A stretch of DNA of 64,000 bases from an uncultured Pelagibacteraceae bacterium (GTDB lineage: Bacteria > Pseudomonadota > Alphaproteobacteria > Pelagibacterales > Pelagibacteraceae), in NCBI GenBank assembly GCA_902596915.1, contig CACJVQ010000003.1:1-64000 (forward strand). The letters are read 5' to 3'. Within the stretch, counting starts at the first letter, position 1; each line of letters starts with the position of its first letter. Below the pieces are notes generated by a model that searched no databases, was not told the DNA's origin, and was given only the letters and a program-made list of their open reading frames with translations. A program made the translations under genes and the position numbers. This document shows, piece by piece, positions 1 through 64,000 of this stretch.

Positions 1-642
1 AGTGAACAACAGGAGTTTGCAATCTCAAGTCATCAAAAAGCACATGAAGCACAAACAAAAGGAAATTTTAAAAATGAAATAGTATCTATTGGAGATTGTG
101 ACACTGATGGAAATATTAGACCAGGTAGCACAATGGAAAAGTTAGATGGATTAAAACTTGCATTTGATGAAAATGGTACTGTTACAGCAGCAACTTCGTC
201 ACCATTAACTGATGGTGCAGCTGCAACATTAATTTGTGAGGAGAGTTATGCAAAAGAAAATAATTTAAATATTTTGGGTAGAATTGTGTCTACAGCAGTA
301 CAAGGTTGTGACCCTGACTACATGGGATTAGGTCCAATTGGAGCATCGCGAAAAGCTTTGGAGAGAGCTAATTTGTCAGCAGAGAAAATTGATATTGTTG
401 AATTAAATGAGGCTTTCGCGTCGCAATCTTTAGCGTGTATTAAAGATTTAGGTATAGACAAAGATAAAGTTAATTTAGATGGTGGAGCACTTGCCCTTGG
501 CCATCCTCTTGGAGCAACAGGCGCAAGAATTACAGGTAAGGCTGCTGAATTACTTCAAAGAGAAAATAAAAAGTATGCTTTATCTACTCAATGCATTGGG
601 TTAGGTATGGGAATTGCTACAGTAATCGAGTCTGTAAACTAA
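1..642 (+). CDS. Thiolase (acetyl-CoA C-acyltransferase), C-terminal part
   Basis: Thiolases cleave a 3-oxoacyl-CoA with CoA or condense two acyl-CoAs. The reading frame is open from base 1, so the 5' end with the first active-site Cys lies outside the window; the ATG at 133 is internal. Seen here: a SEQQEFAISSHQKA stretch typical of the thiolase middle, the NEAFASQ motif, GHPLGATGAR with the catalytic His, and CIGLGMG with the second catalytic Cys near the C terminus. The gene ends one base before the convergent potC-like gene. Acetoacetyl-CoA thiolase is a reasonable guess, since the carnitine route at 29.6-33.6 kb would release acetoacetate, but substrate chain length cannot be read from this fragment. 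Confidence 0.93.
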   Translation, partial: SEQQEFAISSHQKAHEAQTKGNFKNEIVSIGDCDTDGNIRPGSTMEKLDGLKLAFDENGTVTAATSSPLTDGAAATLICEESYAKENNLNILGRIVSTAVQGCDPDYMGLGPIGASRKALERANLSAEKIDIVELNEAFASQSLACIKDLGIDKDKVNLDGGALALGHPLGATGARITGKAAELLQRENKKYALSTQCIGLGMGIATVIESVN

Positions 643-643
643 A

Positions 644-1498
644 CTATCTATTTATTCCTCTTAATCTTTCAGATCTTCTTCTTAAAAGCTCAGCTGTAAC
701 TAAAATTAATATTGATAAAACAATTAAACATGTTGCTACAGCTAAAATTGTGGGACTAAGTTGTTCCCTAAGACCAGTCCACATTTGAACTGGTATTGTA
801 GTGTTATCTAAACCAGCTAAAAATAAAACAACCACTACTTCATCAAAAGATGTTACAAATGCAAATAAACCACCAGAAATAACGCCAGGTAGTATTAATG
901 GTAAGGTAATTTTCATAAATGTATTAAAAGGATTACTACCTAAACTAGATGCAGCTCTAGTTATACTATGGTCAAATCCTGAAAGTGTTGCAGTAACTGT
1001 GATTACTACAAATGGAGTTCCTAAAATAATATGTGCTAAAATTATGCCTAAGTGCGTTGCGGCTAATCCTACTTTGGCCATGAAAAAGAAAATTGCAACA
1101 CCTGAAATAATTAAAGGAACTATCATTGGAGAAATTAAAGTTGCCATTATCAAACCTTTATAAGGCATATGCCTACTACTTAAACCAAGAGCAGCTAATG
1201 TTCCAAGTATAATTGATCCAATTGTTGCAAATATAGCAATTATAAAACTATTTTTTGCAGCTAAACCCCAAGGGTTTTTAGTTCCATAGACCATATCCTT
1301 ATACCATCTCGTAGAAAAAGCATCTGGGTCGAGTCTTTTCATTCCATCTGTAAATACTAAAAATTCCTCTGCATTAAAAGATAATGGAAAAATTACAAAC
1401 AGAGGCGCTATTAAAAAGAAAAATACACAACCACAAACAAAAAGATAAAAATAATGCCATATTCTGTAATGGGGTTCTGTATATTTTGGTAAAGCCAT
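644..1498 (-). CDS. potC: ABC transporter permease, PotC-like
   Basis: Inner-membrane permease of a spermidine/putrescine-type ABC importer, 284 aa, about the family's usual length. It has about six hydrophobic segments, and the cytoplasmic EAA-type loop is visible around residues 170-195 (AASSLGSNPFNTFMKITLPL), which contacts the ATPase. It is the last gene of the minus-strand series doeA-potA-potD-potB-potC and starts 3 bases after potB ends, so the two are surely cotranscribed. Family membership is clear. The true substrate (putrescine, spermidine or another cationic amine) is not visible. Confidence 0.9.
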   Translation of the reverse strand: MALPKYTEPHYRIWHYFYLFVCGCVFFFLIAPLFVIFPLSFNAEEFLVFTDGMKRLDPDAFSTRWYKDMVYGTKNPWGLAAKNSFIIAIFATIGSIILGTLAALGLSSRHMPYKGLIMATLISPMIVPLIISGVAIFFFMAKVGLAATHLGIILAHIILGTPFVVITVTATLSGFDHSITRAASSLGSNPFNTFMKITLPLILPGVISGGLFAFVTSFDEVVVVLFLAGLDNTTIPVQMWTGLREQLSPTILAVATCLIVLSILILVTAELLRRRSERLRGINR

Positions 1499-1500
1499 AA

Positions 1501-2751
1501 TTATCCTAATTTAATGTTATCAACTCCAACAAGTTTGTTATAAATCCAATAAATAACCAATACTCCTGTCAACAACATCAATCCCATTGCAGAAGCAAAA
1601 CTCCAATCTAAAGTACTTTTCATATGATAAGCTATCTGGTTACTTATAAGTGTTCCAGACGCCCCTCCTACTAAAGCTGGTGTTATATAATATCCAATCG
1701 CGAGTATAAAAACTAATAAGCAGCCTGCACCAATTCCAGGTATTGTAAGTGGAAAATAAATTTTAAAAAAAGCTACTCCAGGGGTTGCCCCTAAAGATTT
1801 TCCAGCTCTCATTAAACTTGGAGAGATTGTTTTCATAACACTATACAAAGGTAATACCATAAATGGTAAAAGTATTTGAGTCATAGCAACATAAGTTCCA
1901 GTTTTATTATACATCATCTCTGGCCTGTTATCGTCTGTAACAAGACCTATCCAAACAAAAAAATCATTTACCAAACCTTGTTGCTGTAACAAAATCATCC
2001 AGCTGGCAGTTCTTACAAGTAATGAGGTCCAAAATGGTAGCAGCACACAAATCATGAGTAAATTACTATACTTCATTGGCAGAGTTGCTAATAAATGTGC
2101 AATTGGATAAGCCATTAAAAAACAAAAAAGAGTTACAAAAAAAGCTACCTCTAATGTTCGTGACCATAAAATTCTATGAATTCTTCTATCTTCAGCTACT
2201 TGTACAATTTTACCATCTTCATTTGAGTACATGTCAACACCCTTCAAATATTTTGAATAAGTGTAGGCTGGAGCTCTTCTTTTAATTGCTCTCCAATAAT
2301 CAACATTTCCCCACCTTTTATGCACTTTCATTATTTGCTCTTTATAGTTCCCTTCCTCAAATTTCTTTTGCTTTCTAGCTAATTTTTTTAGGACACTCTT
2401 AAAGCCATTTTTCTCATAATTTAGTTGGGTTTGCAGCTTTCCTGCTGTCTTATTTTCTACTAAAATTTTGTAATCTAAATAAAAAGCTTTAAACACTTCT
2501 TCGGGCGGAAGCTCTTTACCATCCCACTGTTCCATTGCTTTGTATGTTTTAGGCAGCATGTTTGTGACCATTTTGTCGTCTATACTTCGAGAAAACATGT
2601 CTGCGATAGGAATGATATAAGTAATAATTAGAAATAAGAGTAATGGTGTTACTAAAAGAAAAGCTTTTATTTTATTTTTTTTTTCTGCTTGCTTAAGACT
2701 TTCCTCTAAAGGAATTCCGTCTGTTGATAATATTTTTTGTTCTGAGCTCAT
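1501..2751 (-). CDS. potB: ABC transporter permease, PotB-like, with long insertion
   Basis: Partner permease of the PotC-like protein. It has 416 aa, while typical PotB has about 280-300. The extra length is a charged, Lys-rich segment of roughly 140 residues between the first membrane helix (about 31-50) and the second (about 200-220), probably periplasmic. The C-terminal half has the normal helices and an EAA-like loop (GKSLGATPGVAFFKIYFPL). The start codon follows directly on the U-run of a strong intrinsic-terminator hairpin (2752-2780), which leaves no room for a Shine-Dalgarno sequence. Translation should be weak relative to the upstream binding protein. Long PotB forms with such an insertion occur in other alphaproteobacteria, from memory. 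Confidence 0.88.
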   Translation of the reverse strand: MSSEQKILSTDGIPLEESLKQAEKKNKIKAFLLVTPLLLFLIITYIIPIADMFSRSIDDKMVTNMLPKTYKAMEQWDGKELPPEEVFKAFYLDYKILVENKTAGKLQTQLNYEKNGFKSVLKKLARKQKKFEEGNYKEQIMKVHKRWGNVDYWRAIKRRAPAYTYSKYLKGVDMYSNEDGKIVQVAEDRRIHRILWSRTLEVAFFVTLFCFLMAYPIAHLLATLPMKYSNLLMICVLLPFWTSLLVRTASWMILLQQQGLVNDFFVWIGLVTDDNRPEMMYNKTGTYVAMTQILLPFMVLPLYSVMKTISPSLMRAGKSLGATPGVAFFKIYFPLTIPGIGAGCLLVFILAIGYYITPALVGGASGTLISNQIAYHMKSTLDWSFASAMGLMLLTGVLVIYWIYNKLVGVDNIKLG

Positions 2752-2780
2752 AAAAAAAGGGCGGTTATAAAACCGCCCTT
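2752..2780 (-). terminator. Rho-independent terminator between potD and potB
   Basis: A perfect 10-bp stem (2757-2766 with 2771-2780, AAGGGCGGTT/AACCGCCCTT) with a 4-base loop. On the minus strand it is followed by a run of seven U (2752-2758) that touches the potB ATG. Readthrough is needed for potB and potC unless they have their own promoter, so it probably acts as a partial terminator and as a 3' stabiliser of potD mRNA. Confidence 0.9.
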
Positions 2781-2815
2781 AATATAATATAAAATTAAAG
2801 TCTTTAAAACTTTAA

Positions 2816-3934
2816 TTATTTAATACTAGCTTTCATAGCTTCCCACTGTTCACCAAGCTCTGTACCGTTATCAGCCCAGTACTCAGCGTTCACTAAGAAG
2901 TATTTTTTAAGGTTAGCTGGTGCAGTTGGCATATGTGGAACCATGTTCGTTTTTCCATCTTTATACCAAGGCTCTCCTGCTTCCATAACTGCAATTGATG
3001 ATTTTCTCCATGGAGCATAAGCAATGTATTTTGCACTTCCTGCTAACATTTCAGTATTTGTCATCATTGCTAAAGCTTTCATAGCATCAGCTTGGTTTGG
3101 TCCACCTTTTACTAATGCAAAATATTCGTAGTCAAGACCTTGTCCGTCCCAAACTTGAACTATTGGAGCACCTTCTCCTACTGCTGCATTGAAAAATCTA
3201 CCATTCCAACCAGTTGCCATTACAACTTCACCACTCATTAATAATTCTGGTGGTTGAGCACCTGCTGACCAAAATACACATCCACCATTTGGATCTTCAC
3301 ATAGTGCTTTGATTTTGTTCATAGCTCTAGTTACGTAAGCTGGATCTTCTAATTTCTTATATAGAAATTCTCCACCTTTACCCATTTTTACACCATCAGC
3401 TGCTAATGCAATTTCTAGGTTTGTTAGAGCGCTTTTGTAAATAGCTCTTTTTCCTGGAAATCTTTTTGTATTAAAGAAATCTTTAATAGTTTTTGGTGTA
3501 CTTTTTAACAAGTCACTGTTGTAAGCATAGTTCCAAGAATATAAGATGTTTCCTACTGCACATTTACTAGGCATATCTGTGAAGAAGTCTTCACTTGCCG
3601 GTGTACCATCTGGTGCTGGCGGAAAGTCTTTGTCAAAATCAAATTCAACAAAAATACCTTCATCACAACCATTGATAGTATCATAAGCAAATACGTCTAT
3701 GATATCCCATGTAATTGCACCTGCTTCTTTTTGAGCTTTAATCTCTGATAATCCACCAGAGTAATCTACCCACTCAATCGGTATACCAAGTGCTTTTGCA
3801 GTTGGGTCTCCATAACCTAACTTTTGACTTTCTGTGTAAGCTCCACCCCAAGACGCAACAACAACTGCGAATGCTGATGAAGATACTGAAATAGCAAAAG
3901 TTACAGCAAGTAATAATTTACTTAATTTATTCAT
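2816..3934 (-). CDS. potD: Periplasmic polyamine-type solute-binding protein, PotD-like
   Basis: Captures substrate in the periplasm for the PotABC importer. 372 aa. It has a clear signal peptide (Lys near the N terminus, hydrophobic core, AFA cleavage site near residue 23). The mature protein begins VVVASWGGAYTESQ, typical of the PotD/extracellular solute-binding family 1 group, and contains GWNGRFFNA further on. A strong Shine-Dalgarno (GGAGG, complement of 3939-3943) sits about 5 bases before the ATG and a promoter-like sequence lies upstream, so this gene looks independently and highly expressed. A strong terminator follows. Substrate could be putrescine or spermidine. Because ectoine-hydrolase and eutA-like genes lie upstream, another cationic solute is possible. 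Confidence 0.9.
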   Translation of the reverse strand: MNKLSKLLLAVTFAISVSSSAFAVVVASWGGAYTESQKLGYGDPTAKALGIPIEWVDYSGGLSEIKAQKEAGAITWDIIDVFAYDTINGCDEGIFVEFDFDKDFPPAPDGTPASEDFFTDMPSKCAVGNILYSWNYAYNSDLLKSTPKTIKDFFNTKRFPGKRAIYKSALTNLEIALAADGVKMGKGGEFLYKKLEDPAYVTRAMNKIKALCEDPNGGCVFWSAGAQPPELLMSGEVVMATGWNGRFFNAAVGEGAPIVQVWDGQGLDYEYFALVKGGPNQADAMKALAMMTNTEMLAGSAKYIAYAPWRKSSIAVMEAGEPWYKDGKTNMVPHMPTAPANLKKYFLVNAEYWADNGTELGEQWEAMKASIK

Positions 3935-3970
3935 TTATCCTCCGTTTAAACGTTTTTTTATAAAAAAAGG

Positions 3971-3999
3971 AGTACAGCAACATAGGATTAGAGAGTCAA
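3971..3999 (-). promoter_or_regulatory. Predicted sigma-70 promoter of potD
   Basis: On the minus strand TTGACT (3994-3999) and TGTACT (3971-3976) are 17 bases apart, with a TGC extended -10 directly before the hexamer. It lies in the 98-base gap between potA and potD, about 37 bases before the ATG. This fits an internal promoter giving extra binding protein. Prediction by eye only. Confidence 0.5.
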
Positions 4000-4032
4000 C
4001 AGTCGATTTTGAAAATAATGTAATAATTTAGC

Positions 4033-5118
4033 TTATTTTGGGTCTAAAGCTCTAGCGTCGTGACTGTTCCAACCAATATTAATCTCATTACCAAGTTTTA
4101 TATCTAAATTTTGAGAACTATTTGGAACTTTTAAAATAAATTCTGAATTACCAAGTAAATTTAATCTAACTCTTGTGTGATCACCATGATAAATGACTTC
4201 TTCTATTTTGCCTTTTTGATTATTGTCCATTTTTTCTTTAGGATTGATCAATGCTCTCTCTGGTCTAATTGATACGGTGGTTTTTTCACCAATAGATTTA
4301 ACTGATATTGGGTTTGCAATGATTTCACCCTTGTCTAATTTAACTTTGCAGGATCCATTTGATATATCTGAAATTTCCCCAGCAAAAGTATTATTTTCTC
4401 CAATGAATTCGGCGACAAATGAGTTAACCGGTTCTTCATATAACTTATCTGGGCTTGAGAGTTGTTGAACCTTACCATCATTAAACACTGCAATTCTGTT
4501 TGACATAGTTAATGCTTCACCTTGGTCGTGTGTAACATAGACAACAGTTACACCAATGCTTTCATGAATATGTTTAATTTCGTACTGCATGCTTTCTCTT
4601 AAATTTTTATCTAAAGCACCCAAAGGTTCATCCATTAAAACAACTGCTGGATCAAAAACTAAAGCTCTAGCTACTGCTACCCTTTGTTGTTGACCTCCAG
4701 AAAGTTGCCCAGGCATCCGGTTTCCAAATCCCGACAATGAAACCATAGATAATGCTTTTTCAACTTTTTTATCTATATCGTCTTTTGAAATTTTTCTTAC
4801 TCTTAAAGGAAAAGCCAAATTTTCAAAAACTGTCATATGTGGAAACAGAGCATAATTTTGAAAAACCATTCCAATACCTCTTTTGTGTGGAGGGATATTT
4901 GAAATTGGGTTTTTATCTAAATAGATTTCTCCATTAGTCGGGGTTTCAAAACCTGCAAGCATCATTAAGCATGTAGTTTTTCCTGAACCAGAGGGTCCAA
5001 GCATTGTTACAAACTCACCTTCTTCGATATCCAAATTCAAATCTTTAACTACCAATACTTTTCCATCGTAGCTTTTGTCGACTTTATCAAATTTTACAAA
5101 ATCTTCTTTTTTTGACAT
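4033..5118 (-). CDS. potA: ABC transporter ATPase, PotA-like
   Basis: Cytoplasmic ATPase that powers the PotBC permease. 361 aa, normal for PotA. Walker A GPSGSGKTT at residues 41-49, Q-loop (VFQNYALFPH), signature LSGGQQQR at 139-146, Walker B with DE at 163-164, and H-loop VTHDQGEA. A C-terminal TOBE-like regulatory domain follows (about 240-361, with SIRPERA). It is located between the ectoine-hydrolase gene and potD in the same direction, 45 bases from the former. Assignment to the spermidine/putrescine/iron (CUT1-like) ATPase group is safe; substrate is not. Confidence 0.92.
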   Translation of the reverse strand: MSKKEDFVKFDKVDKSYDGKVLVVKDLNLDIEEGEFVTMLGPSGSGKTTCLMMLAGFETPTNGEIYLDKNPISNIPPHKRGIGMVFQNYALFPHMTVFENLAFPLRVRKISKDDIDKKVEKALSMVSLSGFGNRMPGQLSGGQQQRVAVARALVFDPAVVLMDEPLGALDKNLRESMQYEIKHIHESIGVTVVYVTHDQGEALTMSNRIAVFNDGKVQQLSSPDKLYEEPVNSFVAEFIGENNTFAGEISDISNGSCKVKLDKGEIIANPISVKSIGEKTTVSIRPERALINPKEKMDNNQKGKIEEVIYHGDHTRVRLNLLGNSEFILKVPNSSQNLDIKLGNEINIGWNSHDARALDPK

Positions 5119-5163
5119 AGGTTAGTTTTTAAAACACTTAGTTAAGTTGTTTGCAACAGTTAA

Positions 5164-6333
5164 TTAACTCTTAATGTGTAACTCTTTTGGAAAATTACAG
5201 AATAATTCACACCCTTTTTCTGTAACTCTTATAGCCTCAGAAGCTTCAACCCCCCAATCACCAAATTGCATTACAGCAATCATATGGAAACAGGCATTCG
5301 GTACAAGTTCAGTCATTTCTCCTTTATATATATTAAGAGTATGTTCACCCCAATCTGGCGGGTAACCTATTCCAATTGAGTAACCAGTTCTTGATTTTTT
5401 TTCTATGCCATATTTATCTAAAATACCCCAAAAAGCTTGAGCTACATCATTTGCAGTATTCCCAGGTTTAGTAGCATCTATTCCAGCTTGCAAAGCTTCG
5501 ATAGTTTTGTTCATTGTGTCTATTTTTAATTGATCTGGTTTACCAAGTAAGACTGTTCTTGCCATTGGCGCATGATATCTTTTATAAACTCCAGATAACT
5601 CAACGATTGTCGCCTCACCTTCTACAAACTTATCTTGGGTTGCTGTTAAATGAGATGCAGATGTTCCTTTTCCGGTTGGCAAGAGTGTTGCGATACTAGA
5701 ATACTCTCCTCCAAACTCAGGTGTCCCGTAAAATAAAGTTTTTTGTATGTCGCCTACTGCATCGCATTGTCTGACACCCGGTTTTATTACCTCCATTGCA
5801 GTCTTCATTCCTTTTTCTGAAATTAGTGCAGCAGTTTTCATGTAATTAATTTCTGCATCAGATTTTGCAAATCTTGCCCAATTTACTAATCTTTCTGAAT
5901 CTTTTATTTTTGCATTTGGTAAACCTTGTTTTATCTTTTCATAACAAAAAGCAGTGAAGTAATGAGCGTCCATCTCAACTCCAATTGAAAGCTTATCCCA
6001 ATTTCTGTCTTTAATAATCTGTACTAAATAATCGTAAGGATGTTTTGGCCATGTATGAATATAATTTTCATCATACACAATTATATTTTCATCTTTGAGA
6101 TACGTTTTTATGTAAGCACCTCCTGAATCTTGAGCTCTTACAAAACATAAAGGTTCATCAGCATTAACATGAACAATAGCACACTGTGCATAATAAAAAG
6201 ACCAGGCGTCATAACCAGTTAAATAATTCATGTTATTAGTATCGTGAGAAATCAATAGTTCGATACCTTTATCCTGCATCATCGACTGAACTTTTTTTAA
6301 TCTTTGGTTATATTCGTCTTTAGTAAATGACAT
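5164..6333 (-). CDS. doeA: Ectoine hydrolase-like M24-fold protein (DoeA/EutD)
   Basis: Ectoine hydrolase opens the ectoine ring to N-acetyl-2,4-diaminobutyrate. 389 aa with an N-terminal creatinase-like domain and a C-terminal pita-bread domain. Known ectoine hydrolases share the segments seen here: NMNYLTGYDAWSFY near 35-47, GVYKRYHAPMARTVLLG at 248-264 and SRTGYSIGIGYPPDWGE near 318-334. The metal-binding Asp residues of ordinary M24 peptidases are absent (Glu245 and a HAPM stretch take their places). This matches the metal-free ectoine hydrolases, where that Glu is reported as nucleophile (from memory). His228 matches the conserved creatinase His. The eutA-like gene lies 6 bases upstream. 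The partner deacetylase (doeB/eutE) is not in the window. Alternative: another amidine or cyclic-amide hydrolase of the same clade. Confidence 0.82.
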   Translation of the reverse strand: MSFTKDEYNQRLKKVQSMMQDKGIELLISHDTNNMNYLTGYDAWSFYYAQCAIVHVNADEPLCFVRAQDSGGAYIKTYLKDENIIVYDENYIHTWPKHPYDYLVQIIKDRNWDKLSIGVEMDAHYFTAFCYEKIKQGLPNAKIKDSERLVNWARFAKSDAEINYMKTAALISEKGMKTAMEVIKPGVRQCDAVGDIQKTLFYGTPEFGGEYSSIATLLPTGKGTSASHLTATQDKFVEGEATIVELSGVYKRYHAPMARTVLLGKPDQLKIDTMNKTIEALQAGIDATKPGNTANDVAQAFWGILDKYGIEKKSRTGYSIGIGYPPDWGEHTLNIYKGEMTELVPNACFHMIAVMQFGDWGVEASEAIRVTEKGCELFCNFPKELHIKS

Positions 6334-6339
6334 AAATTT

Positions 6340-7080
6340 CTATCTGAATAATTTACCAAAACCTTCTACAAGGTTATTTTTATTTATTTGGACAAGAGTA
6401 TCCCAAATTAATGCCTGATTGCTTGATAAAACAATCGTGTTAAGTTTTTTTTCAAGTTTATCGATTATTGGTAATACGGGAAGAGCTGTACAAGATACAA
6501 ATAATGCGTCTGCTCCATTTAAATCTATTTTAGATAAGACATCATACAAATAATTTTGGTCTACTTTGCCTATATCGTAATCTGCCTCTATATCAAAGTA
6601 TGAATTGGATGTTATTTCAAATCCCTCTGACTTAAAATATCCCATAACCTCATCATTAAGTTTTTTGCTGTAGGGAGTAAATAGCGAAAGTTTTTTAATA
6701 TTTAACTTTTTTAATGCTTTTATTGCGGCTGTACTTGGCGTTGTAACCTGGGCCATTGGTTTTGCTGCTTTTACCTTTTGCTTTATAGAGTTATAGCCTG
6801 CTGCAATAGTTCCAGAAGTACATCCATAGACTACGCAATCAATATCTTGATCTGGTAAAATGTCTTTTGTTACACTGGTTACTTTATCTGACATTTTGAT
6901 CAGATTTTCTTTAGTTAAAGGATTATAACACTCTATTCTATTAACAAAAAAATCAATTTCTCTATCCTTGATTACATTTATAAAATCTCTTTCAATCATA
7001 AAATCACTTGCAAGAGCAATAAGGCCAATTCGTGGATTTGATTTACTTATGTATTTTGGTTCTATTTTTGTTGAATTCAT
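6340..7080 (-). CDS. eutA: EutA-like protein, Asp/Glu racemase (maleate isomerase) superfamily
   Basis: 246 aa, one-domain-repeat racemase fold. Two Cys motifs expected of this superfamily are present: YGCTSGT (Cys87) and SCTALP (Cys197), with the signature RIGLIALASDF at the N terminus. Proteins of this shape named EutA occur in ectoine-utilisation operons next to eutD, and here the gene precedes the doeA/eutD-like gene by 6 bases. The exact reaction of EutA is not established to my knowledge; isomerisation of an ectoine-derived intermediate is the usual suggestion. Maleate isomerase or arylmalonate decarboxylase are alternatives, but the neighbourhood favours EutA. The gap to the divergent EamA gene is 60 bases and holds a TGATATATT extended -10 (complement of 7095-7103) for this gene. 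Confidence 0.75.
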   Translation of the reverse strand: MNSTKIEPKYISKSNPRIGLIALASDFMIERDFINVIKDREIDFFVNRIECYNPLTKENLIKMSDKVTSVTKDILPDQDIDCVVYGCTSGTIAAGYNSIKQKVKAAKPMAQVTTPSTAAIKALKKLNIKKLSLFTPYSKKLNDEVMGYFKSEGFEITSNSYFDIEADYDIGKVDQNYLYDVLSKIDLNGADALFVSCTALPVLPIIDKLEKKLNTIVLSSNQALIWDTLVQINKNNLVEGFGKLFR

Positions 7081-7140
7081 ATTTTAAAAAAGTGAATATA
7101 TCATAAGTTCTTGAATAATCATTAATATTAAATGAATTGA

Positions 7141-8004
7141 ATGAATTTTAAAGATACTCTAGTTGCATCACTTGTTCCTATCTTTTTAGGTTTTGGTTTT
7201 GTAATTGCCAAACCTGCTTTTGAATCTTTTCCTCCAATACTTCTAATGGGATTAAGATTTATTTTTGCTGCTTCTATTTTAATTTGGTGGTTTCCTATTC
7301 CAAAAGGTTTCTTAAAAAAAATCTTTATCGCTTCGTTTATAGCAAACACCTTGCAATACAGTATTACCTATACTGGTTTAAATTTTATAGATGCATCAGC
7401 GGCAGTATTATTAGTACAAACAGAAGTTCCATTTGGAGTAATATTTGCTTTTTTCATGTTGAAAGAGAAACCAACTTTAAGAGCTTTAATCGGTATAGGA
7501 ATCGCGTTTATAGGAGTTTATATTTTAACTGGTTCACCTAATTTAGATGGAAAAATATTTGGTATCGCTCTTACAATTTTAGGTTCAGCAATATGGGCGC
7601 TTGGCCAAGTAATTGTTAAACCTTTGAGTAAAGAAATTAATCCTTTGGCTTTAGTTGCGTGGCTTGCATTATTTTCTGGACCCACTTTAATTTTAATTTC
7701 TGCAGTAATTGAAGGTGATACCATATCATATTTATCAACTGCTAAATTTAATCATTGGTTAATAGCATTTTACATTGGGTTTATTATGCAACCTATAACT
7801 TATGGCTGCTTTTATTATGTTCTTAAAAATAATCCATTATATAAAGTGTTACCCATAGTGACTATGGGTATACCACCGACTGGCTTGCTTGCAGCAATTT
7901 TTTTATTAGGTGAGAAACCAACAAGTGAATTATTTATTGGAGGACTAGTAATAATATTTGGTGTCATAATGATATTATATAAAAAGAAAGAGGAGGTAAA
8001 TTAA
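7141..8004 (+). CDS. EamA/DMT-family permease
   Basis: Inner-membrane permease of the drug/metabolite transporter superfamily, 287 aa with about ten hydrophobic helices in two EamA repeats (about 5-135 and 145-283). The Pro-Glu-rich ends of helices (FFMLKEKPTL, FLLGEKPTSE) are typical of the family. It opens the plus-strand operon that runs to 13363. Its stop overlaps the start of the next gene at base 8004, so a role in moving a metabolite of that operon is likely. Substrate and direction cannot be read. The start ATG follows the eutA gene divergently. Confidence 0.9.
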   Translation: MNFKDTLVASLVPIFLGFGFVIAKPAFESFPPILLMGLRFIFAASILIWWFPIPKGFLKKIFIASFIANTLQYSITYTGLNFIDASAAVLLVQTEVPFGVIFAFFMLKEKPTLRALIGIGIAFIGVYILTGSPNLDGKIFGIALTILGSAIWALGQVIVKPLSKEINPLALVAWLALFSGPTLILISAVIEGDTISYLSTAKFNHWLIAFYIGFIMQPITYGCFYYVLKNNPLYKVLPIVTMGIPPTGLLAAIFLLGEKPTSELFIGGLVIIFGVIMILYKKKEEVN

Positions 8005-8945
8005 TGAATATAGGATTTATTGGCTTGGGAAATGTTGGAGGAAAACTAGCTGGGAGTTTGTTGAGGAATAAATTTGATTTAACAGTTAGAGATTTAGATA
8101 AAAATTTAACAAAACAATTTGAAGGCTTGGGGGCTAAGATTGCAAACTCTGCTAAAGAGCTGGCTGAGGAAGTTGATTTAATAATAACTTGTCTTCCTTC
8201 TCCTGAAATTTGTGCAGAAGTGATGGAGGGTGACAACGGAATTCTAGAGGGTATTTCTGAAAATAAAATATGGTTGGAAATGAGTACTACTGACGAGGCA
8301 GAGGTAAAAAGGATTGGCAAAAAAGTAATTGAAAAAAAGGCAATACCTCTAGATGGTCCAGTAAGTGGTGGATGCCATAGAGCAGCGTCAGGAAATATAG
8401 CAATATTTGTTGGTGGAGAAAGAGATGCATTTGAAAAGATATTGCCTGCTTTAACTGTAATGGGGCGTAAAATATTACATACAGGAGAATTAGGTACTGC
8501 TTCTGTTCTTAAAGTAATTACAAATTATTTAGCTTCTACACATTTGGTTGCCCTTGGGGAGGCATGGACAGTAGCTAAAAAATCAAACCTAGATCTTACA
8601 AAAGCTTATAAAGGAATTGCTGTGTCATCAGGAAATTCATTTGTTCATGAAACTGAGAGCCAAGTTATTTTAAATGGCTCTTATAATATAAATTTTACGA
8701 TGGACCTTGTCTTAAAAGACACCGGTCTATTTGATGAACTCGCAAAAAAATTGAATGCACCTTTGGAAATTTCCCCTAAGATAGTTGAAATATTTAAAGA
8801 TGGTCAAAAAAAATATGGCTCAAGAGCCTGGTCATCAATGATAGTGAAAAGAATGGAAGATTTGAATAAAATTGATTTTAGAGCTAAAGGGTTTCCCGAG
8901 GAGTTAACTGATATTGAGCCTGAAGAAAAAGGTTATGAAATTTAA
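8004..8945 (+). CDS. 3-hydroxyisobutyrate dehydrogenase-family NAD(P) oxidoreductase
   Basis: Beta-hydroxyacid dehydrogenase, 313 aa. The Rossmann motif GLGNVG is at residues 7-12, the substrate loop DGPVSGG at 117-123, and the catalytic Lys170 sits in KVITN with Asn174 four residues on, all as in the 3-hydroxyisobutyrate/tartronate semialdehyde/2-(hydroxymethyl)glutarate group. It reversibly oxidises a beta-hydroxy acid to its semialdehyde. A good Shine-Dalgarno (GAGGAGG) precedes the ATG inside the upstream gene. The aldehyde dehydrogenase 21 bases downstream would be a natural partner for the product. Exact substrate unknown. Confidence 0.88.
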   Translation: MNIGFIGLGNVGGKLAGSLLRNKFDLTVRDLDKNLTKQFEGLGAKIANSAKELAEEVDLIITCLPSPEICAEVMEGDNGILEGISENKIWLEMSTTDEAEVKRIGKKVIEKKAIPLDGPVSGGCHRAASGNIAIFVGGERDAFEKILPALTVMGRKILHTGELGTASVLKVITNYLASTHLVALGEAWTVAKKSNLDLTKAYKGIAVSSGNSFVHETESQVILNGSYNINFTMDLVLKDTGLFDELAKKLNAPLEISPKIVEIFKDGQKKYGSRAWSSMIVKRMEDLNKIDFRAKGFPEELTDIEPEEKGYEI

Positions 8946-8966
8946 ATTCTGTGTTAAAGTGCATTT

Positions 8967-10397
8967 ATGATTGAAAAGAAAAATTTTTATATAAACGGTA
9001 AATGGGTTGCGCCAGTTAAACCTAATGACTTTGATGTAATTGATCCATCAACCGAGGAGGCTTTTGCTTTAATTTCTCTAGGATCTAAAGAGGATACTGA
9101 TAAAGCTGTAAATGCTGCTAAAGTAGCATTTGAAACTTGGAGAGAAACTTCGAAAGAAGAGAGAGTAAAATTACTAGAAAAATTTTGTGAAATTTATAAT
9201 AGAAGATGGGATGAAATGGTTGAAGCACAATCAATGGAAATGGGTGCACCATTAGATTTTGCATCAGAGATACATACTAAAATGGGAGCAGATATATCTA
9301 GAAATACAATAGATATTTTAAAAAATTTTAATTTTGAACATCAGTTTGATCCAAAATCAAACAATCAAATCAGATACGAGCCAATTGGAGTTTGCGGATT
9401 AATTACACCATGGAATTATCCAATGAACCAAATAATACTAAAGGTTATACCAGCACTCGCAGCTGGTTGTACAATGATTTTAAAACCATCTGAGATTGCT
9501 CCTGTGTCAGCAGTATTGTTTGCAGAAATAATTGATGAAGCTGGGTTTCCTCCAGGTGTATTCAATTTAGTAAATGGTAACGGAGAAGTAGTTGGAAATC
9601 ATATATCTGGTCACCCAGATATTGATATGGTCTCATTTACAGGATCTACAAGAGCGGGAAAACTGATACAGAAAAATGCAGCTGATACAATTAAAAAAGT
9701 TACACTTGAGCTAGGCGGTAAAGGTGGAAATATAGTCTTTGAGGATTCTTATCCAGATGCTGTTAGAGATGGAGTAAGAACTATAATGAGCAACACTGGA
9801 CAGTCTTGTGATGCTCCAACACGAATGTTAGTTCAAAGATCAATTTATGATAGAGCAGTAAAAGAAGCTGTAGATGAAGCAAATAAAATTAAAGTAGATG
9901 TGGCATCTAAAAAAGGTGATCACATTGGACCTTTAGTATCCAAAGTTCAATATGATAAAGTTGTAAATCTTATAAATGAGGGAATTAAAGAAGGCGCAAC
10001 TTTAGCTGCCGGTGGGCCCGATCTACCAAATGGTCTTAATAAGGGGTATTTTGTTAAACCAACAATTTTTACTGATGTAAACAACGATATGAAAATTGCT
10101 AGAGAAGAAATATTTGGTCCAGTACTTTCAATTATTCCATTTGATACAGAAGAAGAGGCAATAAAAATCACAAACGATACTTCTTACGGATTAGGTAACT
10201 ATTTACAAACTGAGGATAAAGAAAAAGCAAAAAGAGTAGCTAGAAAAGTAAGAGCTGGAACAGTTTATATCAATGGCCAAGGAGCCGAGACTGGAGCGCC
10301 TTTTGGAGGATTTAAGCAATCAGGAAACGGTCGAGAGGGTGGACTATGGGGGTTTACTGAATACCTAGAGGTTAAAGCAATTACTGGTTGGAATTAA
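8967..10397 (+). CDS. NAD(P)-dependent aldehyde dehydrogenase
   Basis: Oxidises an aldehyde to its acid in the cytoplasm. 476 aa, standard length. Catalytic Cys281 in GQSC, general-base Glu249 in ELGG, and the oxyanion Asn150 in PWN are present. Cofactor-site motif FTGSTRAG is near 224-231. The stretch after the Glu reads ELGGKGGN rather than the common ELGGKSP. It lies between the beta-hydroxyacid dehydrogenase and a small VOC protein in one operon, so a semialdehyde made by the upstream enzyme is a plausible substrate. I cannot tell it from betaine-aldehyde, succinate-semialdehyde or other subfamilies. Confidence 0.9.
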   Translation: MIEKKNFYINGKWVAPVKPNDFDVIDPSTEEAFALISLGSKEDTDKAVNAAKVAFETWRETSKEERVKLLEKFCEIYNRRWDEMVEAQSMEMGAPLDFASEIHTKMGADISRNTIDILKNFNFEHQFDPKSNNQIRYEPIGVCGLITPWNYPMNQIILKVIPALAAGCTMILKPSEIAPVSAVLFAEIIDEAGFPPGVFNLVNGNGEVVGNHISGHPDIDMVSFTGSTRAGKLIQKNAADTIKKVTLELGGKGGNIVFEDSYPDAVRDGVRTIMSNTGQSCDAPTRMLVQRSIYDRAVKEAVDEANKIKVDVASKKGDHIGPLVSKVQYDKVVNLINEGIKEGATLAAGGPDLPNGLNKGYFVKPTIFTDVNNDMKIAREEIFGPVLSIIPFDTEEEAIKITNDTSYGLGNYLQTEDKEKAKRVARKVRAGTVYINGQGAETGAPFGGFKQSGNGREGGLWGFTEYLEVKAITGWN

Positions 10398-10427
10398 AAA
10401 ATTATATTCAAAATAATTGAGGTTGAG

Positions 10428-10814
10428 ATGATTGGTTATGTAATGGTGGGAACAAATAATTTAGATACTGCCATTAAGTTTTATGATGAAGTTTTGGAAG
10501 TCATCGGACTATCAAGAAACGAAACTGTTGAAAACGATTATGCAGCATATGGAAAGAAAGATACAAACGAAATAGAGTTTTACATTACAAAACCGTTTAA
10601 TAAAAAAGAAGCAACTTTTGGAAATGGAACGCAAATATCATTTATAACATCTTCGAGAGTTATTGTTGATAAATTTCACGAAATAGGACTAAAAGCAGGA
10701 GGTACTAGCGAAGGATCAGGAGGTGAACGACCAGAAGGTTCGGGAGTTTATTATTCTTACGTTCGTGATCTTGATGGAAATAAAATTTGTACCTTCACTA
10801 ATAGCAAAGAATAA
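10428..10814 (+). CDS. VOC-family (glyoxalase/bleomycin resistance) protein
   Basis: 128 aa, a single vicinal-oxygen-chelate domain with the beta-alpha-beta-beta-beta pattern. It starts IGYVMVGTNNLDTAIKFYDEVL and ends with SYVRDLDGNKICTF, the usual beginning and end of glyoxalase-like domains. Glu and His metal-ligand positions are only partly recognisable. It could be a lyase, an isomerase or a binding protein. It sits in the 7.1-13.4 kb operon, 30 bases after the aldehyde dehydrogenase gene. No closer function can be given. Confidence 0.8.
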   Translation: MIGYVMVGTNNLDTAIKFYDEVLEVIGLSRNETVENDYAAYGKKDTNEIEFYITKPFNKKEATFGNGTQISFITSSRVIVDKFHEIGLKAGGTSEGSGGERPEGSGVYYSYVRDLDGNKICTFTNSKE

Positions 10815-10818
10815 TACT

Positions 10819-11733
10819 ATGTCCTACTCATCAATTCATAAAAAATTGAAAAATAAAAAAACTATTATTTTAGATGGTGGAATGGGCGCTGAATTAGAAA
10901 AAAATGGCGCTAAGATGGATGAAAAAATGTGGTGTGGAAAATGCTCAGTAGATCATCCAGATTTAGTAAGAAAAATTCATGAAGATTATATAAATGCGGG
11001 TGCTGATGTAATAACAACTAATACGTATAGTACTACACCTATATCGATGAGACAGTATGGTTATGAAGACTCGATAGAGGAATTTAATAAAAAAAGTGTT
11101 CAAGTTGCAAAAGAAGCAATTAAAAATTCAAATAAAGATGTTGCTCTTGCTGGGAGCGTTTCAACTTTTGGTAATTTTTATAAACTCGGAGTTAAAGCAA
11201 TGATACCTGGCTTTGATGAACAATTAAAGATTTTATCAGGTGAAGGAGTAGACTTAATTATTTTAGAAGCTATGTCCTCACAAGCTGACATAGTTGAAAC
11301 TATGTTAAATTGTTCAACGAAAGTAAATATACCAGTTTGGTTATCAGTGTCATGCGTAATGGATGATCAAAAAAATATAATGCTTGGATATAATGATACA
11401 ATTGACTCTGATACACATGTCTATGAAAACTTTGAGACATCCATAAATAATTTTAAAAAATTACACAGTGGTCCAATATTGGTTGCTCATTCAGATATAA
11501 ATATTACAGGAAAAGCAATTGAAACTGCGAAGAAGAATTACCATGGAATAGTAGGGGCATATCCAAATAAAGGTTATTATGAAAAACCACACTGGAGATT
11601 TGTAGATGACATGACGCCAACTGGATATTTAAATGAAGTAAGGTCATGGATTAAAAATGGAGCCCAGATTATTGGTGGATGTTGTGGGATCGGTGTAGAA
11701 GAAATAAAAGCAATTTCAATTTTAAAAAACTAA
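10819..11733 (+). CDS. Homocysteine S-methyltransferase-family protein, variant metal site (copy 1)
   Basis: Family members move a methyl group from S-methylmethionine, betaine or a similar donor to homocysteine on a Zn site. 304 aa from the ATG at 10819, chosen because it follows the VOC stop by 4 bases; an earlier in-frame ATG at 10723 would overlap the VOC gene by 92 bases. The TIM-barrel features LDGGMGAEL (18-26) and GGCCG (286-290, Cys288 and Cys289) are clear. The third Zn ligand, normally Cys in a GxNC motif, is replaced: the aligned stretch reads AHSD with His224-Ser225. A paralog at 13365-14354 has His-Thr at the same place. Activity on homocysteine is therefore uncertain. Confidence 0.85.
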   Translation: MSYSSIHKKLKNKKTIILDGGMGAELEKNGAKMDEKMWCGKCSVDHPDLVRKIHEDYINAGADVITTNTYSTTPISMRQYGYEDSIEEFNKKSVQVAKEAIKNSNKDVALAGSVSTFGNFYKLGVKAMIPGFDEQLKILSGEGVDLIILEAMSSQADIVETMLNCSTKVNIPVWLSVSCVMDDQKNIMLGYNDTIDSDTHVYENFETSINNFKKLHSGPILVAHSDINITGKAIETAKKNYHGIVGAYPNKGYYEKPHWRFVDDMTPTGYLNEVRSWIKNGAQIIGGCCGIGVEEIKAISILKN

Positions 11734-11750
11734 AGTATATATTAAATATT

Positions 11751-12203
11751 ATGAAAACATTTATTGGCGGTATTGGCTGTTTTTGGGACGAAAAAAAGTA
11801 TGAGGGCATCAAAGGTATAGTGTCTACAGAATGCGGTTACTGTGGCGGAGATGAACCAAATGTTACATACAAGGCAGTTTGTGGGGGAGATACAGGACAT
11901 ATAGAGGTGGTCAAAGTTGAGTATGATGAAAAAGAAAAGTCATACGAGGATATGGTCAATTTATTTTTTGAATTACACGACTCAACTCAAGTAAATCGAC
12001 AAGGTACATATGTAGGAATTCAGTACCGTTCAGAAATATTTTATAATACAGAAGAAGAAAGACAGATTGCAGAAAAAGTTTTAAACGAAGTAAACAGTAA
12101 ATTAGATGGAAAAGTTTCGACTAGAGTTTCAAAAGAAAAAAATTACTGCAAAGCTGAAGGTTATCACCAAAAATACGAACAAAATAAATCGTTAAAATAT
12201 TGA
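11751..12203 (+). CDS. msrA: Peptide methionine sulfoxide reductase MsrA
   Basis: Reduces methionine-S-sulfoxide in proteins or free. 150 aa from the ATG at 11751, placed so that the active-site motif GCFW begins 9 residues in (Cys10), as usual in short MsrA. Conserved segments GYCGG, TGHIEVV and GTYVGIQYRSEIF follow. An in-frame ATG at 11679 lies inside the previous gene and is unlikely. It overlaps the next gene by 4 bases (TTGA). A separate msrB lies at 61051-61419. Placement beside homocysteine-methyltransferase-family genes hints at methionine-related metabolism. Confidence 0.93.
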   Translation: MKTFIGGIGCFWDEKKYEGIKGIVSTECGYCGGDEPNVTYKAVCGGDTGHIEVVKVEYDEKEKSYEDMVNLFFELHDSTQVNRQGTYVGIQYRSEIFYNTEEERQIAEKVLNEVNSKLDGKVSTRVSKEKNYCKAEGYHQKYEQNKSLKY

Positions 12204-13363
12204 AAAAAAAAAAATTAGTCTCTGTTAAGAACCCAGAATTAAATACATTAAAAGATAATAAAGCTTCATGGAACCTTCCTAAAACAAGGAGGTTTGGTTA
12301 TAAAAATTTACATAAAATCAATAGATACAGTATTTTTTTAAGATCTGATTTAATATTAAAATTAAACTCTAATCCAAATAAAACTATCGCTAAACTTCCT
12401 CTAGTAAAGAAGATGACTAAAAATAAATATTTTTGTTCATTAATTGTTGGCAACCGTCAAAATATATTATTTGAAAAATATGCCAAAGATTTTAAAAAAA
12501 ACCAACCTCAAACAATTATGTCCATTACAAAAATGTTCGTTAATCTATTTATTGGAGAATTGGTTACGAACAAATTAATAGATCTTAATAAAAAAGTTTC
12601 TCACTATTTGCCAAAAATTGGAAGTGGGTATGCAAATGCAAAGATCCAAGATGTTTTGAACATGAATGTTTTAAACTCTTATACTGAAGATTATACTAAG
12701 GCATACTCATCTTCCTTTATGCATGAACCTGTTGGAGGATGGAGACTACCTAAAAATCTTAAAAATCATCTAAGCCAAGAAGAATATTTAAATACAATTA
12801 AAAAATCTAAAAATAAAAGTTTAATTAATAATTCTGAACGAGCATTTTATAAATCTGCAAATACAGATGTAGTAGGATTAATAATAGAAAAAGTTAGTGG
12901 TAGAACTTTAAGAGATTGGGTTTTATCTGCAGTTGAGGCTGCAGGATTTGAAGATGGTTTATATATTGCATCAGATAGATACGGTATGCCTTGGATGTCT
13001 GGAGGAGGTTGTTTAATTACAAGAGACTTTTTAAGAATGGGTTTGCTTTTTGCAAGAAAAGGTATGGGTGTTGGAAATAGGAAAGTTGGATCTTCATCAT
13101 TTTTTAATAAAACAATTGATCATGTAGGGCCAAAATATATGGATTTATCCAAAGACAAATATTTATATTACTCAAATTCTACTATGGTTTCAGGCAATAT
13201 GATCGGGCACTCTGGTTATGGTGGTCAGTTTCTTGCAACAAACTTTAAAACTGGCAATGTAGCTGCTTTTTTTTCTGTTCTAGAAACGAAATCAGCAACA
13301 AAAGAAAGTTATAAAACAGATATGATCAACATGCTGATAGATTTAGTTAATAAAAAATATTAA
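12200..13363 (+). CDS. Serine hydrolase, beta-lactamase fold, NylB-like
   Basis: Penicillin-recognising-enzyme fold hydrolase, 387 aa. The catalytic SxxK is Ser108-Ile-Thr-Lys111, and the second motif FYKSANTD gives Tyr217. These positions match the Ser112/Lys115/Tyr215 triad of 6-aminohexanoate-dimer hydrolase NylB (from memory). A GHSGYGGQ motif occupies the third conserved site. The start is TTG at 12200, overlapping the msrA stop; no ATG is available before the catalytic domain without losing about 70 residues. No signal peptide is visible, so it probably acts in the cytoplasm on an amide or ester. Natural substrate unknown. Confidence 0.82.
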   Translation: MKKKKLVSVKNPELNTLKDNKASWNLPKTRRFGYKNLHKINRYSIFLRSDLILKLNSNPNKTIAKLPLVKKMTKNKYFCSLIVGNRQNILFEKYAKDFKKNQPQTIMSITKMFVNLFIGELVTNKLIDLNKKVSHYLPKIGSGYANAKIQDVLNMNVLNSYTEDYTKAYSSSFMHEPVGGWRLPKNLKNHLSQEEYLNTIKKSKNKSLINNSERAFYKSANTDVVGLIIEKVSGRTLRDWVLSAVEAAGFEDGLYIASDRYGMPWMSGGGCLITRDFLRMGLLFARKGMGVGNRKVGSSSFFNKTIDHVGPKYMDLSKDKYLYYSNSTMVSGNMIGHSGYGGQFLATNFKTGNVAAFFSVLETKSATKESYKTDMINMLIDLVNKKY

Positions 13364-13364
13364 A

Positions 13365-14354
13365 TTAAGAATATCTTTCAATTAATTTTTTGAGGTGTTT
13401 GTCTGTTACACCACAGCATCCCCCAATAATCTGAATTTGGTTATCAATTAACTTTTCACATTCATTAGCAAATTCCTCCTCTTTAGAAGTCACAATAGCT
13501 TTATGGGATTTTGTATCGAACTTATGTATTTCAGGATAAAACATCATTGGACCATTCCAATTGTTTTTAATTACTTGCAATCCTTCAAAAGCATCAATTA
13601 ACCATGTATGCATGACACCATAGACATCTCCACCCATGCTAGTAAGTGACTTTACAATATCTTCTAAAAGTACAATTTTATCATCAGGAATAAATTTTGG
13701 TTGCTCTTTGTATTTGGTTTCATCATAAATTAACGATTTTTCTTTTTCCGCACTAAAATTTCTACCAATAACACTGTTATCAAATTTGCTTATACAACAA
13801 CTTAATCCAACCCAAACTGGTAAACCCGTTTCCAGAGCAGCATTCAGTAAAATTTTTGAATGATCAATATCAAGTAACATTTCTAAAATTAAAATATCAG
13901 TCCCCTCCTCTTTTAAAATTTTAGCAGCTTCTTTATAATTTTGTTCCTCCTGTTTAAAAGAAGGTATGAATTTAGGATTTGGCACAAATTCATTCTCTTT
14001 TAATGAAAAAAAATTTGATAAACTTCCAGCTATTCCAATTTTATTTTCTTTACTTTTATTTTTTATTGCCTGTCTAGCTAATTTGACTGATTGAATAATA
14101 AATTCTTCAGTTTCCGCTCCACGATTAATGCTTTCAAGATTGTGTTTGGTTGAACTAAAAGTGTTTGCTGTTATCAAATCAGAACCAGCATCAATAAACT
14201 TTTCATGTGTCCTAATTACTATGTCTGGAGAAGTTATTGAAGCTAAGGCAGAAAAGGCTGGGGACATTTCACCGCCCAATTTTGCAATTTCAGAACCGTT
14301 TCCACCATCTAAAAATATTTTTGATTTTGATTTTAACTTTTCATTAAAAATCAT
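13365..14354 (-). CDS. Homocysteine S-methyltransferase-family protein, variant metal site (copy 2)
   Basis: 329 aa TIM-barrel protein of the same family as the gene at 10819. LDGGNGSEI is at 15-23, the second segment TANTFSST near 62-69, and GGCCG at 311-315 (Cys313, Cys314). As in copy 1 the GxNC Cys is missing: the aligned stretch is GVMHTW with His249-Thr250. A ~20-residue insertion (about 200-222) distinguishes it from copy 1. It is convergent with the serine hydrolase (1 base between them) and directly downstream of an EamA permease in its own direction. Methyl transfer to homocysteine or another thiol is possible; metal binding through His is an inference. Confidence 0.83.
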   Translation of the reverse strand: MIFNEKLKSKSKIFLDGGNGSEIAKLGGEMSPAFSALASITSPDIVIRTHEKFIDAGSDLITANTFSSTKHNLESINRGAETEEFIIQSVKLARQAIKNKSKENKIGIAGSLSNFFSLKENEFVPNPKFIPSFKQEEQNYKEAAKILKEEGTDILILEMLLDIDHSKILLNAALETGLPVWVGLSCCISKFDNSVIGRNFSAEKEKSLIYDETKYKEQPKFIPDDKIVLLEDIVKSLTSMGGDVYGVMHTWLIDAFEGLQVIKNNWNGPMMFYPEIHKFDTKSHKAIVTSKEEEFANECEKLIDNQIQIIGGCCGVTDKHLKKLIERYS

Positions 14355-15248
14355 TTATTTTTCATCTTTTGGGGCAAGTACTACTGCTAAAATTCCTCCT
14401 AATACAATCATTGTACTGCCTATAACTTCTCGCCAACCAAATGTTTCATCTGTTAAAATTCCTGCTGATATAACGCCAACAACTATTTCGCTTAAATATA
14501 ATATTGCGCAAAGACCTGCTCCTAGAACTGAGGGTGACCACATGATAACTACCCCTGTTGGAATAAAATAAAATACTGAAATGAGAACCAAAAAAGTAAA
14601 CATTGATGCAAAAGCTTCAATGGGTGGCATTGGTCCTAGATAATCTTTTAAAATAAAGCCAGCAAAAATATTGAATATTGTTCCATAAACAAAAAATGAA
14701 AATATTACCGGAAAAACACCATCTGTTTTTGTAATTTCTAAACGTACTAAGCCAGCTCCAAAAAGCACACCTCCCACCAGCGCTAACCAATCTCCTGCAT
14801 TTTGTGGTAGTGGTATGATATTAGATTGACTAAAAACAACCCACAAACCTCCAAGGGCTAAACTTAAAGTTAAAACTCTTTCTAAACCAGGTCTTTTCTT
14901 TAAAAAATATATCTCAAATATAGTGGTCCAGATTGGTATCATGTAAAACATAATCAATGCACGGACAACATCTGTTAATAAAAAACTTAAAGCGTAGCAA
15001 ATAAAACCACTACCAGTTAAAAAACCGATAAAAGGAATTTCTAATCCTGATGTTCGGCCTTTATATTTTCTCCACAAAGACAAAGGTGTGAGCAATATAA
15101 TACCAATCATCATTTGAGAAATAGTTCCCCAACCTCCAGTCAATCCACCATCTTCTAAAATTCTTTGAGGAAGCCAATAAACTCCCCATGATCCAGCAGC
15201 TATAGCTAATGCAAATGATATTTTAAAATGATGTTTGTGTCTGACCAT
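14355..15248 (-). CDS. EamA/DMT-family permease
   Basis: 297 aa membrane protein with about ten helices in two EamA repeats. It begins with a short Lys/His-rich cytoplasmic tail and a first helix FALAIAAGSWGVYWLPQRIL; the conserved helix-4 end PIWTTIFEIYFLKKRP and the second repeat (about 150-290) are visible. Its ATG overlaps the stop of the amidase gene and its end abuts the copy 2 homocysteine-methyltransferase-family gene, so the three form one transcription unit with the iron alcohol dehydrogenase upstream. Probably moves a substrate or product of these enzymes; which one is unknown. Confidence 0.88.
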   Translation of the reverse strand: MVRHKHHFKISFALAIAAGSWGVYWLPQRILEDGGLTGGWGTISQMMIGIILLTPLSLWRKYKGRTSGLEIPFIGFLTGSGFICYALSFLLTDVVRALIMFYMIPIWTTIFEIYFLKKRPGLERVLTLSLALGGLWVVFSQSNIIPLPQNAGDWLALVGGVLFGAGLVRLEITKTDGVFPVIFSFFVYGTIFNIFAGFILKDYLGPMPPIEAFASMFTFLVLISVFYFIPTGVVIMWSPSVLGAGLCAILYLSEIVVGVISAGILTDETFGWREVIGSTMIVLGGILAVVLAPKDEK

Positions 15249-16666
15249 TAATTTAGATTTGGTTTATGATTAGAAAAATTAAAAATTTCCTCATATCTTT
15301 TTGCAAAAGATATCACTTTTAAATCTTCCTTTTGTTTAGCTATAATTTGTAAACCAATTGGAAATCCATCTTTATTAAAACCAATTGGTAATGAAATCGA
15401 TGGTAAATAAAATAGACTAGCAAATATGTGGATTTCAATCCATCTATGGTAAGTATCCATCAGTTGATCATTAATTTTTTCAGGATGTCTTAAGTTTTTA
15501 TCAAAAGGGAATGATTGTTGAGATGGTAGAGCTAAAAAATCAAAACTACCGAATAAACTATTTACATCATTTGATAATTCAATTCTAGAATTAAGAGCTA
15601 GTTTAACATCTTCTTCTGTAAGCTTAATACCTTTGTTGTACTCCCATATCGCTTGTGGTGTCATTTGATTAATTTCCTCGATGTTCATAGTAATAATATC
15701 TTCATAAATACTTTTAGCTCTTAATGTTCCCCAGCAATTCCACAACTTATTAGCATCTATTTTTGGTTTTAAGTATTCAATTATAATTTTATTTTTTTGA
15801 AGACTGTCTAATTGTTTATTACACATTTCAACTAACTCAGGATCATATTGATAATTACCATTCATATCAGATAACCATCCTATCTTTATTTTTGAAAATT
15901 CTTGATCACTTATATTGGTATCTTTAAATGAGTTTGTTAAACTAAAAGAAATTGGATCCTCTTTGTGTTCTCCAGCTATTACATCTAAAAGAATAGCCAT
16001 ATCATCTGGTGTTCTTGCAAGACATCCTGGAGTAGAGATAATTGGAAGATTCTTTTTTTTATCATTTGTTCGATAGTCAGGTAGAAGACCTGGCGTTGGT
16101 CTAAAACCATAAACATTTGCATAGGCTGCTGGAGTTCTGCAAGAACCCATCATATCTGTTCCATCTGCAAACGGTAGTAGTTCAGCTGCAACAGCTACAC
16201 CGGCTCCACCACTAGATCCTCCTGATGATTGAGTGTTACCATAAATATTTGGTGTAATTCCAAATAGTCTATTTGCTGTGTGTGCACCTACGCCTAACTC
16301 TGCGGTATTTGTTTTGCCTATCATGATGCCGCCAGCATCTAATTGACGATCAACAATAATGGAATTTTTTTTTGGAAAATAATCTTTATATCCTGGAAAA
16401 CCATAAGTAGTTGGAAAATCAACAACATCTAATAAATCTTTTGATGCCAAAGGAAGACCAAACAATGGTTTACTTTCATCAAAGTTTTTATCTTTATCAT
16501 TGGCCTCATTTATTATTTGCTCTTCATCTTTAATTGAGACAATGGCATTTAGAGAAGGGTTATATTTTTTAATTCTTTCTAAGTAAAAGCTAACAACTTC
16601 TCTTACTGAAATCTCTTTTTTTTGAATTAAAGAAATAATTTCTTTAACTGATCTATTTTCAAGCAT
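15248..16666 (-). CDS. Amidase-signature-family hydrolase
   Basis: Hydrolyses a carboxamide to acid and ammonia or amine. 472 aa, usual length. The Ser-cisSer-Lys triad is complete: Lys76 in ASKDLL, cis-Ser152 in GGSSGG and nucleophile Ser175 in DMMGSCRTPA. The family's Gly-rich signature spans about 147-182. It is not part of a gatCAB cluster and has a C-terminal region (FNKDGFPIGLQIIA) typical of general amidases. It lies between an EamA permease and an iron alcohol dehydrogenase in one operon. Substrate unknown; GatA paralogy is unlikely given the context. Confidence 0.88.
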   Translation of the reverse strand: MLENRSVKEIISLIQKKEISVREVVSFYLERIKKYNPSLNAIVSIKDEEQIINEANDKDKNFDESKPLFGLPLASKDLLDVVDFPTTYGFPGYKDYFPKKNSIIVDRQLDAGGIMIGKTNTAELGVGAHTANRLFGITPNIYGNTQSSGGSSGGAGVAVAAELLPFADGTDMMGSCRTPAAYANVYGFRPTPGLLPDYRTNDKKKNLPIISTPGCLARTPDDMAILLDVIAGEHKEDPISFSLTNSFKDTNISDQEFSKIKIGWLSDMNGNYQYDPELVEMCNKQLDSLQKNKIIIEYLKPKIDANKLWNCWGTLRAKSIYEDIITMNIEEINQMTPQAIWEYNKGIKLTEEDVKLALNSRIELSNDVNSLFGSFDFLALPSQQSFPFDKNLRHPEKINDQLMDTYHRWIEIHIFASLFYLPSISLPIGFNKDGFPIGLQIIAKQKEDLKVISFAKRYEEIFNFSNHKPNLN

Positions 16667-16678
16667 TAGAATTTACTA

Positions 16679-17869
16679 TTACCTAGCTTTTTTTATAGAT
16701 GCTAGGGTAATTTCCTTTGTTTCTTCTAAAGTCGCTATTCTTGGATTTGTTGCAAAGGCTTGATCTTTCATTGATTTTTCAGCAATTCTATCAACACAAT
16801 CTTCGGGTACTCCAATTTCACTTAAACTTTTTGGAATTTTAATTCTATCAAGAAGGTTTTCAATGTTTGATATAAATGCTTCTACAGAATGATCTTCAAA
16901 TTGCATAGCCTCTGACATTCTTTTAACTTTTTCTTCCATGCCTGGGAGATTATATTTCAAAACTACAGGCAATATTATTGCATTGGTTAGCCCGTGATGA
17001 GTATTGTATTCAGCTCCAACCATATGAGCAATAGCATGTACTAATCCTAAACCTTTTAAAAAAGAAATTCCTGCTAAACAAGATCCAACATGCATCCCAC
17101 CTCTGGCAACTATGTTGCTGGGGTCTTCTACAGCTGTGACTAAAGATTTTGATATTAAAGATAAACCTTCTAAAGCAGCACCATCACACATTGGATTAAA
17201 ACCAGGAACGCAATAACCTTCTATGCCGTGGATTAATGCATCAGCACCCGTCCACGCGGTTAAGTTTGCTGGCAATCCAATTGTGAGTTCTGGATCTAAC
17301 AATGCTAAAGATGGTCTAACATCTGGATGCCACATACAAAACTTCATACCTTCTTTTAAATAAGTAACCATAGCTGTGATTTCTGTTTCAGCACCAGTGC
17401 CTGCAGTAGTAGGAATGGTTATGATTTTTGGAAAAGGATTATCTTTACTAATTTTAGGAGGAGTTAATTCAAATTCAAAATCTCTAAGTGGTACGTCATT
17501 ATTAGCTGTAAGGCATATCAATTTACCACCATCCATTGCGCTACCTCCACCAATTGCGATTATAGAGTCGTGATTACCATCTTTAAATTTTTTTACCCCA
17601 TTTGAAACTTCATCTTCTCGAGGATTTGGAGATATATCAAAAAATAAATCTGATTTTATATTTGAGCTATTTAAATAGCTTTGTAAATTTATAATAAATG
17701 GTAATTTTGGACTTCCTTTATCTGTAACTATTAATGGATTTTTAATATCTAAATTATTACAAATATTTCCTATTTCTTTTAATCTACCAGGTCCATAAGC
17801 AATGTTAGTGGGAAATGTCCAGTCTTGATTGGATAGAATATCAGTTTCGTTTAGTTTAAAACTTTGCAT
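16679..17869 (-). CDS. Iron-containing alcohol dehydrogenase
   Basis: NAD(P)-linked group III alcohol dehydrogenase, 396 aa. The metal ligands fit Asp210, His214 (TGADALIHGIEGY), His278 (GLVHAIAHMVG) and His292 (HHGLTNA), with the 14-residue spacing of the last two as in FucO. The nucleotide site GGGSAMDGGK lies at 107-116. It is the first gene of a minus-strand operon with the amidase, an EamA permease and a homocysteine-methyltransferase-family gene. Its 36-base upstream gap is shared with a divergent EamA gene. Interconverts an alcohol and an aldehyde or ketone; which one is not visible. Confidence 0.9.
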   Translation of the reverse strand: MQSFKLNETDILSNQDWTFPTNIAYGPGRLKEIGNICNNLDIKNPLIVTDKGSPKLPFIINLQSYLNSSNIKSDLFFDISPNPREDEVSNGVKKFKDGNHDSIIAIGGGSAMDGGKLICLTANNDVPLRDFEFELTPPKISKDNPFPKIITIPTTAGTGAETEITAMVTYLKEGMKFCMWHPDVRPSLALLDPELTIGLPANLTAWTGADALIHGIEGYCVPGFNPMCDGAALEGLSLISKSLVTAVEDPSNIVARGGMHVGSCLAGISFLKGLGLVHAIAHMVGAEYNTHHGLTNAIILPVVLKYNLPGMEEKVKRMSEAMQFEDHSVEAFISNIENLLDRIKIPKSLSEIGVPEDCVDRIAEKSMKDQAFATNPRIATLEETKEITLASIKKAR

Positions 17870-17880
17870 TTTGTTTATAA

Positions 17881-17890
17881 AGTATACAAT
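17881..17890. promoter_or_regulatory. Overlapping divergent -10 elements between two genes
   Basis: The 36-base gap between the iron alcohol dehydrogenase (minus) and an EamA gene (plus) holds GTATAC flanked so that TATACT (minus, 17881-17886) and TACAAT (plus, 17885-17890) overlap. Each would start transcription about 5-9 bases before its ATG. A weak plus -35 (TTTGCA, 17863-17868) lies 16 bases away. By-eye prediction. Confidence 0.35.
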
Positions 17891-17905
17891 TTTAAAAAAT
17901 TATAA

Positions 17906-18838
17906 ATGAATATTTCTCCTGAAAATAAAGATTTAAAAAATACTTATTTGGCAATAGTTACAATGCTCTTAGCAATTCTATGCGTAGACATGTATATGGT
18001 TGTAATCAAGTTTTTAGGAGATGAGTACTCGGTAATTCAGCTTGCCGTTTTTAGAAATATAGCAGGTGTAATCCCTCTATTTATCCTTATTTTATTTACT
18101 AAAGAGTACCTATCAGTTTTTAAAAACTTAAATAATAAATTTTTAATTTTAAGTTTTTTTAGAGGTTTAGGCTTTTTATCAATGAATATTTTTATATTTA
18201 TTTCTGTAATTAATCTCGAATTTGCTACTGCGATGGTGCTTACTTTTTCATCTCCTTTTTTTATCGTAATTTTATCAATTATTTTTTTAAAAGATAAAGT
18301 TGGTATTTATAGATGGTCTGCGATTTTTATTGGATTTTTTGGTGTAGTTTTAATTATGCAACCAACAAGTGATATATTTAATTTTTATTCTATTTTTCCA
18401 ATTTTAACTGCAATTGCATGGGCTTTCACAGTTATAATATTAAAATTTATACCCGAAGGTCACTCTACAGCTAAAATTCAGCTTTATACTTTAATATTTA
18501 ATGTAGTTGGAGGAGTGATACTATTTTTAATAACCACTGGACATACGGATATAAAGAGCACTCAAGACTTTCTGTTAATGACTTTGACTGGAATTCTAGG
18601 TGGGACAGCTGCAATACTTTTCATTTATGCATATAGACTAATTTCTGCAAGCAAGATGGCATCTTTTGAATATTTTGGAATCCCATCATCTTTTGTTTTG
18701 GGTTGGTTGTTTTTTAATGAAGCGCCTTGGGAACAATTATTCCCTGGAGTATTTGTAATTGTTTTTGCAGGAATGATTATTATTTGGAGAGATAAGGTTA
18801 AACAAAAAAGTACTAAGGTAAGTAGAGAGATTAATTAG
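17906..18838 (+). CDS. EamA/DMT-family permease
   Basis: 310 aa with about ten membrane helices and two EamA repeats. It has helix ends FLKDKVGIYRWSAIFIGFFGVVL and FFNEAPWEQLFPGVFV, as in S-adenosylmethionine- or riboflavin-type DMT permeases. It overlaps the 3' end of the convergent proV gene by 8 bases and is divergent from the iron alcohol dehydrogenase. It is closely similar in layout to the EamA gene at 36003 (both have RRWSA/YRWSA segments after helix 4). Substrate unknown. Confidence 0.88.
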   Translation: MNISPENKDLKNTYLAIVTMLLAILCVDMYMVVIKFLGDEYSVIQLAVFRNIAGVIPLFILILFTKEYLSVFKNLNNKFLILSFFRGLGFLSMNIFIFISVINLEFATAMVLTFSSPFFIVILSIIFLKDKVGIYRWSAIFIGFFGVVLIMQPTSDIFNFYSIFPILTAIAWAFTVIILKFIPEGHSTAKIQLYTLIFNVVGGVILFLITTGHTDIKSTQDFLLMTLTGILGGTAAILFIYAYRLISASKMASFEYFGIPSSFVLGWLFFNEAPWEQLFPGVFVIVFAGMIIIWRDKVKQKSTKVSREIN

Positions 18839-19877
18839 CAGATTTCATTGACTTCATAACTATTGCTCTATCAATTTCACCAATCAATTTTCCCGTTTCT
18901 GTATCTACTACTGGAAATTTCTGATCTGTATCAACTAGTTTATCAATCAATGTCTCAATTTTTGAATCATGTGGAATATTATTAGATCCATCTTCAAATA
19001 ATTTTTTTGTATCATCACAACATTCCTCTCTCATTACTTTACTGGCACTTAAAACTTTATATTTTGGAACATCTTCACAAAAATCTTTTACGTATTGATC
19101 CTTAGGATTTGCAACAATTTCTTCTGGGGTACCAACTTGTGAAACCTCCCCATCTTTCATAATAGCAATATGATCTCCCATCTTTATTGCTTCTAAAAAA
19201 TCGTGCGTAATAAAAACCATTGTCTTTTGAAGTTTTTCTTGAATTTTTAACAATTCATCCTGCATTTCTCTTCTAATTAGTGGGTCTAGTGCAGAAAAAG
19301 GTTCATCAAAAATTAAGATTTCTGGATCAACTGCTAGTGCCCTTGCCAATCCAACTCTTTGTTGCATACCACCAGAAAGTTCTCTTGGATAATTATTGTG
19401 CCAACCTTCCAGGCCAACCATTTTTAAAACCTCCATTGATTTTTCTATTCGGTCATTCTTTTTGTTACCTCTTATCTCTAATCCATAACCAATATTTTCA
19501 ACTACTGTTCTATGTGGGAATAGTCCAAAGTGTTGAAAAACCATACTCATTTTATTTCTTCTTAAATCTAAAAGGTCTCTACCACTCATTTTCGTTACAT
19601 CAACATCATCCATTTTGACTATACCAGAAGTTGGTTCGATTAATCTTGAAATACATCTGACTAAAGTTGACTTTCCACTACCAGATAAACCCATTACAAC
19701 AAATGTTTCACCTTTCTCAATTGAAAAGCTCACATCTTTAACTGCAACAACGTGTCCAGTTTTTTCTTGGACTTCTTTTATTGATAAATTTTTATCTAAA
19801 CCTTTAATAATTCTTTTTTCGTCTGGGCCAAATAATTTCCAAACATTAGTACAAGTTATTTTTGCTTGATTACTCAT
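18831..19877 (-). CDS. proV: Glycine betaine-type ABC transporter ATPase (copy 1)
   Basis: ProV/OpuAA-type ATPase, 348 aa. It begins with the family's N-terminal segment (NVWKLFGPDE) and has Walker A GLSGSGKST at 63-71, the VFQHFGLFPHRTV Q-loop, signature LSGGMQQR, Walker B LIFDEPFSALDP and H-loop FITHDF. A C-terminal CBS-like regulatory part (about 275-345) ends in GKLIGEIDRAIV. The gene is divergent from the proW fusion with 81 bases between, so it probably serves that permease. A second ProV lies at 25117. Substrate: glycine betaine, carnitine or another quaternary amine. Confidence 0.9.
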   Translation of the reverse strand: MSNQAKITCTNVWKLFGPDEKRIIKGLDKNLSIKEVQEKTGHVVAVKDVSFSIEKGETFVVMGLSGSGKSTLVRCISRLIEPTSGIVKMDDVDVTKMSGRDLLDLRRNKMSMVFQHFGLFPHRTVVENIGYGLEIRGNKKNDRIEKSMEVLKMVGLEGWHNNYPRELSGGMQQRVGLARALAVDPEILIFDEPFSALDPLIRREMQDELLKIQEKLQKTMVFITHDFLEAIKMGDHIAIMKDGEVSQVGTPEEIVANPKDQYVKDFCEDVPKYKVLSASKVMREECCDDTKKLFEDGSNNIPHDSKIETLIDKLVDTDQKFPVVDTETGKLIGEIDRAIVMKSMKSAN

Positions 19878-19958
19878 ATTTTGTTATTTTAATAACATAA
19901 AAATAGACAATATTTTCCTTTAAAAGTAAAATTATTTATTTTAAAATTTTGATAAATT

Positions 19959-22076
19959 ATGTCATCTGAAGTCTCAAGTATCCAGAGTAAACCAATTTCA
20001 TCTAAGAATATAATTACATATTCTTTAGTTCTACTAACTTTTTTAGTTGCTTTATGGTTATCTTTTCAAAGTGAAGGTCCTTCAAAAATGCCGAAAGTTG
20101 TAACTGATCAATTTACATTTACGGCGTGGGTAAATGAAGGCGAAGATTACTTAAAGAAAAATTATAGATGGATTACAAAAATAATAGCTAGTTATATAAA
20201 AAATATTTATTATTTCGTTGAAGACTTTCTTCTAGACTCCCCTTGGCTTTTAATTGCAGCATTAATATTTTTACCTTGTTTAATTGCAGGTGGCCTAAGA
20301 TTGGGTCTGTATTCTTTATTCGTTATTTATTTTTGGGGTGCAACAGGTATGTGGGAACCATCTCTTCAAACTGTGGCACTGATGGGTTTATCTGTACTAA
20401 TGTGTGTAGTTGTGGGTGTAACCTTGGGAGTTATGTGCTCTCAGAGTGATCGATTTGAAAATTTTATGAAGCCTATTTTAGATACAATGCAAGTAATGCC
20501 AGCTTTTGTTTATCTGTTTCCTGCTCTATTCTTTTTTGGCATTGGAGGAGCTCCAGCTATATTGGCCACTATGATTTATTCAATGCCTCCAATAATTAGA
20601 CTAACAAATACAGGAATTAGACAAGTTTCGGCGGAGACAATAGAGTCAGCAACGTCATTTGGCTCAAGTAAATTACAACTTTTATTTAAAATTAAAATTC
20701 CACTTTCATTGCCAAGTATAATGATGGGTATTAACCAAGTTATAATGATGGCATTGGCACTTGTAGTTCTTGCATGTTTTATCGGAGCTGAAGGGATTGG
20801 TGGTCAAGTGTGGCAAGCAATTAGAAGACTTGATGTTGGATGGGCAATGGAAGGAGGACTTTGTATTCTTTTTATGGCAATAATGTTTGACAGATTTAGT
20901 ATGTCTTTCAGTAAAACAGAACAATCTCTACCTTCTAATGTTCAAAAATTTTATTTGCTCCCTCAATCTTGGGAAAAATATTTAATTGCAAGACTTATAG
21001 AAAAACCTTTAGAATTTTTAAGTGGATTAACAAATTTTGTCTGCATTAATTTAACGAGATCAATTGCTTATGTATTTGAATTTTGCATTTCGTTATCAAA
21101 TAAAAATACTGCAAGAGATATAGGTGAAGCTATAACAAGGAGATATTATATCATACCCTCATTTATACTTATTCTGGCTATTTCCTTCATTGACTCTTAC
21201 ATGATTAGTATAGGATCTTTTCCTGAAGAGTGGAGATTGTCAATTAGACAACCAATTTCTAGCGCTGTAGACTCTTTAACAGTAAATCCTGGCTTTATTG
21301 CATTTACTAAGGCTCTAAGAGGGTTTGTTTATCTTAAGCTTTTACGCCCACTTGATATTTTCTTAACTCATGTGCCATGGTGGTACACACTAGGTGTATT
21401 TTCTGCAATTGGATATTTCACTGTTGGTATAAGATTTGCAATTATCACTGCTTTGTTATTACTATTTATCGGTGCTTGTGGGATATGGCCTCAATCAATG
21501 ATAACACTATCATCTGTTTTAGTGTCTGTAGCTTTATGTTTTATTATTGGAGTTCCTCTTGGAATAATTGCTTCTTACAATGAGAGATTTAGAAATGTTC
21601 AAAACGTTGTTTTAGATGCTATGCAAACATTGCCTTACTTCTGTTATTTAATTCCTGTGTTAATGTTTTTTGGAGGAGGTGTTGTTTCAGCTATTTTAGC
21701 AACAGTTATATACTCCATTCCACCTATTATTAGATTAACATCTTTAGGCTTAACTCAAGTATCTGGAACCTACTCAGAAGTTTCACGTTCATTTGGTGGT
21801 ACTTTATTGCAAACTTTAAATAAAATTAAATTCCCATTAGCGGTACCAAGTTTAGTGATTGGATTTAATCAAACAGTAATTATGGCTTTTGCTATGCAAA
21901 TTGTTACACCATTGATTGGTGGAAAGGGACTAGGATTAGAGGTATTTAATGGATTAGCTAGATCAGATACTGGTAGAGGTTTGGCCGCAGGCATAGGAAT
22001 AGTATTATTAGCAATAATTATAGACAGAATATCACTCGCTTGGACAAAAAAGCAAAGAGAGGCTTTGGGTTTATAA
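19959..22076 (+). CDS. proW: Glycine betaine-type ABC permease, two ProW domains fused
   Basis: 705 aa, twice the length of ProW. Two permease domains lie in tandem: about residues 80-330 and 455-700, each with its own EAA loop (ESATSFGSSKLQLLFKIKIPL and EVSRSFGGTLLQTLNKIKFPL) and matching helix pairs (the segment QVMPAFVYLFPALFFFGIGG against QTLPYFCYLIPVLMFFGGG). One chain would thus form the full transmembrane dimer. The binding-protein gene follows 90 bases downstream and the ATPase is divergent upstream. Such double permeases are known in marine alphaproteobacteria (from memory). Confidence 0.9.
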   Translation: MSSEVSSIQSKPISSKNIITYSLVLLTFLVALWLSFQSEGPSKMPKVVTDQFTFTAWVNEGEDYLKKNYRWITKIIASYIKNIYYFVEDFLLDSPWLLIAALIFLPCLIAGGLRLGLYSLFVIYFWGATGMWEPSLQTVALMGLSVLMCVVVGVTLGVMCSQSDRFENFMKPILDTMQVMPAFVYLFPALFFFGIGGAPAILATMIYSMPPIIRLTNTGIRQVSAETIESATSFGSSKLQLLFKIKIPLSLPSIMMGINQVIMMALALVVLACFIGAEGIGGQVWQAIRRLDVGWAMEGGLCILFMAIMFDRFSMSFSKTEQSLPSNVQKFYLLPQSWEKYLIARLIEKPLEFLSGLTNFVCINLTRSIAYVFEFCISLSNKNTARDIGEAITRRYYIIPSFILILAISFIDSYMISIGSFPEEWRLSIRQPISSAVDSLTVNPGFIAFTKALRGFVYLKLLRPLDIFLTHVPWWYTLGVFSAIGYFTVGIRFAIITALLLLFIGACGIWPQSMITLSSVLVSVALCFIIGVPLGIIASYNERFRNVQNVVLDAMQTLPYFCYLIPVLMFFGGGVVSAILATVIYSIPPIIRLTSLGLTQVSGTYSEVSRSFGGTLLQTLNKIKFPLAVPSLVIGFNQTVIMAFAMQIVTPLIGGKGLGLEVFNGLARSDTGRGLAAGIGIVLLAIIIDRISLAWTKKQREALGL

Positions 22077-22105
22077 AAACAAGCAAAAGATACATTTTTC
22101 CCAGT

Positions 22106-22135
22106 TTACAAACGACTAGTTTTTGTTTTAAAATA
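22106..22135 (+). promoter_or_regulatory. Predicted sigma-70 promoter of proX
   Basis: TTTACA (22106-22111) and TAAAAT (22130-22135), each 5 of 6 to consensus, are separated by 18 bases. They lie in the 90-base gap between the proW fusion and proX, about 31 bases before the ATG. This would give the binding protein its own transcript. By-eye prediction. Confidence 0.5.
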
Positions 22136-22166
22136 AAGCTTTAATTAATTAAATGAGAGGAAATAA

Positions 22167-23177
22167 ATGAGATTATCAAAAACGATATCAGCTCTATTTT
22201 TATCTTTCGTAATTTTATTTGCTAGTCTTACTCAGGCAAATGCAAAAAGATTACATGCTGCTATTGCTGACTGGACAGGTGGAATTATTACTTGTGAAGT
22301 TGCGGTAGGGATTCTTGAAAGAGAAATGGGCTACAAAGTTAAACAAACAGTATTCCCGTCAGGAACTGGATTGTGGGAAGCAATTGCTGCTGGTGAACTT
22401 GATTTTGCTTGTGAAAGCTGGCCAAGTTATGCAGAAGCAGATGACGTTATGTTTAATGAAGATTTAATTTATGATGGTAAAGTTGTAAAATCATATAAGG
22501 GTGATGGAACAGTTGATCTTTTAGGAACAACTGGAATTATCGGTATGTCTGATTACTGGATCCCAAGATATGCAGCTGAAAAATTTGGAATTAAATCTTG
22601 GAGAGATTTAAACAAACATAAAAAAGAGTTTGCTACTATTGAAACAGGCGGCAAAGGAAGATTAATTGGATGTCCTGTAGCTGGTTGGAACTGTCACGAC
22701 CAAAAAAGATTAGATCTTTTAGGAATTGACTTTCAAGCAGATGAACTAGGAACAGAGGCTGCTGCTGTTGCAGAAGCTAAAGCTGCTTACATGAGAAAAG
22801 AGCCATTCTTATTATACCTATGGTCACCACACTGGTTCTTTGGTGAGTTTGATATGGTAGGAGTAGGTCTTCCTGATTACAAAACTTGTGCAGGAGATAC
22901 ATTTACTGAAGCAAATAACTGGAAGACTTGTGGTACAGACGGATGGCCAGCAACTGGTTGGGACAAAGATTACACTATGAACTACGGAAATCCTGATACA
23001 TTTGCAAAACCAGAACATGCTAAAGCAAAAGCTTTTTTTGAAAGAATGAAATTAGACAACTTAGATCAAGCTAAGATGCTTGTTGAAGTTGATATCAAAA
23101 AAAGAGACGTTAAAGAAGTTGTTAATGAATGGTTAGACAACAATCCAGATAAGTGGAAAAGTTGGTTACCTAACTAA
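22167..23177 (+). CDS. proX: Glycine betaine/quaternary amine solute-binding protein, ProX/OpuAC-like
   Basis: Periplasmic binding protein, 336 aa with a signal peptide (MRLSKTISALFL..., cleavage after ANA near residue 26). The mature part has Trp- and Tyr-rich segments expected of the aromatic cage that holds a trimethylammonium group: ADWTGG, CESWPSY and LWSPHWFF. A Shine-Dalgarno (GAGAGG) lies 6 bases before the ATG and its own promoter is predicted upstream; a strong terminator follows. Neighbouring genes for gamma-butyrobetaine and carnitine breakdown suggest carnitine, gamma-butyrobetaine and glycine betaine as candidate ligands. Confidence 0.9.
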   Translation: MRLSKTISALFLSFVILFASLTQANAKRLHAAIADWTGGIITCEVAVGILEREMGYKVKQTVFPSGTGLWEAIAAGELDFACESWPSYAEADDVMFNEDLIYDGKVVKSYKGDGTVDLLGTTGIIGMSDYWIPRYAAEKFGIKSWRDLNKHKKEFATIETGGKGRLIGCPVAGWNCHDQKRLDLLGIDFQADELGTEAAAVAEAKAAYMRKEPFLLYLWSPHWFFGEFDMVGVGLPDYKTCAGDTFTEANNWKTCGTDGWPATGWDKDYTMNYGNPDTFAKPEHAKAKAFFERMKLDNLDQAKMLVEVDIKKRDVKEVVNEWLDNNPDKWKSWLPN

Positions 23178-23200
23178 AAATTAAACTTTAAAAAATAATT

Positions 23201-23233
23201 AAGGGCTTTGTGAAAACAGAGCCCTTTTTTTTT
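23201..23233 (+). terminator. Rho-independent terminator after proX
   Basis: A 10-bp stem (23201-23210 with 23217-23226, one G-U pair), a 6-base loop TGAAAA, and a run of nine T ending at 23233. The next gene's ATG comes only 2 bases later, so that gene has no room for a Shine-Dalgarno sequence and depends on readthrough or a separate start. Confidence 0.92.
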
Positions 23234-23235
23234 AC

Positions 23236-23874
23236 ATGCATATAATTCATAGAGGAATTGTAAATAAAAATTACAAAGAAAACTGTCTAGAGTCGTTTAA
23301 AGCATCCTTTAAAAGAAAATATGGAATTGAAACTGATATTCACATAACCAAAGATAATAAATTTGTATGCTTTCACGATTTTACTTTAAGAAGAATTTTT
23401 AAAATAAATAAAAGTATAAAAAATATCAATTATTTAGATTTGAAAAAAATAAAATATAAAAAATTTAAAATACCTCTCTTAAAGGAAGTTTTGGAGTTAT
23501 CGAAAAATAAATTTCCTATATTTATAGAAATAAAACCATTACTTAATCAAAAGCTCTTATCTAAGTTAATAAGTGAGACTAAAAAATTTAAAAGATGTAT
23601 TTTTATCTCCTTCAAGCATGAAAATATCCAAAATCTTTTGAAAATTAATTCAAAAGCAAAAGTTGGTATATCATTTTCTAATAAAGACAGTGTTAAATCA
23701 ATTTTAAAACATGGGATAAATAAAAAAATAAAGTATCTAATATTAGATAAGAAGTTTTTAGATAATAAGAAAGTACAACTAATGAGTAAGGAAAAATATT
23801 ACTACACAATAAAAACTAAAAAAGAATTTATAAAATATAACAAAAATAATAATCTTATATTTGAAAATTTATGA
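23236..23874 (+). CDS. Glycerophosphodiester phosphodiesterase-family protein
   Basis: Cleaves glycerophosphodiesters to glycerol-3-phosphate and an alcohol such as choline. 212 aa, short for the family (usually about 240-250). The N-terminal IIHRG gives the catalytic His, followed by GIETDIHITKD (Glu and Asp metal ligands), FHDFTLRR with the second His, and FIEIKP with the Glu and Lys. No signal peptide, so probably cytoplasmic. It starts right after the proX terminator and overlaps the convergent dioxygenase gene by 6 bases. Release of choline from glycerophosphocholine would fit the quaternary-amine neighbourhood, but this is inference. Lys-rich composition is stronger than in the neighbours. 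Confidence 0.82.
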   Translation: MHIIHRGIVNKNYKENCLESFKASFKRKYGIETDIHITKDNKFVCFHDFTLRRIFKINKSIKNINYLDLKKIKYKKFKIPLLKEVLELSKNKFPIFIEIKPLLNQKLLSKLISETKKFKRCIFISFKHENIQNLLKINSKAKVGISFSNKDSVKSILKHGINKKIKYLILDKKFLDNKKVQLMSKEKYYYTIKTKKEFIKYNKNNNLIFENL

Positions 23875-25002
23875 TTTATATTTTTTAAGGTATTCCAATC
23901 TGCCAATTATCTCATCTCTATCTAGATAATAGCCTTGAAGATGACGATGTCCTGAGTTTGGATCAAAGGCTGTTCGACCATGCAAAACACGTCTATTATT
24001 AAAAGAAAATATATCTCCAGGCCCTAGTCTAAATTTTATCTGAAATTTATCATCATGCAAAAGATTACCAAATCTGTGGTGAGCTTTATAAACTTTGTCC
24101 ATTTGGTCTGGATGGCAGTCTAATGCATCCATAGTTGCAACACTAAATCTAATATCATGAAAATCTTTATCTTTTGTTAAACTAATTGCTGGAGCATGGA
24201 AGCTTCGATGAGACTCTTGAGTATAATCTTTATCTCTAAATTTTAGAGGCACAGAAACTAGTGTTTCAAATATATCTTTTTCATTTTGTCTTAAATAATC
24301 GGCCACAGCAAATCCATCGATTGCTGAAGAGTCTCCACCATTTGCATCATTTACTAAACAATGTAAAAATTGATAACCGGGTGGTAATTCAAACCAAGGT
24401 AAATCCATATGATTTCTTAAAGCATGTGCTGTGTAAGCAGAATTATTTGGTTTTGGAATATTGATTACTTCAAATGGGGTTTTAAAAAAGGTTTCCCTTA
24501 CATGACTTATTCTATGTAGAATTTCAAAACCTGATTTTTTTTCTGTTGGTGAATTCTTTACTATTGCTATACCTTTATGATGTAGTAGCTCTAACCATTT
24601 AATTAATCCTTCATCAGAGTCTATCACTTCATCGTGCTCAATGCATATTGATCTAAAATCCTTTTCTAAGTTATTATCCCAAAGTTGGTATGGTGAAATA
24701 TATTCTTGTTTATTTTTAATTGTGTAACAATTTTCTCTCAACCACTTAGGATCATAATAACTTGTGTGGTCACCCTCACTCCACTCTATTTCTAATTTAC
24801 CATCACCATTTAACGAATATTTTTTGGGATTTATTTCTTTTGATACCTCTAAGATGTTAAACATTCTGTGTCTTGAGTCTTTATCATGCGCTGTAGGACA
24901 ATTATCTCTTAACCACATGTAATTAAATTTACTTTCTTCGCCATCGTTCCAGGTAATCTGCAAATAAGTACTGTTTTTTGCGATTTTTGAAATTGAATTC
25001 AT
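23869..25002 (-). CDS. Gamma-butyrobetaine dioxygenase-like Fe(II)/2-oxoglutarate oxygenase
   Basis: Gamma-butyrobetaine hydroxylase makes L-carnitine from gamma-butyrobetaine with O2 and 2-oxoglutarate. 377 aa, close to human BBOX1. It has the two-domain layout: an N-terminal DUF971-like domain with the WLRDNC motif (residues 30-35) and the double-stranded beta-helix with Fe ligands His198, Asp200 (NHMD) and His341 (LHGRTAF), then RHLQGYYLD for 2-oxoglutarate binding. The N-terminal Zn motif of BBOX1 (CxCxxC plus His) is only partly kept (Cys35, His79). Trimethyllysine dioxygenase is the alternative, but the transporter and carnitine enzymes nearby favour gamma-butyrobetaine. Confidence 0.82.
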   Translation of the reverse strand: MNSISKIAKNSTYLQITWNDGEESKFNYMWLRDNCPTAHDKDSRHRMFNILEVSKEINPKKYSLNGDGKLEIEWSEGDHTSYYDPKWLRENCYTIKNKQEYISPYQLWDNNLEKDFRSICIEHDEVIDSDEGLIKWLELLHHKGIAIVKNSPTEKKSGFEILHRISHVRETFFKTPFEVINIPKPNNSAYTAHALRNHMDLPWFELPPGYQFLHCLVNDANGGDSSAIDGFAVADYLRQNEKDIFETLVSVPLKFRDKDYTQESHRSFHAPAISLTKDKDFHDIRFSVATMDALDCHPDQMDKVYKAHHRFGNLLHDDKFQIKFRLGPGDIFSFNNRRVLHGRTAFDPNSGHRHLQGYYLDRDEIIGRLEYLKKYKS

Positions 25003-25116
25003 AAGAAATAATTATCTAAAATCAAAAAAATTTCAATTCAATTAATAGTTGTATTTAATAAAGTTATTTTATTGTTGGTTTGCTTTGATGTATTAAAAGA
25101 ACTAAACTTTAAAAAA

Positions 25117-26142
25117 ATGTCTAAAATTGAAATCAATAACGTCTACAAAATTTTTGGTCCAAAACCTGACAGTGTTCTTCAAATGGTACAAGAAGGGGCT
25201 ACAAAAGAAGATGTTCTAGAAAAAACCGGACATACTGTTGGCTTAGATAATGTATCCTTAAAAATTGAAGAAGGCGAAACGTTTGTATGTATGGGTTTGT
25301 CAGGGTCAGGAAAATCAACACTAATTAGACATTTAAATAGATTAATAGACCCGACATCTGGAGAAATTCTAGTGGAAGGTAAAGATGTTACCACCCTAAA
25401 CAGAGAACAATTAATCGAGTTTAGAAGACAGAAAATGAGTATGGTATTTCAAAGATTTGGACTATTTCCACACAAAACAGTTTTACAAAATGTTGGGTAC
25501 GGACTCGAAATGCAAGGTATGGAGAATGAAAAGAGAAATTCTATTGCCATGGAAAAGATCGAGTCAGTTGGGTTAAGTGGATTTGAAAACCAATATCCTG
25601 CACAACTTTCCGGAGGTATGCAACAACGAGTAGGTCTTGCAAGAGCTCTGGCTACTGACACAGATATTATGTTAATGGATGAAGCTTTTTCTGCGTTAGA
25701 TCCTTTAATTAGAAGTGATATGCAAAAACAACTAATAGACCTCCAATCAGAATTAAAAAAAACAATAGTATTTATTACTCATGATCTTGATGAGTCATTA
25801 AGGTTAGGAGATCATATTGGAATTTTGAATGCAGGAAAACTAGTTCAAGTTGGAACGCCTGTAGAAATAATTATGAACCCTGCTGATGAATATGTTGAAG
25901 CATTTGTTAAAGACGTAAATAGAACAAAAGTCATTAAAGCAAAAATTATAATGAAACCAGTAAATCAATCAAATGATATAGACAAATCAAACTTGATAAA
26001 AGTTGAAGAAGACCAATTTATAGAGGAATTTCTACCTCAAGTTGTTTGTAGTAATTCTAATTGTGAAGTAGTTGATAAACAAGGAAATGCTAAGGGCTAT
26101 ATATCAAATAAAGAACTGCAAGAATCCCTTTCAAACTCATAA
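25117..26142 (+). CDS. Glycine betaine-type ABC transporter ATPase (copy 2)
   Basis: 341 aa from the ATG at 25117, chosen because the protein then begins SKIEINNVYKIFGPKPD like copy 1; an upstream ATG at 25072 would add 15 residues unlike the family. Walker A GLSGSGKST, VFQRFGLFPHKTV, LSGGMQQR, Walker B LMDEAFSALDP (Ala replaces the common Pro after DE) and FITHDLDE are present. A C-terminal CBS-like tail is more divergent than in copy 1. No permease or binding-protein gene accompanies it: the next gene is an oxygenase 15 bases on. It may share the ProW fusion with copy 1 or serve a transporter elsewhere. Confidence 0.87.
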   Translation: MSKIEINNVYKIFGPKPDSVLQMVQEGATKEDVLEKTGHTVGLDNVSLKIEEGETFVCMGLSGSGKSTLIRHLNRLIDPTSGEILVEGKDVTTLNREQLIEFRRQKMSMVFQRFGLFPHKTVLQNVGYGLEMQGMENEKRNSIAMEKIESVGLSGFENQYPAQLSGGMQQRVGLARALATDTDIMLMDEAFSALDPLIRSDMQKQLIDLQSELKKTIVFITHDLDESLRLGDHIGILNAGKLVQVGTPVEIIMNPADEYVEAFVKDVNRTKVIKAKIIMKPVNQSNDIDKSNLIKVEEDQFIEEFLPQVVCSNSNCEVVDKQGNAKGYISNKELQESLSNS

Positions 26143-26157
26143 TTAGATTAAATAGTT

Positions 26158-27009
26158 ATGAAAAAAAGTTTAAGTAACATCGTTGATTTAGTCAAATACC
26201 CCATTGATGATTTACAATCACCAAAGATTAAGAAAATAATTGAAAAATGTAAAACTGAATTAGACAGTGACAGCTGTTCGGTAATTCCTAATTTCATTTT
26301 ACCAAATTCTTTAAATGTAATGAAGAAAGAATTAGAGCAACAGCTCAATGAGGTTTATATGTCTAAAGAGAGTATCAACGCTTATCTTTATGCAAAAGAC
26401 GACCCTACTCTTCCCAAAGATCACCCAAAAAGAATATTTATGGATAGATTTAATGGATATTTAAATTCAGATTGTTTTGCAAAAAATTCTGAGATGAAAT
26501 TTTTATATGAAACCGAAGAATTATTAAAGTTTGTATCTGCTTGCTTAGGTATTGCACCTATATATAGATGGGCTGATCCTTTAGCCTGTCATGCATATAA
26601 TGTTATGGAACCTGATGGAATATTACCTTGGCATTTTGATAGTTGTGAATTTACTTTAAGTTTAATGATCCAAAAACCAGAAGAAGGAGGAATATTTGAA
26701 TATTGTCCTAACATAAGAGAACCAGGTAACGAAAAATTTGATGAGGTGAAGAAAGTACTAGATGGGGATCGAACAAGAGTAAAACGACTTGAACTTGAAC
26801 CTGGTGATTTGCAAATATTTAAAGGTAGATTTACTATGCATAGAGTAACTAAAGTTAAGGGAAAAATATCACGTTTTATGTGTATACCTGCGTATGTATT
26901 GGATCCTTGGAGAGTAAATACGCCTGAACATTCAAAAGCAATTTATGGAAAAGTATTGCCCATACATTTAGAAAGAAATAAAGTTAGATCTGATGGATTA
27001 ACAGATTAA
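26158..27009 (+). CDS. Fe(II)/2-oxoglutarate dioxygenase, PhyH/HalD-like
   Basis: 283 aa. The beta-helix core carries His159-x-Asp161 (WHFDSCEF), distal His228 (MHRV) and Arg239 (SRFM), a complete Fe and 2-oxoglutarate site. The pattern GGIFEYCPNIREPGNE followed by LEPGDLQIFKGRF resembles the group that includes the amino-acid halogenases BesD/HalD. In those the Asp is replaced by Gly; here it is kept, which predicts hydroxylation, not halogenation. The stop overlaps the next ATG (TAATG). Substrate could be a trimethylammonium compound or amino acid given the neighbours; unproven. Confidence 0.8.
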   Translation: MKKSLSNIVDLVKYPIDDLQSPKIKKIIEKCKTELDSDSCSVIPNFILPNSLNVMKKELEQQLNEVYMSKESINAYLYAKDDPTLPKDHPKRIFMDRFNGYLNSDCFAKNSEMKFLYETEELLKFVSACLGIAPIYRWADPLACHAYNVMEPDGILPWHFDSCEFTLSLMIQKPEEGGIFEYCPNIREPGNEKFDEVKKVLDGDRTRVKRLELEPGDLQIFKGRFTMHRVTKVKGKISRFMCIPAYVLDPWRVNTPEHSKAIYGKVLPIHLERNKVRSDGLTD

Positions 27010-27794
27010 TGTCATACAATTTCAAAAATAAAAAAATTGTTATCTCAGCTGGGGCATCAGGAATTGGATGGGCAACAGCAAAAGAGTGTCTTGAAAAAGG
27101 TGCAAGGGTATTCGTTTGTGATGTTGATAAAAAATCTATAAATAAATTAAAAAAAAATCCTTTGAATAATAAAAGATTGTTTTCTTTTCATTGCGATGCC
27201 TCAAACGAAAACGATGTAATAAATTTCTTTAAAGAAATTAAAAAAAAAACACAAAAGATTGATGCGCTAATTAATAATGTTGGAGTTGCAGGACCAACAG
27301 GAACTATGGATAAACTTAAAACAAAAGATTGGGAACAAACTTTAAAGATAAATGTAATTAGTCATTTTATTTTTTCAAAATTAGCAATCCCAATGTTGAA
27401 AAAAAATAAAGGTGGCTCAATAGTTAATCTATCCTCTACAGCAGGTATATTTGGATTTCCATTAAGATCTCCATACTCAGCAAGTAAATGGGCGGTAGTT
27501 GGAATGACAAAAACTTTAGCAATGGAATTAGGAAAGTTTAAAATTAGAGTAAACGCAATTTGTCCAGGAACTGTAAAAGGAGACAGAATGGGAAGAGTTA
27601 TTAGAGACAAAGCTAAATTTTTAAAAATTTCAAAAAAAGCAGTGGAGAGTGAATTTGTTTCTATGACTTCTCTTAATACCTGGGTTTACGAAAAAGATAT
27701 TGGTAAAATGTGTTGCTATTTAATTTCTGACGAGTCTTCTAGAATTTCTGGTCAAGTAGTTGGTGTTGATGGCAACACTTTAAGAATGCATTAG
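27009..27794 (+). CDS. Short-chain dehydrogenase/reductase
   Basis: NAD(P)-linked oxidoreductase, 261 aa. The cofactor motif is GASGIGWA, with NNVG near residue 94, Ser in NLSSTAG, and the catalytic YSASK (Tyr and Lys near 156-160). The acidic residue after the second strand (CDVD) favours NAD. Start ATG overlaps the stop of the dioxygenase gene, so the two are translationally coupled. A hydroxylated product of that oxygenase is the natural candidate substrate. It is convergent with an alpha/beta hydrolase gene 4 bases away. Exact substrate unknown. Confidence 0.9.
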   Translation: MSYNFKNKKIVISAGASGIGWATAKECLEKGARVFVCDVDKKSINKLKKNPLNNKRLFSFHCDASNENDVINFFKEIKKKTQKIDALINNVGVAGPTGTMDKLKTKDWEQTLKINVISHFIFSKLAIPMLKKNKGGSIVNLSSTAGIFGFPLRSPYSASKWAVVGMTKTLAMELGKFKIRVNAICPGTVKGDRMGRVIRDKAKFLKISKKAVESEFVSMTSLNTWVYEKDIGKMCCYLISDESSRISGQVVGVDGNTLRMH

Positions 27795-27798
27795 AGAT

Positions 27799-28569
27799 TT
27801 AAATACTTTCAATAAATTGTATTAAGTTATTTGCAATTTGATCAGGAGCTTCTATCAAAAAAGAATGTTTTACCTCTGGTATAATAACTAATTTAGAATC
27901 TTTTACCTCGTTTGACATTTTTTTGTTATGAGAAGGAGTGCATCCACCATCGTTTTCACCTGTCATAAACAAGCAGGGTTTCTTTATATCTTTTAACCAA
28001 GAGATCATCTCAGTTTCCGCATAAATTTTAAAAACATTAATAAATACATCTTTATCTGTATCTATTACCTGTTTTAATCTCCTGGATACTAGGTCCGGAT
28101 TTTTTTCAATAAAATTGTCTGTAAACCATCTGTTAGTGAGATTTTTTAATGTTTGTTCAACGCCCTTATCTTTTAGATCTGAAATTACATTCCAAACTTT
28201 TTGTTTATCTTCATTAGATCTTCCTGCAACTGTTGATAATAGGCCTACTGACAAAACTCTTTCAGGAAACTTTTTAGCATAAGCAGGGGCAATCATGCCC
28301 CCTAAAGAATGTCCCATAAAATGGGCTTTTTGGATGTTTGTCTTTTCTCTTACTCTTTCAAGATCTAATACAAGATCATCTAAGTTAAAATCTTTATTTT
28401 CTACAGGTGATTTTCCATGGCCTCTTAAATCGTATGTGACAACTGTAAACATGCTCTCTAGTTTTGGGGTTATAAATCTCCATGCATCCTCCGCACCTCC
28501 AACTCCATGAGTTAAAAATATTGCAGGTCCTGATCCTGTAACTGAGTAATTGCAATCTATGATGCTCAT
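27799..28569 (-). CDS. Alpha/beta-fold hydrolase
   Basis: 256 aa, single alpha/beta-hydrolase domain. Oxyanion segment LTHGVGGAEDAW (19-30), nucleophile elbow GHSLGG with Ser88, acid Asp in GENDGG and His in VKHSFLIE complete the triad. Similar to 3-oxoadipate enol-lactonase and RutD-type proteins. It is 6 bases downstream of a luciferase-like flavin enzyme, a pairing repeated at 38-42 kb. In Pseudomonas a hydrolase of short-chain acylcarnitines (HocS) is part of the carnitine operon (from memory); this gene could play that part, but the sequence alone does not show it. Confidence 0.85.
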   Translation of the reverse strand: MSIIDCNYSVTGSGPAIFLTHGVGGAEDAWRFITPKLESMFTVVTYDLRGHGKSPVENKDFNLDDLVLDLERVREKTNIQKAHFMGHSLGGMIAPAYAKKFPERVLSVGLLSTVAGRSNEDKQKVWNVISDLKDKGVEQTLKNLTNRWFTDNFIEKNPDLVSRRLKQVIDTDKDVFINVFKIYAETEMISWLKDIKKPCLFMTGENDGGCTPSHNKKMSNEVKDSKLVIIPEVKHSFLIEAPDQIANNLIQFIESI

Positions 28570-28575
28570 AGATAT

Positions 28576-29610
28576 TTAAGCTACTTGTATATTAGATTTT
28601 TTGAAATATGGGATTACGTTTTCACCAATTCTATACATTGACTCTATTAGGTCTTCTTGAGATTGTCCAAAACTTGAACTAAGAATTACCTCATCAACTC
28701 CGGCTTCAGCATAAACGCTAAGTTTATCGATCATTTCATTTAAAGGACAAATTAAAAGATTTTCTTTTAATTCTTCTAAAGTTTGTTTTCTTGGTAAAGC
28801 TTCTATATTCCCTTCTTTTACTTTTCCTGGTCCTGTAAACATATTGTCAAATCTTTTGTAATATTCATAAGCAAGTTTTGTTTTCTCTTTAGCTTCATTT
28901 TCATCTTTTGCTAGATAAGCCATTCTTTGCATGGAAAGTTTAAGTAATTTTCCATTTTCACCTAGTTGAATGCAACCTTCTTTAAATGCATTAACTCTAC
29001 TTAACAAAAGATCTTTTGTTCCTGATAATACTGTTGATTGAACATGAAATCCTCTTGAAGCTGCATCTTTTATACTTTCTAAATTCATTGCGGCAACCAT
29101 CATTGGTATTGGATTGCTTATGGGTCGAGGCATTATTGTTAATGGTTCGAAGTCATAGTATTTGCCTTTATACGAAACTTCTTTATTTTTTAATAACAAT
29201 TGCAGAACCTCTAGAGACTCTACAAATTTTTCTTTTGATTGTTCTATTGGGGTACCTAGTCTTTTCATTTCCCATGGAAATGCTCCTCTTCCTACACCTA
29301 AAATTAATCTTCCATCAGTTAAAATATCGGCAGTAGCTACTTCACCAGCATATGTTCTCATGTCGTGTAGAGGTAAAACAACAATACCTGTTGTTATTTT
29401 AATATTTTTTGTAATTGATGCAATTTTTACAGCCATCTGCAATGGTGATGGCATCATTAGTAAGTTTATTAAATGATGCTCTGGTATTGATACAGTTGCA
29501 TAACCAAGTTTTTCAGCAGTCACACATTCTTCAAGCATATTTTTAAAATGCTGCTTTGAACCAATGCTTGTATCTGGCATGTAACTTGTTAAAAAATGAT
29601 TAAAATCCAT
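28576..29610 (-). CDS. Luciferase-like (LLM) flavin-dependent monooxygenase (copy 1)
   Basis: 344 aa TIM-barrel flavoenzyme of the bacterial-luciferase family, which uses reduced FMN or F420 from a partner reductase. It begins MDFNHFLTSYMPDT, with SIPEHHL near residues 41-47, TGIVVLPLHD near 93-102, and GVGRGAFPWE near 135-144 for flavin phosphate binding. Substrate specificity in this family is wide (alkanes, sulfonates, pyrimidines, nitrilotriacetate). It lies between an alpha/beta hydrolase gene (6 bases) and the carnitine dehydrogenase gene (36 bases) in the same direction. A second LLM enzyme with its own alpha/beta hydrolase is at 38020. No closer function. Confidence 0.86.
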   Translation of the reverse strand: MDFNHFLTSYMPDTSIGSKQHFKNMLEECVTAEKLGYATVSIPEHHLINLLMMPSPLQMAVKIASITKNIKITTGIVVLPLHDMRTYAGEVATADILTDGRLILGVGRGAFPWEMKRLGTPIEQSKEKFVESLEVLQLLLKNKEVSYKGKYYDFEPLTIMPRPISNPIPMMVAAMNLESIKDAASRGFHVQSTVLSGTKDLLLSRVNAFKEGCIQLGENGKLLKLSMQRMAYLAKDENEAKEKTKLAYEYYKRFDNMFTGPGKVKEGNIEALPRKQTLEELKENLLICPLNEMIDKLSVYAEAGVDEVILSSSFGQSQEDLIESMYRIGENVIPYFKKSNIQVA

Positions 29611-29646
29611 ATAACTAAATTACCATTTTAAGTTTTCTTTAGATAT

Positions 29647-30591
29647 CTATTTTCTGATTTTATTTTCATATTTTTTTCTAAGATTTTGTAAGTTGACTAA
29701 GTACTCATCTCTTATGTTTGATAATTGATTGATTGACTTTCCTTTTGCTTGCTTTTTTGTGCCAGATATCAATCTTTCTGAGAGTTTTTTTGATAATTTT
29801 GGTGCTTTAAGCTTGGTCCATGGGAGTTTTAATGCGGGCCCAAATTGTTCAAGCATATGTTTCATTCCAGCCTTTCCTCCTGCTAAATGAAAAGTTAAAA
29901 ACGTCCCCATTAATGAGTATCTTAAGCCTGGACCATCTTCAATAGCTCTATCTAAATCCTCTGTTGAGGCATACCCTTCATTTATAATATGAAGTGCTTC
30001 TCTCCATAAAGCTTCTTGCAGTCTATCAGATAGATATCCTGGCAGTTCCTTTTTAAGGATAATTGGGTTCATTGAGATCGATTTATAAAATTTATTTGCT
30101 TCATTTAATGATTTAGAACTTGTTTTTTTTCCTGGAACTATTTCAACTAAAGGTAGTAAATAAACAGGATTAAATGGATGGGCAATGATACCTCTTTTAT
30201 TATTTTTACATTCTGAAAAAATCCTTGAGGGTAATAATCCTGATGAGCTTGACGATATCAAAACTTCAGATTTACAATTATTTGAAATTTGACTTATTAA
30301 TTGAGTTTTAAGTTTATAGTTTTCAGGAGCACATTCTTGGATTAGATCTGCGTCTTGAACTGCACTCTCTAATGAAGAAAAAAATTTTAAATTATTTAAG
30401 TTAATTTTTTTTTTATTAAATAGTTTTTTTACAAATGGTGTGGCTCTTTTTATTTCTTGGATTAATCTATTTCTTTGAATTAAATTTTTATCGTATGCTA
30501 AAACTTTTATGTTATGAGCCAAGAATCTTATTGTCCACCCTACTCCAATTACTCCTGTGCCAATTACTGCCACTTTTTTAATTTTAGACAT
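29647..30591 (-). CDS. lcdH: L-carnitine dehydrogenase-like 3-hydroxyacyl-CoA dehydrogenase family protein
   Basis: Carnitine dehydrogenase oxidises L-carnitine to 3-dehydrocarnitine with NAD. 314 aa, matching stand-alone bacterial carnitine dehydrogenases (about 320). Rossmann motif GTGVIG at 11-16, acidic Asp in LAYDKN, the ECAPEN segment, the catalytic-His region AHPFNPVYLLPLVEIVPG, and a C-terminal helical domain with GPGLRYSLMGTF. Its start overlaps the stop of the BKACE gene upstream, the enzyme that acts next in the pathway. A 3-hydroxybutyryl-CoA dehydrogenase is the alternative, made unlikely by this pairing and the thioesterase nearby. Confidence 0.82.
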   Translation of the reverse strand: MSKIKKVAVIGTGVIGVGWTIRFLAHNIKVLAYDKNLIQRNRLIQEIKRATPFVKKLFNKKKINLNNLKFFSSLESAVQDADLIQECAPENYKLKTQLISQISNNCKSEVLISSSSSGLLPSRIFSECKNNKRGIIAHPFNPVYLLPLVEIVPGKKTSSKSLNEANKFYKSISMNPIILKKELPGYLSDRLQEALWREALHIINEGYASTEDLDRAIEDGPGLRYSLMGTFLTFHLAGGKAGMKHMLEQFGPALKLPWTKLKAPKLSKKLSERLISGTKKQAKGKSINQLSNIRDEYLVNLQNLRKKYENKIRK

Positions 30592-31478
30592 TACTTGTGT
30601 TTTACAAGCTTTAATTTTTTCCTTGTTTCTTCTGCAGTCATTATCGATGCTCCAAGATCAGTTACAATTCTAATTGCTTTTTCAACTAACTGAGCATTAG
30701 TTGCAAGTTTACCTTTTGATATATATAAATTATCTTCTAAACCAACTCTTGGGTTTCCACCCATAACAACTGTTTGTGCTACAAAAGGCATTTCATTTTT
30801 TGATATAGCAAAGCCTGACCACACTCCTTGTTCTGGCATTATATCTTTCATTGCTTGCATTGCTAACGGAGTAGCTGGAGCTCCCCAAGGAATACCTAAA
30901 CACATTTGGAACATTGGAGGATCATCTAATAAACCCTCTTTATATAATTGAGAACCAAACCACATATTTCCTAAATCGAATGCCTCTATCTCTGGTTTAA
31001 CTTTAATTTCCTGCAATTTTTTTGCAGCTTTTCTTAAATCATTAGGAGTATTAACTGTAATAACTGAACCATCTCCAAAATTTAATGTACCAGCATCTAA
31101 TGTACAAATTTCTGGCAAGAATTGTTCTGCATTAGCTATTCTTTCCATAACATTTGCCATGTCAGTCATTGGGCCAAAATCTAGAGGGTTTTTCCCTTGG
31201 CCAATGTCCAAATCACCACCCATCCCAGTTGTTAAATTTAAAATTACATCAGTTTCGCTTGACCTAATTCTATCAACTACTTCTTTATATAATTCTAGCC
31301 TTCTACTTGGTGTTCCATCCTCTTCTCTCACATGAATATGTGCAATTGCAGCTCCAGCTTTTGCTGCCTCTATTGCTGATTTAGCGATTTGATCTGGTGT
31401 TTTAGGTAAGTCAGGGTGTTTGCTTGCAGTATCTCCTGACCCTGTTACAGCACATGATACAAAAACGTTGTTGTTCAT
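30591..31478 (-). CDS. cdhC: BKACE-family enzyme, probable dehydrocarnitine-cleaving
   Basis: Beta-keto acid cleavage enzymes (DUF849) react a beta-keto acid with acetyl-CoA to give acetoacetate and a CoA ester; with 3-dehydrocarnitine the product is betainyl-CoA. 295 aa. N-terminal SCAVTGSGDT, Zn ligands His47 and His49 in AHIHVRE, and a conserved Glu in GLEDNLY are visible. It overlaps the carnitine dehydrogenase gene. The gene letter follows Pseudomonas cdhCAB as I recall it. Other BKACE substrates (3-keto-5-aminohexanoate, beta-ketoadipate) exist, but context supports carnitine. The 29-base gap upstream is shared with a divergent aldolase gene. Confidence 0.82.
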   Translation of the reverse strand: MNNNVFVSCAVTGSGDTASKHPDLPKTPDQIAKSAIEAAKAGAAIAHIHVREEDGTPSRRLELYKEVVDRIRSSETDVILNLTTGMGGDLDIGQGKNPLDFGPMTDMANVMERIANAEQFLPEICTLDAGTLNFGDGSVITVNTPNDLRKAAKKLQEIKVKPEIEAFDLGNMWFGSQLYKEGLLDDPPMFQMCLGIPWGAPATPLAMQAMKDIMPEQGVWSGFAISKNEMPFVAQTVVMGGNPRVGLEDNLYISKGKLATNAQLVEKAIRIVTDLGASIMTAEETRKKLKLVKHK

Positions 31479-31491
31479 AATTTATTTTTCA

Positions 31492-31499
31492 ACTATATT
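31492..31499. promoter_or_regulatory. Overlapping divergent -10 elements in a 29-base gap
   Basis: ACTATATT in the gap between the BKACE gene (minus) and the aldolase gene (plus) reads TATATT on plus (31494-31499) and TATAGT on minus (31492-31497), each 5 of 6 to consensus. A weak plus -35 TTGTTC (31471-31476) lies 17 bases away, inside the BKACE gene. Predicted starts are about 2 and 7 bases before the two ATGs, so both mRNAs would be almost leaderless. By-eye prediction. Confidence 0.4.
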
Positions 31500-31507
31500 T
31501 TAAAATC

Positions 31508-32239
31508 ATGCAAATAGAAATATCAGAATTACAGAAAGATTTAGCTGCAACTTTTAGATGGACAGCTAGACTTAATATGCATGAGGGTGTCGCAAACCAC
31601 TTTAGTGCATGCATACCTGGTACATCTGATTTTTACTGCAATAAAGCAGGTATTCATTTTAGTAGAATTAAGGCTAGTGATCTAATCTTAGTAACTAAGG
31701 AAAACAAAGAGGAGTTAAAGAATAAGCCAGACGTTATTGATCCTACAGCCTTGTATATCCATGGTGCAATTCATGAAAAAGCACCTCATGCTAGATGTAT
31801 TTTTCATGTCCATTCTAAATATGCAACTGCCCTTTCTACATTGAAAGACCCAGTGTTAAAACCAATAGATCAAAACACAATGATGTTTTACAACAGAGTT
31901 TCTGCATACAAAGAATTTGGAGGTCTAGGGCTTGAGGACGAGTCAATTAAAATGGCAAATGCTCTCGGTAATAAACAACATATGTTGCTTTCAAATCATG
32001 GAATTTTAACCACAGGGAGAACAGTGGCTGAAGGTTTTAATTCTCTTTATTATTTTGAAAGAGCGGCGCAAACATATCTTACAGCTCTGTCAACAAACCA
32101 GGAACTTAATGTGGTTAGCCATGAAGTTGCAGAGAAAACCGCAGAAGAACATGCAAACTTTCCAACTGATTTTGCAAATCTATTCCTATCTCAAATAAAA
32201 TTGATTTTAGATAAAGAAGAACCTGATTACAAAAATTAA
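31508..32239 (+). CDS. Class II aldolase/adducin-family protein
   Basis: 243 aa. Typical class II aldolase domain with Zn-binding His residues in IHGAIHEKAPHARCIFHVHS (three or four His) and the later LLSNHGILTTG. N-terminal RLNMHEGVANHFSACIPG matches the phosphate/substrate-binding segment of L-fuculose-phosphate aldolase relatives, with NHFS in place of NIS. The family includes aldolases, decarboxylases and epimerases. The next gene starts on the base after the stop, and the operon continues with a CitE-like lyase and a betainyl-CoA-type thioesterase. Function within carnitine or related C4 metabolism is possible but not shown. Confidence 0.87.
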   Translation: MQIEISELQKDLAATFRWTARLNMHEGVANHFSACIPGTSDFYCNKAGIHFSRIKASDLILVTKENKEELKNKPDVIDPTALYIHGAIHEKAPHARCIFHVHSKYATALSTLKDPVLKPIDQNTMMFYNRVSAYKEFGGLGLEDESIKMANALGNKQHMLLSNHGILTTGRTVAEGFNSLYYFERAAQTYLTALSTNQELNVVSHEVAEKTAEEHANFPTDFANLFLSQIKLILDKEEPDYKN

Positions 32240-33100
32240 ATGGATTTGAACAAATTAAAAGTAAGACGAAGTTTTATTTTTACACCTGGACTTCATCCTG
32301 AAATGTTTCCTAAAGCAATTGCATCAGGTGCAGACATGGTTTGTATTGAATTAGAGGATGGGATAGCAATCAATGATAAAGCAGAAGCTAGAAAAAATAC
32401 AATAGAAGCACTTAAAACCCTCGAAGTCAAAAATGATGTAGAGTTAGTTGTCAGATTAAATAATCAAAGAACAAAGTTTGGTCTTTTAGATTTAGAAGGT
32501 TTCATATCTAACAAAATAAATTTAAAGGCTATTATGTTACCGAAAGTTAAAACTCCAGACGAAATAACATTTATAGATGATCTTTTAACAGACTGTAATT
32601 TAGATACGGATCTTCACGTAATAATGGAAACAAATGAGGCTTTAGAAAATATTTATAATATTGCTCATGCCAGTAAAAGAATAGTTGCTCTATATTTTGG
32701 TGGAGTTGATATGGCAGCTGAGCTTAGAGTTGAAAATAAATGGGAAAATCTTGTCCATGCGAGATCTAAATTAGTTCATGCAGGCGCAAGTGTTGGTATC
32801 GATGTAATAGATGTACCTTATTTAGACTTAGAGAATATGGAAGGAATGAGGAAAGAGGCTGAACAAGTAAGAAACTTGGGTTTTACTGGAAAAGGCTCCA
32901 TTCATCCAAAACAAATAAAAATTTTAAATGAAGTATTTACGCCGCCTCAAGATGAAATTATCAAGGCTAAAAAAATTTTAGAAGAATTTAATAATTCAAA
33001 TACTGGTCTAGTAGTCATAGACGGTAAACTTATAGAAAAACCCGTCCTTCGAGAAATGAAAAGGAAAATATTGATAGCAGATAAAATAAATAAAGTTTAA
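32240..33100 (+). CDS. CitE-like / HpcH-HpaI aldolase family lyase
   Basis: 286 aa TIM-barrel lyase of the malyl-CoA/citramalyl-CoA lyase (CitE) type. N-terminal RRSFIFTPGLHPEM, the metal ligand segment CIELEDGIA (Glu, Asp), the Arg in RLNNQRTKFG, the second ligand Glu in METNEALENI, and GSIHPKQI near the C terminus are all present. Acts on a CoA ester or an analogue, releasing acetyl-CoA, glyoxylate or pyruvate. It follows the class II aldolase gene with no gap and precedes the thioesterase gene by 8 bases. Substrate not identified. Confidence 0.87.
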   Translation: MDLNKLKVRRSFIFTPGLHPEMFPKAIASGADMVCIELEDGIAINDKAEARKNTIEALKTLEVKNDVELVVRLNNQRTKFGLLDLEGFISNKINLKAIMLPKVKTPDEITFIDDLLTDCNLDTDLHVIMETNEALENIYNIAHASKRIVALYFGGVDMAAELRVENKWENLVHARSKLVHAGASVGIDVIDVPYLDLENMEGMRKEAEQVRNLGFTGKGSIHPKQIKILNEVFTPPQDEIIKAKKILEEFNNSNTGLVVIDGKLIEKPVLREMKRKILIADKINKV

Positions 33101-33108
33101 ATTAAATT

Positions 33109-33576
33109 ATGCCATATCATCTTGCCACTAGAAAAGTTATCAAGGATTGGACAGACTATAATGAACATATGAATATGGCATACTATGTTCTTATTTTTGA
33201 TCAAGCATGGGAAACAATGCTTAATAAGTTTCATATGGGTGGTTCAAACGCACAAATTAATAAAAGAAGTACTATGGTGGTAGAGACAAGAACAACCTAT
33301 GACAATGAAGTAAAAGAAAATGATGAAGTAGATGTGTATTGTGCTTTCTTTGATCATGATAAAAAAAGACTACATTTAAAATGTGAAATGTACGAAAAGA
33401 AATCAAAAAAACTAGCTGCAACAATTGAAAGCCTGTCGCTTTATATTGATCTTGATAAAAGAAAAGTTACAGAATTTGAAGAAGATAAAATCCAGATTAT
33501 GGATGACTTTATAAATAAAAATAAGGCTTCTTTTAACTCAGAAAATTTAATGTTTTCTGGTAAGCTGAAAAAATAG
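33109..33576 (+). CDS. cdhB: Hotdog-fold thioesterase, probable betainyl-CoA thioesterase
   Basis: Hydrolyses an acyl-CoA thioester; betainyl-CoA would give glycine betaine and CoA, the last step of the carnitine route. 155 aa, 4-hydroxybenzoyl-CoA-thioesterase type. The motif WTDYNEHMNMAYY (14-26) holds the catalytic Asp16 and matches the WxDYNGHM signature of carnitine-pathway thioesterases, which in some rhizobia are fused to the carnitine dehydrogenase (from memory). It is 1.6 kb from the lcdH/BKACE pair on the other strand, which supports the assignment. Gene letter as in Pseudomonas cdhCAB, from memory. Confidence 0.78.
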   Translation: MPYHLATRKVIKDWTDYNEHMNMAYYVLIFDQAWETMLNKFHMGGSNAQINKRSTMVVETRTTYDNEVKENDEVDVYCAFFDHDKKRLHLKCEMYEKKSKKLAATIESLSLYIDLDKRKVTEFEEDKIQIMDDFINKNKASFNSENLMFSGKLKK

Positions 33577-33579
33577 GTT

Positions 33580-34413
33580 ATGGAAATTAAACTTTTGTCA
33601 GGAGCACTAGGTGCAGAAATAACGGGGATAGATCTTAAAGATACATCCGATCAAAACATCAAGGAAATTAATGATTTATTATTAGAGCACAAAGTTATTT
33701 TCTTTAGAGACCAAAAAATTAATGCTGAACAACATATAGCCTTAGCTGAAAAATTTGGACCATTAGAAACACATGCATATGTAAAAGGATTAAGTAAACA
33801 TCCGGAAATAGTTAGAATAATTAAAGCAGAAGATGAAAAAAACCAATGGGGAGAAAATTGGCATAGTGATGTTAGTTACAATGAAAAACCAACAAAAGCA
33901 GTAATATTAAAATCAATTAAAATTCCTCCTGTTGGTGGTGATACATGTTTTGCAAATATGGAGCTTGCATGGGAAACATTAGATGAAGATATAAAAGAAA
34001 AGATAAAAGATAAAAAAGCAATCCATAGTTCTCTAGGTGCAGAATTTTTTATTGAAAAATATAAAAAAATGGAGGGGAATGAAAAAAGAAATTTTGATGA
34101 ATATTCTAATGAACATCCAATAGTAAGAACACATCCTGAGACTGGAAAAAAAATCCTATTTGTCAATTGGACATATACAAAAAAAATAATAGGACTTGAA
34201 CAAAAAGAAAGTGATGAAGTTTTAAAAAAAATTTTTGAACACCAAGCACGACTTGAATTAACCTGTAGGTTTAGTTGGACTGAAAACACAGTCTGCATAT
34301 GGGATAATAGAAGTGTTATTCACTTTGCAATTGCAGATTTTTATCCAGGTAGAGGATTAGGATATGAAAGAGTAATGGATAGAATTGCTATTGAAGGTGA
34401 TCACCCACAATAA
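33580..34413 (+). CDS. TauD/TfdA-family Fe(II)/2-oxoglutarate dioxygenase
   Basis: 277 aa, standard TauD length. It has LGAEITGIDL at the N terminus, Fe ligands His95 and Asp97 (WHSDVSY), the VGGDTCFANM segment, a distal His in RSVIHFAI and the C-terminal Arg region (GLGYERVMDRI). TauD releases sulfite from taurine; relatives act on 2,4-D, alkyl sulfates, alpha-ketoglutarate-dependent sulfonates and others. No taurine ABC transporter or sulfite gene lies nearby. The gene follows the thioesterase by 3 bases and is 5 bases before the choline-dehydrogenase-like gene, so a quaternary amine or other osmolyte may be the substrate. Confidence 0.85.
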   Translation: MEIKLLSGALGAEITGIDLKDTSDQNIKEINDLLLEHKVIFFRDQKINAEQHIALAEKFGPLETHAYVKGLSKHPEIVRIIKAEDEKNQWGENWHSDVSYNEKPTKAVILKSIKIPPVGGDTCFANMELAWETLDEDIKEKIKDKKAIHSSLGAEFFIEKYKKMEGNEKRNFDEYSNEHPIVRTHPETGKKILFVNWTYTKKIIGLEQKESDEVLKKIFEHQARLELTCRFSWTENTVCIWDNRSVIHFAIADFYPGRGLGYERVMDRIAIEGDHPQ

Positions 34414-34418
34414 TTACC

Positions 34419-35999
34419 TTGAAATTTGATTATTTAATAATTGGAGCAGGTACAGCAGGATGTGTTCTTGCTAATAGACTAACTGAACAAAGTAAAAATA
34501 ATGTAGCAATTTTCGAAGCTGGTAAAGATAGTGATATATGGAAGGTAAACATGCCACTTGCAATACTTTATGCAATGCATGACCCAAAATATAATTATAA
34601 ATATTATTCTGAACCTGAACCACACTTAAATAATAGAAAATTATTTTGTCCTAGAGGAAAGATGATTGGTGGTTGTTCTGCACACAACGGAATGGTTTAT
34701 GTTAGAGGAAATAAAAATGATTATGAGAGATGGGCTTCGTTTGGATTAAAAAATTGGTCTTACGAAAGTGTTTTACCTTTTTTTAAAAAAATCGAGACAT
34801 GGTCAGGTGGAGAAAATAATTATAGAGGTGGAAAAGGTATATTGCCTGTAAATCAATCAAATAATAAAAATCCACTTTTTAAAGCTTTTTTGGACTCAGC
34901 AAAAGAGGCAGGACATAAAATAAATAGTGATATGAATGGAGAGGACCAAGAGGGCTTTGGTATGTATGATGTCACTATTCATAAAGGAGAGAGAGCAAGT
35001 GCATCAAAATATTATTTAAAACCTGCTAAAAATAGGGATAATTTGAAAGTATTTACTGAGTCATTTGTAGAAAAGATTATTTTTGATGGCAAAAAAGCAA
35101 TAGGAATTAAAGTTAAAATAAAAAATGAAACGAAAACTATTTACGCCAATAAAGAAATTATTTTAAGTGGTGGATCAATTAATTCTCCACAATTATTAAT
35201 GTTATCAGGCGTTGGTCCAAGCAATCATCTTAAAGAAAAAGGAATTGAGGTTATTCACGACTCTAAAGGAGTTGGAAAAAATTTACAAGATCATTTAGAA
35301 ACCTATATTCAACAAGAATGTAAAACTCCAGATACACTATATTCTTATGTAAACAAATTTAACATGGTAAAGGTGGGTATCCAATGGTTCTTAAATAAAA
35401 GTGGCCCCTGCTCTACCTCTTTTTTAGAGGCTGGTGGATTTAGCAAATCATCTCCAGATAAAAAATATCCAAATATACAATTTCATTTTTTTCCAGCATT
35501 TGTAATAGACCATGGTTTGGTAGATCCTGACAGACACGGATACCAATTACATGCAAGTTTAAACCAACCTAAAAGTAGAGGGGAAATTACTTTGAAAAGT
35601 TCAAACCCTTACGATTATCCAAAAATACAATTTAATTATTTGGAGGATGATTATGACCTTAAAGAAACAATAAAATGTGTTCGAGTAGCAAGAAAAATTT
35701 TAAGTCAGAATTCTATGAAACCTTTTGCTGGTAAAGAAATTGGACCAGGTGATAATGCAAATTCAGATGAAGAAATTGAAGAATATATAAGATCAAAAGC
35801 AGAAACAGCATATCACCCATCATGTACTTTAAAGATGGGTATAGATGATATGGCAGTAGTAGATGAAAAATTAAAAATTCATGGTCTTCAGAATATCAGA
35901 GTAGCAGATGCATCAGTAATGCCAGAAATTACAAGTGGAAATCTAAATGCACCAACTCTAATGATAGGTGAGAGAGCTGCTGACTTTATTTTGAATTAG
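34419..35999 (+). CDS. GMC-family flavoprotein oxidoreductase, choline dehydrogenase-like
   Basis: 526 aa, FAD-dependent alcohol oxidoreductase close to BetA in overall pattern. FAD motif GAGTAG at 9-14, GMC signature 1 near 79-93 (PRGKMIGGCSAHNG), signature 2 near 250-263 (SGGSINSPQLLMLS), active-site His466 (AYHPS) and Asn510 (GNLNAPT). The BetA segment NHFEAGGF is altered: here STSFLEAGGF (334-341 region), so the substrate may not be choline. TTG start at 34419, giving KFDYLIIGAG directly; no ATG is available before the FAD motif. No betaine aldehyde dehydrogenase adjoins it, although an aldehyde dehydrogenase lies at 42239. Confidence 0.87.
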   Translation: MKFDYLIIGAGTAGCVLANRLTEQSKNNVAIFEAGKDSDIWKVNMPLAILYAMHDPKYNYKYYSEPEPHLNNRKLFCPRGKMIGGCSAHNGMVYVRGNKNDYERWASFGLKNWSYESVLPFFKKIETWSGGENNYRGGKGILPVNQSNNKNPLFKAFLDSAKEAGHKINSDMNGEDQEGFGMYDVTIHKGERASASKYYLKPAKNRDNLKVFTESFVEKIIFDGKKAIGIKVKIKNETKTIYANKEIILSGGSINSPQLLMLSGVGPSNHLKEKGIEVIHDSKGVGKNLQDHLETYIQQECKTPDTLYSYVNKFNMVKVGIQWFLNKSGPCSTSFLEAGGFSKSSPDKKYPNIQFHFFPAFVIDHGLVDPDRHGYQLHASLNQPKSRGEITLKSSNPYDYPKIQFNYLEDDYDLKETIKCVRVARKILSQNSMKPFAGKEIGPGDNANSDEEIEEYIRSKAETAYHPSCTLKMGIDDMAVVDEKLKIHGLQNIRVADASVMPEITSGNLNAPTLMIGERAADFILN

Positions 36000-36002
36000 C
36001 AT

Positions 36003-36950
36003 ATGGAAGCAAATAATAATACTAAAGGTATCCTATTTATTATGATAGGAATGGCTTTTTTTTCAATACAAGACTCGCTTATAAAATATATATTCGAAGA
36101 GATTGCTTTGTTTGAGTTATACCTTGGTAGAACTATTGTTCAAGCTACAGTACTTATATCTATATTCTTAATAACTAAGAAAAAATTTACATTAAAAACT
36201 CATTATCCTTTATTAACTTTATTAAGAGTGGTTTGTTTTTTCTTTGGCTTTAGTTTTTTTTATATTTCACTAACCTTCATGTCTTTAGCTATGGTCAGCG
36301 CATTATTCTTTTCATGTCCTTTTTTCATGTCAATATTTGCCAAAGTATTTTTAAAAGAACAAATTGGTATTAGAAGATGGAGCGCTATAACTGTAGGTTT
36401 TATTGGTGTTTTAATTGTACTAAATCCAACTTTAGAAGACTTTAATTTTTTTAAATTAGCACCAGTGGCATGCTCACTTTGCTACGCATGCTCCATGACA
36501 ATTACAAAATATACATCAGAAAAGGATAATATTTATACTCAGTTAACTTTGCTTTATATTTTTGCAGTAATTGCGAGTGTTATAATATTTTTAATAAGTG
36601 GAGATGGTAAGTTTAATAGTTTTTCTGACCCTACAATGCAGTTTATTTTTAGAGAATGGTTTGTAAACCCAGCTGTTTCTTGGCCATATGTTTTTGTAAT
36701 GGGTATTGTTGCATCGATATCATTTTTTTGTGTATTTACCGCATATAGTATTGCTTCCCCATCGGTAGTATCTCTATTTGAATATTCGTATATAGTTTTT
36801 GCAATGATAGCTGGTTACATATTGTTTGAAACTATACCAGTGCCTAGAACTTTTCTTGGTGCATCAATAATTATTGGAGCAGGTGCGTATATTTACTTTA
36901 GAGAAAAAGTTCGAGGACAAATGATTGCGTCAGATACACCTAATAGATGA
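36003..36950 (+). CDS. EamA/DMT-family permease
   Basis: 315 aa, about ten helices, two EamA repeats. The helix-4 end reads FLKEQIGIRRWSAITVGFIGVLIVLNP, much like the permease at 17906. The second repeat includes an extra segment around residues 195-225 (SGDGKFNSFSDPTM). It starts 3 bases after the GMC gene and overlaps the next gene by 4 bases (ATGA), so it belongs to the 31.5-37.9 kb operon and probably carries a substrate or product of those oxidative enzymes. Substrate and direction unknown. Confidence 0.88.
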   Translation: MEANNNTKGILFIMIGMAFFSIQDSLIKYIFEEIALFELYLGRTIVQATVLISIFLITKKKFTLKTHYPLLTLLRVVCFFFGFSFFYISLTFMSLAMVSALFFSCPFFMSIFAKVFLKEQIGIRRWSAITVGFIGVLIVLNPTLEDFNFFKLAPVACSLCYACSMTITKYTSEKDNIYTQLTLLYIFAVIASVIIFLISGDGKFNSFSDPTMQFIFREWFVNPAVSWPYVFVMGIVASISFFCVFTAYSIASPSVVSLFEYSYIVFAMIAGYILFETIPVPRTFLGASIIIGAGAYIYFREKVRGQMIASDTPNR

Positions 36951-37918
36951 TAAAAAAAAATTACATTCCAACAATAAATATTTCTTCTATACTTAGAAAA
37001 AATTTTGATTCAAAAACAAGCCTTAAAATAGTTAAAAAAATTGAGAAAGCTTGTTTAGACGTTGGCTTTTTTCAAATAATAGGACATGGGATTAAATTAA
37101 AAAATATAAATAAAATTTGTACAGTTGGAGAAAATTTTTTTAAATCTGATAAAAAAAATAAACTTAAATTAGCTCCAAAAAAATGGAATAAAAAAAATAA
37201 AAATATTTATAGAGGGTATTTTCCAGATGATGTAAATGGCAAAGAAGGATTAGATTTAGGTGACTTAAGAGTAACAAAAAAATATTCAAAAAAAGTAAAA
37301 AATGAGTACATCGAATTTATAAATATAAAAAAATCATTTAGCACAAATTCAATTTCTAAATTATCTGACTATTATGATGACATATTTAACTTAAGTGAAA
37401 CTCTTTTTAAAAGTATTATTAAAATTTACAATAAGGATACCGATATATCAAAAAAAGTATTTTCAAGATTAAAAACTCTTAGCACATTACGATTTAATTA
37501 TTATCCAAATCAATCACAGCCTGTTGAAATTTCTAAACAAGATGGGGTTGCTCTTGGATGTGAAACACATGTTGATAGTGGTATTTTTACAGTACTTTAC
37601 CAAAACAAAAAAGGTGGTTTACAAGTACAAAACCGTAAAACAAAAAAATGGCATGATGTTCCCTTTGATAAAAATGCTTTAGTAGTAAATACTGGAAGAG
37701 CACTTGAATATTTAAGTAAAGGCAAGTTTAAAGCGACTAATCATAGGGTATTATGGAACAAGCAAAAAAGGCTTTCAGTTCCTTTCTTTTTTGAACCCTC
37801 ATATGACTTTAAAATGAATCTTTCATTTTTGAATTATAAGAAATTAAGAAATAACGGCGTCAGATATGATAAATTTCTGAATAAATCCCTTAAAAAATTC
37901 ATTGAATATCAAAGATAA
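36947..37918 (+). CDS. Isopenicillin N synthase-like Fe(II)/2-oxoglutarate oxygenase
   Basis: 323 aa. The N-terminal DIOX_N-type region (YIPTINIS, then CLDVGFFQIIGHGI) and the C-terminal oxygenase core are clear. Fe ligands are His208, Asp210 (THVDSG) and His266 (TNHRV), and Arg275 in RLSVPFF binds 2-oxoglutarate. Length and layout fit the plant-type 2-oxoglutarate oxygenases found widely in bacteria; ethylene-forming or beta-lactam activity should not be assumed. Lys/Asn content is high even for this genome. Last gene before the 101-base leader of the next operon. Substrate unknown. Confidence 0.87.
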   Translation: MIKKNYIPTINISSILRKNFDSKTSLKIVKKIEKACLDVGFFQIIGHGIKLKNINKICTVGENFFKSDKKNKLKLAPKKWNKKNKNIYRGYFPDDVNGKEGLDLGDLRVTKKYSKKVKNEYIEFINIKKSFSTNSISKLSDYYDDIFNLSETLFKSIIKIYNKDTDISKKVFSRLKTLSTLRFNYYPNQSQPVEISKQDGVALGCETHVDSGIFTVLYQNKKGGLQVQNRKTKKWHDVPFDKNALVVNTGRALEYLSKGKFKATNHRVLWNKQKRLSVPFFFEPSYDFKMNLSFLNYKKLRNNGVRYDKFLNKSLKKFIEYQR

Positions 37919-38019
37919 GAATAATAATATTATTTCATAAAGCGATACATAACTCGTCGTAAAATCTTATACGAAAGTGGGATCGGTCGTCTTTAAATTA
38001 ATTTTTAAAGGAGGCTTTA
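37919..38019 (+). promoter_or_regulatory. Possible structured 5' leader with sequestered Shine-Dalgarno
   Basis: 101 bases without a gene before the LLM operon. Seen: a 5-bp hairpin TCGTA/TACGA (37957-37961 with 37970-37974) enclosed by CGAT/ATCG (37943-37946 with 37982-37985), then a 7-bp stem CTTTAAA/TTTAAAG (37991-37997 with 38004-38010) whose right arm enters the strong Shine-Dalgarno AAAGGAGG (38007-38014). TCGTC occurs at 37954 and 37987. It fits no riboswitch consensus I can recall. It may also simply be promoter DNA. Confidence 0.35.
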
Positions 38020-39189
38020 ATGAAGTTTGGTTATTTTTGTAATACTACAAATTGGACTCACAAACCGTATCATAAATTATTAGATGAAACTAAACAGATC
38101 ACTGAATATTGTGATCAAAATAGTTGGAATTCAATTTGGTTTACAGAGCACCATTTTAACCATGAAGGAATGGAGTCCTGCACCAATCCCCTAATGTTAG
38201 GTGCAGATGCTGCGGCAAGAACAAAGAATATAAGGATAGGTCAAGCGGCAAATGTAATAACTTTTCATAACCCAATAAGATTAGCAGAAGATATAGCTAC
38301 ACTTGATCAACTTTCAAAAGGAAGAGTAGAAGTTGGCGTTGCAAGAGGTGTTTATGGGAGAGAAGCAATTAATTTAAATAAAGAAGCAGATTTAAAAGAT
38401 CAGGCAAAAAATTTTAGATTATTTGCTGAAACATTAGAAATTTTGAAAAAAGCCTGGTCAGAGAAATTTTTTAATCATGATGGAGAATTTTATACTTACC
38501 CATCACCAAATTATGTTTGGCAGCACGACATGAGCCCACCAAGTGAAGAGTTTATGAATATGGAAGATAGCACTATGAAAAAAATTAGTGTTCTTCCAAA
38601 GCCTTACCAAAATCCACACCCTCCAATACATCAAGTTGTTGATGGTATAAGATCGATAGAGTGGGCTGCAGAAAATAATATAAATGTAATTATGTGGATA
38701 CCTACAGTCAAAGCATTGAAAATAAGATTTGATGCTTACAAAAATAAAAGATCTGAAGTTACTAAAAAAAATGTTCCATTAGGTGAAGGTGTTACTCTCG
38801 TTAGAGATATGTTTGTAGCTGACACCATGGAGGAGGCCAAAGAAAAAGCGGGCCAACATATGGTAAATTACATGAAATGGGTTTGTCATTGGAGAGGTCT
38901 TGGTAATCACATGGATCCTGGTGAAGAGCTTCCAGAGACAAAGGGTAAATTAGATCTTCTTAATTATGAATTTTTACATAAGAGAAATATGTTATTTGGT
39001 ACCCCTGAATATGTAACAGATAAAATTAAAGAACTTCAATCAGAGCTTAATCTTCAAAATCTTCAAGTCTGGTCTAACTTTCCTGGTGTGAAACATGAAG
39101 ATTGCATGAAAAGTATTAAATTATTCACTGAAAAAGTAATGCCTAACTTTAAAGATGATCTAGATACTGAAGTTAAAAAAGTATCGTGA
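38020..39189 (+). CDS. Luciferase-like (LLM) flavin-dependent monooxygenase (copy 2)
   Basis: 389 aa bacterial-luciferase-family enzyme, longer than copy 1. N-terminal MKFGYFCNTTNW, the FTEHHF motif near residues 46-51, QAANVITFHNPIRLAEDIA near 80-98 and VGVARGVYGRE near 111-121 define the flavin site; about residues 160-190 form an insertion. Strong Shine-Dalgarno AAAGGAGG 5 bases before the ATG. It is the first gene of a tight operon with a ThDP enzyme, a PF06684 protein, a hydrolase and an aldehyde dehydrogenase, so it likely starts a degradation route by oxygenation. A separate flavin reductase is not present in the window. Substrate unknown. Confidence 0.88.
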   Translation: MKFGYFCNTTNWTHKPYHKLLDETKQITEYCDQNSWNSIWFTEHHFNHEGMESCTNPLMLGADAAARTKNIRIGQAANVITFHNPIRLAEDIATLDQLSKGRVEVGVARGVYGREAINLNKEADLKDQAKNFRLFAETLEILKKAWSEKFFNHDGEFYTYPSPNYVWQHDMSPPSEEFMNMEDSTMKKISVLPKPYQNPHPPIHQVVDGIRSIEWAAENNINVIMWIPTVKALKIRFDAYKNKRSEVTKKNVPLGEGVTLVRDMFVADTMEEAKEKAGQHMVNYMKWVCHWRGLGNHMDPGEELPETKGKLDLLNYEFLHKRNMLFGTPEYVTDKIKELQSELNLQNLQVWSNFPGVKHEDCMKSIKLFTEKVMPNFKDDLDTEVKKVS

Positions 39190-40886
39190 TTAAGACCAAG
39201 AATACCTTGACCGGAGGTCAAGCGGCAGTGAAATCTCTAAAAAAAGAAAAAGTTAAACATGTCTTTGGCTTAATTGGTTCAGCTACAATGGAGATGTTTG
39301 ATGCGTTGTATCATGAAAAAAAAATTAAATTTATAGGTGTAAGAGATGAAAGAACAGGCACACATATGGCTGATGGCTATGCAAGAGCTTCTAATCAACC
39401 TGGTGTTATTATAGCTGGACAAAACGGTCCAGGAGCAACTAATCTAGTTACAGGCATAGCGCAAGCAAAAGCAGCATTTTCTCCTGTGGTATCTATTGCA
39501 GGTTTATATTCTACTAAAGATAAAATGGAAGATGCCTTTCAAGGACTTGACCAACAATCACTTTTTAATCCTATAACAAAAAAAACTTGGACTGTAAAAA
39601 AGGCAAGCCATATTCCAGCTGCATTTAGTGATGCTTTTAATCTTGCGATGTCACCGCGTAGAGGACCAGTTTGTATTAACCTTCCTAGAAACGTTCTCTC
39701 TGATACTTCAAAATTTAATATTAATGAAAATAAAAAATCTTATAAAAATGAAAGTGTCTTAAAAAGTAAGAAGAATTTAATTGATAAAACTATAAAACTT
39801 ATTCTCAACTCAAAAAAAACAGTAATTGTTGCTGGAGGAGGTATAAAATACAATTCAAAATTTAAGTCTGTAACAAAACTTGCTGAATTTTTAAATATTC
39901 CAATTGTAACTGCAGCAGGACATGGAGATGCAATTCCCTTCGATCATAAGTTAAATGCTGGACAAATGGGACCTAGAGGAAATATTGTTGCGTCAAGATT
40001 AGTCAAAGAAGCAGATCTTATTATTGCAATTGGTACAAGACTTGGCTTTAATTCTACTTTCTATTCATATGACAACATAAATAAAAATGCGAAAATTGTA
40101 CAAATTGAATTAGAAAAAAAAATGATAGGAAGATACTTCCCAGTTAATATAGGTATTCATGGAGATGCTGCACTTGTAACAGATCAAATTTTAGCTGAAT
40201 TAAGAAGACAAAAGAAAATTTTAAATTACAAAGAATGGACAAAGAACTTTTTATTTGAGAGATCAAAATTTCTTAAAGATAGAGATAATATAAAGTCAAA
40301 AAATTTTCCAATCCAGCCAAATGGTCTATTTAAAGAACTAAGAAAAGTACTACCGAAAAATACAGCAATAACACTTGATGCTGGTACTCTTTGCCTTCAA
40401 GCAACTGATGCCTTAGAATATTACAACCCCCCTGCACTTTTCACTCCCCTTGATTTTGGTTTAGTGGGCTTCTCTTTTGCATGTGGCTTAGGCATAAAGG
40501 TTGCAAAACCTAATAAAACTGTTGTTAGTTTAATGGGTGATGGTGGATTTGGAATGACTATTTCTGAATTAAGTACAGCTGTAGAGCATGGCTTAAACAC
40601 AATTACAATTGTAATGAATAATAAGAGTTGGGGGGCAGAAAAAGCTTATCAAAAAGATTTTTATGGTGAAAGATATTTAGGAGCTGATATTCAAAGTCCT
40701 CCTTTTGATGAAGTTGCTAAACTATATGGTGCTAAAGGAATTAAAGTTAAAAAACTATCAGAAGTAAATGAGGCTGTAAAAAGTGCATTAAAAGTAAATA
40801 AACCAGTTGTTATAGATGTTGATGTAGATCCAAAAGCGTTATACAGTTTTAGAAGAGATAGCTTTACACATAGAATTAAAAAATGA
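39186..40886 (+). CDS. ThDP-dependent enzyme, acetolactate synthase/sulfoacetaldehyde acetyltransferase-like
   Basis: 566 aa, three-domain thiamine diphosphate enzyme. Catalytic Glu55 is in VRDERTGTHMADGYAR, followed by AGQNGPGATNLVTG; a central domain spans about 185-340, and the ThDP/Mg motif MGDGGFGMTISEL...NN lies in the last third. The GLIGSATMEMFDAL start resembles sulfoacetaldehyde acetyltransferase (GIIGSAMM), but no phosphotransacetylase or sulfite exporter is nearby. GTG start at 39186 overlaps the LLM stop. Could cleave a 2-oxo acid, an acyloin or a sulfonated aldehyde, feeding the aldehyde dehydrogenase at the operon's end. Reaction not determinable from sequence alone. Confidence 0.87.
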   Translation: MIKTKNTLTGGQAAVKSLKKEKVKHVFGLIGSATMEMFDALYHEKKIKFIGVRDERTGTHMADGYARASNQPGVIIAGQNGPGATNLVTGIAQAKAAFSPVVSIAGLYSTKDKMEDAFQGLDQQSLFNPITKKTWTVKKASHIPAAFSDAFNLAMSPRRGPVCINLPRNVLSDTSKFNINENKKSYKNESVLKSKKNLIDKTIKLILNSKKTVIVAGGGIKYNSKFKSVTKLAEFLNIPIVTAAGHGDAIPFDHKLNAGQMGPRGNIVASRLVKEADLIIAIGTRLGFNSTFYSYDNINKNAKIVQIELEKKMIGRYFPVNIGIHGDAALVTDQILAELRRQKKILNYKEWTKNFLFERSKFLKDRDNIKSKNFPIQPNGLFKELRKVLPKNTAITLDAGTLCLQATDALEYYNPPALFTPLDFGLVGFSFACGLGIKVAKPNKTVVSLMGDGGFGMTISELSTAVEHGLNTITIVMNNKSWGAEKAYQKDFYGERYLGADIQSPPFDEVAKLYGAKGIKVKKLSEVNEAVKSALKVNKPVVIDVDVDPKALYSFRRDSFTHRIKK

Positions 40887-41470
40887 AATTAGAATTACGT
40901 AAGTTTACTAAATTTGTAGATAAGACTTTTGTTGAAGGTGGAAAGGAAGCTAAAGATCCTGTTTTGATGGTTTCTGTTGCTGCAGTTTTTAAAAATCCTT
41001 GGGACGGAAAAGGTTTTGTAGAAGACTTGAAACCCATTATTTTAGATCTAGCTCCTAAACTTGGAGATTTACTAGTTCCTGAACTTATAAAAGAAATAGG
41101 CTCTCCTGATAAAATATTAGCTTACGGGAAAGCAGGTGTGGTTGGACTTAAAGGAGAAATAGAGCATGCATCAGCATTTATTCATACATTAAGATTTGGT
41201 AATAAGTTCAGAGATGCTGTTGGAGGAACTTCTTATTTAAGTTTTACAAATACAAGAGGTCCAGCTGGATCAAAAATTTCTATTCCCATGATGCACAAAA
41301 CCGACTCTGGTTTAAGACCATATTATCTTACACATGAGTTTACAATTCACGACGCTCCATTTGATGATGAAATTGTTATTGCAATTGGTGGTGCTTCGAC
41401 AGGTAGAGCTCATGCAAGAACAGGTGATAGGTACCAAGATATGAAGGAGATGGGCATTGAACCAAAATAA
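40883..41470 (+). CDS. PF06684 (DUF1185, amino acid synthesis family) protein
   Basis: 195 aa. Recognised from the segments EIGSPDKILAYGKAGVVGLKGEIEHASAF (here split) and GGTSYLSFTNTRGPAGSKISIPMMHK with TIHDAPFDDEIVIAIGG, which are characteristic of the PF06684 family. Structures of this family show a chorismate-mutase-like fold variant and an amino-acid-related role was suggested (from memory); no reaction is established. Four-base ATGA overlap with the ThDP gene and 2-base gap to the hydrolase gene show tight coupling. Homologues often sit beside LLM oxygenases and aldehyde dehydrogenases, as here. Confidence 0.85.
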   Translation: MKLELRKFTKFVDKTFVEGGKEAKDPVLMVSVAAVFKNPWDGKGFVEDLKPIILDLAPKLGDLLVPELIKEIGSPDKILAYGKAGVVGLKGEIEHASAFIHTLRFGNKFRDAVGGTSYLSFTNTRGPAGSKISIPMMHKTDSGLRPYYLTHEFTIHDAPFDDEIVIAIGGASTGRAHARTGDRYQDMKEMGIEPK

Positions 41471-41472
41471 TA

Positions 41473-42246
41473 ATGATCAATGCAACAGACTCTAAAGGTA
41501 CATTCTATAAACTAAACCAAAAAGAAGGAGTTCCAATAGTATTTATTCATGGTGTAGGCCTTGATCATAATATATGGGATCCACAAATTAATGAATTTGA
41601 TAATACAGTTTTAATTTATGATATCCTTGGACACGGCAGAACTCCTTTAAATAAAGAAAAAATAAGTTTTGATGATTTTTCAGATCAAATTATCGATCTT
41701 ATTGATGAATTAAAATTTGATAAAATTCACCTTGTTGGATTTTCAATAGGCTCATTGATTGCAAGAAACTTTGCAACTAGATTTAGTGATAGATTGAAAT
41801 CTCTAACATTGTTGTGCTCAATATTTAATAGATCTGATAATGAACAGAAGATAGTAAATGAAAGGTTTGAACAAACAAAAAAAGATAAAAAACTGACTAA
41901 AGATGCAATCAAAAGATGGTTTAATAAGGATTTTATTGAGAAAAATCCTCTAATTTCAGATAAAATTTTCTCAATTCTTAACAATAATAATATGGATAAC
42001 TTTATTAAAGTTTACTCATTGTTTGTTAATCACAAAGATAACGAAAAATTTGAAAATATTAATATTAAAACACTTGTGATGACTGGAGAAGGTGATGTCG
42101 GCTCAACTCCAGAAATGTCTGATAATCTGAGTAAAAAAATTAAAAACTCTGAAGTAAAAATAATACCTGTAGGCAAACATCTATGTAGTATTGAATGCCC
42201 ATATGATGTAAATAAAGCAATTAAAGATCATATACAAAATGCCTGA
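41473..42246 (+). CDS. Alpha/beta-fold hydrolase
   Basis: 257 aa. The oxyanion segment FIHGVGLDHNIW (24-35), the elbow GFSIGS with nucleophile Ser91, acid Asp in GEGDVGS and His in GKHLCS form the triad. It is similar in length and layout to the hydrolase at 27799, which also belongs to an LLM enzyme. It overlaps the aldehyde dehydrogenase start by 8 bases. It probably hydrolyses an ester, lactone or carbamate produced by the LLM monooxygenase; that role is inferred from the context only. Confidence 0.86.
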   Translation: MINATDSKGTFYKLNQKEGVPIVFIHGVGLDHNIWDPQINEFDNTVLIYDILGHGRTPLNKEKISFDDFSDQIIDLIDELKFDKIHLVGFSIGSLIARNFATRFSDRLKSLTLLCSIFNRSDNEQKIVNERFEQTKKDKKLTKDAIKRWFNKDFIEKNPLISDKIFSILNNNNMDNFIKVYSLFVNHKDNEKFENINIKTLVMTGEGDVGSTPEMSDNLSKKIKNSEVKIIPVGKHLCSIECPYDVNKAIKDHIQNA

Positions 42247-43720
42247 ATTAAAAAAATATAAAATGTTCATAGGAGGAGAATGGGTTGACTCTGATACAAA
42301 GAAAACTTTTAAAACTTTAAATCCAGAGGATAATAAACCATGGGCAGTTGTTCCTGAGGCAAGTGCTTCTGATGTAGATAAAGCAGTTCAAGCAGCTCAA
42401 AAAGCCTTTGAAGGAGATTGGCCTAAAGTTTTACCTCGAGAAAGAGCAAAGTTCTTAAGAGCTATTGGAAATAAGCTTAGAGATAACGCAGAATTACTTG
42501 GAAAAATTGAAACTATAGATACTGGAAAACTTTATAGAGAAACAAATAAACAGGCAAATTATATTGCTGAGTACTATGATTATTATGCAGGTATGGCAGA
42601 CAAGGTTGAAGGCACAGTTCTACCAATAGATAAACCAAATATTCAAGCTATAACTTCAAGAATACCTATTGGTGTTATTGCTGCAATTGTACCTTGGAAT
42701 TCTCAAATGTTTTTAACAGCAACAAAACTTGCACCTGCTTTAGCAATGGGAAACACTGTGGTTATTAAGTCCTCTGAACTTGCGCCAGCAGTAATGTTTG
42801 AATTTGCAAAATTGATAGAGGAAACAGGTATTCCTAAAGGAGTAGTAAATGTTATTACTGGTTTTGGAGACCCATGTGGAAAAGCTTTAACTACACATAA
42901 TTTAGTTGAAAAAGTTGCTTTTACAGGAGGACCCGAAACTGCAAGACATATTATTAGAAATTCTGCAGAAAATTTATCAGAAGTAAGCTTAGAGCTTGGA
43001 GGAAAAAGTCCTGTTGCAGTTTTTGATGATGCTCATCAAGAAAATGCTATTAATGGAATTACTGCAGGAATATTTGGAGCTAGCGGACAGAGTTGTATTG
43101 CTGGTTCGAGGCTATATCTTCAAAAAGGAATTTATGATGAGTTCCTTGATAAACTCACAAAAAGAGCTGAAAAAATAAAAATTGGTGCTCCCATGGATCC
43201 AGACACAGAAATGGGACCTTTGAGTAATTACAAACAGTTAGAAATTATTGAAAAAAATATAAAAAAAACCACTGAACAGGGTGGAAAAATAAAATGTGGT
43301 GGTGAAAGACATCCATTTTCAAATGAGGGATACTACTTTCCTCCAACAATAATTGAATGTGATAATCATAATCTTCCAACTGCAGAAAATGAGCTTTTTG
43401 GACCAGTTTTATCAGTTATGAAATTTGATACAGAAAAAGAGGTAATAGAGAAAATGAACGATAATCAATACGGATTATCTTCTGGAGTTTATACTAGTGA
43501 CTTCTCGAGAGGTCTAAGAGTTTCTAATGCAATAAGAGCAGGTATAACGTTTGTAAATACTTATCGATTGATTTCTCCTTCAGCACCTTTTGGTGGAATT
43601 AAAGATAGTGGATATGGAAAGGAAGCGGGAATGGACTCAATAAAGGATTATACTAGAGTTAAAACAACTTGGTATTACACATCTGATGAACCAACTTTAG
43701 ATCCTTTCTCTATAAGATAA
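42239..43720 (+). CDS. Aldehyde dehydrogenase
   Basis: 493 aa, standard NAD(P)-dependent aldehyde dehydrogenase. Oxyanion Asn in PWNSQ, FTGGPETAR for the cofactor, Glu in ELGGKSP and catalytic Cys in GASGQSCIAGSR are present; the C-terminal PSAPFGGIKDSGYGKE is typical of the betaine/2-hydroxymuconic semialdehyde group. It closes the enzyme part of the LLM operon and would oxidise an aldehyde made by the ThDP enzyme or the LLM enzyme. A role as betaine aldehyde dehydrogenase for the GMC enzyme at 34419 is an alternative. The next gene begins 3 bases later. Confidence 0.9.
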   Translation: MPELKKYKMFIGGEWVDSDTKKTFKTLNPEDNKPWAVVPEASASDVDKAVQAAQKAFEGDWPKVLPRERAKFLRAIGNKLRDNAELLGKIETIDTGKLYRETNKQANYIAEYYDYYAGMADKVEGTVLPIDKPNIQAITSRIPIGVIAAIVPWNSQMFLTATKLAPALAMGNTVVIKSSELAPAVMFEFAKLIEETGIPKGVVNVITGFGDPCGKALTTHNLVEKVAFTGGPETARHIIRNSAENLSEVSLELGGKSPVAVFDDAHQENAINGITAGIFGASGQSCIAGSRLYLQKGIYDEFLDKLTKRAEKIKIGAPMDPDTEMGPLSNYKQLEIIEKNIKKTTEQGGKIKCGGERHPFSNEGYYFPPTIIECDNHNLPTAENELFGPVLSVMKFDTEKEVIEKMNDNQYGLSSGVYTSDFSRGLRVSNAIRAGITFVNTYRLISPSAPFGGIKDSGYGKEAGMDSIKDYTRVKTTWYYTSDEPTLDPFSIR

Positions 43721-43723
43721 TTT

Positions 43724-44581
43724 TTGGCTGCAAAACATACTTTACTTATTTTATTTGTTGTATTTTTATTAGGAAGTGCATATCCAACTGGCAAGCTTGG
43801 ATTAAACGACACTATTCCACCAATTCTTTTTGGCTCATTAAGAATGGCTGTTGTTTTTATTTGTTTAATTCCATTTTTTAAAATTCAAAGAATAGATAAA
43901 AAATATATTGTTCCTTTAATTGGGTTTTCATTATGTTTTGGTGTTGCAGTAAATATGTTTTTATATTTGTCAATAAATGCATCAAGTATACTTGCACCAA
44001 TTACAATAGGAGCTCAACTTTCAATTCCCTTTGGGATTATATTAAGCTCAATATTTTTAAATGAAAAAATAAGTTATAAAAAATGGATTTTAATTATGAT
44101 ATCTTTTTTTGGTATTGTAATACTTGCATTTGATCCAAAAGTAGTTGAGGAAATAATAGGATCACTTCTTATTTGTGGTATGGCTTTTTTCTACGGACTA
44201 TCCCAAGTATTTTCGAGATATTTAAAAGAATTAGATGTTAAATTTACAAATACTATAATGAGCTTTACAGGGTTTGTAATTTTAATAATATTATCTGCAA
44301 TATTTGAGGGTAATACTTTCCAAACAATAAAAAATATTAGTTTAGGGAGTTGGTTTACAGTTTTATATGCTGGAGCAATTATTTCTTTACTCGGACACTT
44401 AATGATGTTCTATCTTTATAAATTTTATCCTCTAGATATGGTATTACCATTCTATGCTTTGTTCCCTGTATTTGGCTTAATCCTCACTTTTTTTATTTTT
44501 GGAGAGATTCCATCTTTAATAACTGTAATAGGAGGAATAATTGTCATAACTTCTGTGTTTTTTGCTCAAAAAATGAGATAA
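43724..44581 (+). CDS. EamA/DMT-family permease
   Basis: 285 aa, ten predicted helices in two EamA repeats. It is read from a TTG at 43724, 3 bases after the aldehyde dehydrogenase stop; the first ATG would remove most of the first helix (ILFVVFLLGSAYPTGKLGL). Helix-4 end FLNEKISYKKWILIMISFFGIVIL is typical. Last gene of the LLM operon, probably carrying its substrate in or a product out. A short imperfect hairpin (44572-44578 with 44585-44591) straddles the stop codon but lacks a U-run. Confidence 0.86.
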   Translation: MAAKHTLLILFVVFLLGSAYPTGKLGLNDTIPPILFGSLRMAVVFICLIPFFKIQRIDKKYIVPLIGFSLCFGVAVNMFLYLSINASSILAPITIGAQLSIPFGIILSSIFLNEKISYKKWILIMISFFGIVILAFDPKVVEEIIGSLLICGMAFFYGLSQVFSRYLKELDVKFTNTIMSFTGFVILIILSAIFEGNTFQTIKNISLGSWFTVLYAGAIISLLGHLMMFYLYKFYPLDMVLPFYALFPVFGLILTFFIFGEIPSLITVIGGIIVITSVFFAQKMR

Positions 44582-44630
44582 TTTTCTCATTGAAAATTAA
44601 AACTAATAGGATTTAATTTTAATTATATAA

Positions 44631-44642
44631 ATTGTTAACAAT
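44631..44642. promoter_or_regulatory. 12-bp perfect palindrome before livJ copy 1
   Basis: ATTGTTAACAAT is a perfect palindrome 12 bases upstream of the livJ ATG, just before the Shine-Dalgarno (AGAGGG). It could be an operator or a chance feature of AT-rich DNA. No regulator gene is present in the window. Confidence 0.25.
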
Positions 44643-44654
44643 TAGAGGGAATAT

Positions 44655-45845
44655 ATGAAAAAACTAGTATTAGCGATGTTCGTATTTGTTTCTTGCTTTG
44701 CATCTAAAGCATATTCAGATGGACATGGCATAAAAATGGGTATTATTTTAGGATTTACAGGTCCTATTGAGTCCCTAACTCCAGCTATGGCCGCATCTGC
44801 AGAGCTTGCATTTAAAGAGGCTTCAGACTCTGGATCATTACTTGGAGGAAAGAAAATTTCTGTTGAAAGAGCAGACTCAACATGTGTTGACTCAGCAGCT
44901 GCAACAGCTGCCGCTGAAGGTTTAATATCTGGCGGTGTAGTAGCAATTATGGGTGCTGATTGTTCTGGTGTTACTGGAGCAATAGCAACTAATGTTGCTG
45001 TTCCGAATGGTGTTGTTATGATTTCACCATCAGCTACTTCTCCAGGATTAACTGATCTTAAAGATAACGGATACTTCTTTAGAACAGCTCCATCTGACGC
45101 AAGAGGTGGTCAAGTATTAGCAGATATTACTAAAGACAGAAAAGTAAAAAGTATTGCAGTAACACATACAAATAATGATTATGGTAAAGGTTTAGCAGAT
45201 GTATATGTTGCAGCTGTTAAAGCTCACGGAATAAACGTAACTGTTGTTACAGCTCACGAAGAAGGTAAAGGTGATTATGGTGCTGAAGTTGCTACATTAG
45301 CAGCAGCAGGTGGCGATGCTTTAGCTGTGTTAGGTTACTTAGACCAAGCTGGTGGAAGTATCATTGATGGTTCATTAGACTCAGGTGCGTTTGACGTATT
45401 TGTTTTATCAGATGGAATGATTGGTGACTCTTTAACTGACAGATTTGGAAATGATCTTAACAAATCATTTGGATCTTTGCCAGGATCAATGGGTAAAGGT
45501 GCTACAATATTTAAAGGTGTAGCTGGTGGAGCAGGAATTGATTCATCTGGACCTTATACTTCAGAGTCTTATGATGCTGCAGCTTTGATTGTACTTGCAA
45601 TGCAAGCTGGTGGAAAAGCTGATAGAGCTACTGTTCAAGCAAATGTAATGTCTGTTGCAAATGCTCCAGGAGAAAAAATTTATCCAGGAGAATTGAAAAA
45701 AGCATTAGATTTACTTGCTAGTGGTAAAGCAGTTAACTATGAGGGAGCATCTAGTGTTGAATTAACTGATGTAGGGGAAGCATCAGGTGCCTTTATTGAA
45801 AAAGAAATTAAAGGTGGAAAATTCAAAGATAAAAAACAAAGATAA
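44655..45845 (+). CDS. livJ: Branched-chain amino acid-type solute-binding protein (copy 1)
   Basis: Periplasmic ligand-binding protein of the LivJ family (Peripla_BP_6), 396 aa. Signal peptide of about 22 residues with cleavage after AYS. Mature segments GIILGFTGPIESLTPAMAASAELAF and VERADSTCVDSAAATAAAEGL are typical; SPSATSPGLTDL and FRTAPSDARGGQVLADI line the ligand pocket. Shine-Dalgarno AGAGGG is 6 bases before the ATG, and a strong terminator follows. It is convergent with a minus-strand livGFHM set, its likely partner. Amino acid, amide or short organic acid ligands are all possible. Confidence 0.9.
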   Translation: MKKLVLAMFVFVSCFASKAYSDGHGIKMGIILGFTGPIESLTPAMAASAELAFKEASDSGSLLGGKKISVERADSTCVDSAAATAAAEGLISGGVVAIMGADCSGVTGAIATNVAVPNGVVMISPSATSPGLTDLKDNGYFFRTAPSDARGGQVLADITKDRKVKSIAVTHTNNDYGKGLADVYVAAVKAHGINVTVVTAHEEGKGDYGAEVATLAAAGGDALAVLGYLDQAGGSIIDGSLDSGAFDVFVLSDGMIGDSLTDRFGNDLNKSFGSLPGSMGKGATIFKGVAGGAGIDSSGPYTSESYDAAALIVLAMQAGGKADRATVQANVMSVANAPGEKIYPGELKKALDLLASGKAVNYEGASSVELTDVGEASGAFIEKEIKGGKFKDKKQR

Positions 45846-45858
45846 AATTTGTTAAGCT

Positions 45859-45900
45859 AAACCTCAGCGGTCAGATTTAGCCGCTGAGGTTTTTTATTTT
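45859..45900 (+). terminator. Rho-independent terminator after livJ copy 1
   Basis: Stem of 12 bp (45859-45870 with 45881-45892, core ACCTCAGCGG/CCGCTGAGGT) with a 10-base loop, then a T-rich run to 45900. The run covers the last codons of the convergent lysE-type gene. There is no U-run on the other strand, so it acts for the plus strand. Confidence 0.92.
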
Positions 45901-46502
45901 ATAATATTCAAGAAAACATATATCGATAGCAAAGACATAAATAATATTATGGAATAATTGATTATTTTCCATAGCTTTTCACTATCTACATAACTTGATA
46001 AATATTTAGAAAAATATCCTAAACCAAAGAAAAAGAAGATTGATGATAATGATGCTCCGATCCCAAATAAATATTTCTGCCCTAATAAAAAACTTTTTGA
46101 AAAATTTCCTAAAAAAAATACTGTGTCTGAATAAACATGTGGGTTAAGGTAAGTAAAACCTAAAGTTTTAAAAATTATATTAAGTAAATTTTCCTTATTT
46201 TGAGTTTGATTAATTGCAATTTTCTTGTTTATTAATTTAACTTTTTTCCAAATGAAATTGATTAAGAACAAAAGCAATAGAATATTGAGAATTAATTCAA
46301 TTGATTGTGAGAAAAAATTTTCAAAATATTGAAATAAAAATATTCCTAAAAAAATTAAAAAAAAATCAGACAATGCACATATTAAACAAACTATAAATAT
46401 AAATTGTTTTTTAAGACCTTGTTCAATAACAAAAATATTTTGAGCTCCTAAGGCTAAGATCAAGCTTAATCCAGTTAAAAAACCTAAAATTAAAAAGCTC
46501 AC
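45894..46502 (-). CDS. LysE/ArgO-family amino acid exporter
   Basis: 202 aa, six hydrophobic segments. The N terminus GFLTGLSLILALGAQNIFVIEQGLKKQ carries the GAQN motif of the LysE/ArgO group that exports lysine or arginine. A second conserved stretch FTYLNPHVYSDTVFFLGNF (about 115-135) matches the family's Asn-Pro helix. It is the last gene of the livG-livF-livH-livM series, 8 bases after livM. It may relieve overload from the importer beside it; substrate not proven. Its 3' end lies under the U-run of the livJ terminator. Confidence 0.88.
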   Translation of the reverse strand: MSFLILGFLTGLSLILALGAQNIFVIEQGLKKQFIFIVCLICALSDFFLIFLGIFLFQYFENFFSQSIELILNILLLLFLINFIWKKVKLINKKIAINQTQNKENLLNIIFKTLGFTYLNPHVYSDTVFFLGNFSKSFLLGQKYLFGIGASLSSIFFFFGLGYFSKYLSSYVDSEKLWKIINYSIILFMSLLSIYVFLNIIK

Positions 46503-46510
46503 TTAAAAAA

Positions 46511-47881
46511 TCACTGTTTAATGATCTTTTCAGGAATTAATCCTTGAGGTCTAAATCTCATTATGAAAAGTAATCCTATTCCAACTAATAAAAACCTAAA
46601 ATAAGGTGCGCTATTAATCAGGTGAACTTTAATTTCATTTGTTTCTGGTAAATGTGCTGTGAATAAATTGATGAAGAAAAGAGCAATTGGTGCTGCCTCT
46701 ACCCATAAGAACCATACAACAAATCCACCAAGAATTGCTCCAAAGTTGTTACCAGTTCCCCCAACAATAACCATTACCCAAATAACAAAAGTATATCTCA
46801 TCGGTCTATAGCTTCCTGGAGTAAATAAACCATCATTTGTTACCATCATTGCTCCAGCTATACCTACAATTGCTGAGCCAAGGATGAAAATGAATAAATG
46901 TTGTTTTACAACATTCTTTCCCATAGCACTAGCTGCTTCTTCATTATCTCTTATTGCACGCATCATTCTACCCCACGGAGAATAAAGAGCTTTTTGAGTT
47001 ATGATTAACAAAATAATTACTACAATTAAAAATAATCCAGCAAAGCATAGTTTAACATAAACTGAAGATGCATCTATTACTAATTGGTTTAACAAATCCT
47101 GTCTTTCAGTTAATGAACTTGCCAATTTTAATTTTTTTGAATGAAATTTTTCAACTAAATTAATAAACCAAGATGAAGTTTGTAAGTCTATTTCGTAAGG
47201 TGCTGGCCTTTTTAATCCAATTACATTTTTTACACCTCTTGCTAACCAATCTTCATGTTTAATTATTGATACAACAATCTCAGCAATTAATAATGTGGCT
47301 ATCGCTAAATAGTCTGCTCTTAATCCTAGAGCAACTTTACCAACAATAAACGCTAAACCAGCTGCAAATAATCCCCCGACTATCCATGAAAATAAAACTG
47401 GCATTCCAAGCCCACCAAGAAAACCTGTCTTTGCTGGATCTACTGCCTCTATTTGTTCTATAGCAGGTCCTGAAATAATTTTAATTAATATTAATCCAAT
47501 AATAATAACACCAGCTACATAATAGTTTCTTTTATTTGATTTTTGTATATTTTTTAAAATATATCTTACTGATAAGATCATTAAGATTATTAAACCTAAG
47601 CATGCTAACATATTTATACCCCCGGCACCCCAAGCCTCTGGCACTGGAGCAACAGATACTAAAACAACTGCTAAACCTCCAAGCGCGGTATAACCCATAA
47701 TTCCAAAGTTGATTAATCCAGCATAACCCCACTGTATATTTGCACCCATTGTCATTACAGCTGAGATCATACAATAATTAAAAATTGTAAGAGCAATTGA
47801 CCATGATTGAAATATTCCAACCAAGATAATGAGTAGCATCATTATTGAGTATGCAACTATTATGTTATAATAATTTCTCAT
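46511..47881 (-). CDS. livM: Branched-chain amino acid-type ABC permease, LivM (copy 1)
   Basis: 456 aa, longer than E. coli LivM (about 425) and the other LivM here (349). It has an N-terminal hydrophobic part, the family segment ADYLAIATLLIAEIVVSIIKH (about 190-210), an inserted loop at about 215-275, then MMRAIRDNEEAASAMGKNVVKQHL, the cytoplasmic loop that contacts the ATPase. The C terminus RFRPQGLIPE is typical. Overlaps livH by 4 bases. Forms the heterodimeric channel with LivH. The substrate is probably an amino acid or amide. Confidence 0.9.
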   Translation of the reverse strand: MRNYYNIIVAYSIMMLLIILVGIFQSWSIALTIFNYCMISAVMTMGANIQWGYAGLINFGIMGYTALGGLAVVLVSVAPVPEAWGAGGINMLACLGLIILMILSVRYILKNIQKSNKRNYYVAGVIIIGLILIKIISGPAIEQIEAVDPAKTGFLGGLGMPVLFSWIVGGLFAAGLAFIVGKVALGLRADYLAIATLLIAEIVVSIIKHEDWLARGVKNVIGLKRPAPYEIDLQTSSWFINLVEKFHSKKLKLASSLTERQDLLNQLVIDASSVYVKLCFAGLFLIVVIILLIITQKALYSPWGRMMRAIRDNEEAASAMGKNVVKQHLFIFILGSAIVGIAGAMMVTNDGLFTPGSYRPMRYTFVIWVMVIVGGTGNNFGAILGGFVVWFLWVEAAPIALFFINLFTAHLPETNEIKVHLINSAPYFRFLLVGIGLLFIMRFRPQGLIPEKIIKQ

Positions 47882-48888
47882 ATCCGCTTACCTTCAAATA
47901 TTCCTGATGGTCTAAATATTAATACAATGACTAAAATTGAAAAAGAAATTGCAAACTTGTAATCTGTAGATAGCAATTGCATTAATGAACTAGGTTCAAG
48001 AGGTTCTGGCAATAAATAAACTAAAACCCTTTTATAAGCATAAGTTACAAAAATTTCTGCAAATGCGATAACATACCCACCGAAAAATGCTCCATATGGA
48101 TTGCCAATTCCGCCAACTATAGCTGCAGCAAATATTGGTAGCATATTGTTAAAATATACAAAAGGTCTATAGCTCTTGTCTAAACCATATAAAATACCAC
48201 CAATTGTAGCCAATATACCTGCAATAATCCAAGTTATAAGTACAACTTTTTTTGGATCTATTCCTGAAAGTAGAGCTAAATCCTCATTGTCAGAATATGC
48301 TCTCATACTTGTACCTGTTTTAGTTTTATTTAAAAACCAAAACATGATTGCAACCACTACTATTGTTACAACAATTGTTATCATTTGGGTTGATTTAATT
48401 GTTAGGCCTTCAGCAAGTCCTGTCATTTCTTTAAACTCTGATGCTTTCATTATAAATTTTTCACCATCTATAAATCTTCTATCAGTTGGGCCTATAATTA
48501 TTCTTATAATTGCTTGGGTAACAAACATAACTCCAACACTTACCATTGCCAATTGAACTGGAGGACTTTTTTTTATTCTATAATAATTAAAAACTGTCTT
48601 ATCAATCAATAACATGTAAAGTATCATCATTATGATTGCGAATGGAATTGTAAGTAATGCAGTAGGTAAAAACCCAAAATTTATTCCAATAGATTGGAAG
48701 TAATAAGTAAGAAGTACTGCAAACATTGTACCAAATGACATCATGTCTCCTGTTGCAAAGTTTGCAAATCGTAAAATCCCATAAATCAAAGTTACAAATA
48801 TTGCACCAAGAGCTAATTGTGAACCATATGTTAAAGCTGGGATAATCGTATAATTAAGTAATACAATTACTGCATTTAACAAATCCAT
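47878..48888 (-). CDS. livH: Branched-chain amino acid-type ABC permease, LivH (copy 1)
   Basis: 336 aa. The N terminus LTYGSQLALGAIFVTLIYGILRFANFATGDMMSFG is the LivH signature. The loop MRAYSDNEDLALLSGIDPKKVVL contacts the ATPase, and the C terminus LIFRPSGIFEGKRI is usual for the family. An additional segment around residues 130-170 (PTDRRFIDGEKFIM) is like that of amide/urea-type or general amino acid LivH proteins. It follows livF by 1 base and overlaps livM. No Shine-Dalgarno sequence is obvious. Confidence 0.9.
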   Translation of the reverse strand: MDLLNAVIVLLNYTIIPALTYGSQLALGAIFVTLIYGILRFANFATGDMMSFGTMFAVLLTYYFQSIGINFGFLPTALLTIPFAIIMMILYMLLIDKTVFNYYRIKKSPPVQLAMVSVGVMFVTQAIIRIIIGPTDRRFIDGEKFIMKASEFKEMTGLAEGLTIKSTQMITIVVTIVVVAIMFWFLNKTKTGTSMRAYSDNEDLALLSGIDPKKVVLITWIIAGILATIGGILYGLDKSYRPFVYFNNMLPIFAAAIVGGIGNPYGAFFGGYVIAFAEIFVTYAYKRVLVYLLPEPLEPSSLMQLLSTDYKFAISFSILVIVLIFRPSGIFEGKRI

Positions 48889-48889
48889 A

Positions 48890-49597
48890 TTATCCCCCTA
48901 AAAAAGACCTTCGTACTTCTGGATCATTTAATAATTCATTCCCAGAACCCTCAAATTTATTTTCACCAGTCACTAATACGTAACCTCTATCAGAAATACT
49001 AAGCGCTTGTTTTGCATTTTGCTCAACCATTATAATTCCTACTTTAGTCTCTTTAACTCTTAGAATATGTTCAAATAATTCATCCATTACTATTGGAGAA
49101 ACCCCAGCTGTAGGCTCATCTAACATTAGAACAGAAGGTTTTATCATTAAGGCTCTTCCTAAAGCTACCTGTTGTCTTTGCCCTCCAGATAGTTGCCCAA
49201 CTATTTGATCTTTTTTTTCTTTTAGTATTGGAAAAAGATCATAAATCTCATCAATTACTTTATAAATATCATCTGTTCTCAAAAAAGCGCCTATTTCTAA
49301 ATTTTCTCTAACAGTAAGTTCTGCAAAAACATTTCTAGTTTGGGGTACAAATGAAATTCCTTTTTTCACTCTTTCCTGAGGAGATAAACTTGAGATATCA
49401 TCACCATCAATTGAAATATTACCAGACTTTAGTTGTAACAATCCAAGCATTGCTTTCATAGCTGTAGACTTGCCAGCTCCGTTAGGACCTAATATTGCAA
49501 CGATTTCACCTTTATTTACATTTATACTGCAGGAATTAATGATATCAGGGCCATCTCCATAACCACCTGTCATATTATTTCCCTCAAAAAAGGCCAT
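48890..49597 (-). CDS. livF: Branched-chain amino acid-type ABC ATPase, LivF (copy 1)
   Basis: 235 aa, the short ATPase of LIV-type importers. Walker A GPNGAGKST near 36-44, Q-loop FVPQTRNVFAELTVRENL, signature LSGGQRQQVALGRAL near 140, Walker B LMLDEPTAGVSP and VEQNAKQAL. An alternative Met at residue 9 would shorten it to begin TGGYGDGPD, which also fits LivF; the first Met is kept as the gap to livG is only 4 bases. Pairs with the LivG protein upstream to drive LivHM. Confidence 0.91.
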   Translation of the reverse strand: MAFFEGNNMTGGYGDGPDIINSCSINVNKGEIVAILGPNGAGKSTAMKAMLGLLQLKSGNISIDGDDISSLSPQERVKKGISFVPQTRNVFAELTVRENLEIGAFLRTDDIYKVIDEIYDLFPILKEKKDQIVGQLSGGQRQQVALGRALMIKPSVLMLDEPTAGVSPIVMDELFEHILRVKETKVGIIMVEQNAKQALSISDRGYVLVTGENKFEGSGNELLNDPEVRRSFLGG

Positions 49598-49601
49598 TTA
49601 T

Positions 49602-50369
49602 CTAATTTTTCCTTCCCAAATAACTATCAATGACTTTGTCGTTTTTTTTAACTTCATCCGAAGTTCCTTCAAATAAAACTGATCCTTCTGACATAACAAT
49701 AACTGGGTCACACATTCTACTAATAAAATCCATATCATGTTCAATCATACAAAAGGTGTAATTTTTCTCTTTGTTTAACCTAAGTATAGCTGTACCTAAA
49801 TCTTTTAATAAAGTTCTATTTACACCCGCTCCCACTTCGTCTAGTAATACAAGTTTTGCATCCACCATCATTGTTCTTCCAAGTTCAAGTAATTTCTTTT
49901 GACCACCAGATAAGTTTCCCGCTCTTTCGTTGGCTAAATGTTTTAAGTTTAAAAATTCAGCAACTTCATATGCTTTTTCTCTAATTTGATCTTCTTCAAT
50001 CTTAATCAATTTTGGTTTTAAAAGTGCATTTAAAAGAATTTCGCCTGATTGATTACCTGGTACCATCATTAAATTTTCGAGAACAGTCATATTTGAAAAT
50101 TCATGAGCTATTTGGAATGTTCTTAATAAACCTTTAGAAAACAATTCATGAGAGGGTACATCTGTTATATTTTCATTTTTAAATAAAACTTTTCCTTCAG
50201 ATGATTTTAAATTACCTGCAATTAAATTAAATAGTGTTGTCTTACCTGATCCATTAGGTCCAATAATTCCAGTAATTGATCCTTCTTTTATTTTTAAAGA
50301 ACAATTTGAAACTGCAGCCAAACCACCGAAATATTTTGACAAATTATCAATTTGAAGAATATAAGACAT
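49602..50369 (-). CDS. livG: Branched-chain amino acid-type ABC ATPase, LivG (copy 1)
   Basis: 255 aa. N terminus LQIDNLSKYFGGLAAVSNCSL, Walker A GPNGSGKTT near 35-43, the Q-loop LLRTFQIAHEFSNMTVLENL, signature LSGGQKKLLELGRTMM, Walker B VLLDEVGAGVN (Val-Gly instead of the common Pro-Ala/Thr after DE) and H-loop IEHDMDFISRM. It is the first gene of the minus-strand LIV set 50369-45894, 14 bases after the P5C-reductase-like gene. Confidence 0.91.
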   Translation of the reverse strand: MSYILQIDNLSKYFGGLAAVSNCSLKIKEGSITGIIGPNGSGKTTLFNLIAGNLKSSEGKVLFKNENITDVPSHELFSKGLLRTFQIAHEFSNMTVLENLMMVPGNQSGEILLNALLKPKLIKIEEDQIREKAYEVAEFLNLKHLANERAGNLSGGQKKLLELGRTMMVDAKLVLLDEVGAGVNRTLLKDLGTAILRLNKEKNYTFCMIEHDMDFISRMCDPVIVMSEGSVLFEGTSDEVKKNDKVIDSYLGRKN

Positions 50370-50383
50370 TAGCTGGTTTTAAA

Positions 50384-51154
50384 TTATACTTTATTAAGTC
50401 TTTTAAGAATACTATTTAAAGTTTTTTCAGTTGATTTGTAAAAACCTAATTTTCTGAGCTCATTTACTCCTTGTTCATTTAATCCTTTAGGAGTTTGAGA
50501 TTCTTTTACCAAATATTTTAAATCTTTTTTTGAATTTACAACTGCATCTTCTGACAGCGCAACAAATAAAGATGTTATATATTTTTGTGCATGATCTTTT
50601 CTTACACCTTTTTTTACCAACCAATTGGACATAGTATTTAAAAATTCATAAAATGGAGCCATCATCCCAGATGTAGACCAGAAATTTTTAGATAATTTTT
50701 CATTTTTAATTTCAACTGTTGTTCCTAATTTATTAAAAAAGTTTTTCACTTTTTTATTTGGGGGGTAAATTGGAACGGGCCCTTTTTTAAGAGAAATTGG
50801 CGGTAATGGTATCGCTCTTACTATAGTTGCCTTAACTTTAATTAATTTTTTTAACTTTGGTAGTGTAGTAGTTGAAATAAAACTAATAATAGTTTGATTA
50901 GATTTAAATTTGAGTTGTTTAATAAGATTTTCTCCAACTGTTGGGGTTACAGCTAAAAATATCCAGTTACATGACTTTACAATTTCATCATTAGATTTAG
51001 CTATTTTGACTTTTCTATTATTTTTAGCCAATTTTCTTGCAGTAGATAGGTTCCTTGGTGAAACTAATATTGTTGAAAACTTAATTTTTGACGAACAAAT
51101 TCCTGTGACAACGGAATAAGTAATTTTGCCTGTTCCTATAAAACCTAGTTTCAT
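50384..51154 (-). CDS. Pyrroline-5-carboxylate reductase-like NAD(P)-binding protein
   Basis: 256 aa, about ProC length. Rossmann start KLGFIGTGKITYSVV, a second-strand VSPRN with Arg (suggesting NADP), WIFLAVTPTVGENLI, the IVRAIPLPPISLKKGPVPIYPP segment where ProC has R-x-MPNTP, and a helical C-terminal dimer domain. The Asn-Thr of the ProC motif is replaced by Leu-Pro, so the imino-acid substrate may differ. It lies between livG and the glutarate hydroxylase gene in one direction, 16 bases from the latter. True proline synthesis is not assured. Confidence 0.75.
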   Translation of the reverse strand: MKLGFIGTGKITYSVVTGICSSKIKFSTILVSPRNLSTARKLAKNNRKVKIAKSNDEIVKSCNWIFLAVTPTVGENLIKQLKFKSNQTIISFISTTTLPKLKKLIKVKATIVRAIPLPPISLKKGPVPIYPPNKKVKNFFNKLGTTVEIKNEKLSKNFWSTSGMMAPFYEFLNTMSNWLVKKGVRKDHAQKYITSLFVALSEDAVVNSKKDLKYLVKESQTPKGLNEQGVNELRKLGFYKSTEKTLNSILKRLNKV

Positions 51155-51170
51155 AGTTTAATTACTATAC

Positions 51171-52091
51171 TTAATTATTAAAAAAGGAACCTCTAATTCT
51201 TAGTAATTCTCTTGATAAATTTTTATTTTCAACAAATGGCTTTCTTCCATGAAGCCAAAAATAATTATTTGCAACAACGGCACTTCCAACTGGTAAAGAG
51301 GTTACAATTTTATTTTTACTACCTTCGAGTGCATCAGATAGTTTCTGTAAAAAGAGACCTTGCTCCATATTTTTTGGTTCTGGAAATTGGTCAATATATG
51401 AAATAATAGGTTTGCCATCTTCATCTTTTGAGAATACTGGGTGTTCAACTTTGTAATCTATATTTTTACTTTTAGGTGATCCCCAAGTAAAGTTTTGTAA
51501 TCCAATTTTATCTTCTGAAAGTTCTGGCAAGTGTTCCCAATCATCTAAATGAAGCAAAGCAGTTTCACCTCCGATAACATGTTCCTCCTCAAGTTTTGAC
51601 ATTAAAATCCAATCTGTAGTTTCTCGAACATAAGTTCCATCAGTATGCAAATCCATATTTGTGTATGCTTTTCTAAGATATGAGTCACTGTTATCTTCAT
51701 GTTTAACATGAAATCTAGCATAATATTTTCCAGCCATTGAATCGTGATTTGGATTACCAATTAAATGGGTGATTGCAGTTGAAAGTTTTATTAAAAATGG
51801 TTGATCAATTTTTGGAGAGATATTTTTTGGACCAATTATAAAACATCCTGTATCTCTGTCCTTGATAATTTCGTTAAGAAAATTACTCAATTTATTAGAG
51901 GCTGTTTCATCTAAACTTTTAGCAATAGTAAATCTTGTGAATGGTTTGTACTCCAGAGCTGTAATATTGAACTTTTTAAATGGAAATGCCAATCTATCAA
52001 TAATTTCATCTTCAACCTTGATATTTATAACTCTATTAGACTTTTCATGATAAGATATTTCAAATCCACTTAGTTTTAAAAGATCTTTCAT
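51171..52091 (-). CDS. glaH: Glutarate 2-hydroxylase GlaH (CsiD)
   Basis: Fe(II)/2-oxoglutarate oxygenase that turns glutarate into L-2-hydroxyglutarate, from the lysine/cadaverine/5-aminovalerate route. 306 aa. Many stretches match E. coli CsiD as I recall it: ALEYKPFTRFTIAK, HLIGNPN, KYYARFHVKHEDNSDSYLR (122-140), LHTDGTYV with Fe ligands His149 and Asp151, LLHLDDWEHL, distal His281 in WLHGRKPF and Arg at 298/300. The usual partner LhgO (L-2-hydroxyglutarate oxidase) is not in the window. It follows the pentapeptide gene by 4 bases. Confidence 0.9.
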   Translation of the reverse strand: MKDLLKLSGFEISYHEKSNRVINIKVEDEIIDRLAFPFKKFNITALEYKPFTRFTIAKSLDETASNKLSNFLNEIIKDRDTGCFIIGPKNISPKIDQPFLIKLSTAITHLIGNPNHDSMAGKYYARFHVKHEDNSDSYLRKAYTNMDLHTDGTYVRETTDWILMSKLEEEHVIGGETALLHLDDWEHLPELSEDKIGLQNFTWGSPKSKNIDYKVEHPVFSKDEDGKPIISYIDQFPEPKNMEQGLFLQKLSDALEGSKNKIVTSLPVGSAVVANNYFWLHGRKPFVENKNLSRELLRIRGSFFNN

Positions 52092-52095
52092 TTAT

Positions 52096-52602
52096 TCACT
52101 TATTACATACGCCTATAGAGTCTGGACCACATATTTCACCATTGGTCCATGTGGCACCAATTAAGTTCGCACCCTCAAAATTTGCGTTTAGTATATTAGA
52201 TGAAGTAAAATTTGCTTCCATTAGGTTGGAGTTTTGAAAATTCACATCGATGAGTGTAGCTCCCATAAAATCAGCTCTAGTTAGATTTGCACTTGAAAAA
52301 TTAGACAATTCAAAGTTTGCACCAGTCAATGTTGACTCATATAAATTTGCCCTAATAAATGAAGATTCTGAAAATGTTCCAAAAGCCAAGTTTGAGTTCA
52401 TCATTATACTTTTATCAAGATTTACTTGAATAAAGCTCGCAAATGAAAGGTTTGAATTTGGAAGATAACTTCCTTGTAAATCTTGACCATCTGAAAATTT
52501 GCACTGTGTATAATCGACACCGTCAGTTATAGGGTCGTCACATCCTGCATTTGCGTTTGTGCTAAAAATTAAGAAAAATATTAAAAAAATTAGTTTTTTC
52601 AT
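52096..52602 (-). CDS. Secreted pentapeptide-repeat protein
   Basis: 168 aa with a signal peptide (MKKLIFLIFFLIFSTNANA, cleavage near 19). The mature protein has about 18-20 tandem pentapeptide repeats of the A(N/D)LxX kind (examples: GANFE, SANLT, RADFM, MEANF, NANFE), predicting a right-handed quadrilateral beta-helix in the periplasm. Cys residues flank the helix at both ends (CDDP...YTQC and CGPDSIGVC), possibly as disulfide caps. It overlaps the azlD gene by 4 bases and precedes glaH. Function unknown. Confidence 0.87.
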   Translation of the reverse strand: MKKLIFLIFFLIFSTNANAGCDDPITDGVDYTQCKFSDGQDLQGSYLPNSNLSFASFIQVNLDKSIMMNSNLAFGTFSESSFIRANLYESTLTGANFELSNFSSANLTRADFMGATLIDVNFQNSNLMEANFTSSNILNANFEGANLIGATWTNGEICGPDSIGVCNK

Positions 52603-52925
52603 ACCGCAATACTGTTCAATCCAGCTAAAATTATAGCAGATAATACGGTTGGATAAACTAAATTCCTCTTAGTGACATAAAAAATTAATATTGATAACAA
52701 AATTACTATTATTCTTAAACTATAGTGAACGTCAGACAGATCTCCAGAGGGAAATATTAAAATCCTTGAAATTAAAGCTGCTAGAGTTGAATACGCAACA
52801 CAGTTAAACCATTTATAAATTTTGGAAGTTTCGCCTATCTTCTCTGAGGTGAGAGCACCAAGAAATCTTGAAATGTAAGTTGCAAAAGAAGTTACTAAAA
52901 TTATTAAAATAATATTAATTGCCAT
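52599..52925 (-). CDS. azlD: AzlD-family branched-chain amino acid export subunit
   Basis: 108 aa, four predicted helices, the usual size of AzlD. Helix 1 is IILIILVTSFATYISRFLGAL and the segment YKWFNCVAYSTLAALISRILIFPSGD is typical. It is the small partner of AzlC, whose gene overlaps it by 11 bases; together they export branched-chain amino acids or their analogues. It lies directly downstream of a complete LIV-type importer, so import and export genes share one operon. Confidence 0.85.
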   Translation of the reverse strand: MAINIILIILVTSFATYISRFLGALTSEKIGETSKIYKWFNCVAYSTLAALISRILIFPSGDLSDVHYSLRIIVILLSILIFYVTKRNLVYPTVLSAIILAGLNSIAV

Positions 52926-53619
52926 ATTTTTCTCCTATTAAGTAAGCTAAAGAACCAGCGGCTACACCACCAATTAAAACACTCCACTCAGGAGAAATAA
53001 AATAAAAAATTGGTCCTAATATTGCACCTAAAATAATTGCTGAAGAAAGTTGAATTGTTTTCATAACACCTATCATTGCACACATAAAGTATATTGGATT
53101 AACAATGGCTAATCCAATAATCATATTTTCATTTAAAAAATCGGCTGCATAATATCCTAATACTGTTGAAAAAATGGCAACCAACCAAGTTGCGGTTCCA
53201 ATGCCTATCCAAAAATCAATTCGGTATTTTTTTTCAATTTCTTCGTAATTACTTTTTAAAATTAACCATGAAGAAACAGCAACGAAGTGACAAGACAAAT
53301 AATACTTCCAACGAGGTTGACTTTCATGTTTTAGTAAAGGCATGATTGAAACTGTCATAGGATAAAGTCTTGAATTCACCAACCATACTGCTAGGAAAAT
53401 ATTTATAAGTGAAGCTCCTATCAGCATTGATTCTGCCATAACTAAAGATCCTGGCAGAGCATAAGTAAGAAATGTTGAGAAAATACTCTCTTGTATTGTG
53501 AAACCTAAATTTTTTAATAAAGCACCTATCGCAATAAAACTTGCTCCCAACGCGACTGCCGGGCTATCAAATTTTCTGGAGCAGAGTACTCCTTTTATGA
53601 AATATTCAGAGTTGATCAT
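52915..53619 (-). CDS. azlC: AzlC-family branched-chain amino acid export permease
   Basis: 234 aa. N terminus FIKGVLCSRKFDSPAVALGASFIAIGALLKNLGFTIQESIFSTF contains the AzlC family core GA.F...G.L....G. A further conserved segment is SRLYPMTVSIMPLL near 80-95, and six to seven helices are predicted. The ATG shares a base with the end of the livF gene (53619), and it overlaps azlD, so the transport genes are coupled. Exports branched-chain amino acids in characterised relatives. Confidence 0.88.
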   Translation of the reverse strand: MINSEYFIKGVLCSRKFDSPAVALGASFIAIGALLKNLGFTIQESIFSTFLTYALPGSLVMAESMLIGASLINIFLAVWLVNSRLYPMTVSIMPLLKHESQPRWKYYLSCHFVAVSSWLILKSNYEEIEKKYRIDFWIGIGTATWLVAIFSTVLGYYAADFLNENMIIGLAIVNPIYFMCAMIGVMKTIQLSSAIILGAILGPIFYFISPEWSVLIGGVAAGSLAYLIGEKYGN

Positions 53620-54404
53620 TAACCGCCAAGGAAAAGACGGCCCACATCTGGATTATTTAGAAGATCATCACCTTTGCCAGCTATCGCTGTTTCGCCTGAA
53701 ACTAAGACATAACCAATGTCGGCAAATTCCAACCCTTTTTTTGCATTTTGTTCAACTAATATGATTGTTTTTTTTTCATTTTTTTGAAGATCATCTAGAA
53801 TTTCAAATACCATTTGAATATATCTAGGCTCAAGTCCAATTGATGGCTCATCGACTAACAAAATTGAGGGTTTCATCACTAAAGCTCTAGAAATCTCAAG
53901 AAGCCTTCTTTCCCCTCCTGATAATACTTTTGCTGGTTGATTTCTTCTATTTCTCAATCTTTCATACTTTTGCAGAACTCGTTCAGCTTCCTCAAAAGAC
54001 TCCTCTGTTTTATCTTTTATATATCCTCCCATTAGAAGGTTTTCCTCCACGGTCATGTCAGGAAAAACAGAATTATCTTGAAGAATATAAGCTATTCCCT
54101 CAGATTTAAGTTTCTCTGCGGGAGTAAGATTAGTAATTTCTTTTCCATCAATTTCTATCTTTCCAGTAAATATATTAGTAAATCCATATATTGAATGCAG
54201 TATTGTAGATTTTCCTGCTCCATTAGGTCCAATCAAACATAGAGATTGGGCTTTACTAACAAACAAATCAAAATTGTGAAGTATCTCCATCTTTCCATAA
54301 CCAGCTGACAAGCCTTTTATGGTTAAATGCACGTTTTCAGGAGATAATTTTTTTAAATCTTCAGCTACAGGTGCTTTACCTAATACTTCATATTGATTAG
54401 CCAT
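53619..54404 (-). CDS. livF: Branched-chain amino acid-type ABC ATPase, LivF (copy 2)
   Basis: 261 aa, with about 25 extra N-terminal residues compared with copy 1 (MANQYEVLGKAPVAEDLKKL), then the LivF core: Walker A GPNGAGKST near 58-66, AYILQDNSVFPDMTVEENL, signature LSGGERRLLEISRAL, Walker B LLVDEPSIGLEP and VEQNAKKGLEFAD. Its ATG overlaps the livG stop at 54404. Drives the LivHM pair encoded upstream with LivG. Confidence 0.91.
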   Translation of the reverse strand: MANQYEVLGKAPVAEDLKKLSPENVHLTIKGLSAGYGKMEILHNFDLFVSKAQSLCLIGPNGAGKSTILHSIYGFTNIFTGKIEIDGKEITNLTPAEKLKSEGIAYILQDNSVFPDMTVEENLLMGGYIKDKTEESFEEAERVLQKYERLRNRRNQPAKVLSGGERRLLEISRALVMKPSILLVDEPSIGLEPRYIQMVFEILDDLQKNEKKTIILVEQNAKKGLEFADIGYVLVSGETAIAGKGDDLLNNPDVGRLFLGG

Positions 54405-55144
54405 TATTGTGCTCCTAGATAAGCATCTACAACTCGCTTATCATTTTTTATTTCATCTGGTGTTCCGTTAGCAAGCATTTTACCATGTGCTAAACAAAAA
54501 ATACTTTCAGCTAATTGCATAATCACTCTCATATTATGTTCAATTACTAACAAGGTAATTCCAAAATCTTGATTTACTTTTATTAATCTATCAATAATTC
54601 CATTTATTAAAGTTGGATTAATGCCTGCAGTTGGCTCATCTAGAAGTAACATTTCTGGTTCATTCATTAATGCCATTGCAAGTTCTAATAACTTTTGTTG
54701 GCCAAATGATAAATCACCCGCTCTTAATTTTCTCTTTTGATATAGACCAACAAAGTTTAATAAATTTTCAGCCTTATCAGTTAAATCTTTTGGTATCTTT
54801 GAAAAAATTGAAACTAAGCTTTCATCACTAGCTTTGTGGCTTATAAGCATATTGTCTACACAATTTAGTTTTCCATATATTCTTGTTTGTTGGAATGTTC
54901 TTAAAAGACCAAGTTTTGCAATAATTGGAACTGGCAATTCTGAAACTTCTTTACCATTAAATTTTATTGAACCTTGATCTATAGGATAAGTTCCAACTAT
55001 AGAATTAAATAAGGTAGTTTTTCCAGATCCATTTGGACCAATCAGTCCAACAATTTTTCCTTTTTCTACTGCCATAGAAATATCAACATTAGCCTTTACA
55101 CCGCCAAAAGATTTACTTACATTATTTACTTCTAGTATACTCAT
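54404..55144 (-). CDS. livG: Branched-chain amino acid-type ABC ATPase, LivG (copy 2)
   Basis: 246 aa. N terminus ILEVNNVSKSFGGVKANVDISM, Walker A GPNGSGKTT near 36-44, LLRTFQQTRIYGKLNCVDNML, signature LSFGQQKLLELAMALM (Phe replaces Gly in LSGGQ, a common LivG variation), Walker B LLLDEPTAGINP and H-loop IEHNMRVIM. It overlaps livM by 4 bases at its start. Confidence 0.91.
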   Translation of the reverse strand: MSILEVNNVSKSFGGVKANVDISMAVEKGKIVGLIGPNGSGKTTLFNSIVGTYPIDQGSIKFNGKEVSELPVPIIAKLGLLRTFQQTRIYGKLNCVDNMLISHKASDESLVSIFSKIPKDLTDKAENLLNFVGLYQKRKLRAGDLSFGQQKLLELAMALMNEPEMLLLDEPTAGINPTLINGIIDRLIKVNQDFGITLLVIEHNMRVIMQLAESIFCLAHGKMLANGTPDEIKNDKRVVDAYLGAQ

Positions 55145-56190
55145 TTGAGTTCAACCTGAGCTTTCCGGTCAGCCTCATCAACCACTTCTCCAAATCTTTC
55201 AGGATACTTTTCTCTTAACCATCCCATAATTCCCTCTGGGAAATAGATAACAATGACAACTATTAATACTCCTAGGGCTACATACTGCCACCCAAGAAAG
55301 AATGTCCAAAAACCCTCTTTAAATATATGAAAAACAGTCGCTCCAATAACAGGTCCCCATAAAGTTCCTTTACCACCTAGTATTGCCATCAATACCATAA
55401 ACACTCCCATTTCTCTTCCATCAAAAGCAACATCCGTTGAGTCTATATATCCAACAAGTCCGCCCATGATACCTCCAGCGAGACCACAAAAGAAAGCTGA
55501 TATCATCCAACCTATAATTTTATATTTCATAGTTTGAATACCCATTGCCTCAGCTTTATCTTCATTATCTCTTATTGCATTCAGAACTAACTTAAATCTT
55601 GTTGAATAAATTGCTTTAACTGCAAGAAATGTGAAAACTAAAACTGCAAAGCTACAAAAATAAAAGAATTCACCTCTAGCCTCTAAACTTCCAACTTTAG
55701 GAAAAGGAGGAGTTGTAAATCCTTGGCCAGCTCCTATTATTTCTATTCCACCTGAAATTTCTCCTGCAGCTACACCTAAACCTAATGTGCAAATTGCAAA
55801 ATAATGTCCTCTTAATCCTAATATTGAGTAACCAATTAAACCAGCTACTATTGCTGGAACAACTGCAGCAACAGCAAGACCTACGGCAAATCCTTGAAAG
55901 AATTGAGCAGGGGTATGAACAAATGTTTTTTCTCCACCACCTTCTGTCCATTCAGCTAATGGAAAGAACATTCCAACTTGAACCGATGCACAGAGATACA
56001 TTCCAAGTCCGTAAAAGAGAATATTACCAAAAGTGTTATAGCCCATTTCTCCACCTTGGACATTCCACGTAATTGCTAAAATGATTAAGATACAAAGAAT
56101 AGACAATTGAACTTTAAATGCTGGAAATACAAAAGGAGCAGCAATACCAAATATTAAAATAGCAGCATATAAAATTATATTTTTATTCAT
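55141..56190 (-). CDS. livM: Branched-chain amino acid-type ABC permease, LivM (copy 2)
   Basis: 349 aa, the common LivM size. Family segments: LRGHYFAICTLGLGVAAGEI (about 128-147), the loop VLNAIRDNEDKAEAMGIQTMKYK (about 208-230) that contacts the ATPase, GGIMGGLVGYIDSTDVAF, and YFPEGIMGWLREKYPE at the end. A Gly-rich periplasmic loop with a WTEGGGEKTF stretch lies near 80-92. Two bases separate it from livH. Forms the channel with the LivH copy 2 protein. Confidence 0.91.
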   Translation of the reverse strand: MNKNIILYAAILIFGIAAPFVFPAFKVQLSILCILIILAITWNVQGGEMGYNTFGNILFYGLGMYLCASVQVGMFFPLAEWTEGGGEKTFVHTPAQFFQGFAVGLAVAAVVPAIVAGLIGYSILGLRGHYFAICTLGLGVAAGEISGGIEIIGAGQGFTTPPFPKVGSLEARGEFFYFCSFAVLVFTFLAVKAIYSTRFKLVLNAIRDNEDKAEAMGIQTMKYKIIGWMISAFFCGLAGGIMGGLVGYIDSTDVAFDGREMGVFMVLMAILGGKGTLWGPVIGATVFHIFKEGFWTFFLGWQYVALGVLIVVIVIYFPEGIMGWLREKYPERFGEVVDEADRKAQVELK

Positions 56191-56192
56191 TA

Positions 56193-57086
56193 TTATTTTA
56201 AATATTCTCTTTTTTTAGAAAGTTTAAATCTTCTATAAACCAGAATTAAAACTAGTAATAAAAACACAGAACCTATTCTAAATTCTGTTCCTAAAATATA
56301 ATCTGCAAACTCCTCAAAAACACCCAGTCCCATTCCTGACATGGCTACTCCAGGTAAATTTCCCAACCCTGCAACGATTACAATCATAAAAGATCTAATT
56401 GTGTAAGGTAATCCCATATATGGATGAATTGTAAATGTAATTGAGATTAGTGCTCCAGCAACTCCACACAATGCTGCATTAATTCCAAATGTTGCTGCAT
56501 AAACTTTTTCTGTATCTACACCTAATATTTTTGCAGCCCTTGCATTCTGAGCTGTAGCTCTAATAGCTCGTCCTAGCTTTGATTTTTTCATATAAATCAC
56601 TAGTCCAATAGCAAATACTATACTTATAAATGCTGAGAAAATTTTAGAATTTGGCAATGTTACAGAATTATCAAATAACATAGTTGTTCCATAACCTGAA
56701 TTTGCAAGAACAACATCTGCACCAAATGCAAAATTCATTAACTGCATAAATAAAATGCTTATGCCAAATGTTGCAAGAATTGAGATGAATAAATCTCTAT
56801 CAACTACTTTATTAATAACTAACTTATAAATAATAACCCCAACAAAATACATTATTATTGGTGAGACTATTACTCCCCAAGCTGGGTGAATTCCATAAAG
56901 ATACATGAAGTATGCAATATATCCTCCTAATATAACAAGATCACCTTGAGCAATATTAATTATATTCATAACTCCCCATTGAAGAGCCATTCCATATGCA
57001 ATAAGTGCAAATAATATTCCAAGCAACAATCCATCTAAGACAGCTTGTACAGTTAACATTGGAACTTGAAATATTAAAAAATCCAT
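56193..57086 (-). CDS. livH: Branched-chain amino acid-type ABC permease, LivH (copy 2)
   Basis: 297 aa, standard LivH. LLGILFALIAYGMALQWGVMNIINIAQGDLVILGGYIAYF (about 21-60) is the signature; the cytoplasmic loop GRAIRATAQNARAAKILGVDTEKVY (about 172-196) follows. The ATG lies only 16 bases after the U-run of the terminator that closes the binding-protein gene, and the A/U-rich leader has no recognisable Shine-Dalgarno sequence. Expression should therefore be much lower than that of the binding protein. Confidence 0.91.
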   Translation of the reverse strand: MDFLIFQVPMLTVQAVLDGLLLGILFALIAYGMALQWGVMNIINIAQGDLVILGGYIAYFMYLYGIHPAWGVIVSPIIMYFVGVIIYKLVINKVVDRDLFISILATFGISILFMQLMNFAFGADVVLANSGYGTTMLFDNSVTLPNSKIFSAFISIVFAIGLVIYMKKSKLGRAIRATAQNARAAKILGVDTEKVYAATFGINAALCGVAGALISITFTIHPYMGLPYTIRSFMIVIVAGLGNLPGVAMSGMGLGVFEEFADYILGTEFRIGSVFLLLVLILVYRRFKLSKKREYLK

Positions 57087-57102
57087 AAATTTTTAAATGC
57101 TT

Positions 57103-57134
57103 ATAAAAAAAAGCCCCCTACTGCTAGGGGGCTT
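57103..57134 (-). terminator. Rho-independent terminator between livJ copy 2 and livH
   Basis: Perfect 10-bp stem (57111-57120 with 57125-57134, AAGCCCCCTA/TAGGGGGCTT) with a CTGC loop. On the minus strand a U-run follows (complement of 57105-57112). Readthrough, or a separate start, is needed for the livHMGF-azlCD genes downstream. Confidence 0.92.
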
Positions 57135-57149
57135 ATGTTCATTTTTATA

Positions 57150-58388
57150 TTATCTGTCTGACCACTTAGGAATTGGGTGAATTAATTCCGCTGAAGCCCA
57201 TTTTAATGGAGCTACAACTTTATTTTCACATTTTCCTGCATCATCACACATAACTTGAAATAAAACCATTGGCTTATCAACGTTTTGACCACCTTCAGCA
57301 AATTTTATGTTTCCATAAAATGTTTGCATGTTAGTAGCAGCAAGAGCGTCTCTAACTTTCTTTTGGTCGAAAGATCCAGCTCTTTCAAAAGCATCTTTAA
57401 ACACTAATAAAGCCGCAGAAGACTCTGCTGCTTGGTATGGTGGTGCATAACCAAACTCTTTAGTAAAGTCTGCATCATAAGTCATACCATCAGTAAAGAA
57501 ATCATCTTTATAAGTTAGTGTTTTATGCCATTGAGAAGCACACAAAGCGTATTGTGAATTTGCACCATGTTGCTTAGATAGTTTTGCAGCATCACAGTGT
57601 GTCATTGCTAACATTGGAACATCAACTTTCATTTCAGCAATTTGTCTAATGGCTGTTAAAGCACCTTTTGTGTGTCCTGAAACAACAAGAACATCTGGTT
57701 TAGTTGCTTTAACTTTTGCTAAAGTTGCCGCCATATCATTAAGCTCTTTTGGAAGTTTGTCATCGATTATAATTTTTGATCCTGTTTCTTTTGCAGCATC
57801 TAAAATACCCAATCTAACGTCCTGTGAGAATGCATCTTGCTCAAAAGCTTGTGCAATTCTTACACCTTTTCCACCATTAAGCTCAACCGCTGTTCTGATT
57901 GCAACATCCAAATATAAGTTTGCTGGTGCCAGCACCGCAAATAAGTATTTGTAACCTTTTGTAAACAAAGATCTTGATGCACCGTTAGCTTCTACCATTG
58001 GAACACCATATTTCTCTGTTACTGGTGCAATTGCTTTAGTCAAACCAGAACTGTAAGGTCCAAGCATAAACTCAACGCCATCTTGTGAAATCAATCTTTC
58101 TGCAAGTTGCGCTGCTCTTTTAGGGTTTGACTCATCATCGTAATAGATAATATCAAACATGTAAGTTTTTCCTCCAACTTTAACACCACCCATGCTGTTA
58201 ATTCTGTCAACGGCCATGTTATAACCGTTTTGAGTATGAACACCATTAGATGAATATTTTCCGGTTAAAGAAATTGCAGCACCTAATATAATTTTATCAC
58301 CAACAACTTTTGCTAATGAAACAACTGAAGTTGAAAATAAAATTGCTAACGCAGAAACAAATGTAATTATAATATTTTTAATTTTCAT
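57150..58388 (-). CDS. livJ: Branched-chain amino acid-type solute-binding protein (copy 2)
   Basis: 412 aa Peripla_BP_6 protein. Signal peptide of about 26 residues (Lys-rich start, hydrophobic core, SLA/K junction). Mature segments ILGAAISLTGKYSSNGVHTQNGYNMAVDRIN, YYDDESNPKRAAQLAERLI, FMLGPYSSGLTKAIAPV and MVEANGASRSLF are typical of amide/amino acid receptors. The Shine-Dalgarno (GAGGAGAG) is about 3-10 bases before the ATG. Flanked by a promoter-like sequence and a strong terminator. Partner of livHMGF copy 2 immediately downstream. Substrate class only: amino acid, amide or related compound. Confidence 0.91.
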   Translation of the reverse strand: MKIKNIIITFVSALAILFSTSVVSLAKVVGDKIILGAAISLTGKYSSNGVHTQNGYNMAVDRINSMGGVKVGGKTYMFDIIYYDDESNPKRAAQLAERLISQDGVEFMLGPYSSGLTKAIAPVTEKYGVPMVEANGASRSLFTKGYKYLFAVLAPANLYLDVAIRTAVELNGGKGVRIAQAFEQDAFSQDVRLGILDAAKETGSKIIIDDKLPKELNDMAATLAKVKATKPDVLVVSGHTKGALTAIRQIAEMKVDVPMLAMTHCDAAKLSKQHGANSQYALCASQWHKTLTYKDDFFTDGMTYDADFTKEFGYAPPYQAAESSAALLVFKDAFERAGSFDQKKVRDALAATNMQTFYGNIKFAEGGQNVDKPMVLFQVMCDDAGKCENKVVAPLKWASAELIHPIPKWSDR

Positions 58389-58428
58389 TTCTCTCCTCTT
58401 TTATTATTAATTAATTAATTTAAACCTT

Positions 58429-58458
58429 ATTTAACAAAGAAATTAATTCTTTTGCAAG
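58429..58458 (-). promoter_or_regulatory. Possible promoter of livJ copy 2
   Basis: On the minus strand TTGCAA (58453-58458) and TTAAAT (58429-58434), each 4 of 6 to consensus, are 18 bases apart in the 93-base gap before the livJ gene, about 40 bases from the ATG. Weak by-eye prediction. Confidence 0.3.
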
Positions 58459-58481
58459 TAACAGTAGTAACGCATTAACGC

Positions 58482-59096
58482 CTAATATTGTTGCATAAAT
58501 GCAATTATAATTGCTATTACAATTAAAACGCACGCAGAAATTGTGTTTATAACCTTTGCGTTAGCTTTAACCCAAGTAATCATTTTATTTGCTAGAATAG
58601 CGTAACCAATTAAAGATAAAAAATCTAAAATCACGTATGTGGTTATTAAGATAATAAATTGAGCAACATAATTAGAATTAAAATCAATAAATTGTGGAAA
58701 GATAAATGGAAAAAACATCCAAGCCTTAGGGCTTGTGCCAGCAACTAAAAAACCATCTTTGAAAAAAGATAAAAAACTTTTTCCCAATTTCTCATCAGAA
58801 TTTATACTTTTTGGTCGGGATTTATAAATATCATAAGCAAGATATAGAATATAAACTATTCCAACCCACTTAAATGCATTAAGCAATTTTGGATTATCTG
58901 AAATAAATGAACCAATAACAAATATAACAAGAGTTGCTTGAATAATATTTGCAGTAACATCTCCTAATGCTGTCCATACACATTTCTTAACTCCATAATT
59001 CATTGAATATGAAATTATTACTATCCTAGGTGTTCCAGGCGTAATAAACATGAAGAGAATTATTTGGAGAAAAAGGAAATAGTTTAATGGAAGCAT
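58482..59096 (-). CDS. LysE/RhtB-family translocator
   Basis: 204 aa with six hydrophobic segments, RhtB-type exporter length. N terminus FLQIILFMFITPGTPRIVIISYSMNYGVKK has the TPGP-like motif (here TPGTP), and the FKDGFLVAGTSPKAWMFFPFIFPQF segment (about 110-135) holds the family's conserved Pro-Lys-Ala. The mRNA start lies under a 9-bp inverted repeat whose arm contains AGGA, the likely Shine-Dalgarno. It exports a neutral or basic amino acid in characterised relatives; here it stands alone, upstream of the livJ copy 2 promoter region. Confidence 0.88.
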   Translation of the reverse strand: MLPLNYFLFLQIILFMFITPGTPRIVIISYSMNYGVKKCVWTALGDVTANIIQATLVIFVIGSFISDNPKLLNAFKWVGIVYILYLAYDIYKSRPKSINSDEKLGKSFLSFFKDGFLVAGTSPKAWMFFPFIFPQFIDFNSNYVAQFIILITTYVILDFLSLIGYAILANKMITWVKANAKVINTISACVLIVIAIIIAFMQQY

Positions 59097-59100
59097 CTAA

Positions 59101-59149
59101 GGATAGTCCTAAAAAACCGGGAGCTAAAGATGGCTAGATAGGACTATCT
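59101..59149. promoter_or_regulatory. Candidate structured RNA or operator between lysE-type and TIGR03643 genes
   Basis: Perfect 9-bp inverted repeat GATAGTCCT/AGGACTATC (59102-59110 with 59140-59148). On the plus strand it encloses a second hairpin AGCTA/TGGCT with an AAGA loop (59122-59126 with 59131-59135, one G-U pair). On the minus strand the inner pair has a mismatch, but the outer right arm AGGA lies about 10 bases before the lysE-type ATG and would hide its Shine-Dalgarno. Strand and function undecided; no known riboswitch consensus recognised. Confidence 0.4.
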
Positions 59150-59216
59150 AAAAATGATAATATCATAGACACTAAAATTTGCATTAAAATTTATTTGGAG
59201 ATTTGCTAGAAAATCT

Positions 59217-59516
59217 ATGAAAAAAAGTCACAGGCCCACAACCAAAGTTAAAAACCCTGAGCCTAAACAAGGAAGTCCAGACTGGGTTATCTGGGCAGCA
59301 TGGGCTGACAGAATAACATTCGAGGAGATAGAAAAAAAAACAGGCAAAACTGAAGCTGATGTAATTAAGATAATGAGAAGAAATCTCAAACCCTCATCTT
59401 TTAGGTTATGGAGAAAAAGAGTAAATTCACAAAGTATTAAACATAGAAAGAAATTTGAATATTCAAGAAAGCAAATAAGAGTAAAAATTAAGAAAAATGA
59501 AATTCTTAACTGGTAA
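59217..59516 (+). CDS. TIGR03643-family small protein
   Basis: 99 aa basic protein. The central part PDWVIWAAWADRITFEEIEKKTGKTEADVIKIMRRNLKPSSFRLWRKRV (given here as landmark residues about 21-69) matches the TIGR03643 family, whose members have a helix-turn-helix-like core ending in LKPSSFRLWRKRV-type residues. The N and C termini are Lys/Arg-rich. It may bind nucleic acid, but no function is known. A GGAG lies 15 bases before the ATG, too far to be a good Shine-Dalgarno. Next gene glutaredoxin follows after 28 bases. Confidence 0.85.
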   Translation: MKKSHRPTTKVKNPEPKQGSPDWVIWAAWADRITFEEIEKKTGKTEADVIKIMRRNLKPSSFRLWRKRVNSQSIKHRKKFEYSRKQIRVKIKKNEILNW

Positions 59517-59544
59517 ATTATTAAAATATAATTATATCTAAAGT

Positions 59545-59799
59545 ATGAAAATTATTACTATGTATTCAGGCCCAATGTGTGCTTTTTGTGATGCGGCGAA
59601 AAGGTTGCTGAATAGAAATAATCTTGAATACAAAGTGATTGATGTATCAACTGGTCCAGATTTAAGAGATGAAATGATTAAAAAAGCAAATGGAAAACGT
59701 ACCATTCCCCAAATCTTTTTTAACGATGAGCATATAGGTGGTTATCAAGAACTTAGAGATCTAGAAAAAAATGGTACTTTAGAATCTTCACTACAATAA
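59545..59799 (+). CDS. grxC: Glutaredoxin (GrxC-type)
   Basis: 84 aa dithiol glutaredoxin, the usual size of bacterial glutaredoxin 3. Active site Cys12-Ala-Phe-Cys15 (most have CPYC), then the cis-Pro motif RTIPQIFFND and GGYQELRDLEKNGTL for glutathione binding. Reduces disulfides and glutathione mixed disulfides in the cytoplasm. Convergent with the DUF1479 gene 2 bases away. The two methionine sulfoxide reductases in the window are possible users of the thiol pool. Confidence 0.93.
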   Translation: MKIITMYSGPMCAFCDAAKRLLNRNNLEYKVIDVSTGPDLRDEMIKKANGKRTIPQIFFNDEHIGGYQELRDLEKNGTLESSLQ

Positions 59800-59801
59800 A
59801 T

Positions 59802-61037
59802 TTAATTCCAATCTATTAAACCTAATTGTTTTTTTGCTAACTCACTTAAATCATTAATTTTAGTTCTTCCTTTATAATTAATTTCATAGTCCTCAGCAGC
59901 AAAATCTGGCGGACTTTTGCCTTCAATAAATTTTTTTGATTGTTTTTTTATGTAATCAATATTTTTTTTACAATATGGAGTTGCTCCTACATAAATAACA
60001 TTTGAAAAAGTTTTGCCCATATGTTTTTCCTCAACAGCATGCACAACGTCGGGGTGCCACCAAATAGTATCTCCAGGATACATTTTTGGAATTGAGATTA
60101 AACCTTCCAACAATAAGCTATGATATTTTTCATTTATTGATAAAGCTTTTCCTGCTTTTGAACCACATAACTCGTTTTCTGGCACATCATCTAGTAAAGC
60201 TCTTGTTAAAACATATGCCATTCCTTTAGCGATAGGAATTAATTGTAAAGTTCCATCATTTGGACCTTGCTCTGTTAAGGCTGTCCATCCTTGGAATGTT
60301 CTAAATACATGCGCTACCGCAGGTGACTCAAATTCAATTGTTTCATCTCTATATTTTGCATCAAACGGATTATAATTTTCGAAATTATCTGAAAAAATAT
60401 CATTATAAATTTTTTGATATGCATTATCAGTCCATCTTTCAATCGATCCAGCATCGCAATGTGGTGATAACCCCAATGTATCATCTCCTGGTTCTCTTCT
60501 TCTTACTCGATCCGCGTATACAAGTTCTTTATTTGGATCAAAAACACTTTTATCTTTATACTTGTAATTCCAAAGATTATTTAGCCATTTTTTAACTTTT
60601 TCCATTTCTTGAGAGTGTCTAATTTCTGATTGCGCTTTAGACCAATACAATCCAAAAATTTGAGGTTTTCCTGATTTGAGTTCACTGAAATATTTATCTA
60701 TACCTATCTTTTTTTTTTGATCCTCAAAATAATTATTTTCGAAAACATATTGATCTAGATTTTTATTTAGATCTTTCATTTTTTTTTCACTAAAAACATT
60801 TCTAATTATTACACAACCGCGTTTCAGAACTTTCTCATTAAAAGTCCTTTCGTTTTCAATTAAAATGTTTTTAAATTCTATTTCTGGGATAATCGAATTC
60901 TCAAAACGTTTAATTATCTCAACTTCTTTTTTGATATGTTTCTCAATATTTTTAAAATTACTTAAATAATTTTTCGATTTATTTTTTAATTTAGTTTTTT
61001 CAGAGATGATTTTTTTTTGTATTTCAATTATATTCAT
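59802..61037 (-). CDS. DUF1479-family protein, putative Fe(II)/2-oxoglutarate oxygenase
   Basis: 411 aa, the length of E. coli YbiU (DUF1479). An N-terminal coiled, Lys/Glu-rich helical part spans about 1-60. Then come NEKVLKRGCVIIRNVF, the metal site SPHCDAGS (His and Asp), a WTALTEQGPNDGTLQLIPIAKG segment, and PGDTIWWHPDVVHAVEE with a distal His; SNVIYVGATP follows. The fold is that of 2-oxoglutarate oxygenases; substrate unknown. It is followed in the same direction by nothing and preceded by msrB (13 bases), so the two may be cotranscribed. Confidence 0.85.
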   Translation of the reverse strand: MNIIEIQKKIISEKTKLKNKSKNYLSNFKNIEKHIKKEVEIIKRFENSIIPEIEFKNILIENERTFNEKVLKRGCVIIRNVFSEKKMKDLNKNLDQYVFENNYFEDQKKKIGIDKYFSELKSGKPQIFGLYWSKAQSEIRHSQEMEKVKKWLNNLWNYKYKDKSVFDPNKELVYADRVRRREPGDDTLGLSPHCDAGSIERWTDNAYQKIYNDIFSDNFENYNPFDAKYRDETIEFESPAVAHVFRTFQGWTALTEQGPNDGTLQLIPIAKGMAYVLTRALLDDVPENELCGSKAGKALSINEKYHSLLLEGLISIPKMYPGDTIWWHPDVVHAVEEKHMGKTFSNVIYVGATPYCKKNIDYIKKQSKKFIEGKSPPDFAAEDYEINYKGRTKINDLSELAKKQLGLIDWN

Positions 61038-61050
61038 AATTTGAAATCAA

Positions 61051-61419
61051 TTATTTAGGTTTAAAAACTAAGCAAATTCCATTATTACAGTATCTTTTTC
61101 CTGTCGGTTGTGGGCCATCATCAAATATGTGGCCGTGATGTCCTCCACAATTCTTGCAATGATACTCGGTTCTGGCATAACCGATATGATAATCTGTTGT
61201 AGTTTCAAATGCATCAGGTAGAGACTTGTAAAATGATGGCCAGCCAGAGCCACTTTCATACTTTGTATTAGAGTCAAATAATTTCACTCCACAGTTTGCA
61301 CAATGATAACTTCCCTCTCTCTTTTCAAAATTAAGTTCGCTTGATCCTGGTGGCTCTGTTGCTTCTTCGAATAATACTTTATTTTGTTGATGAGTTAAAT
61401 TTGGATTATTTTTTGTCAT
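61051..61419 (-). CDS. msrB: Peptide methionine sulfoxide reductase MsrB
   Basis: Reduces methionine-R-sulfoxide. 122 aa, compact MsrB. Zn-binding pairs Cys40/Cys43 (CANC) and Cys88/Cys91 (CKNC), the GSGWPSF and HHGHIFDDGP motifs, and the catalytic Cys111 in KRYCNNG (RYCIN in most) are present. The resolving Cys may be Cys116 (GIC). The start overlaps the end of the HDAC-family gene by 14 bases. Complements msrA at 11751. Confidence 0.94.
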   Translation of the reverse strand: MTKNNPNLTHQQNKVLFEEATEPPGSSELNFEKREGSYHCANCGVKLFDSNTKYESGSGWPSFYKSLPDAFETTTDYHIGYARTEYHCKNCGGHHGHIFDDGPQPTGKRYCNNGICLVFKPK

Positions 61420-62311
61420 TTAAATATTTAGCGCAATTTTTATGCAAACTTGCGTGCAATTCAATAAGTTTTTTAAAGTCTTTATTGTAACCGCCACCTA
61501 AAACTCCACAAATAGGAACTCTTCTTGTAAAAAAGTTTCTAATAACCATCTCGTCTCTTTTATTAATTCCTTTGTCAGTAATGCACAACTTACCTAATCT
61601 ATCATCTAAGTGAATATCAACACCTGCGATATAAAAAACAAAATCAAAATTAAAATCGTTTAGAAAAATTAAATTTTTTTTTAAAATATATAAATACTCG
61701 TCATCTTCCATGTTTTGTTCAAGCTCAATGTCCAAATCACTTTTTGATTTAATTGGTGGATAATTCACTTTTGTGTGCATACTAAATGTAAAAACTTTAT
61801 TTTCATTTTTAAATATTTCTGAATTTCCATTACCTTGATGAACATCTAAATCAACTATAAGGATTTTGTTAGCCAACCCTCTATTCAAAAGATATTTTGC
61901 AGCAACAGCCACATCATTAAAAACACAAAAACCAGCTCCCTCGTCATAAATAGCATGATGACTTCCACCAGCTGTATTACAAGCTATTCCATAATTAATT
62001 GCTAATTTAGAGGCCAATACGGTTCCGCCTGTTGCAACTAAAGATCTTCTGACCACACTATCAACTAAAGGGAAACCTATTTTTTTTACCAATCTTTGCT
62101 CTAATGTTTTATTTTTAATTTTTAAAATATACTCCTCCGAGTGAACTTCTTTTAGTGTATCTACTGAGCATGGATCAGGTTTATAAAACTTCTTAACTAC
62201 CTTTTCTTTTTTAAGAAAACTTGCTAATTCACTAAACTTCTTAATTGGAAATTTATTGTCATCACCAATCTTTGCTGCATAATCTGGGTGATTTACAACT
62301 GGTAATTCCAC
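61406..62311 (-). CDS. Histone deacetylase-family amidohydrolase
   Basis: 301 aa, Zn-dependent deacetylase fold as in acetylpolyamine amidohydrolase and acetoin utilisation protein AcuC. Seen: GGSHHAIYDEGAGFCVFNDVAVAA (catalytic His pair and Asn-Asp), VDLDVHQGNGN (Zn ligands Asp and His), GVDIHLDDRLG (third ligand Asp) and GGGYNKD near the end. Bacterial members deacetylate small amines such as acetylpolyamines. It could also act on N-acetyl compounds from ectoine or polyamine breakdown 55 kb away; this is speculation. Sits between msrB (overlap) and a D-2-hydroxyacid dehydrogenase gene (1 base). Confidence 0.88.
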   Translation of the reverse strand: MELPVVNHPDYAAKIGDDNKFPIKKFSELASFLKKEKVVKKFYKPDPCSVDTLKEVHSEEYILKIKNKTLEQRLVKKIGFPLVDSVVRRSLVATGGTVLASKLAINYGIACNTAGGSHHAIYDEGAGFCVFNDVAVAAKYLLNRGLANKILIVDLDVHQGNGNSEIFKNENKVFTFSMHTKVNYPPIKSKSDLDIELEQNMEDDEYLYILKKNLIFLNDFNFDFVFYIAGVDIHLDDRLGKLCITDKGINKRDEMVIRNFFTRRVPICGVLGGGYNKDFKKLIELHASLHKNCAKYLNDKK

Positions 62312-62312
62312 T

Positions 62313-63263
62313 TTACTTTATTTCTCGAATAGGCTTACCAGCAACACAGGCTTCTAAATTTTCAATCATTTGTGTATAAAAAATAGAATAATTCTCAGCT
62401 GTAACATAGCCTACATGTGGAAGTAAAAGTGCATTAGGTACAAATCTTAATTTGTGACCACTGGGTAGAGGTTCTTTATCATAAACATCGATACCGGCAC
62501 CAGCGATTACATTAGTTGAAAGAGCTATAATTAAATCATCCTCGTTTACAATTGGACCTCGTGAAGTATTAATTATAAAAGCAGTTTTTTTCATTTTATC
62601 AAATTCAGCAAGCTTTATACAATCTTTGTATCTTTCTCCTCCTTGGACATGAATAGATATAAAGTCAGAGTTTTGAATAAGATCCTCTTTACTAGATGGC
62701 AAAACATCAAGTTCCTTACACTTATCTAGACTTAAGTTTTCACTCCATGCCATAACTTGCATACCAAATGCTTTTCCTATTTTAGCAACCTGAGATCCAA
62801 CTTTTCCTAAACCAATAAGTCCTAAAATTTTACCTTTCAATTCAATGCCTACCGTTGTCTGCCAATAACCTTGATACATATTATCAACCTCAACTTTAAT
62901 ATTTCTTGCAAGACCTAGGATTAAAGCCCATGTTAACTCACATGTTGGATTTGAATTAATTTCAGTTCCAGTAACAATAATTTTTGCCTTTTTTGCTGCC
63001 TCTAGATCTATTGCTTTATTTCTCATTCCACTTGTTGAAATATATTTTAGTTTTTTTAAATTTTTAATGAGATTTGAACTTACTAAGGTTCTCTCTCTCA
63101 TGATCAGTAAGGCTTCGAATTCTTTTAATTTTTCAATAGTGTCATCTTCATTTTCAAAAGGTTCACTAAAAATCTCAATATCAAATTTTGATGAAAGATT
63201 TTTCAAATCTATAAATTCTTGAGAAACGTTTTGATAGTCGTCTAAAATGGCTACTTTAAGCAT
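62313..63263 (-). CDS. D-2-hydroxyacid dehydrogenase
   Basis: 316 aa from the ATG at 63263, which gives the usual start LKVAILDDYQN; an upstream ATG at 63299 would add 12 residues inside the EamA gene. NAD motif GLIGLGKVGSQVA (about 146-158), catalytic Arg in NTSRGPIVNEDDL, Glu in YDKEPLP and His in PHVGYVT are present. It belongs to the SerA/glyoxylate-reductase group without the ACT regulatory domain of long SerA, so it is a general 2-hydroxyacid/2-oxoacid oxidoreductase. It overlaps the EamA gene by 8 bases. Substrate unknown. Confidence 0.89.
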   Translation of the reverse strand: MLKVAILDDYQNVSQEFIDLKNLSSKFDIEIFSEPFENEDDTIEKLKEFEALLIMRERTLVSSNLIKNLKKLKYISTSGMRNKAIDLEAAKKAKIIVTGTEINSNPTCELTWALILGLARNIKVEVDNMYQGYWQTTVGIELKGKILGLIGLGKVGSQVAKIGKAFGMQVMAWSENLSLDKCKELDVLPSSKEDLIQNSDFISIHVQGGERYKDCIKLAEFDKMKKTAFIINTSRGPIVNEDDLIIALSTNVIAGAGIDVYDKEPLPSGHKLRFVPNALLLPHVGYVTAENYSIFYTQMIENLEACVAGKPIREIK

Positions 63264-64000
63264 TTTGAGTTTTTTTATTCGAGATTGTAATACCAGCAAT
63301 TATAAAAATTGCACCTAAGAAATGGTAAAATAGAATTTTTTCATTGAAAATCATCATAGCCATTATTGCACCTAGAATTGGCATCAAATGAAGAAAAACT
63401 CCAGATCTATTTGCACCAATAAGCTTAACACCTTTTATCCAAAATAAAAATGAGATTAGACCAGGAAAAAAAACAACATAGAATAAAACTAAATAAAAAG
63501 AGGATTGTAATTTGATTACACTGCCCAAACTATAATCAATAAAATACATGGGTATTAGAAAAATTACTCCAAAAGTAATAACGACCTGTAATAGAGAAAT
63601 TGGTGATAGATTGAATTCCTTTTTTTTCAAAAGAGCCGAATAAAGCGACCACGCAAACATTGCAATTAATGCAAAAATGTCTCCTTTATTAAATGACAAA
63701 TTTAATAAATTATTTAAGTTTGCTTTTGTTATTATAAACAAAACACCTGTAAGTGAGAGAAATACTCCTATTATTTGAAATAAATTTGTTTTCTCAATTC
63801 TAAGTAAAGACGAAAATAATATAATCATAACTGGAACAGTTGAAATCATAAGTACCCCAGTAATAACTTGAGTATGTCTCAGAGAGTAAAAAAGAGCCGA
63901 ATTAAAAACTGTTACAGCTAAAATTCCCAACAATGAAAACAAAAAAATATTATCAAATATAATTTTTCTGTTATTTAACAACTCTTTATAGGTGAATGGG
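63256..64000 (-). CDS. EamA/DMT-family permease, partial (5' end outside window)
   Basis: At least 248 codons. The frame remains open to the window edge; the TTG at 63981 is internal, since the preceding codons (PFTYKEL) read as the usual loop before helix 3 of EamA proteins. Visible: LFYSLRHTQVITGVLM, helix-4/5 region, the second repeat from about base 63700 downward (KGDIFALIAMFAWSLYSALLKKKE), and the end FNEKILFYHFLGAIFIIAGI. It overlaps the D-2-hydroxyacid dehydrogenase gene by 8 bases. Substrate unknown. Confidence 0.88.
   Translation of the reverse strand, partial: PFTYKELLNNRKIIFDNIFLFSLLGILAVTVFNSALFYSLRHTQVITGVLMISTVPVMIILFSSLLRIEKTNLFQIIGVFLSLTGVLFIITKANLNNLLNLSFNKGDIFALIAMFAWSLYSALLKKKEFNLSPISLLQVVITFGVIFLIPMYFIDYSLGSVIKLQSSFYLVLFYVVFFPGLISFLFWIKGVKLIGANRSGVFLHLMPILGAIMAMMIFNEKILFYHFLGAIFIIAGITISNKKTQNA

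What the first reader, a model, noticed from the sequence alone, without database searches (positions are those of the whole stretch)
18831..33576. A complete gamma-butyrobetaine/carnitine to glycine betaine route in a SAR11-type genome
Seen: a quaternary-amine importer (ProV, double ProW, ProX), a gamma-butyrobetaine-dioxygenase-like oxygenase with HxD...H intact, a carnitine-dehydrogenase-like protein overlapping a BKACE-family gene, and a thioesterase with the WTDYNxHM signature. Known: in Pseudomonas the same three steps (dehydrogenase, dehydrocarnitine cleavage with acetyl-CoA, betainyl-CoA thioesterase) turn carnitine into glycine betaine. Inference: these cells import gamma-butyrobetaine or carnitine and get glycine betaine plus acetoacetate. 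The oxygenase, dehydrogenase and thioesterase lie in separate transcription units, and extra genes (dioxygenase, SDR, LLM enzyme, hydrolase, class II aldolase, CitE-like lyase) are mixed in, suggesting further branches.
Basis: partly seen in the sequence, partly recalled or inferred. Interest (0 to 1): 0.72.

Follow-up and report, generated by a model that had tools for sequence, protein, structure and literature searches.

The report
SAR11 island turning carnitine into betaine
A small ocean bacterium carries a gene island that probably turns gamma-butyrobetaine and carnitine into the nutrient glycine betaine, a route known from other bacteria; a very similar island was reported in Arctic relatives in 2025, and here enzyme trees and neighbouring genes support the proposed chemistry.

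Summary
Confirmed, and mostly right. In trees BKACE and CDH fall inside clades whose members form BKACE-CDH-thioesterase (cdhC-A-B order) operons elsewhere. The oxygenase shares five substrate-cage residues with BBOX genes beside such operons. In five deeper Pelagibacteraceae loci BKACE, CDH and BBOX form one operon, with ALDH and acetoacetate-CoA ligase genes divergent from it, as the chemistry predicts; the window's own genome encodes that ligase, a BHMT and a dimethylglycine dehydrogenase. Weak points: CDH and BBOX score below NCBI's curated cut-offs; 13 of 64 BBOX-bearing genomes lack both CDH and BKACE; the thioesterase assignment is moderate; ProX's substrate is unknown; nothing was assayed. 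The island is not new in kind: a 17-20 gene Arctic SAR11 island naming CDH, BBOX and BKACE was published in 2025 (PMC12421898). New here: step-by-step support, CDH and BKACE in 53 of 247 family genomes each (49 both), records that by name are not Arctic, and a second 2-oxoglutarate oxygenase linked to CDH.

The parts
8004..8945 (+). 3-hydroxyisobutyrate-dehydrogenase-like protein (HADH of the published island, by name)
   Evidence: Pfam NAD_binding_2 132 bits and NAD_binding_11 76 bits; gene name in the published island
8967..10397 (+). aldehyde dehydrogenase of the island type
   Evidence: Pfam Aldedh; 54% identical to the ALDH next to the BKACE-CDH-BBOX operon of L172; relatives of that ALDH (51-59%) lie in the islands of other SAR11 loci
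18831..19877 (-). ProV1, ATPase of a quaternary-amine ABC importer
   Evidence: TIGR01186 363.7 bits, cut-off 326.6
19959..22076 (+). double ProW: two permease domains in one 705-aa protein
   Evidence: TIGR03416 428 bits, cut-off 363, two stretches; two BPD_transp_1 stretches
22167..23177 (+). ProX-like substrate-binding protein; substrate unknown
   Evidence: Pfam OpuAC 150 bits; closest solved chain 4xz6, 72 bits; conserved Trp positions in A3
23236..23874 (+). glycerophosphodiester phosphodiesterase
   Evidence: Pfam GDPD 76 bits
23869..25002 (-). gamma-butyrobetaine-dioxygenase-like Fe/2OG oxygenase (proposed gamma-butyrobetaine to L-carnitine)
   Evidence: TIGR02409 320.6 bits, best of three related models but under its cut-off 414.75; iron ligands and cage residues
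25072..26142 (+). ProV2, second importer ATPase
   Evidence: TIGR01186 371 bits, cut-off 326.6
26158..27009 (+). OXY2: HalD-like Fe/2OG oxygenase with HFD...H, linked to CDH in other SAR11
   Evidence: Pfam HalD 43.8 bits, cut-off 26; HFD and distal H invariant in 17 rows; directly upstream of CDH in 6 loci
27009..27794 (+). short-chain dehydrogenase, role unknown
   Evidence: Pfam adh_short_C2 194 bits
27799..28569 (-). alpha/beta hydrolase
   Evidence: Pfam Abhydrolase_1 104 bits
28576..29610 (-). luciferase-like (LLM) enzyme
   Evidence: Pfam Bac_luciferase 149 bits
29647..30591 (-). carnitine 3-dehydrogenase-like CDH (proposed L-carnitine to 3-dehydrocarnitine)
   Evidence: PRK07066 347.9 bits, best match but under cut-off 414; tree
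30591..31478 (-). BKACE (proposed 3-dehydrocarnitine + acetyl-CoA to betainyl-CoA + acetoacetate)
   Evidence: Pfam BKACE 306.6 bits; tree; H47, H49, E248, D249 invariant in the 35 rows compared
31508..32239 (+). class II aldolase/adducin family protein
   Evidence: PRK07490 299.9 bits, cut-off 260
32240..33100 (+). CitE/RipC-like C-C lyase
   Evidence: RipC model 242.9 bits, under cut-off 375
33109..33576 (+). 4HBT thioesterase (proposed betainyl-CoA hydrolysis)
   Evidence: only NCBIfam match at E 0.001 is the thioesterase end of carnitine 3-dehydrogenase PRK07531, 63.7 bits, cut-off for the whole protein 592; best genome-wide match is the CDH-linked or CDH-fused thioesterase in 12 of 17 outgroup genomes
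33580..34413 (+). TauD-family dioxygenase
   Evidence: Pfam TauD 203 bits
34419..35999 (+). choline-dehydrogenase-like GMC oxidoreductase
   Evidence: PRK02106 subfamily 740 bits, cut-off 605; betA equivalog 671, under its cut-off 732

Best explanation
This is a SAR11 quaternary-amine island. Its core oxidises gamma-butyrobetaine to L-carnitine (BBOX), L-carnitine to 3-dehydrocarnitine (CDH), and cleaves that with acetyl-CoA (BKACE) to betainyl-CoA and acetoacetate; a thioesterase probably frees glycine betaine. Acetoacetate is probably re-activated by the acetoacetate-CoA ligase encoded elsewhere in the genome, and glycine betaine is spent through BHMT and dimethylglycine dehydrogenase. Shown: gene presence, placement in trees, conserved neighbourhoods, downstream genes. 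Inferred: every substrate, and that ProX/ProW/ProV import carnitine or gamma-butyrobetaine.
For: Trees place BKACE and CDH in the operon-linked clades. In 13 of 19 outgroup loci (L090-L108) BKACE, CDH and a thioesterase matching the window's lie together (in L102 and L108 the thioesterase is fused to CDH), with 38-49% CDH and, but for L106 (32%), 50-58% BKACE identity over the 19; the order is that of caiX-cdhC-cdhA-cdhB of Pseudomonas aeruginosa (PMC5806209, abstract and passages). BBOX residues F177, F181, Y194, L205, Y366 (human numbering) equal those of four BBOX genes beside outgroup carnitine loci (L092:9292, L095, L098, L100); TmpA has Y177 and N205. BKACE-CDH-BBOX is one operon in L162, L166, L167, L168 and L172, and divergent from it lie an ALDH and then an acetoacetate-CoA ligase (753 bits, cut-off 520.9, in L172; 63-64% identical in the other four). 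Own genome: acetoacetate-CoA ligase 737.8 bits, human-like BHMT (E 7e-45 to 1lt7) followed by DMGDH (E 2e-176 to 5l46). CDH and BKACE co-occur, 49 of 53 each way.
Against: CDH and BBOX score under the curated cut-offs. N292 (recalled as a carboxylate contact in human BBOX) is S in SAR11 and A in L095, L098, L100; at 191 SAR11 has N where those three have S; two other BBOX-like genes beside outgroup carnitine loci (L092:4291, L101) have a different cage. 13 of 64 BBOX-bearing genomes have neither CDH nor BKACE, 9 of them at least 92% complete; of eight such loci fetched, six (L190-L195) keep the thioesterase. In 5 of 17 outgroup genomes the thioesterase's best match is not CDH-linked. No CoA-transferase of family PF01144 was found in the 78%-complete own genome. 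Acetoacetate-CoA ligase is common in the family (151 of 247 over cut-off) and was not found in 5 of the 36 BKACE genomes of the genus, so its presence alone is weak evidence. No regulator like CdhR appears among the genes profiled from 17906 to 37918.
Confidence: 0.68

Rival explanations
1. The CDH-BKACE-thioesterase chemistry is right but the starting compounds differ: the oxygenase hydroxylates another betaine (shorter, longer or sulfonium analogue) and the pathway acts on its 3-keto form.
For: BBOX is under the family cut-off and its nearest solved chain is TmpA, 172 bits, before human BBOX, 165 bits. Human residues Y177, W181, Y205 and N292 are replaced. 13 of 64 BBOX genomes lack CDH and BKACE.
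Against: The same replacements at 177, 181 and 205 occur in BBOX genes beside carnitine operons, of which L095 and L100 pass the BBOX cut-off and L098 does not. BBOX is in one operon with BKACE and CDH in 5 loci.
Confidence: 0.18
2. The island is mainly for choline and glycine betaine uptake and production (the published reading); the carnitine enzymes are a minor or decaying branch.
For: [quoted passage not shown] Choline-dehydrogenase-like, ALDH, GDPD and importer genes are present.
Against: CDH and BKACE are co-retained in 49 of 53 genomes each way; CDH is kept in most genomes even where it lies away from BKACE (27 of 30 BKACE genomes searched have it).
Confidence: 0.1
3. BBOX makes carnitine as a compatible solute, and CDH/BKACE serve only to remove excess carnitine.
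For: BBOX without CDH and BKACE in 13 of 64 genomes.
Against: Downstream use is encoded: acetoacetate-CoA ligase, BHMT, DMGDH.
Confidence: 0.04

Closest known systems
Arctic SAR11 glycine-betaine genomic island (PMC12421898, mBio 2025; section 7 and passages read, abstract seen among the passages)
   Same: By gene name, 13 clear and 2 plausible matches of the 17 listed genes. Clear: HADH, ALDH, GPDP, BBOX(1), three ABC subunits, CDH, BKACE, class II aldolase, thioesterase, CHDH, DMT. Plausible: ADH, BBOX(2).
   Different: No lactoylglutathione lyase or SMR gene was recognised among the window genes profiled (not every window ORF was profiled). The window has a fused double permease, an extra ProV, OXY2, LLM, hydrolase and CitE-like genes. 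In the parts read the paper gives no step-by-step carnitine route. Sequences were not compared directly with its isolates.
Pseudomonas aeruginosa caiX-cdhCAB-hocS carnitine operon (PMC5806209, abstract and passages)
   Same: The same three enzyme families; in other bacteria the relatives of the window's genes lie in that order.
   Different: In the window the thioesterase is in another run of genes, no AraC regulator was seen, and a BBOX is present.
Ruegeria pomeroyi CdhABC carnitine to glycine betaine (PMC12478193, passages)
   Same: A marine alphaproteobacterium whose CdhABC increase during growth on N-osmolytes.
   Different: It demethylates glycine betaine by the Mtg system; the paper proposes a BHMT for SAR11.

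Membership tests
CdhCAB-type carnitine-to-glycine-betaine pathway | dehydrogenase in the clade of BKACE-linked carnitine dehydrogenases | tested here: met
   45-row clade, SH-aLRT 98; all 18 rows labelled paralogue outside
CdhCAB-type carnitine-to-glycine-betaine pathway | NCBI L-carnitine dehydrogenase model PRK07066 over its cut-off | tested here: not met
   347.9 against 414 bits; outgroup L094 and L100 score 664 and 576
CdhCAB-type carnitine-to-glycine-betaine pathway | BKACE in the clade linked to carnitine dehydrogenases | tested here: met
   42-row clade, SH-aLRT 97. Four BKACEs that also neighbour a CDH-like gene (L106, L173, L180, L184) fall outside it
CdhCAB-type carnitine-to-glycine-betaine pathway | betainyl-CoA thioesterase orthologue | tested here: inconclusive
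   best match CDH-linked or fused in 12 of 17 outgroup genomes; kept in six of eight fetched loci that lack CDH and BKACE (L190-L197)
CdhCAB-type carnitine-to-glycine-betaine pathway | the three genes in one operon | tested here: not met
   BKACE and CDH overlap; the thioesterase is in another run on the other strand
CdhCAB-type carnitine-to-glycine-betaine pathway | enzyme activity on carnitine and 3-dehydrocarnitine | not testable with these tools
   needs purified proteins
gamma-butyrobetaine dioxygenase | HxD...H iron ligands | tested here: met
   human positions 202, 204, 347
gamma-butyrobetaine dioxygenase | TIGR02409 over its cut-off | tested here: not met
   320.6 against 414.75 bits; L098, beside a carnitine operon, is also under it (392.9)
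gamma-butyrobetaine dioxygenase | cage residues as in bacterial BBOX beside carnitine genes | tested here: met
   F177, F181, Y194, L205, Y366 shared with 4 of 6 such genes (L092:9292, L095, L098, L100; not L092:4291, L101); position 191 differs; site roles recalled
carnitine/gamma-butyrobetaine importer | binding of these ligands by ProX | not testable with these tools
Arctic SAR11 glycine-betaine island | same set of genes | tested here: inconclusive
   13 clear and 2 plausible of 17 by name; no direct sequence comparison

The most novel reading that the evidence does not exclude
OXY2 (26158-27009) is a second Fe/2-oxoglutarate hydroxylase dedicated to this route: it makes a 3-hydroxy quaternary amine (carnitine or an analogue, from a precursor other than gamma-butyrobetaine) that CDH oxidises, so SAR11 has a branched hub in which two oxygenases of different families feed one dehydrogenase-BKACE pair. 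Support: CDH lies directly downstream of OXY2 in 6 loci and close downstream in 4 more, with no BKACE on the fetched stretches; HFD...H suggests a hydroxylase rather than a halogenase (rule recalled).
Probability: 0.25. Interest if true: 0.6.

Novelty: new member of a known kind. Interest (0 to 1): 0.42.

Why it matters
SAR11 cells are among the most abundant in the ocean, and they are described as needing outside glycine and methionine or substitutes for them (passages of PMC12478193). If this route works, gamma-butyrobetaine and carnitine become a source of both through glycine betaine, and of two-carbon units through acetoacetate. The island is a ready target: one cultured, island-bearing SAR11 strain and labelled carnitine would settle it.

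Tried and rejected
Idea that the SDR replaces CDH where CDH is missing beside BKACE (L079, L080, L082, L085): rejected, CDH is elsewhere in those genomes (G083, G050, G002, G057). Idea that a PF01144 CoA-transferase handles acetoacetate: none in the own genome, which is incomplete; acetoacetate-CoA ligase found instead. Idea that acetoacetate-CoA ligase tracks BKACE across the family: not so, it is common without it. Solved-structure search by sequence for OXY2 gave nothing useful. A search for the phosphonate substrate of TmpA together with glycine betaine found no held paper.

Literature searches on this question. Most hits were seen only as listings. Of the nine papers whose passages I read (PMC12421898, PMC12636525, PMC12482172, PMC12478193, PMC8918994, PMC10579395, PMC5806209, PMC8931226, PMC10308909), in the passages shown only PMC12421898 names CDH, BBOX and BKACE in SAR11; PMC12636525 mentions carnitine metabolism in offshore genera in one sentence. 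PMC11485210 (SAR11 binding proteins) is not held.
Full report
WHAT IS THERE. The window is 64 kb of contig C3 of a 1.01 Mb, 44-contig, 78%-complete genome, 31.8% G+C. Its nearest named relatives in a scan with CDH are Pelagibacteraceae/Pelagibacterales records such as AG-439-G13, AG-916-B15 and SAG-MED17, with 96-97% identical CDH and the same gene order over the part they hold (L110-L113). CDH and BKACE overlap by one base, and BBOX, BKACE-CDH-LLM-hydrolase and aldolase-CitE-thioesterase-TauD-CHDH lie in separate runs of genes.

ENZYME IDENTITY. CDH's best curated model is L-carnitine dehydrogenase (347.9 bits, cut-off 414). BKACE matches Pfam BKACE at 306.6 bits. In a 63-row tree the SAR11 BKACEs fall in a 42-row clade (SH-aLRT 97) made of 24 CDH-linked BKACEs, 17 rows from SAR11 and related marine alphaproteobacteria, and PDB 3c6c; all 15 paralogue rows, PDB 9zsc and Kce (2y7d), and four BKACEs that also neighbour a CDH-like gene (L106, L173, L180, L184) are outside. 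In a 63-row CDH tree the SAR11 CDHs fall in a 45-row clade (98) of BKACE-linked and thioesterase-fused CDHs, with the 18 rows labelled paralogue outside. Both are quick trees without bootstrap, and the CDH paralogues were chosen as weaker hits. Eight BKACE positions are kept in at least 95% of 25 CDH-linked rows and in none of eight paralogues, among them acidic D89 and D106; that these hold the quaternary ammonium is my inference.

THE OXYGENASE. It scores best on the BBOX model but below cut-off, and its nearest solved chains are TmpA and human BBOX, almost level. At human positions 177, 181, 194, 205 and 366 (site roles recalled) it reads F, F, Y, L, Y, as do four of six BBOX-like genes beside outgroup carnitine loci (L092:9292, L095, L098, L100); the other two (L092:4291, L101) do not, and TmpA reads Y, F, Y, N, Y. 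At 191 SAR11 has N where L095, L098 and L100 have S. L095 and L100 pass the BBOX cut-off, L098 does not. A second, distant BBOX-like gene in the own genome (C6) is nearer TmpA (336 bits) than BBOX (255 bits), under both cut-offs.

NEIGHBOURHOODS. In 20 fetched SAR11 regions and in outgroups, island genes recur. In 13 of 19 outgroup loci (L090-L108) BKACE, CDH and a thioesterase matching the window's lie together. Of 113 CDH hits counted, 83 are next to BKACE only, 5 to BKACE and BBOX, 1 to BBOX only, 6 to OXY2, 18 to none of these (loci, not independent genomes). The five BKACE-CDH-BBOX loci (L162, L166, L167, L168, L172) also carry, divergently, an ALDH and then an acetoacetate-CoA ligase. 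L172 continues with ProV, ProW, ProX and, one gene on, a choline-dehydrogenase-like gene. An acetoacetate ligase that close to the operon is what the BKACE reaction predicts. No thioesterase match was seen on those five stretches.

DISTRIBUTION. Among the same 247 genomes of the family: close BKACE in 53, CDH in 53, both in 49, BKACE only in 4, CDH only in 4. Close BBOX (E under 1e-100) in 64, of which 51 have BKACE and 13 have neither CDH nor BKACE; 9 of those 13 are at least 92% complete. So BBOX is more widespread than the cleavage route. Acetoacetate-CoA ligase is over its cut-off in 151 of 247. Some loci come from records whose names suggest the Mediterranean (SAG-MED17, SAG-MED46, MED-G42; reading of the names is mine), so the gene set is probably not confined to the Arctic. 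I recall, but could not confirm, that the AG- single cells are from the tropical GORG set.

THIOESTERASE. It carries WTDYNEHM and its only NCBIfam match is the thioesterase end of carnitine 3-dehydrogenase. Searched against 17 outgroup genomes, its best match is the CDH-linked or CDH-fused thioesterase in 12 (G495, G554, G296, G308, G304, G556, G436, G570, G292, G602, G499, G579) and another thioesterase in 5 (G254, G561, G493, G317, G577) (positions held). Of eight fetched loci with BBOX but from genomes without BKACE and CDH, six (L190-L195) keep it; the other two (L196, L197) are a 3.4 kb contig and a stretch at a contig end. I call this step probable, not shown.

DOWNSTREAM. On contig C9 the own genome has a human-like BHMT (E 7e-45 to 1lt7) followed by a dimethylglycine dehydrogenase (E 2e-176 to 5l46), beside a ProX and ProW. 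NCBIfam did not name the BHMT over any cut-off. PMC12478193 (passages) proposes that SAR11 couples glycine betaine demethylation to methionine by such a BHMT.

IMPORT. ProX is a distant relative of 4xz6 (recalled as the TMAO binder TmoX; the tool lists it as glycine betaine/proline-binding) and of glycine betaine binders. In other islands a quite different ProX (23-27% identical) takes its place. Specificity cannot be inferred; TmoX of SAR11 strain HTCC1062 binds TMAO and choline, with no detectable carnitine binding (PMC8918994, passages).

NOVELTY. [quoted passage not shown] By gene names the window is a variant of that island. The new parts here are the tree and neighbourhood tests, the acetoacetate link, the distribution and OXY2. 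I therefore score it as a new member of a known kind.

Noticed in passing
L162, L166, L167, L168, L172, L193, L194, L267; own genome C6:57857-58885: A TmpA-like oxygenase sits next to a protein of about 183 aa; the copy of L172 has a weak HD-domain match, just under Pfam's cut-off. The pair resembles TmpA-TmpB (recalled), which makes glycine betaine from a phosphonate. No such partner was seen beside the own-genome copy, which is near a contig end.
   Followed up: partly
L103, L104, L147 and relatives up to L160: The same protein family lies beside CDH (L103, L104) or the thioesterase (L147-L160) in carnitine clusters without a TmpA-like gene on the stretch; the L104 copy passes Pfam's HD cut-off narrowly. 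Its role there is unknown.
   Followed up: no
L201, L202, L204: Two OXY2 copies precede CDH away from BKACE; in L201 and, by similarity, in the other two a class II aldolase lies between them and CDH in a tight run.
   Followed up: partly
L190-L195: BBOX, ProV2 and the thioesterase remain in islands without CDH and BKACE, including a single-contig 99%-complete genome (G063).
   Followed up: partly
window 10723-11733 and 13365-14354: Two further homocysteine S-methyltransferase family genes, distinct from the BHMT on C9.
   Followed up: no
L203:4274-5527 and 5503-6765: A Rieske-type oxygenase and an M24 peptidase-family gene lie upstream of OXY2-CDH.
   Followed up: no
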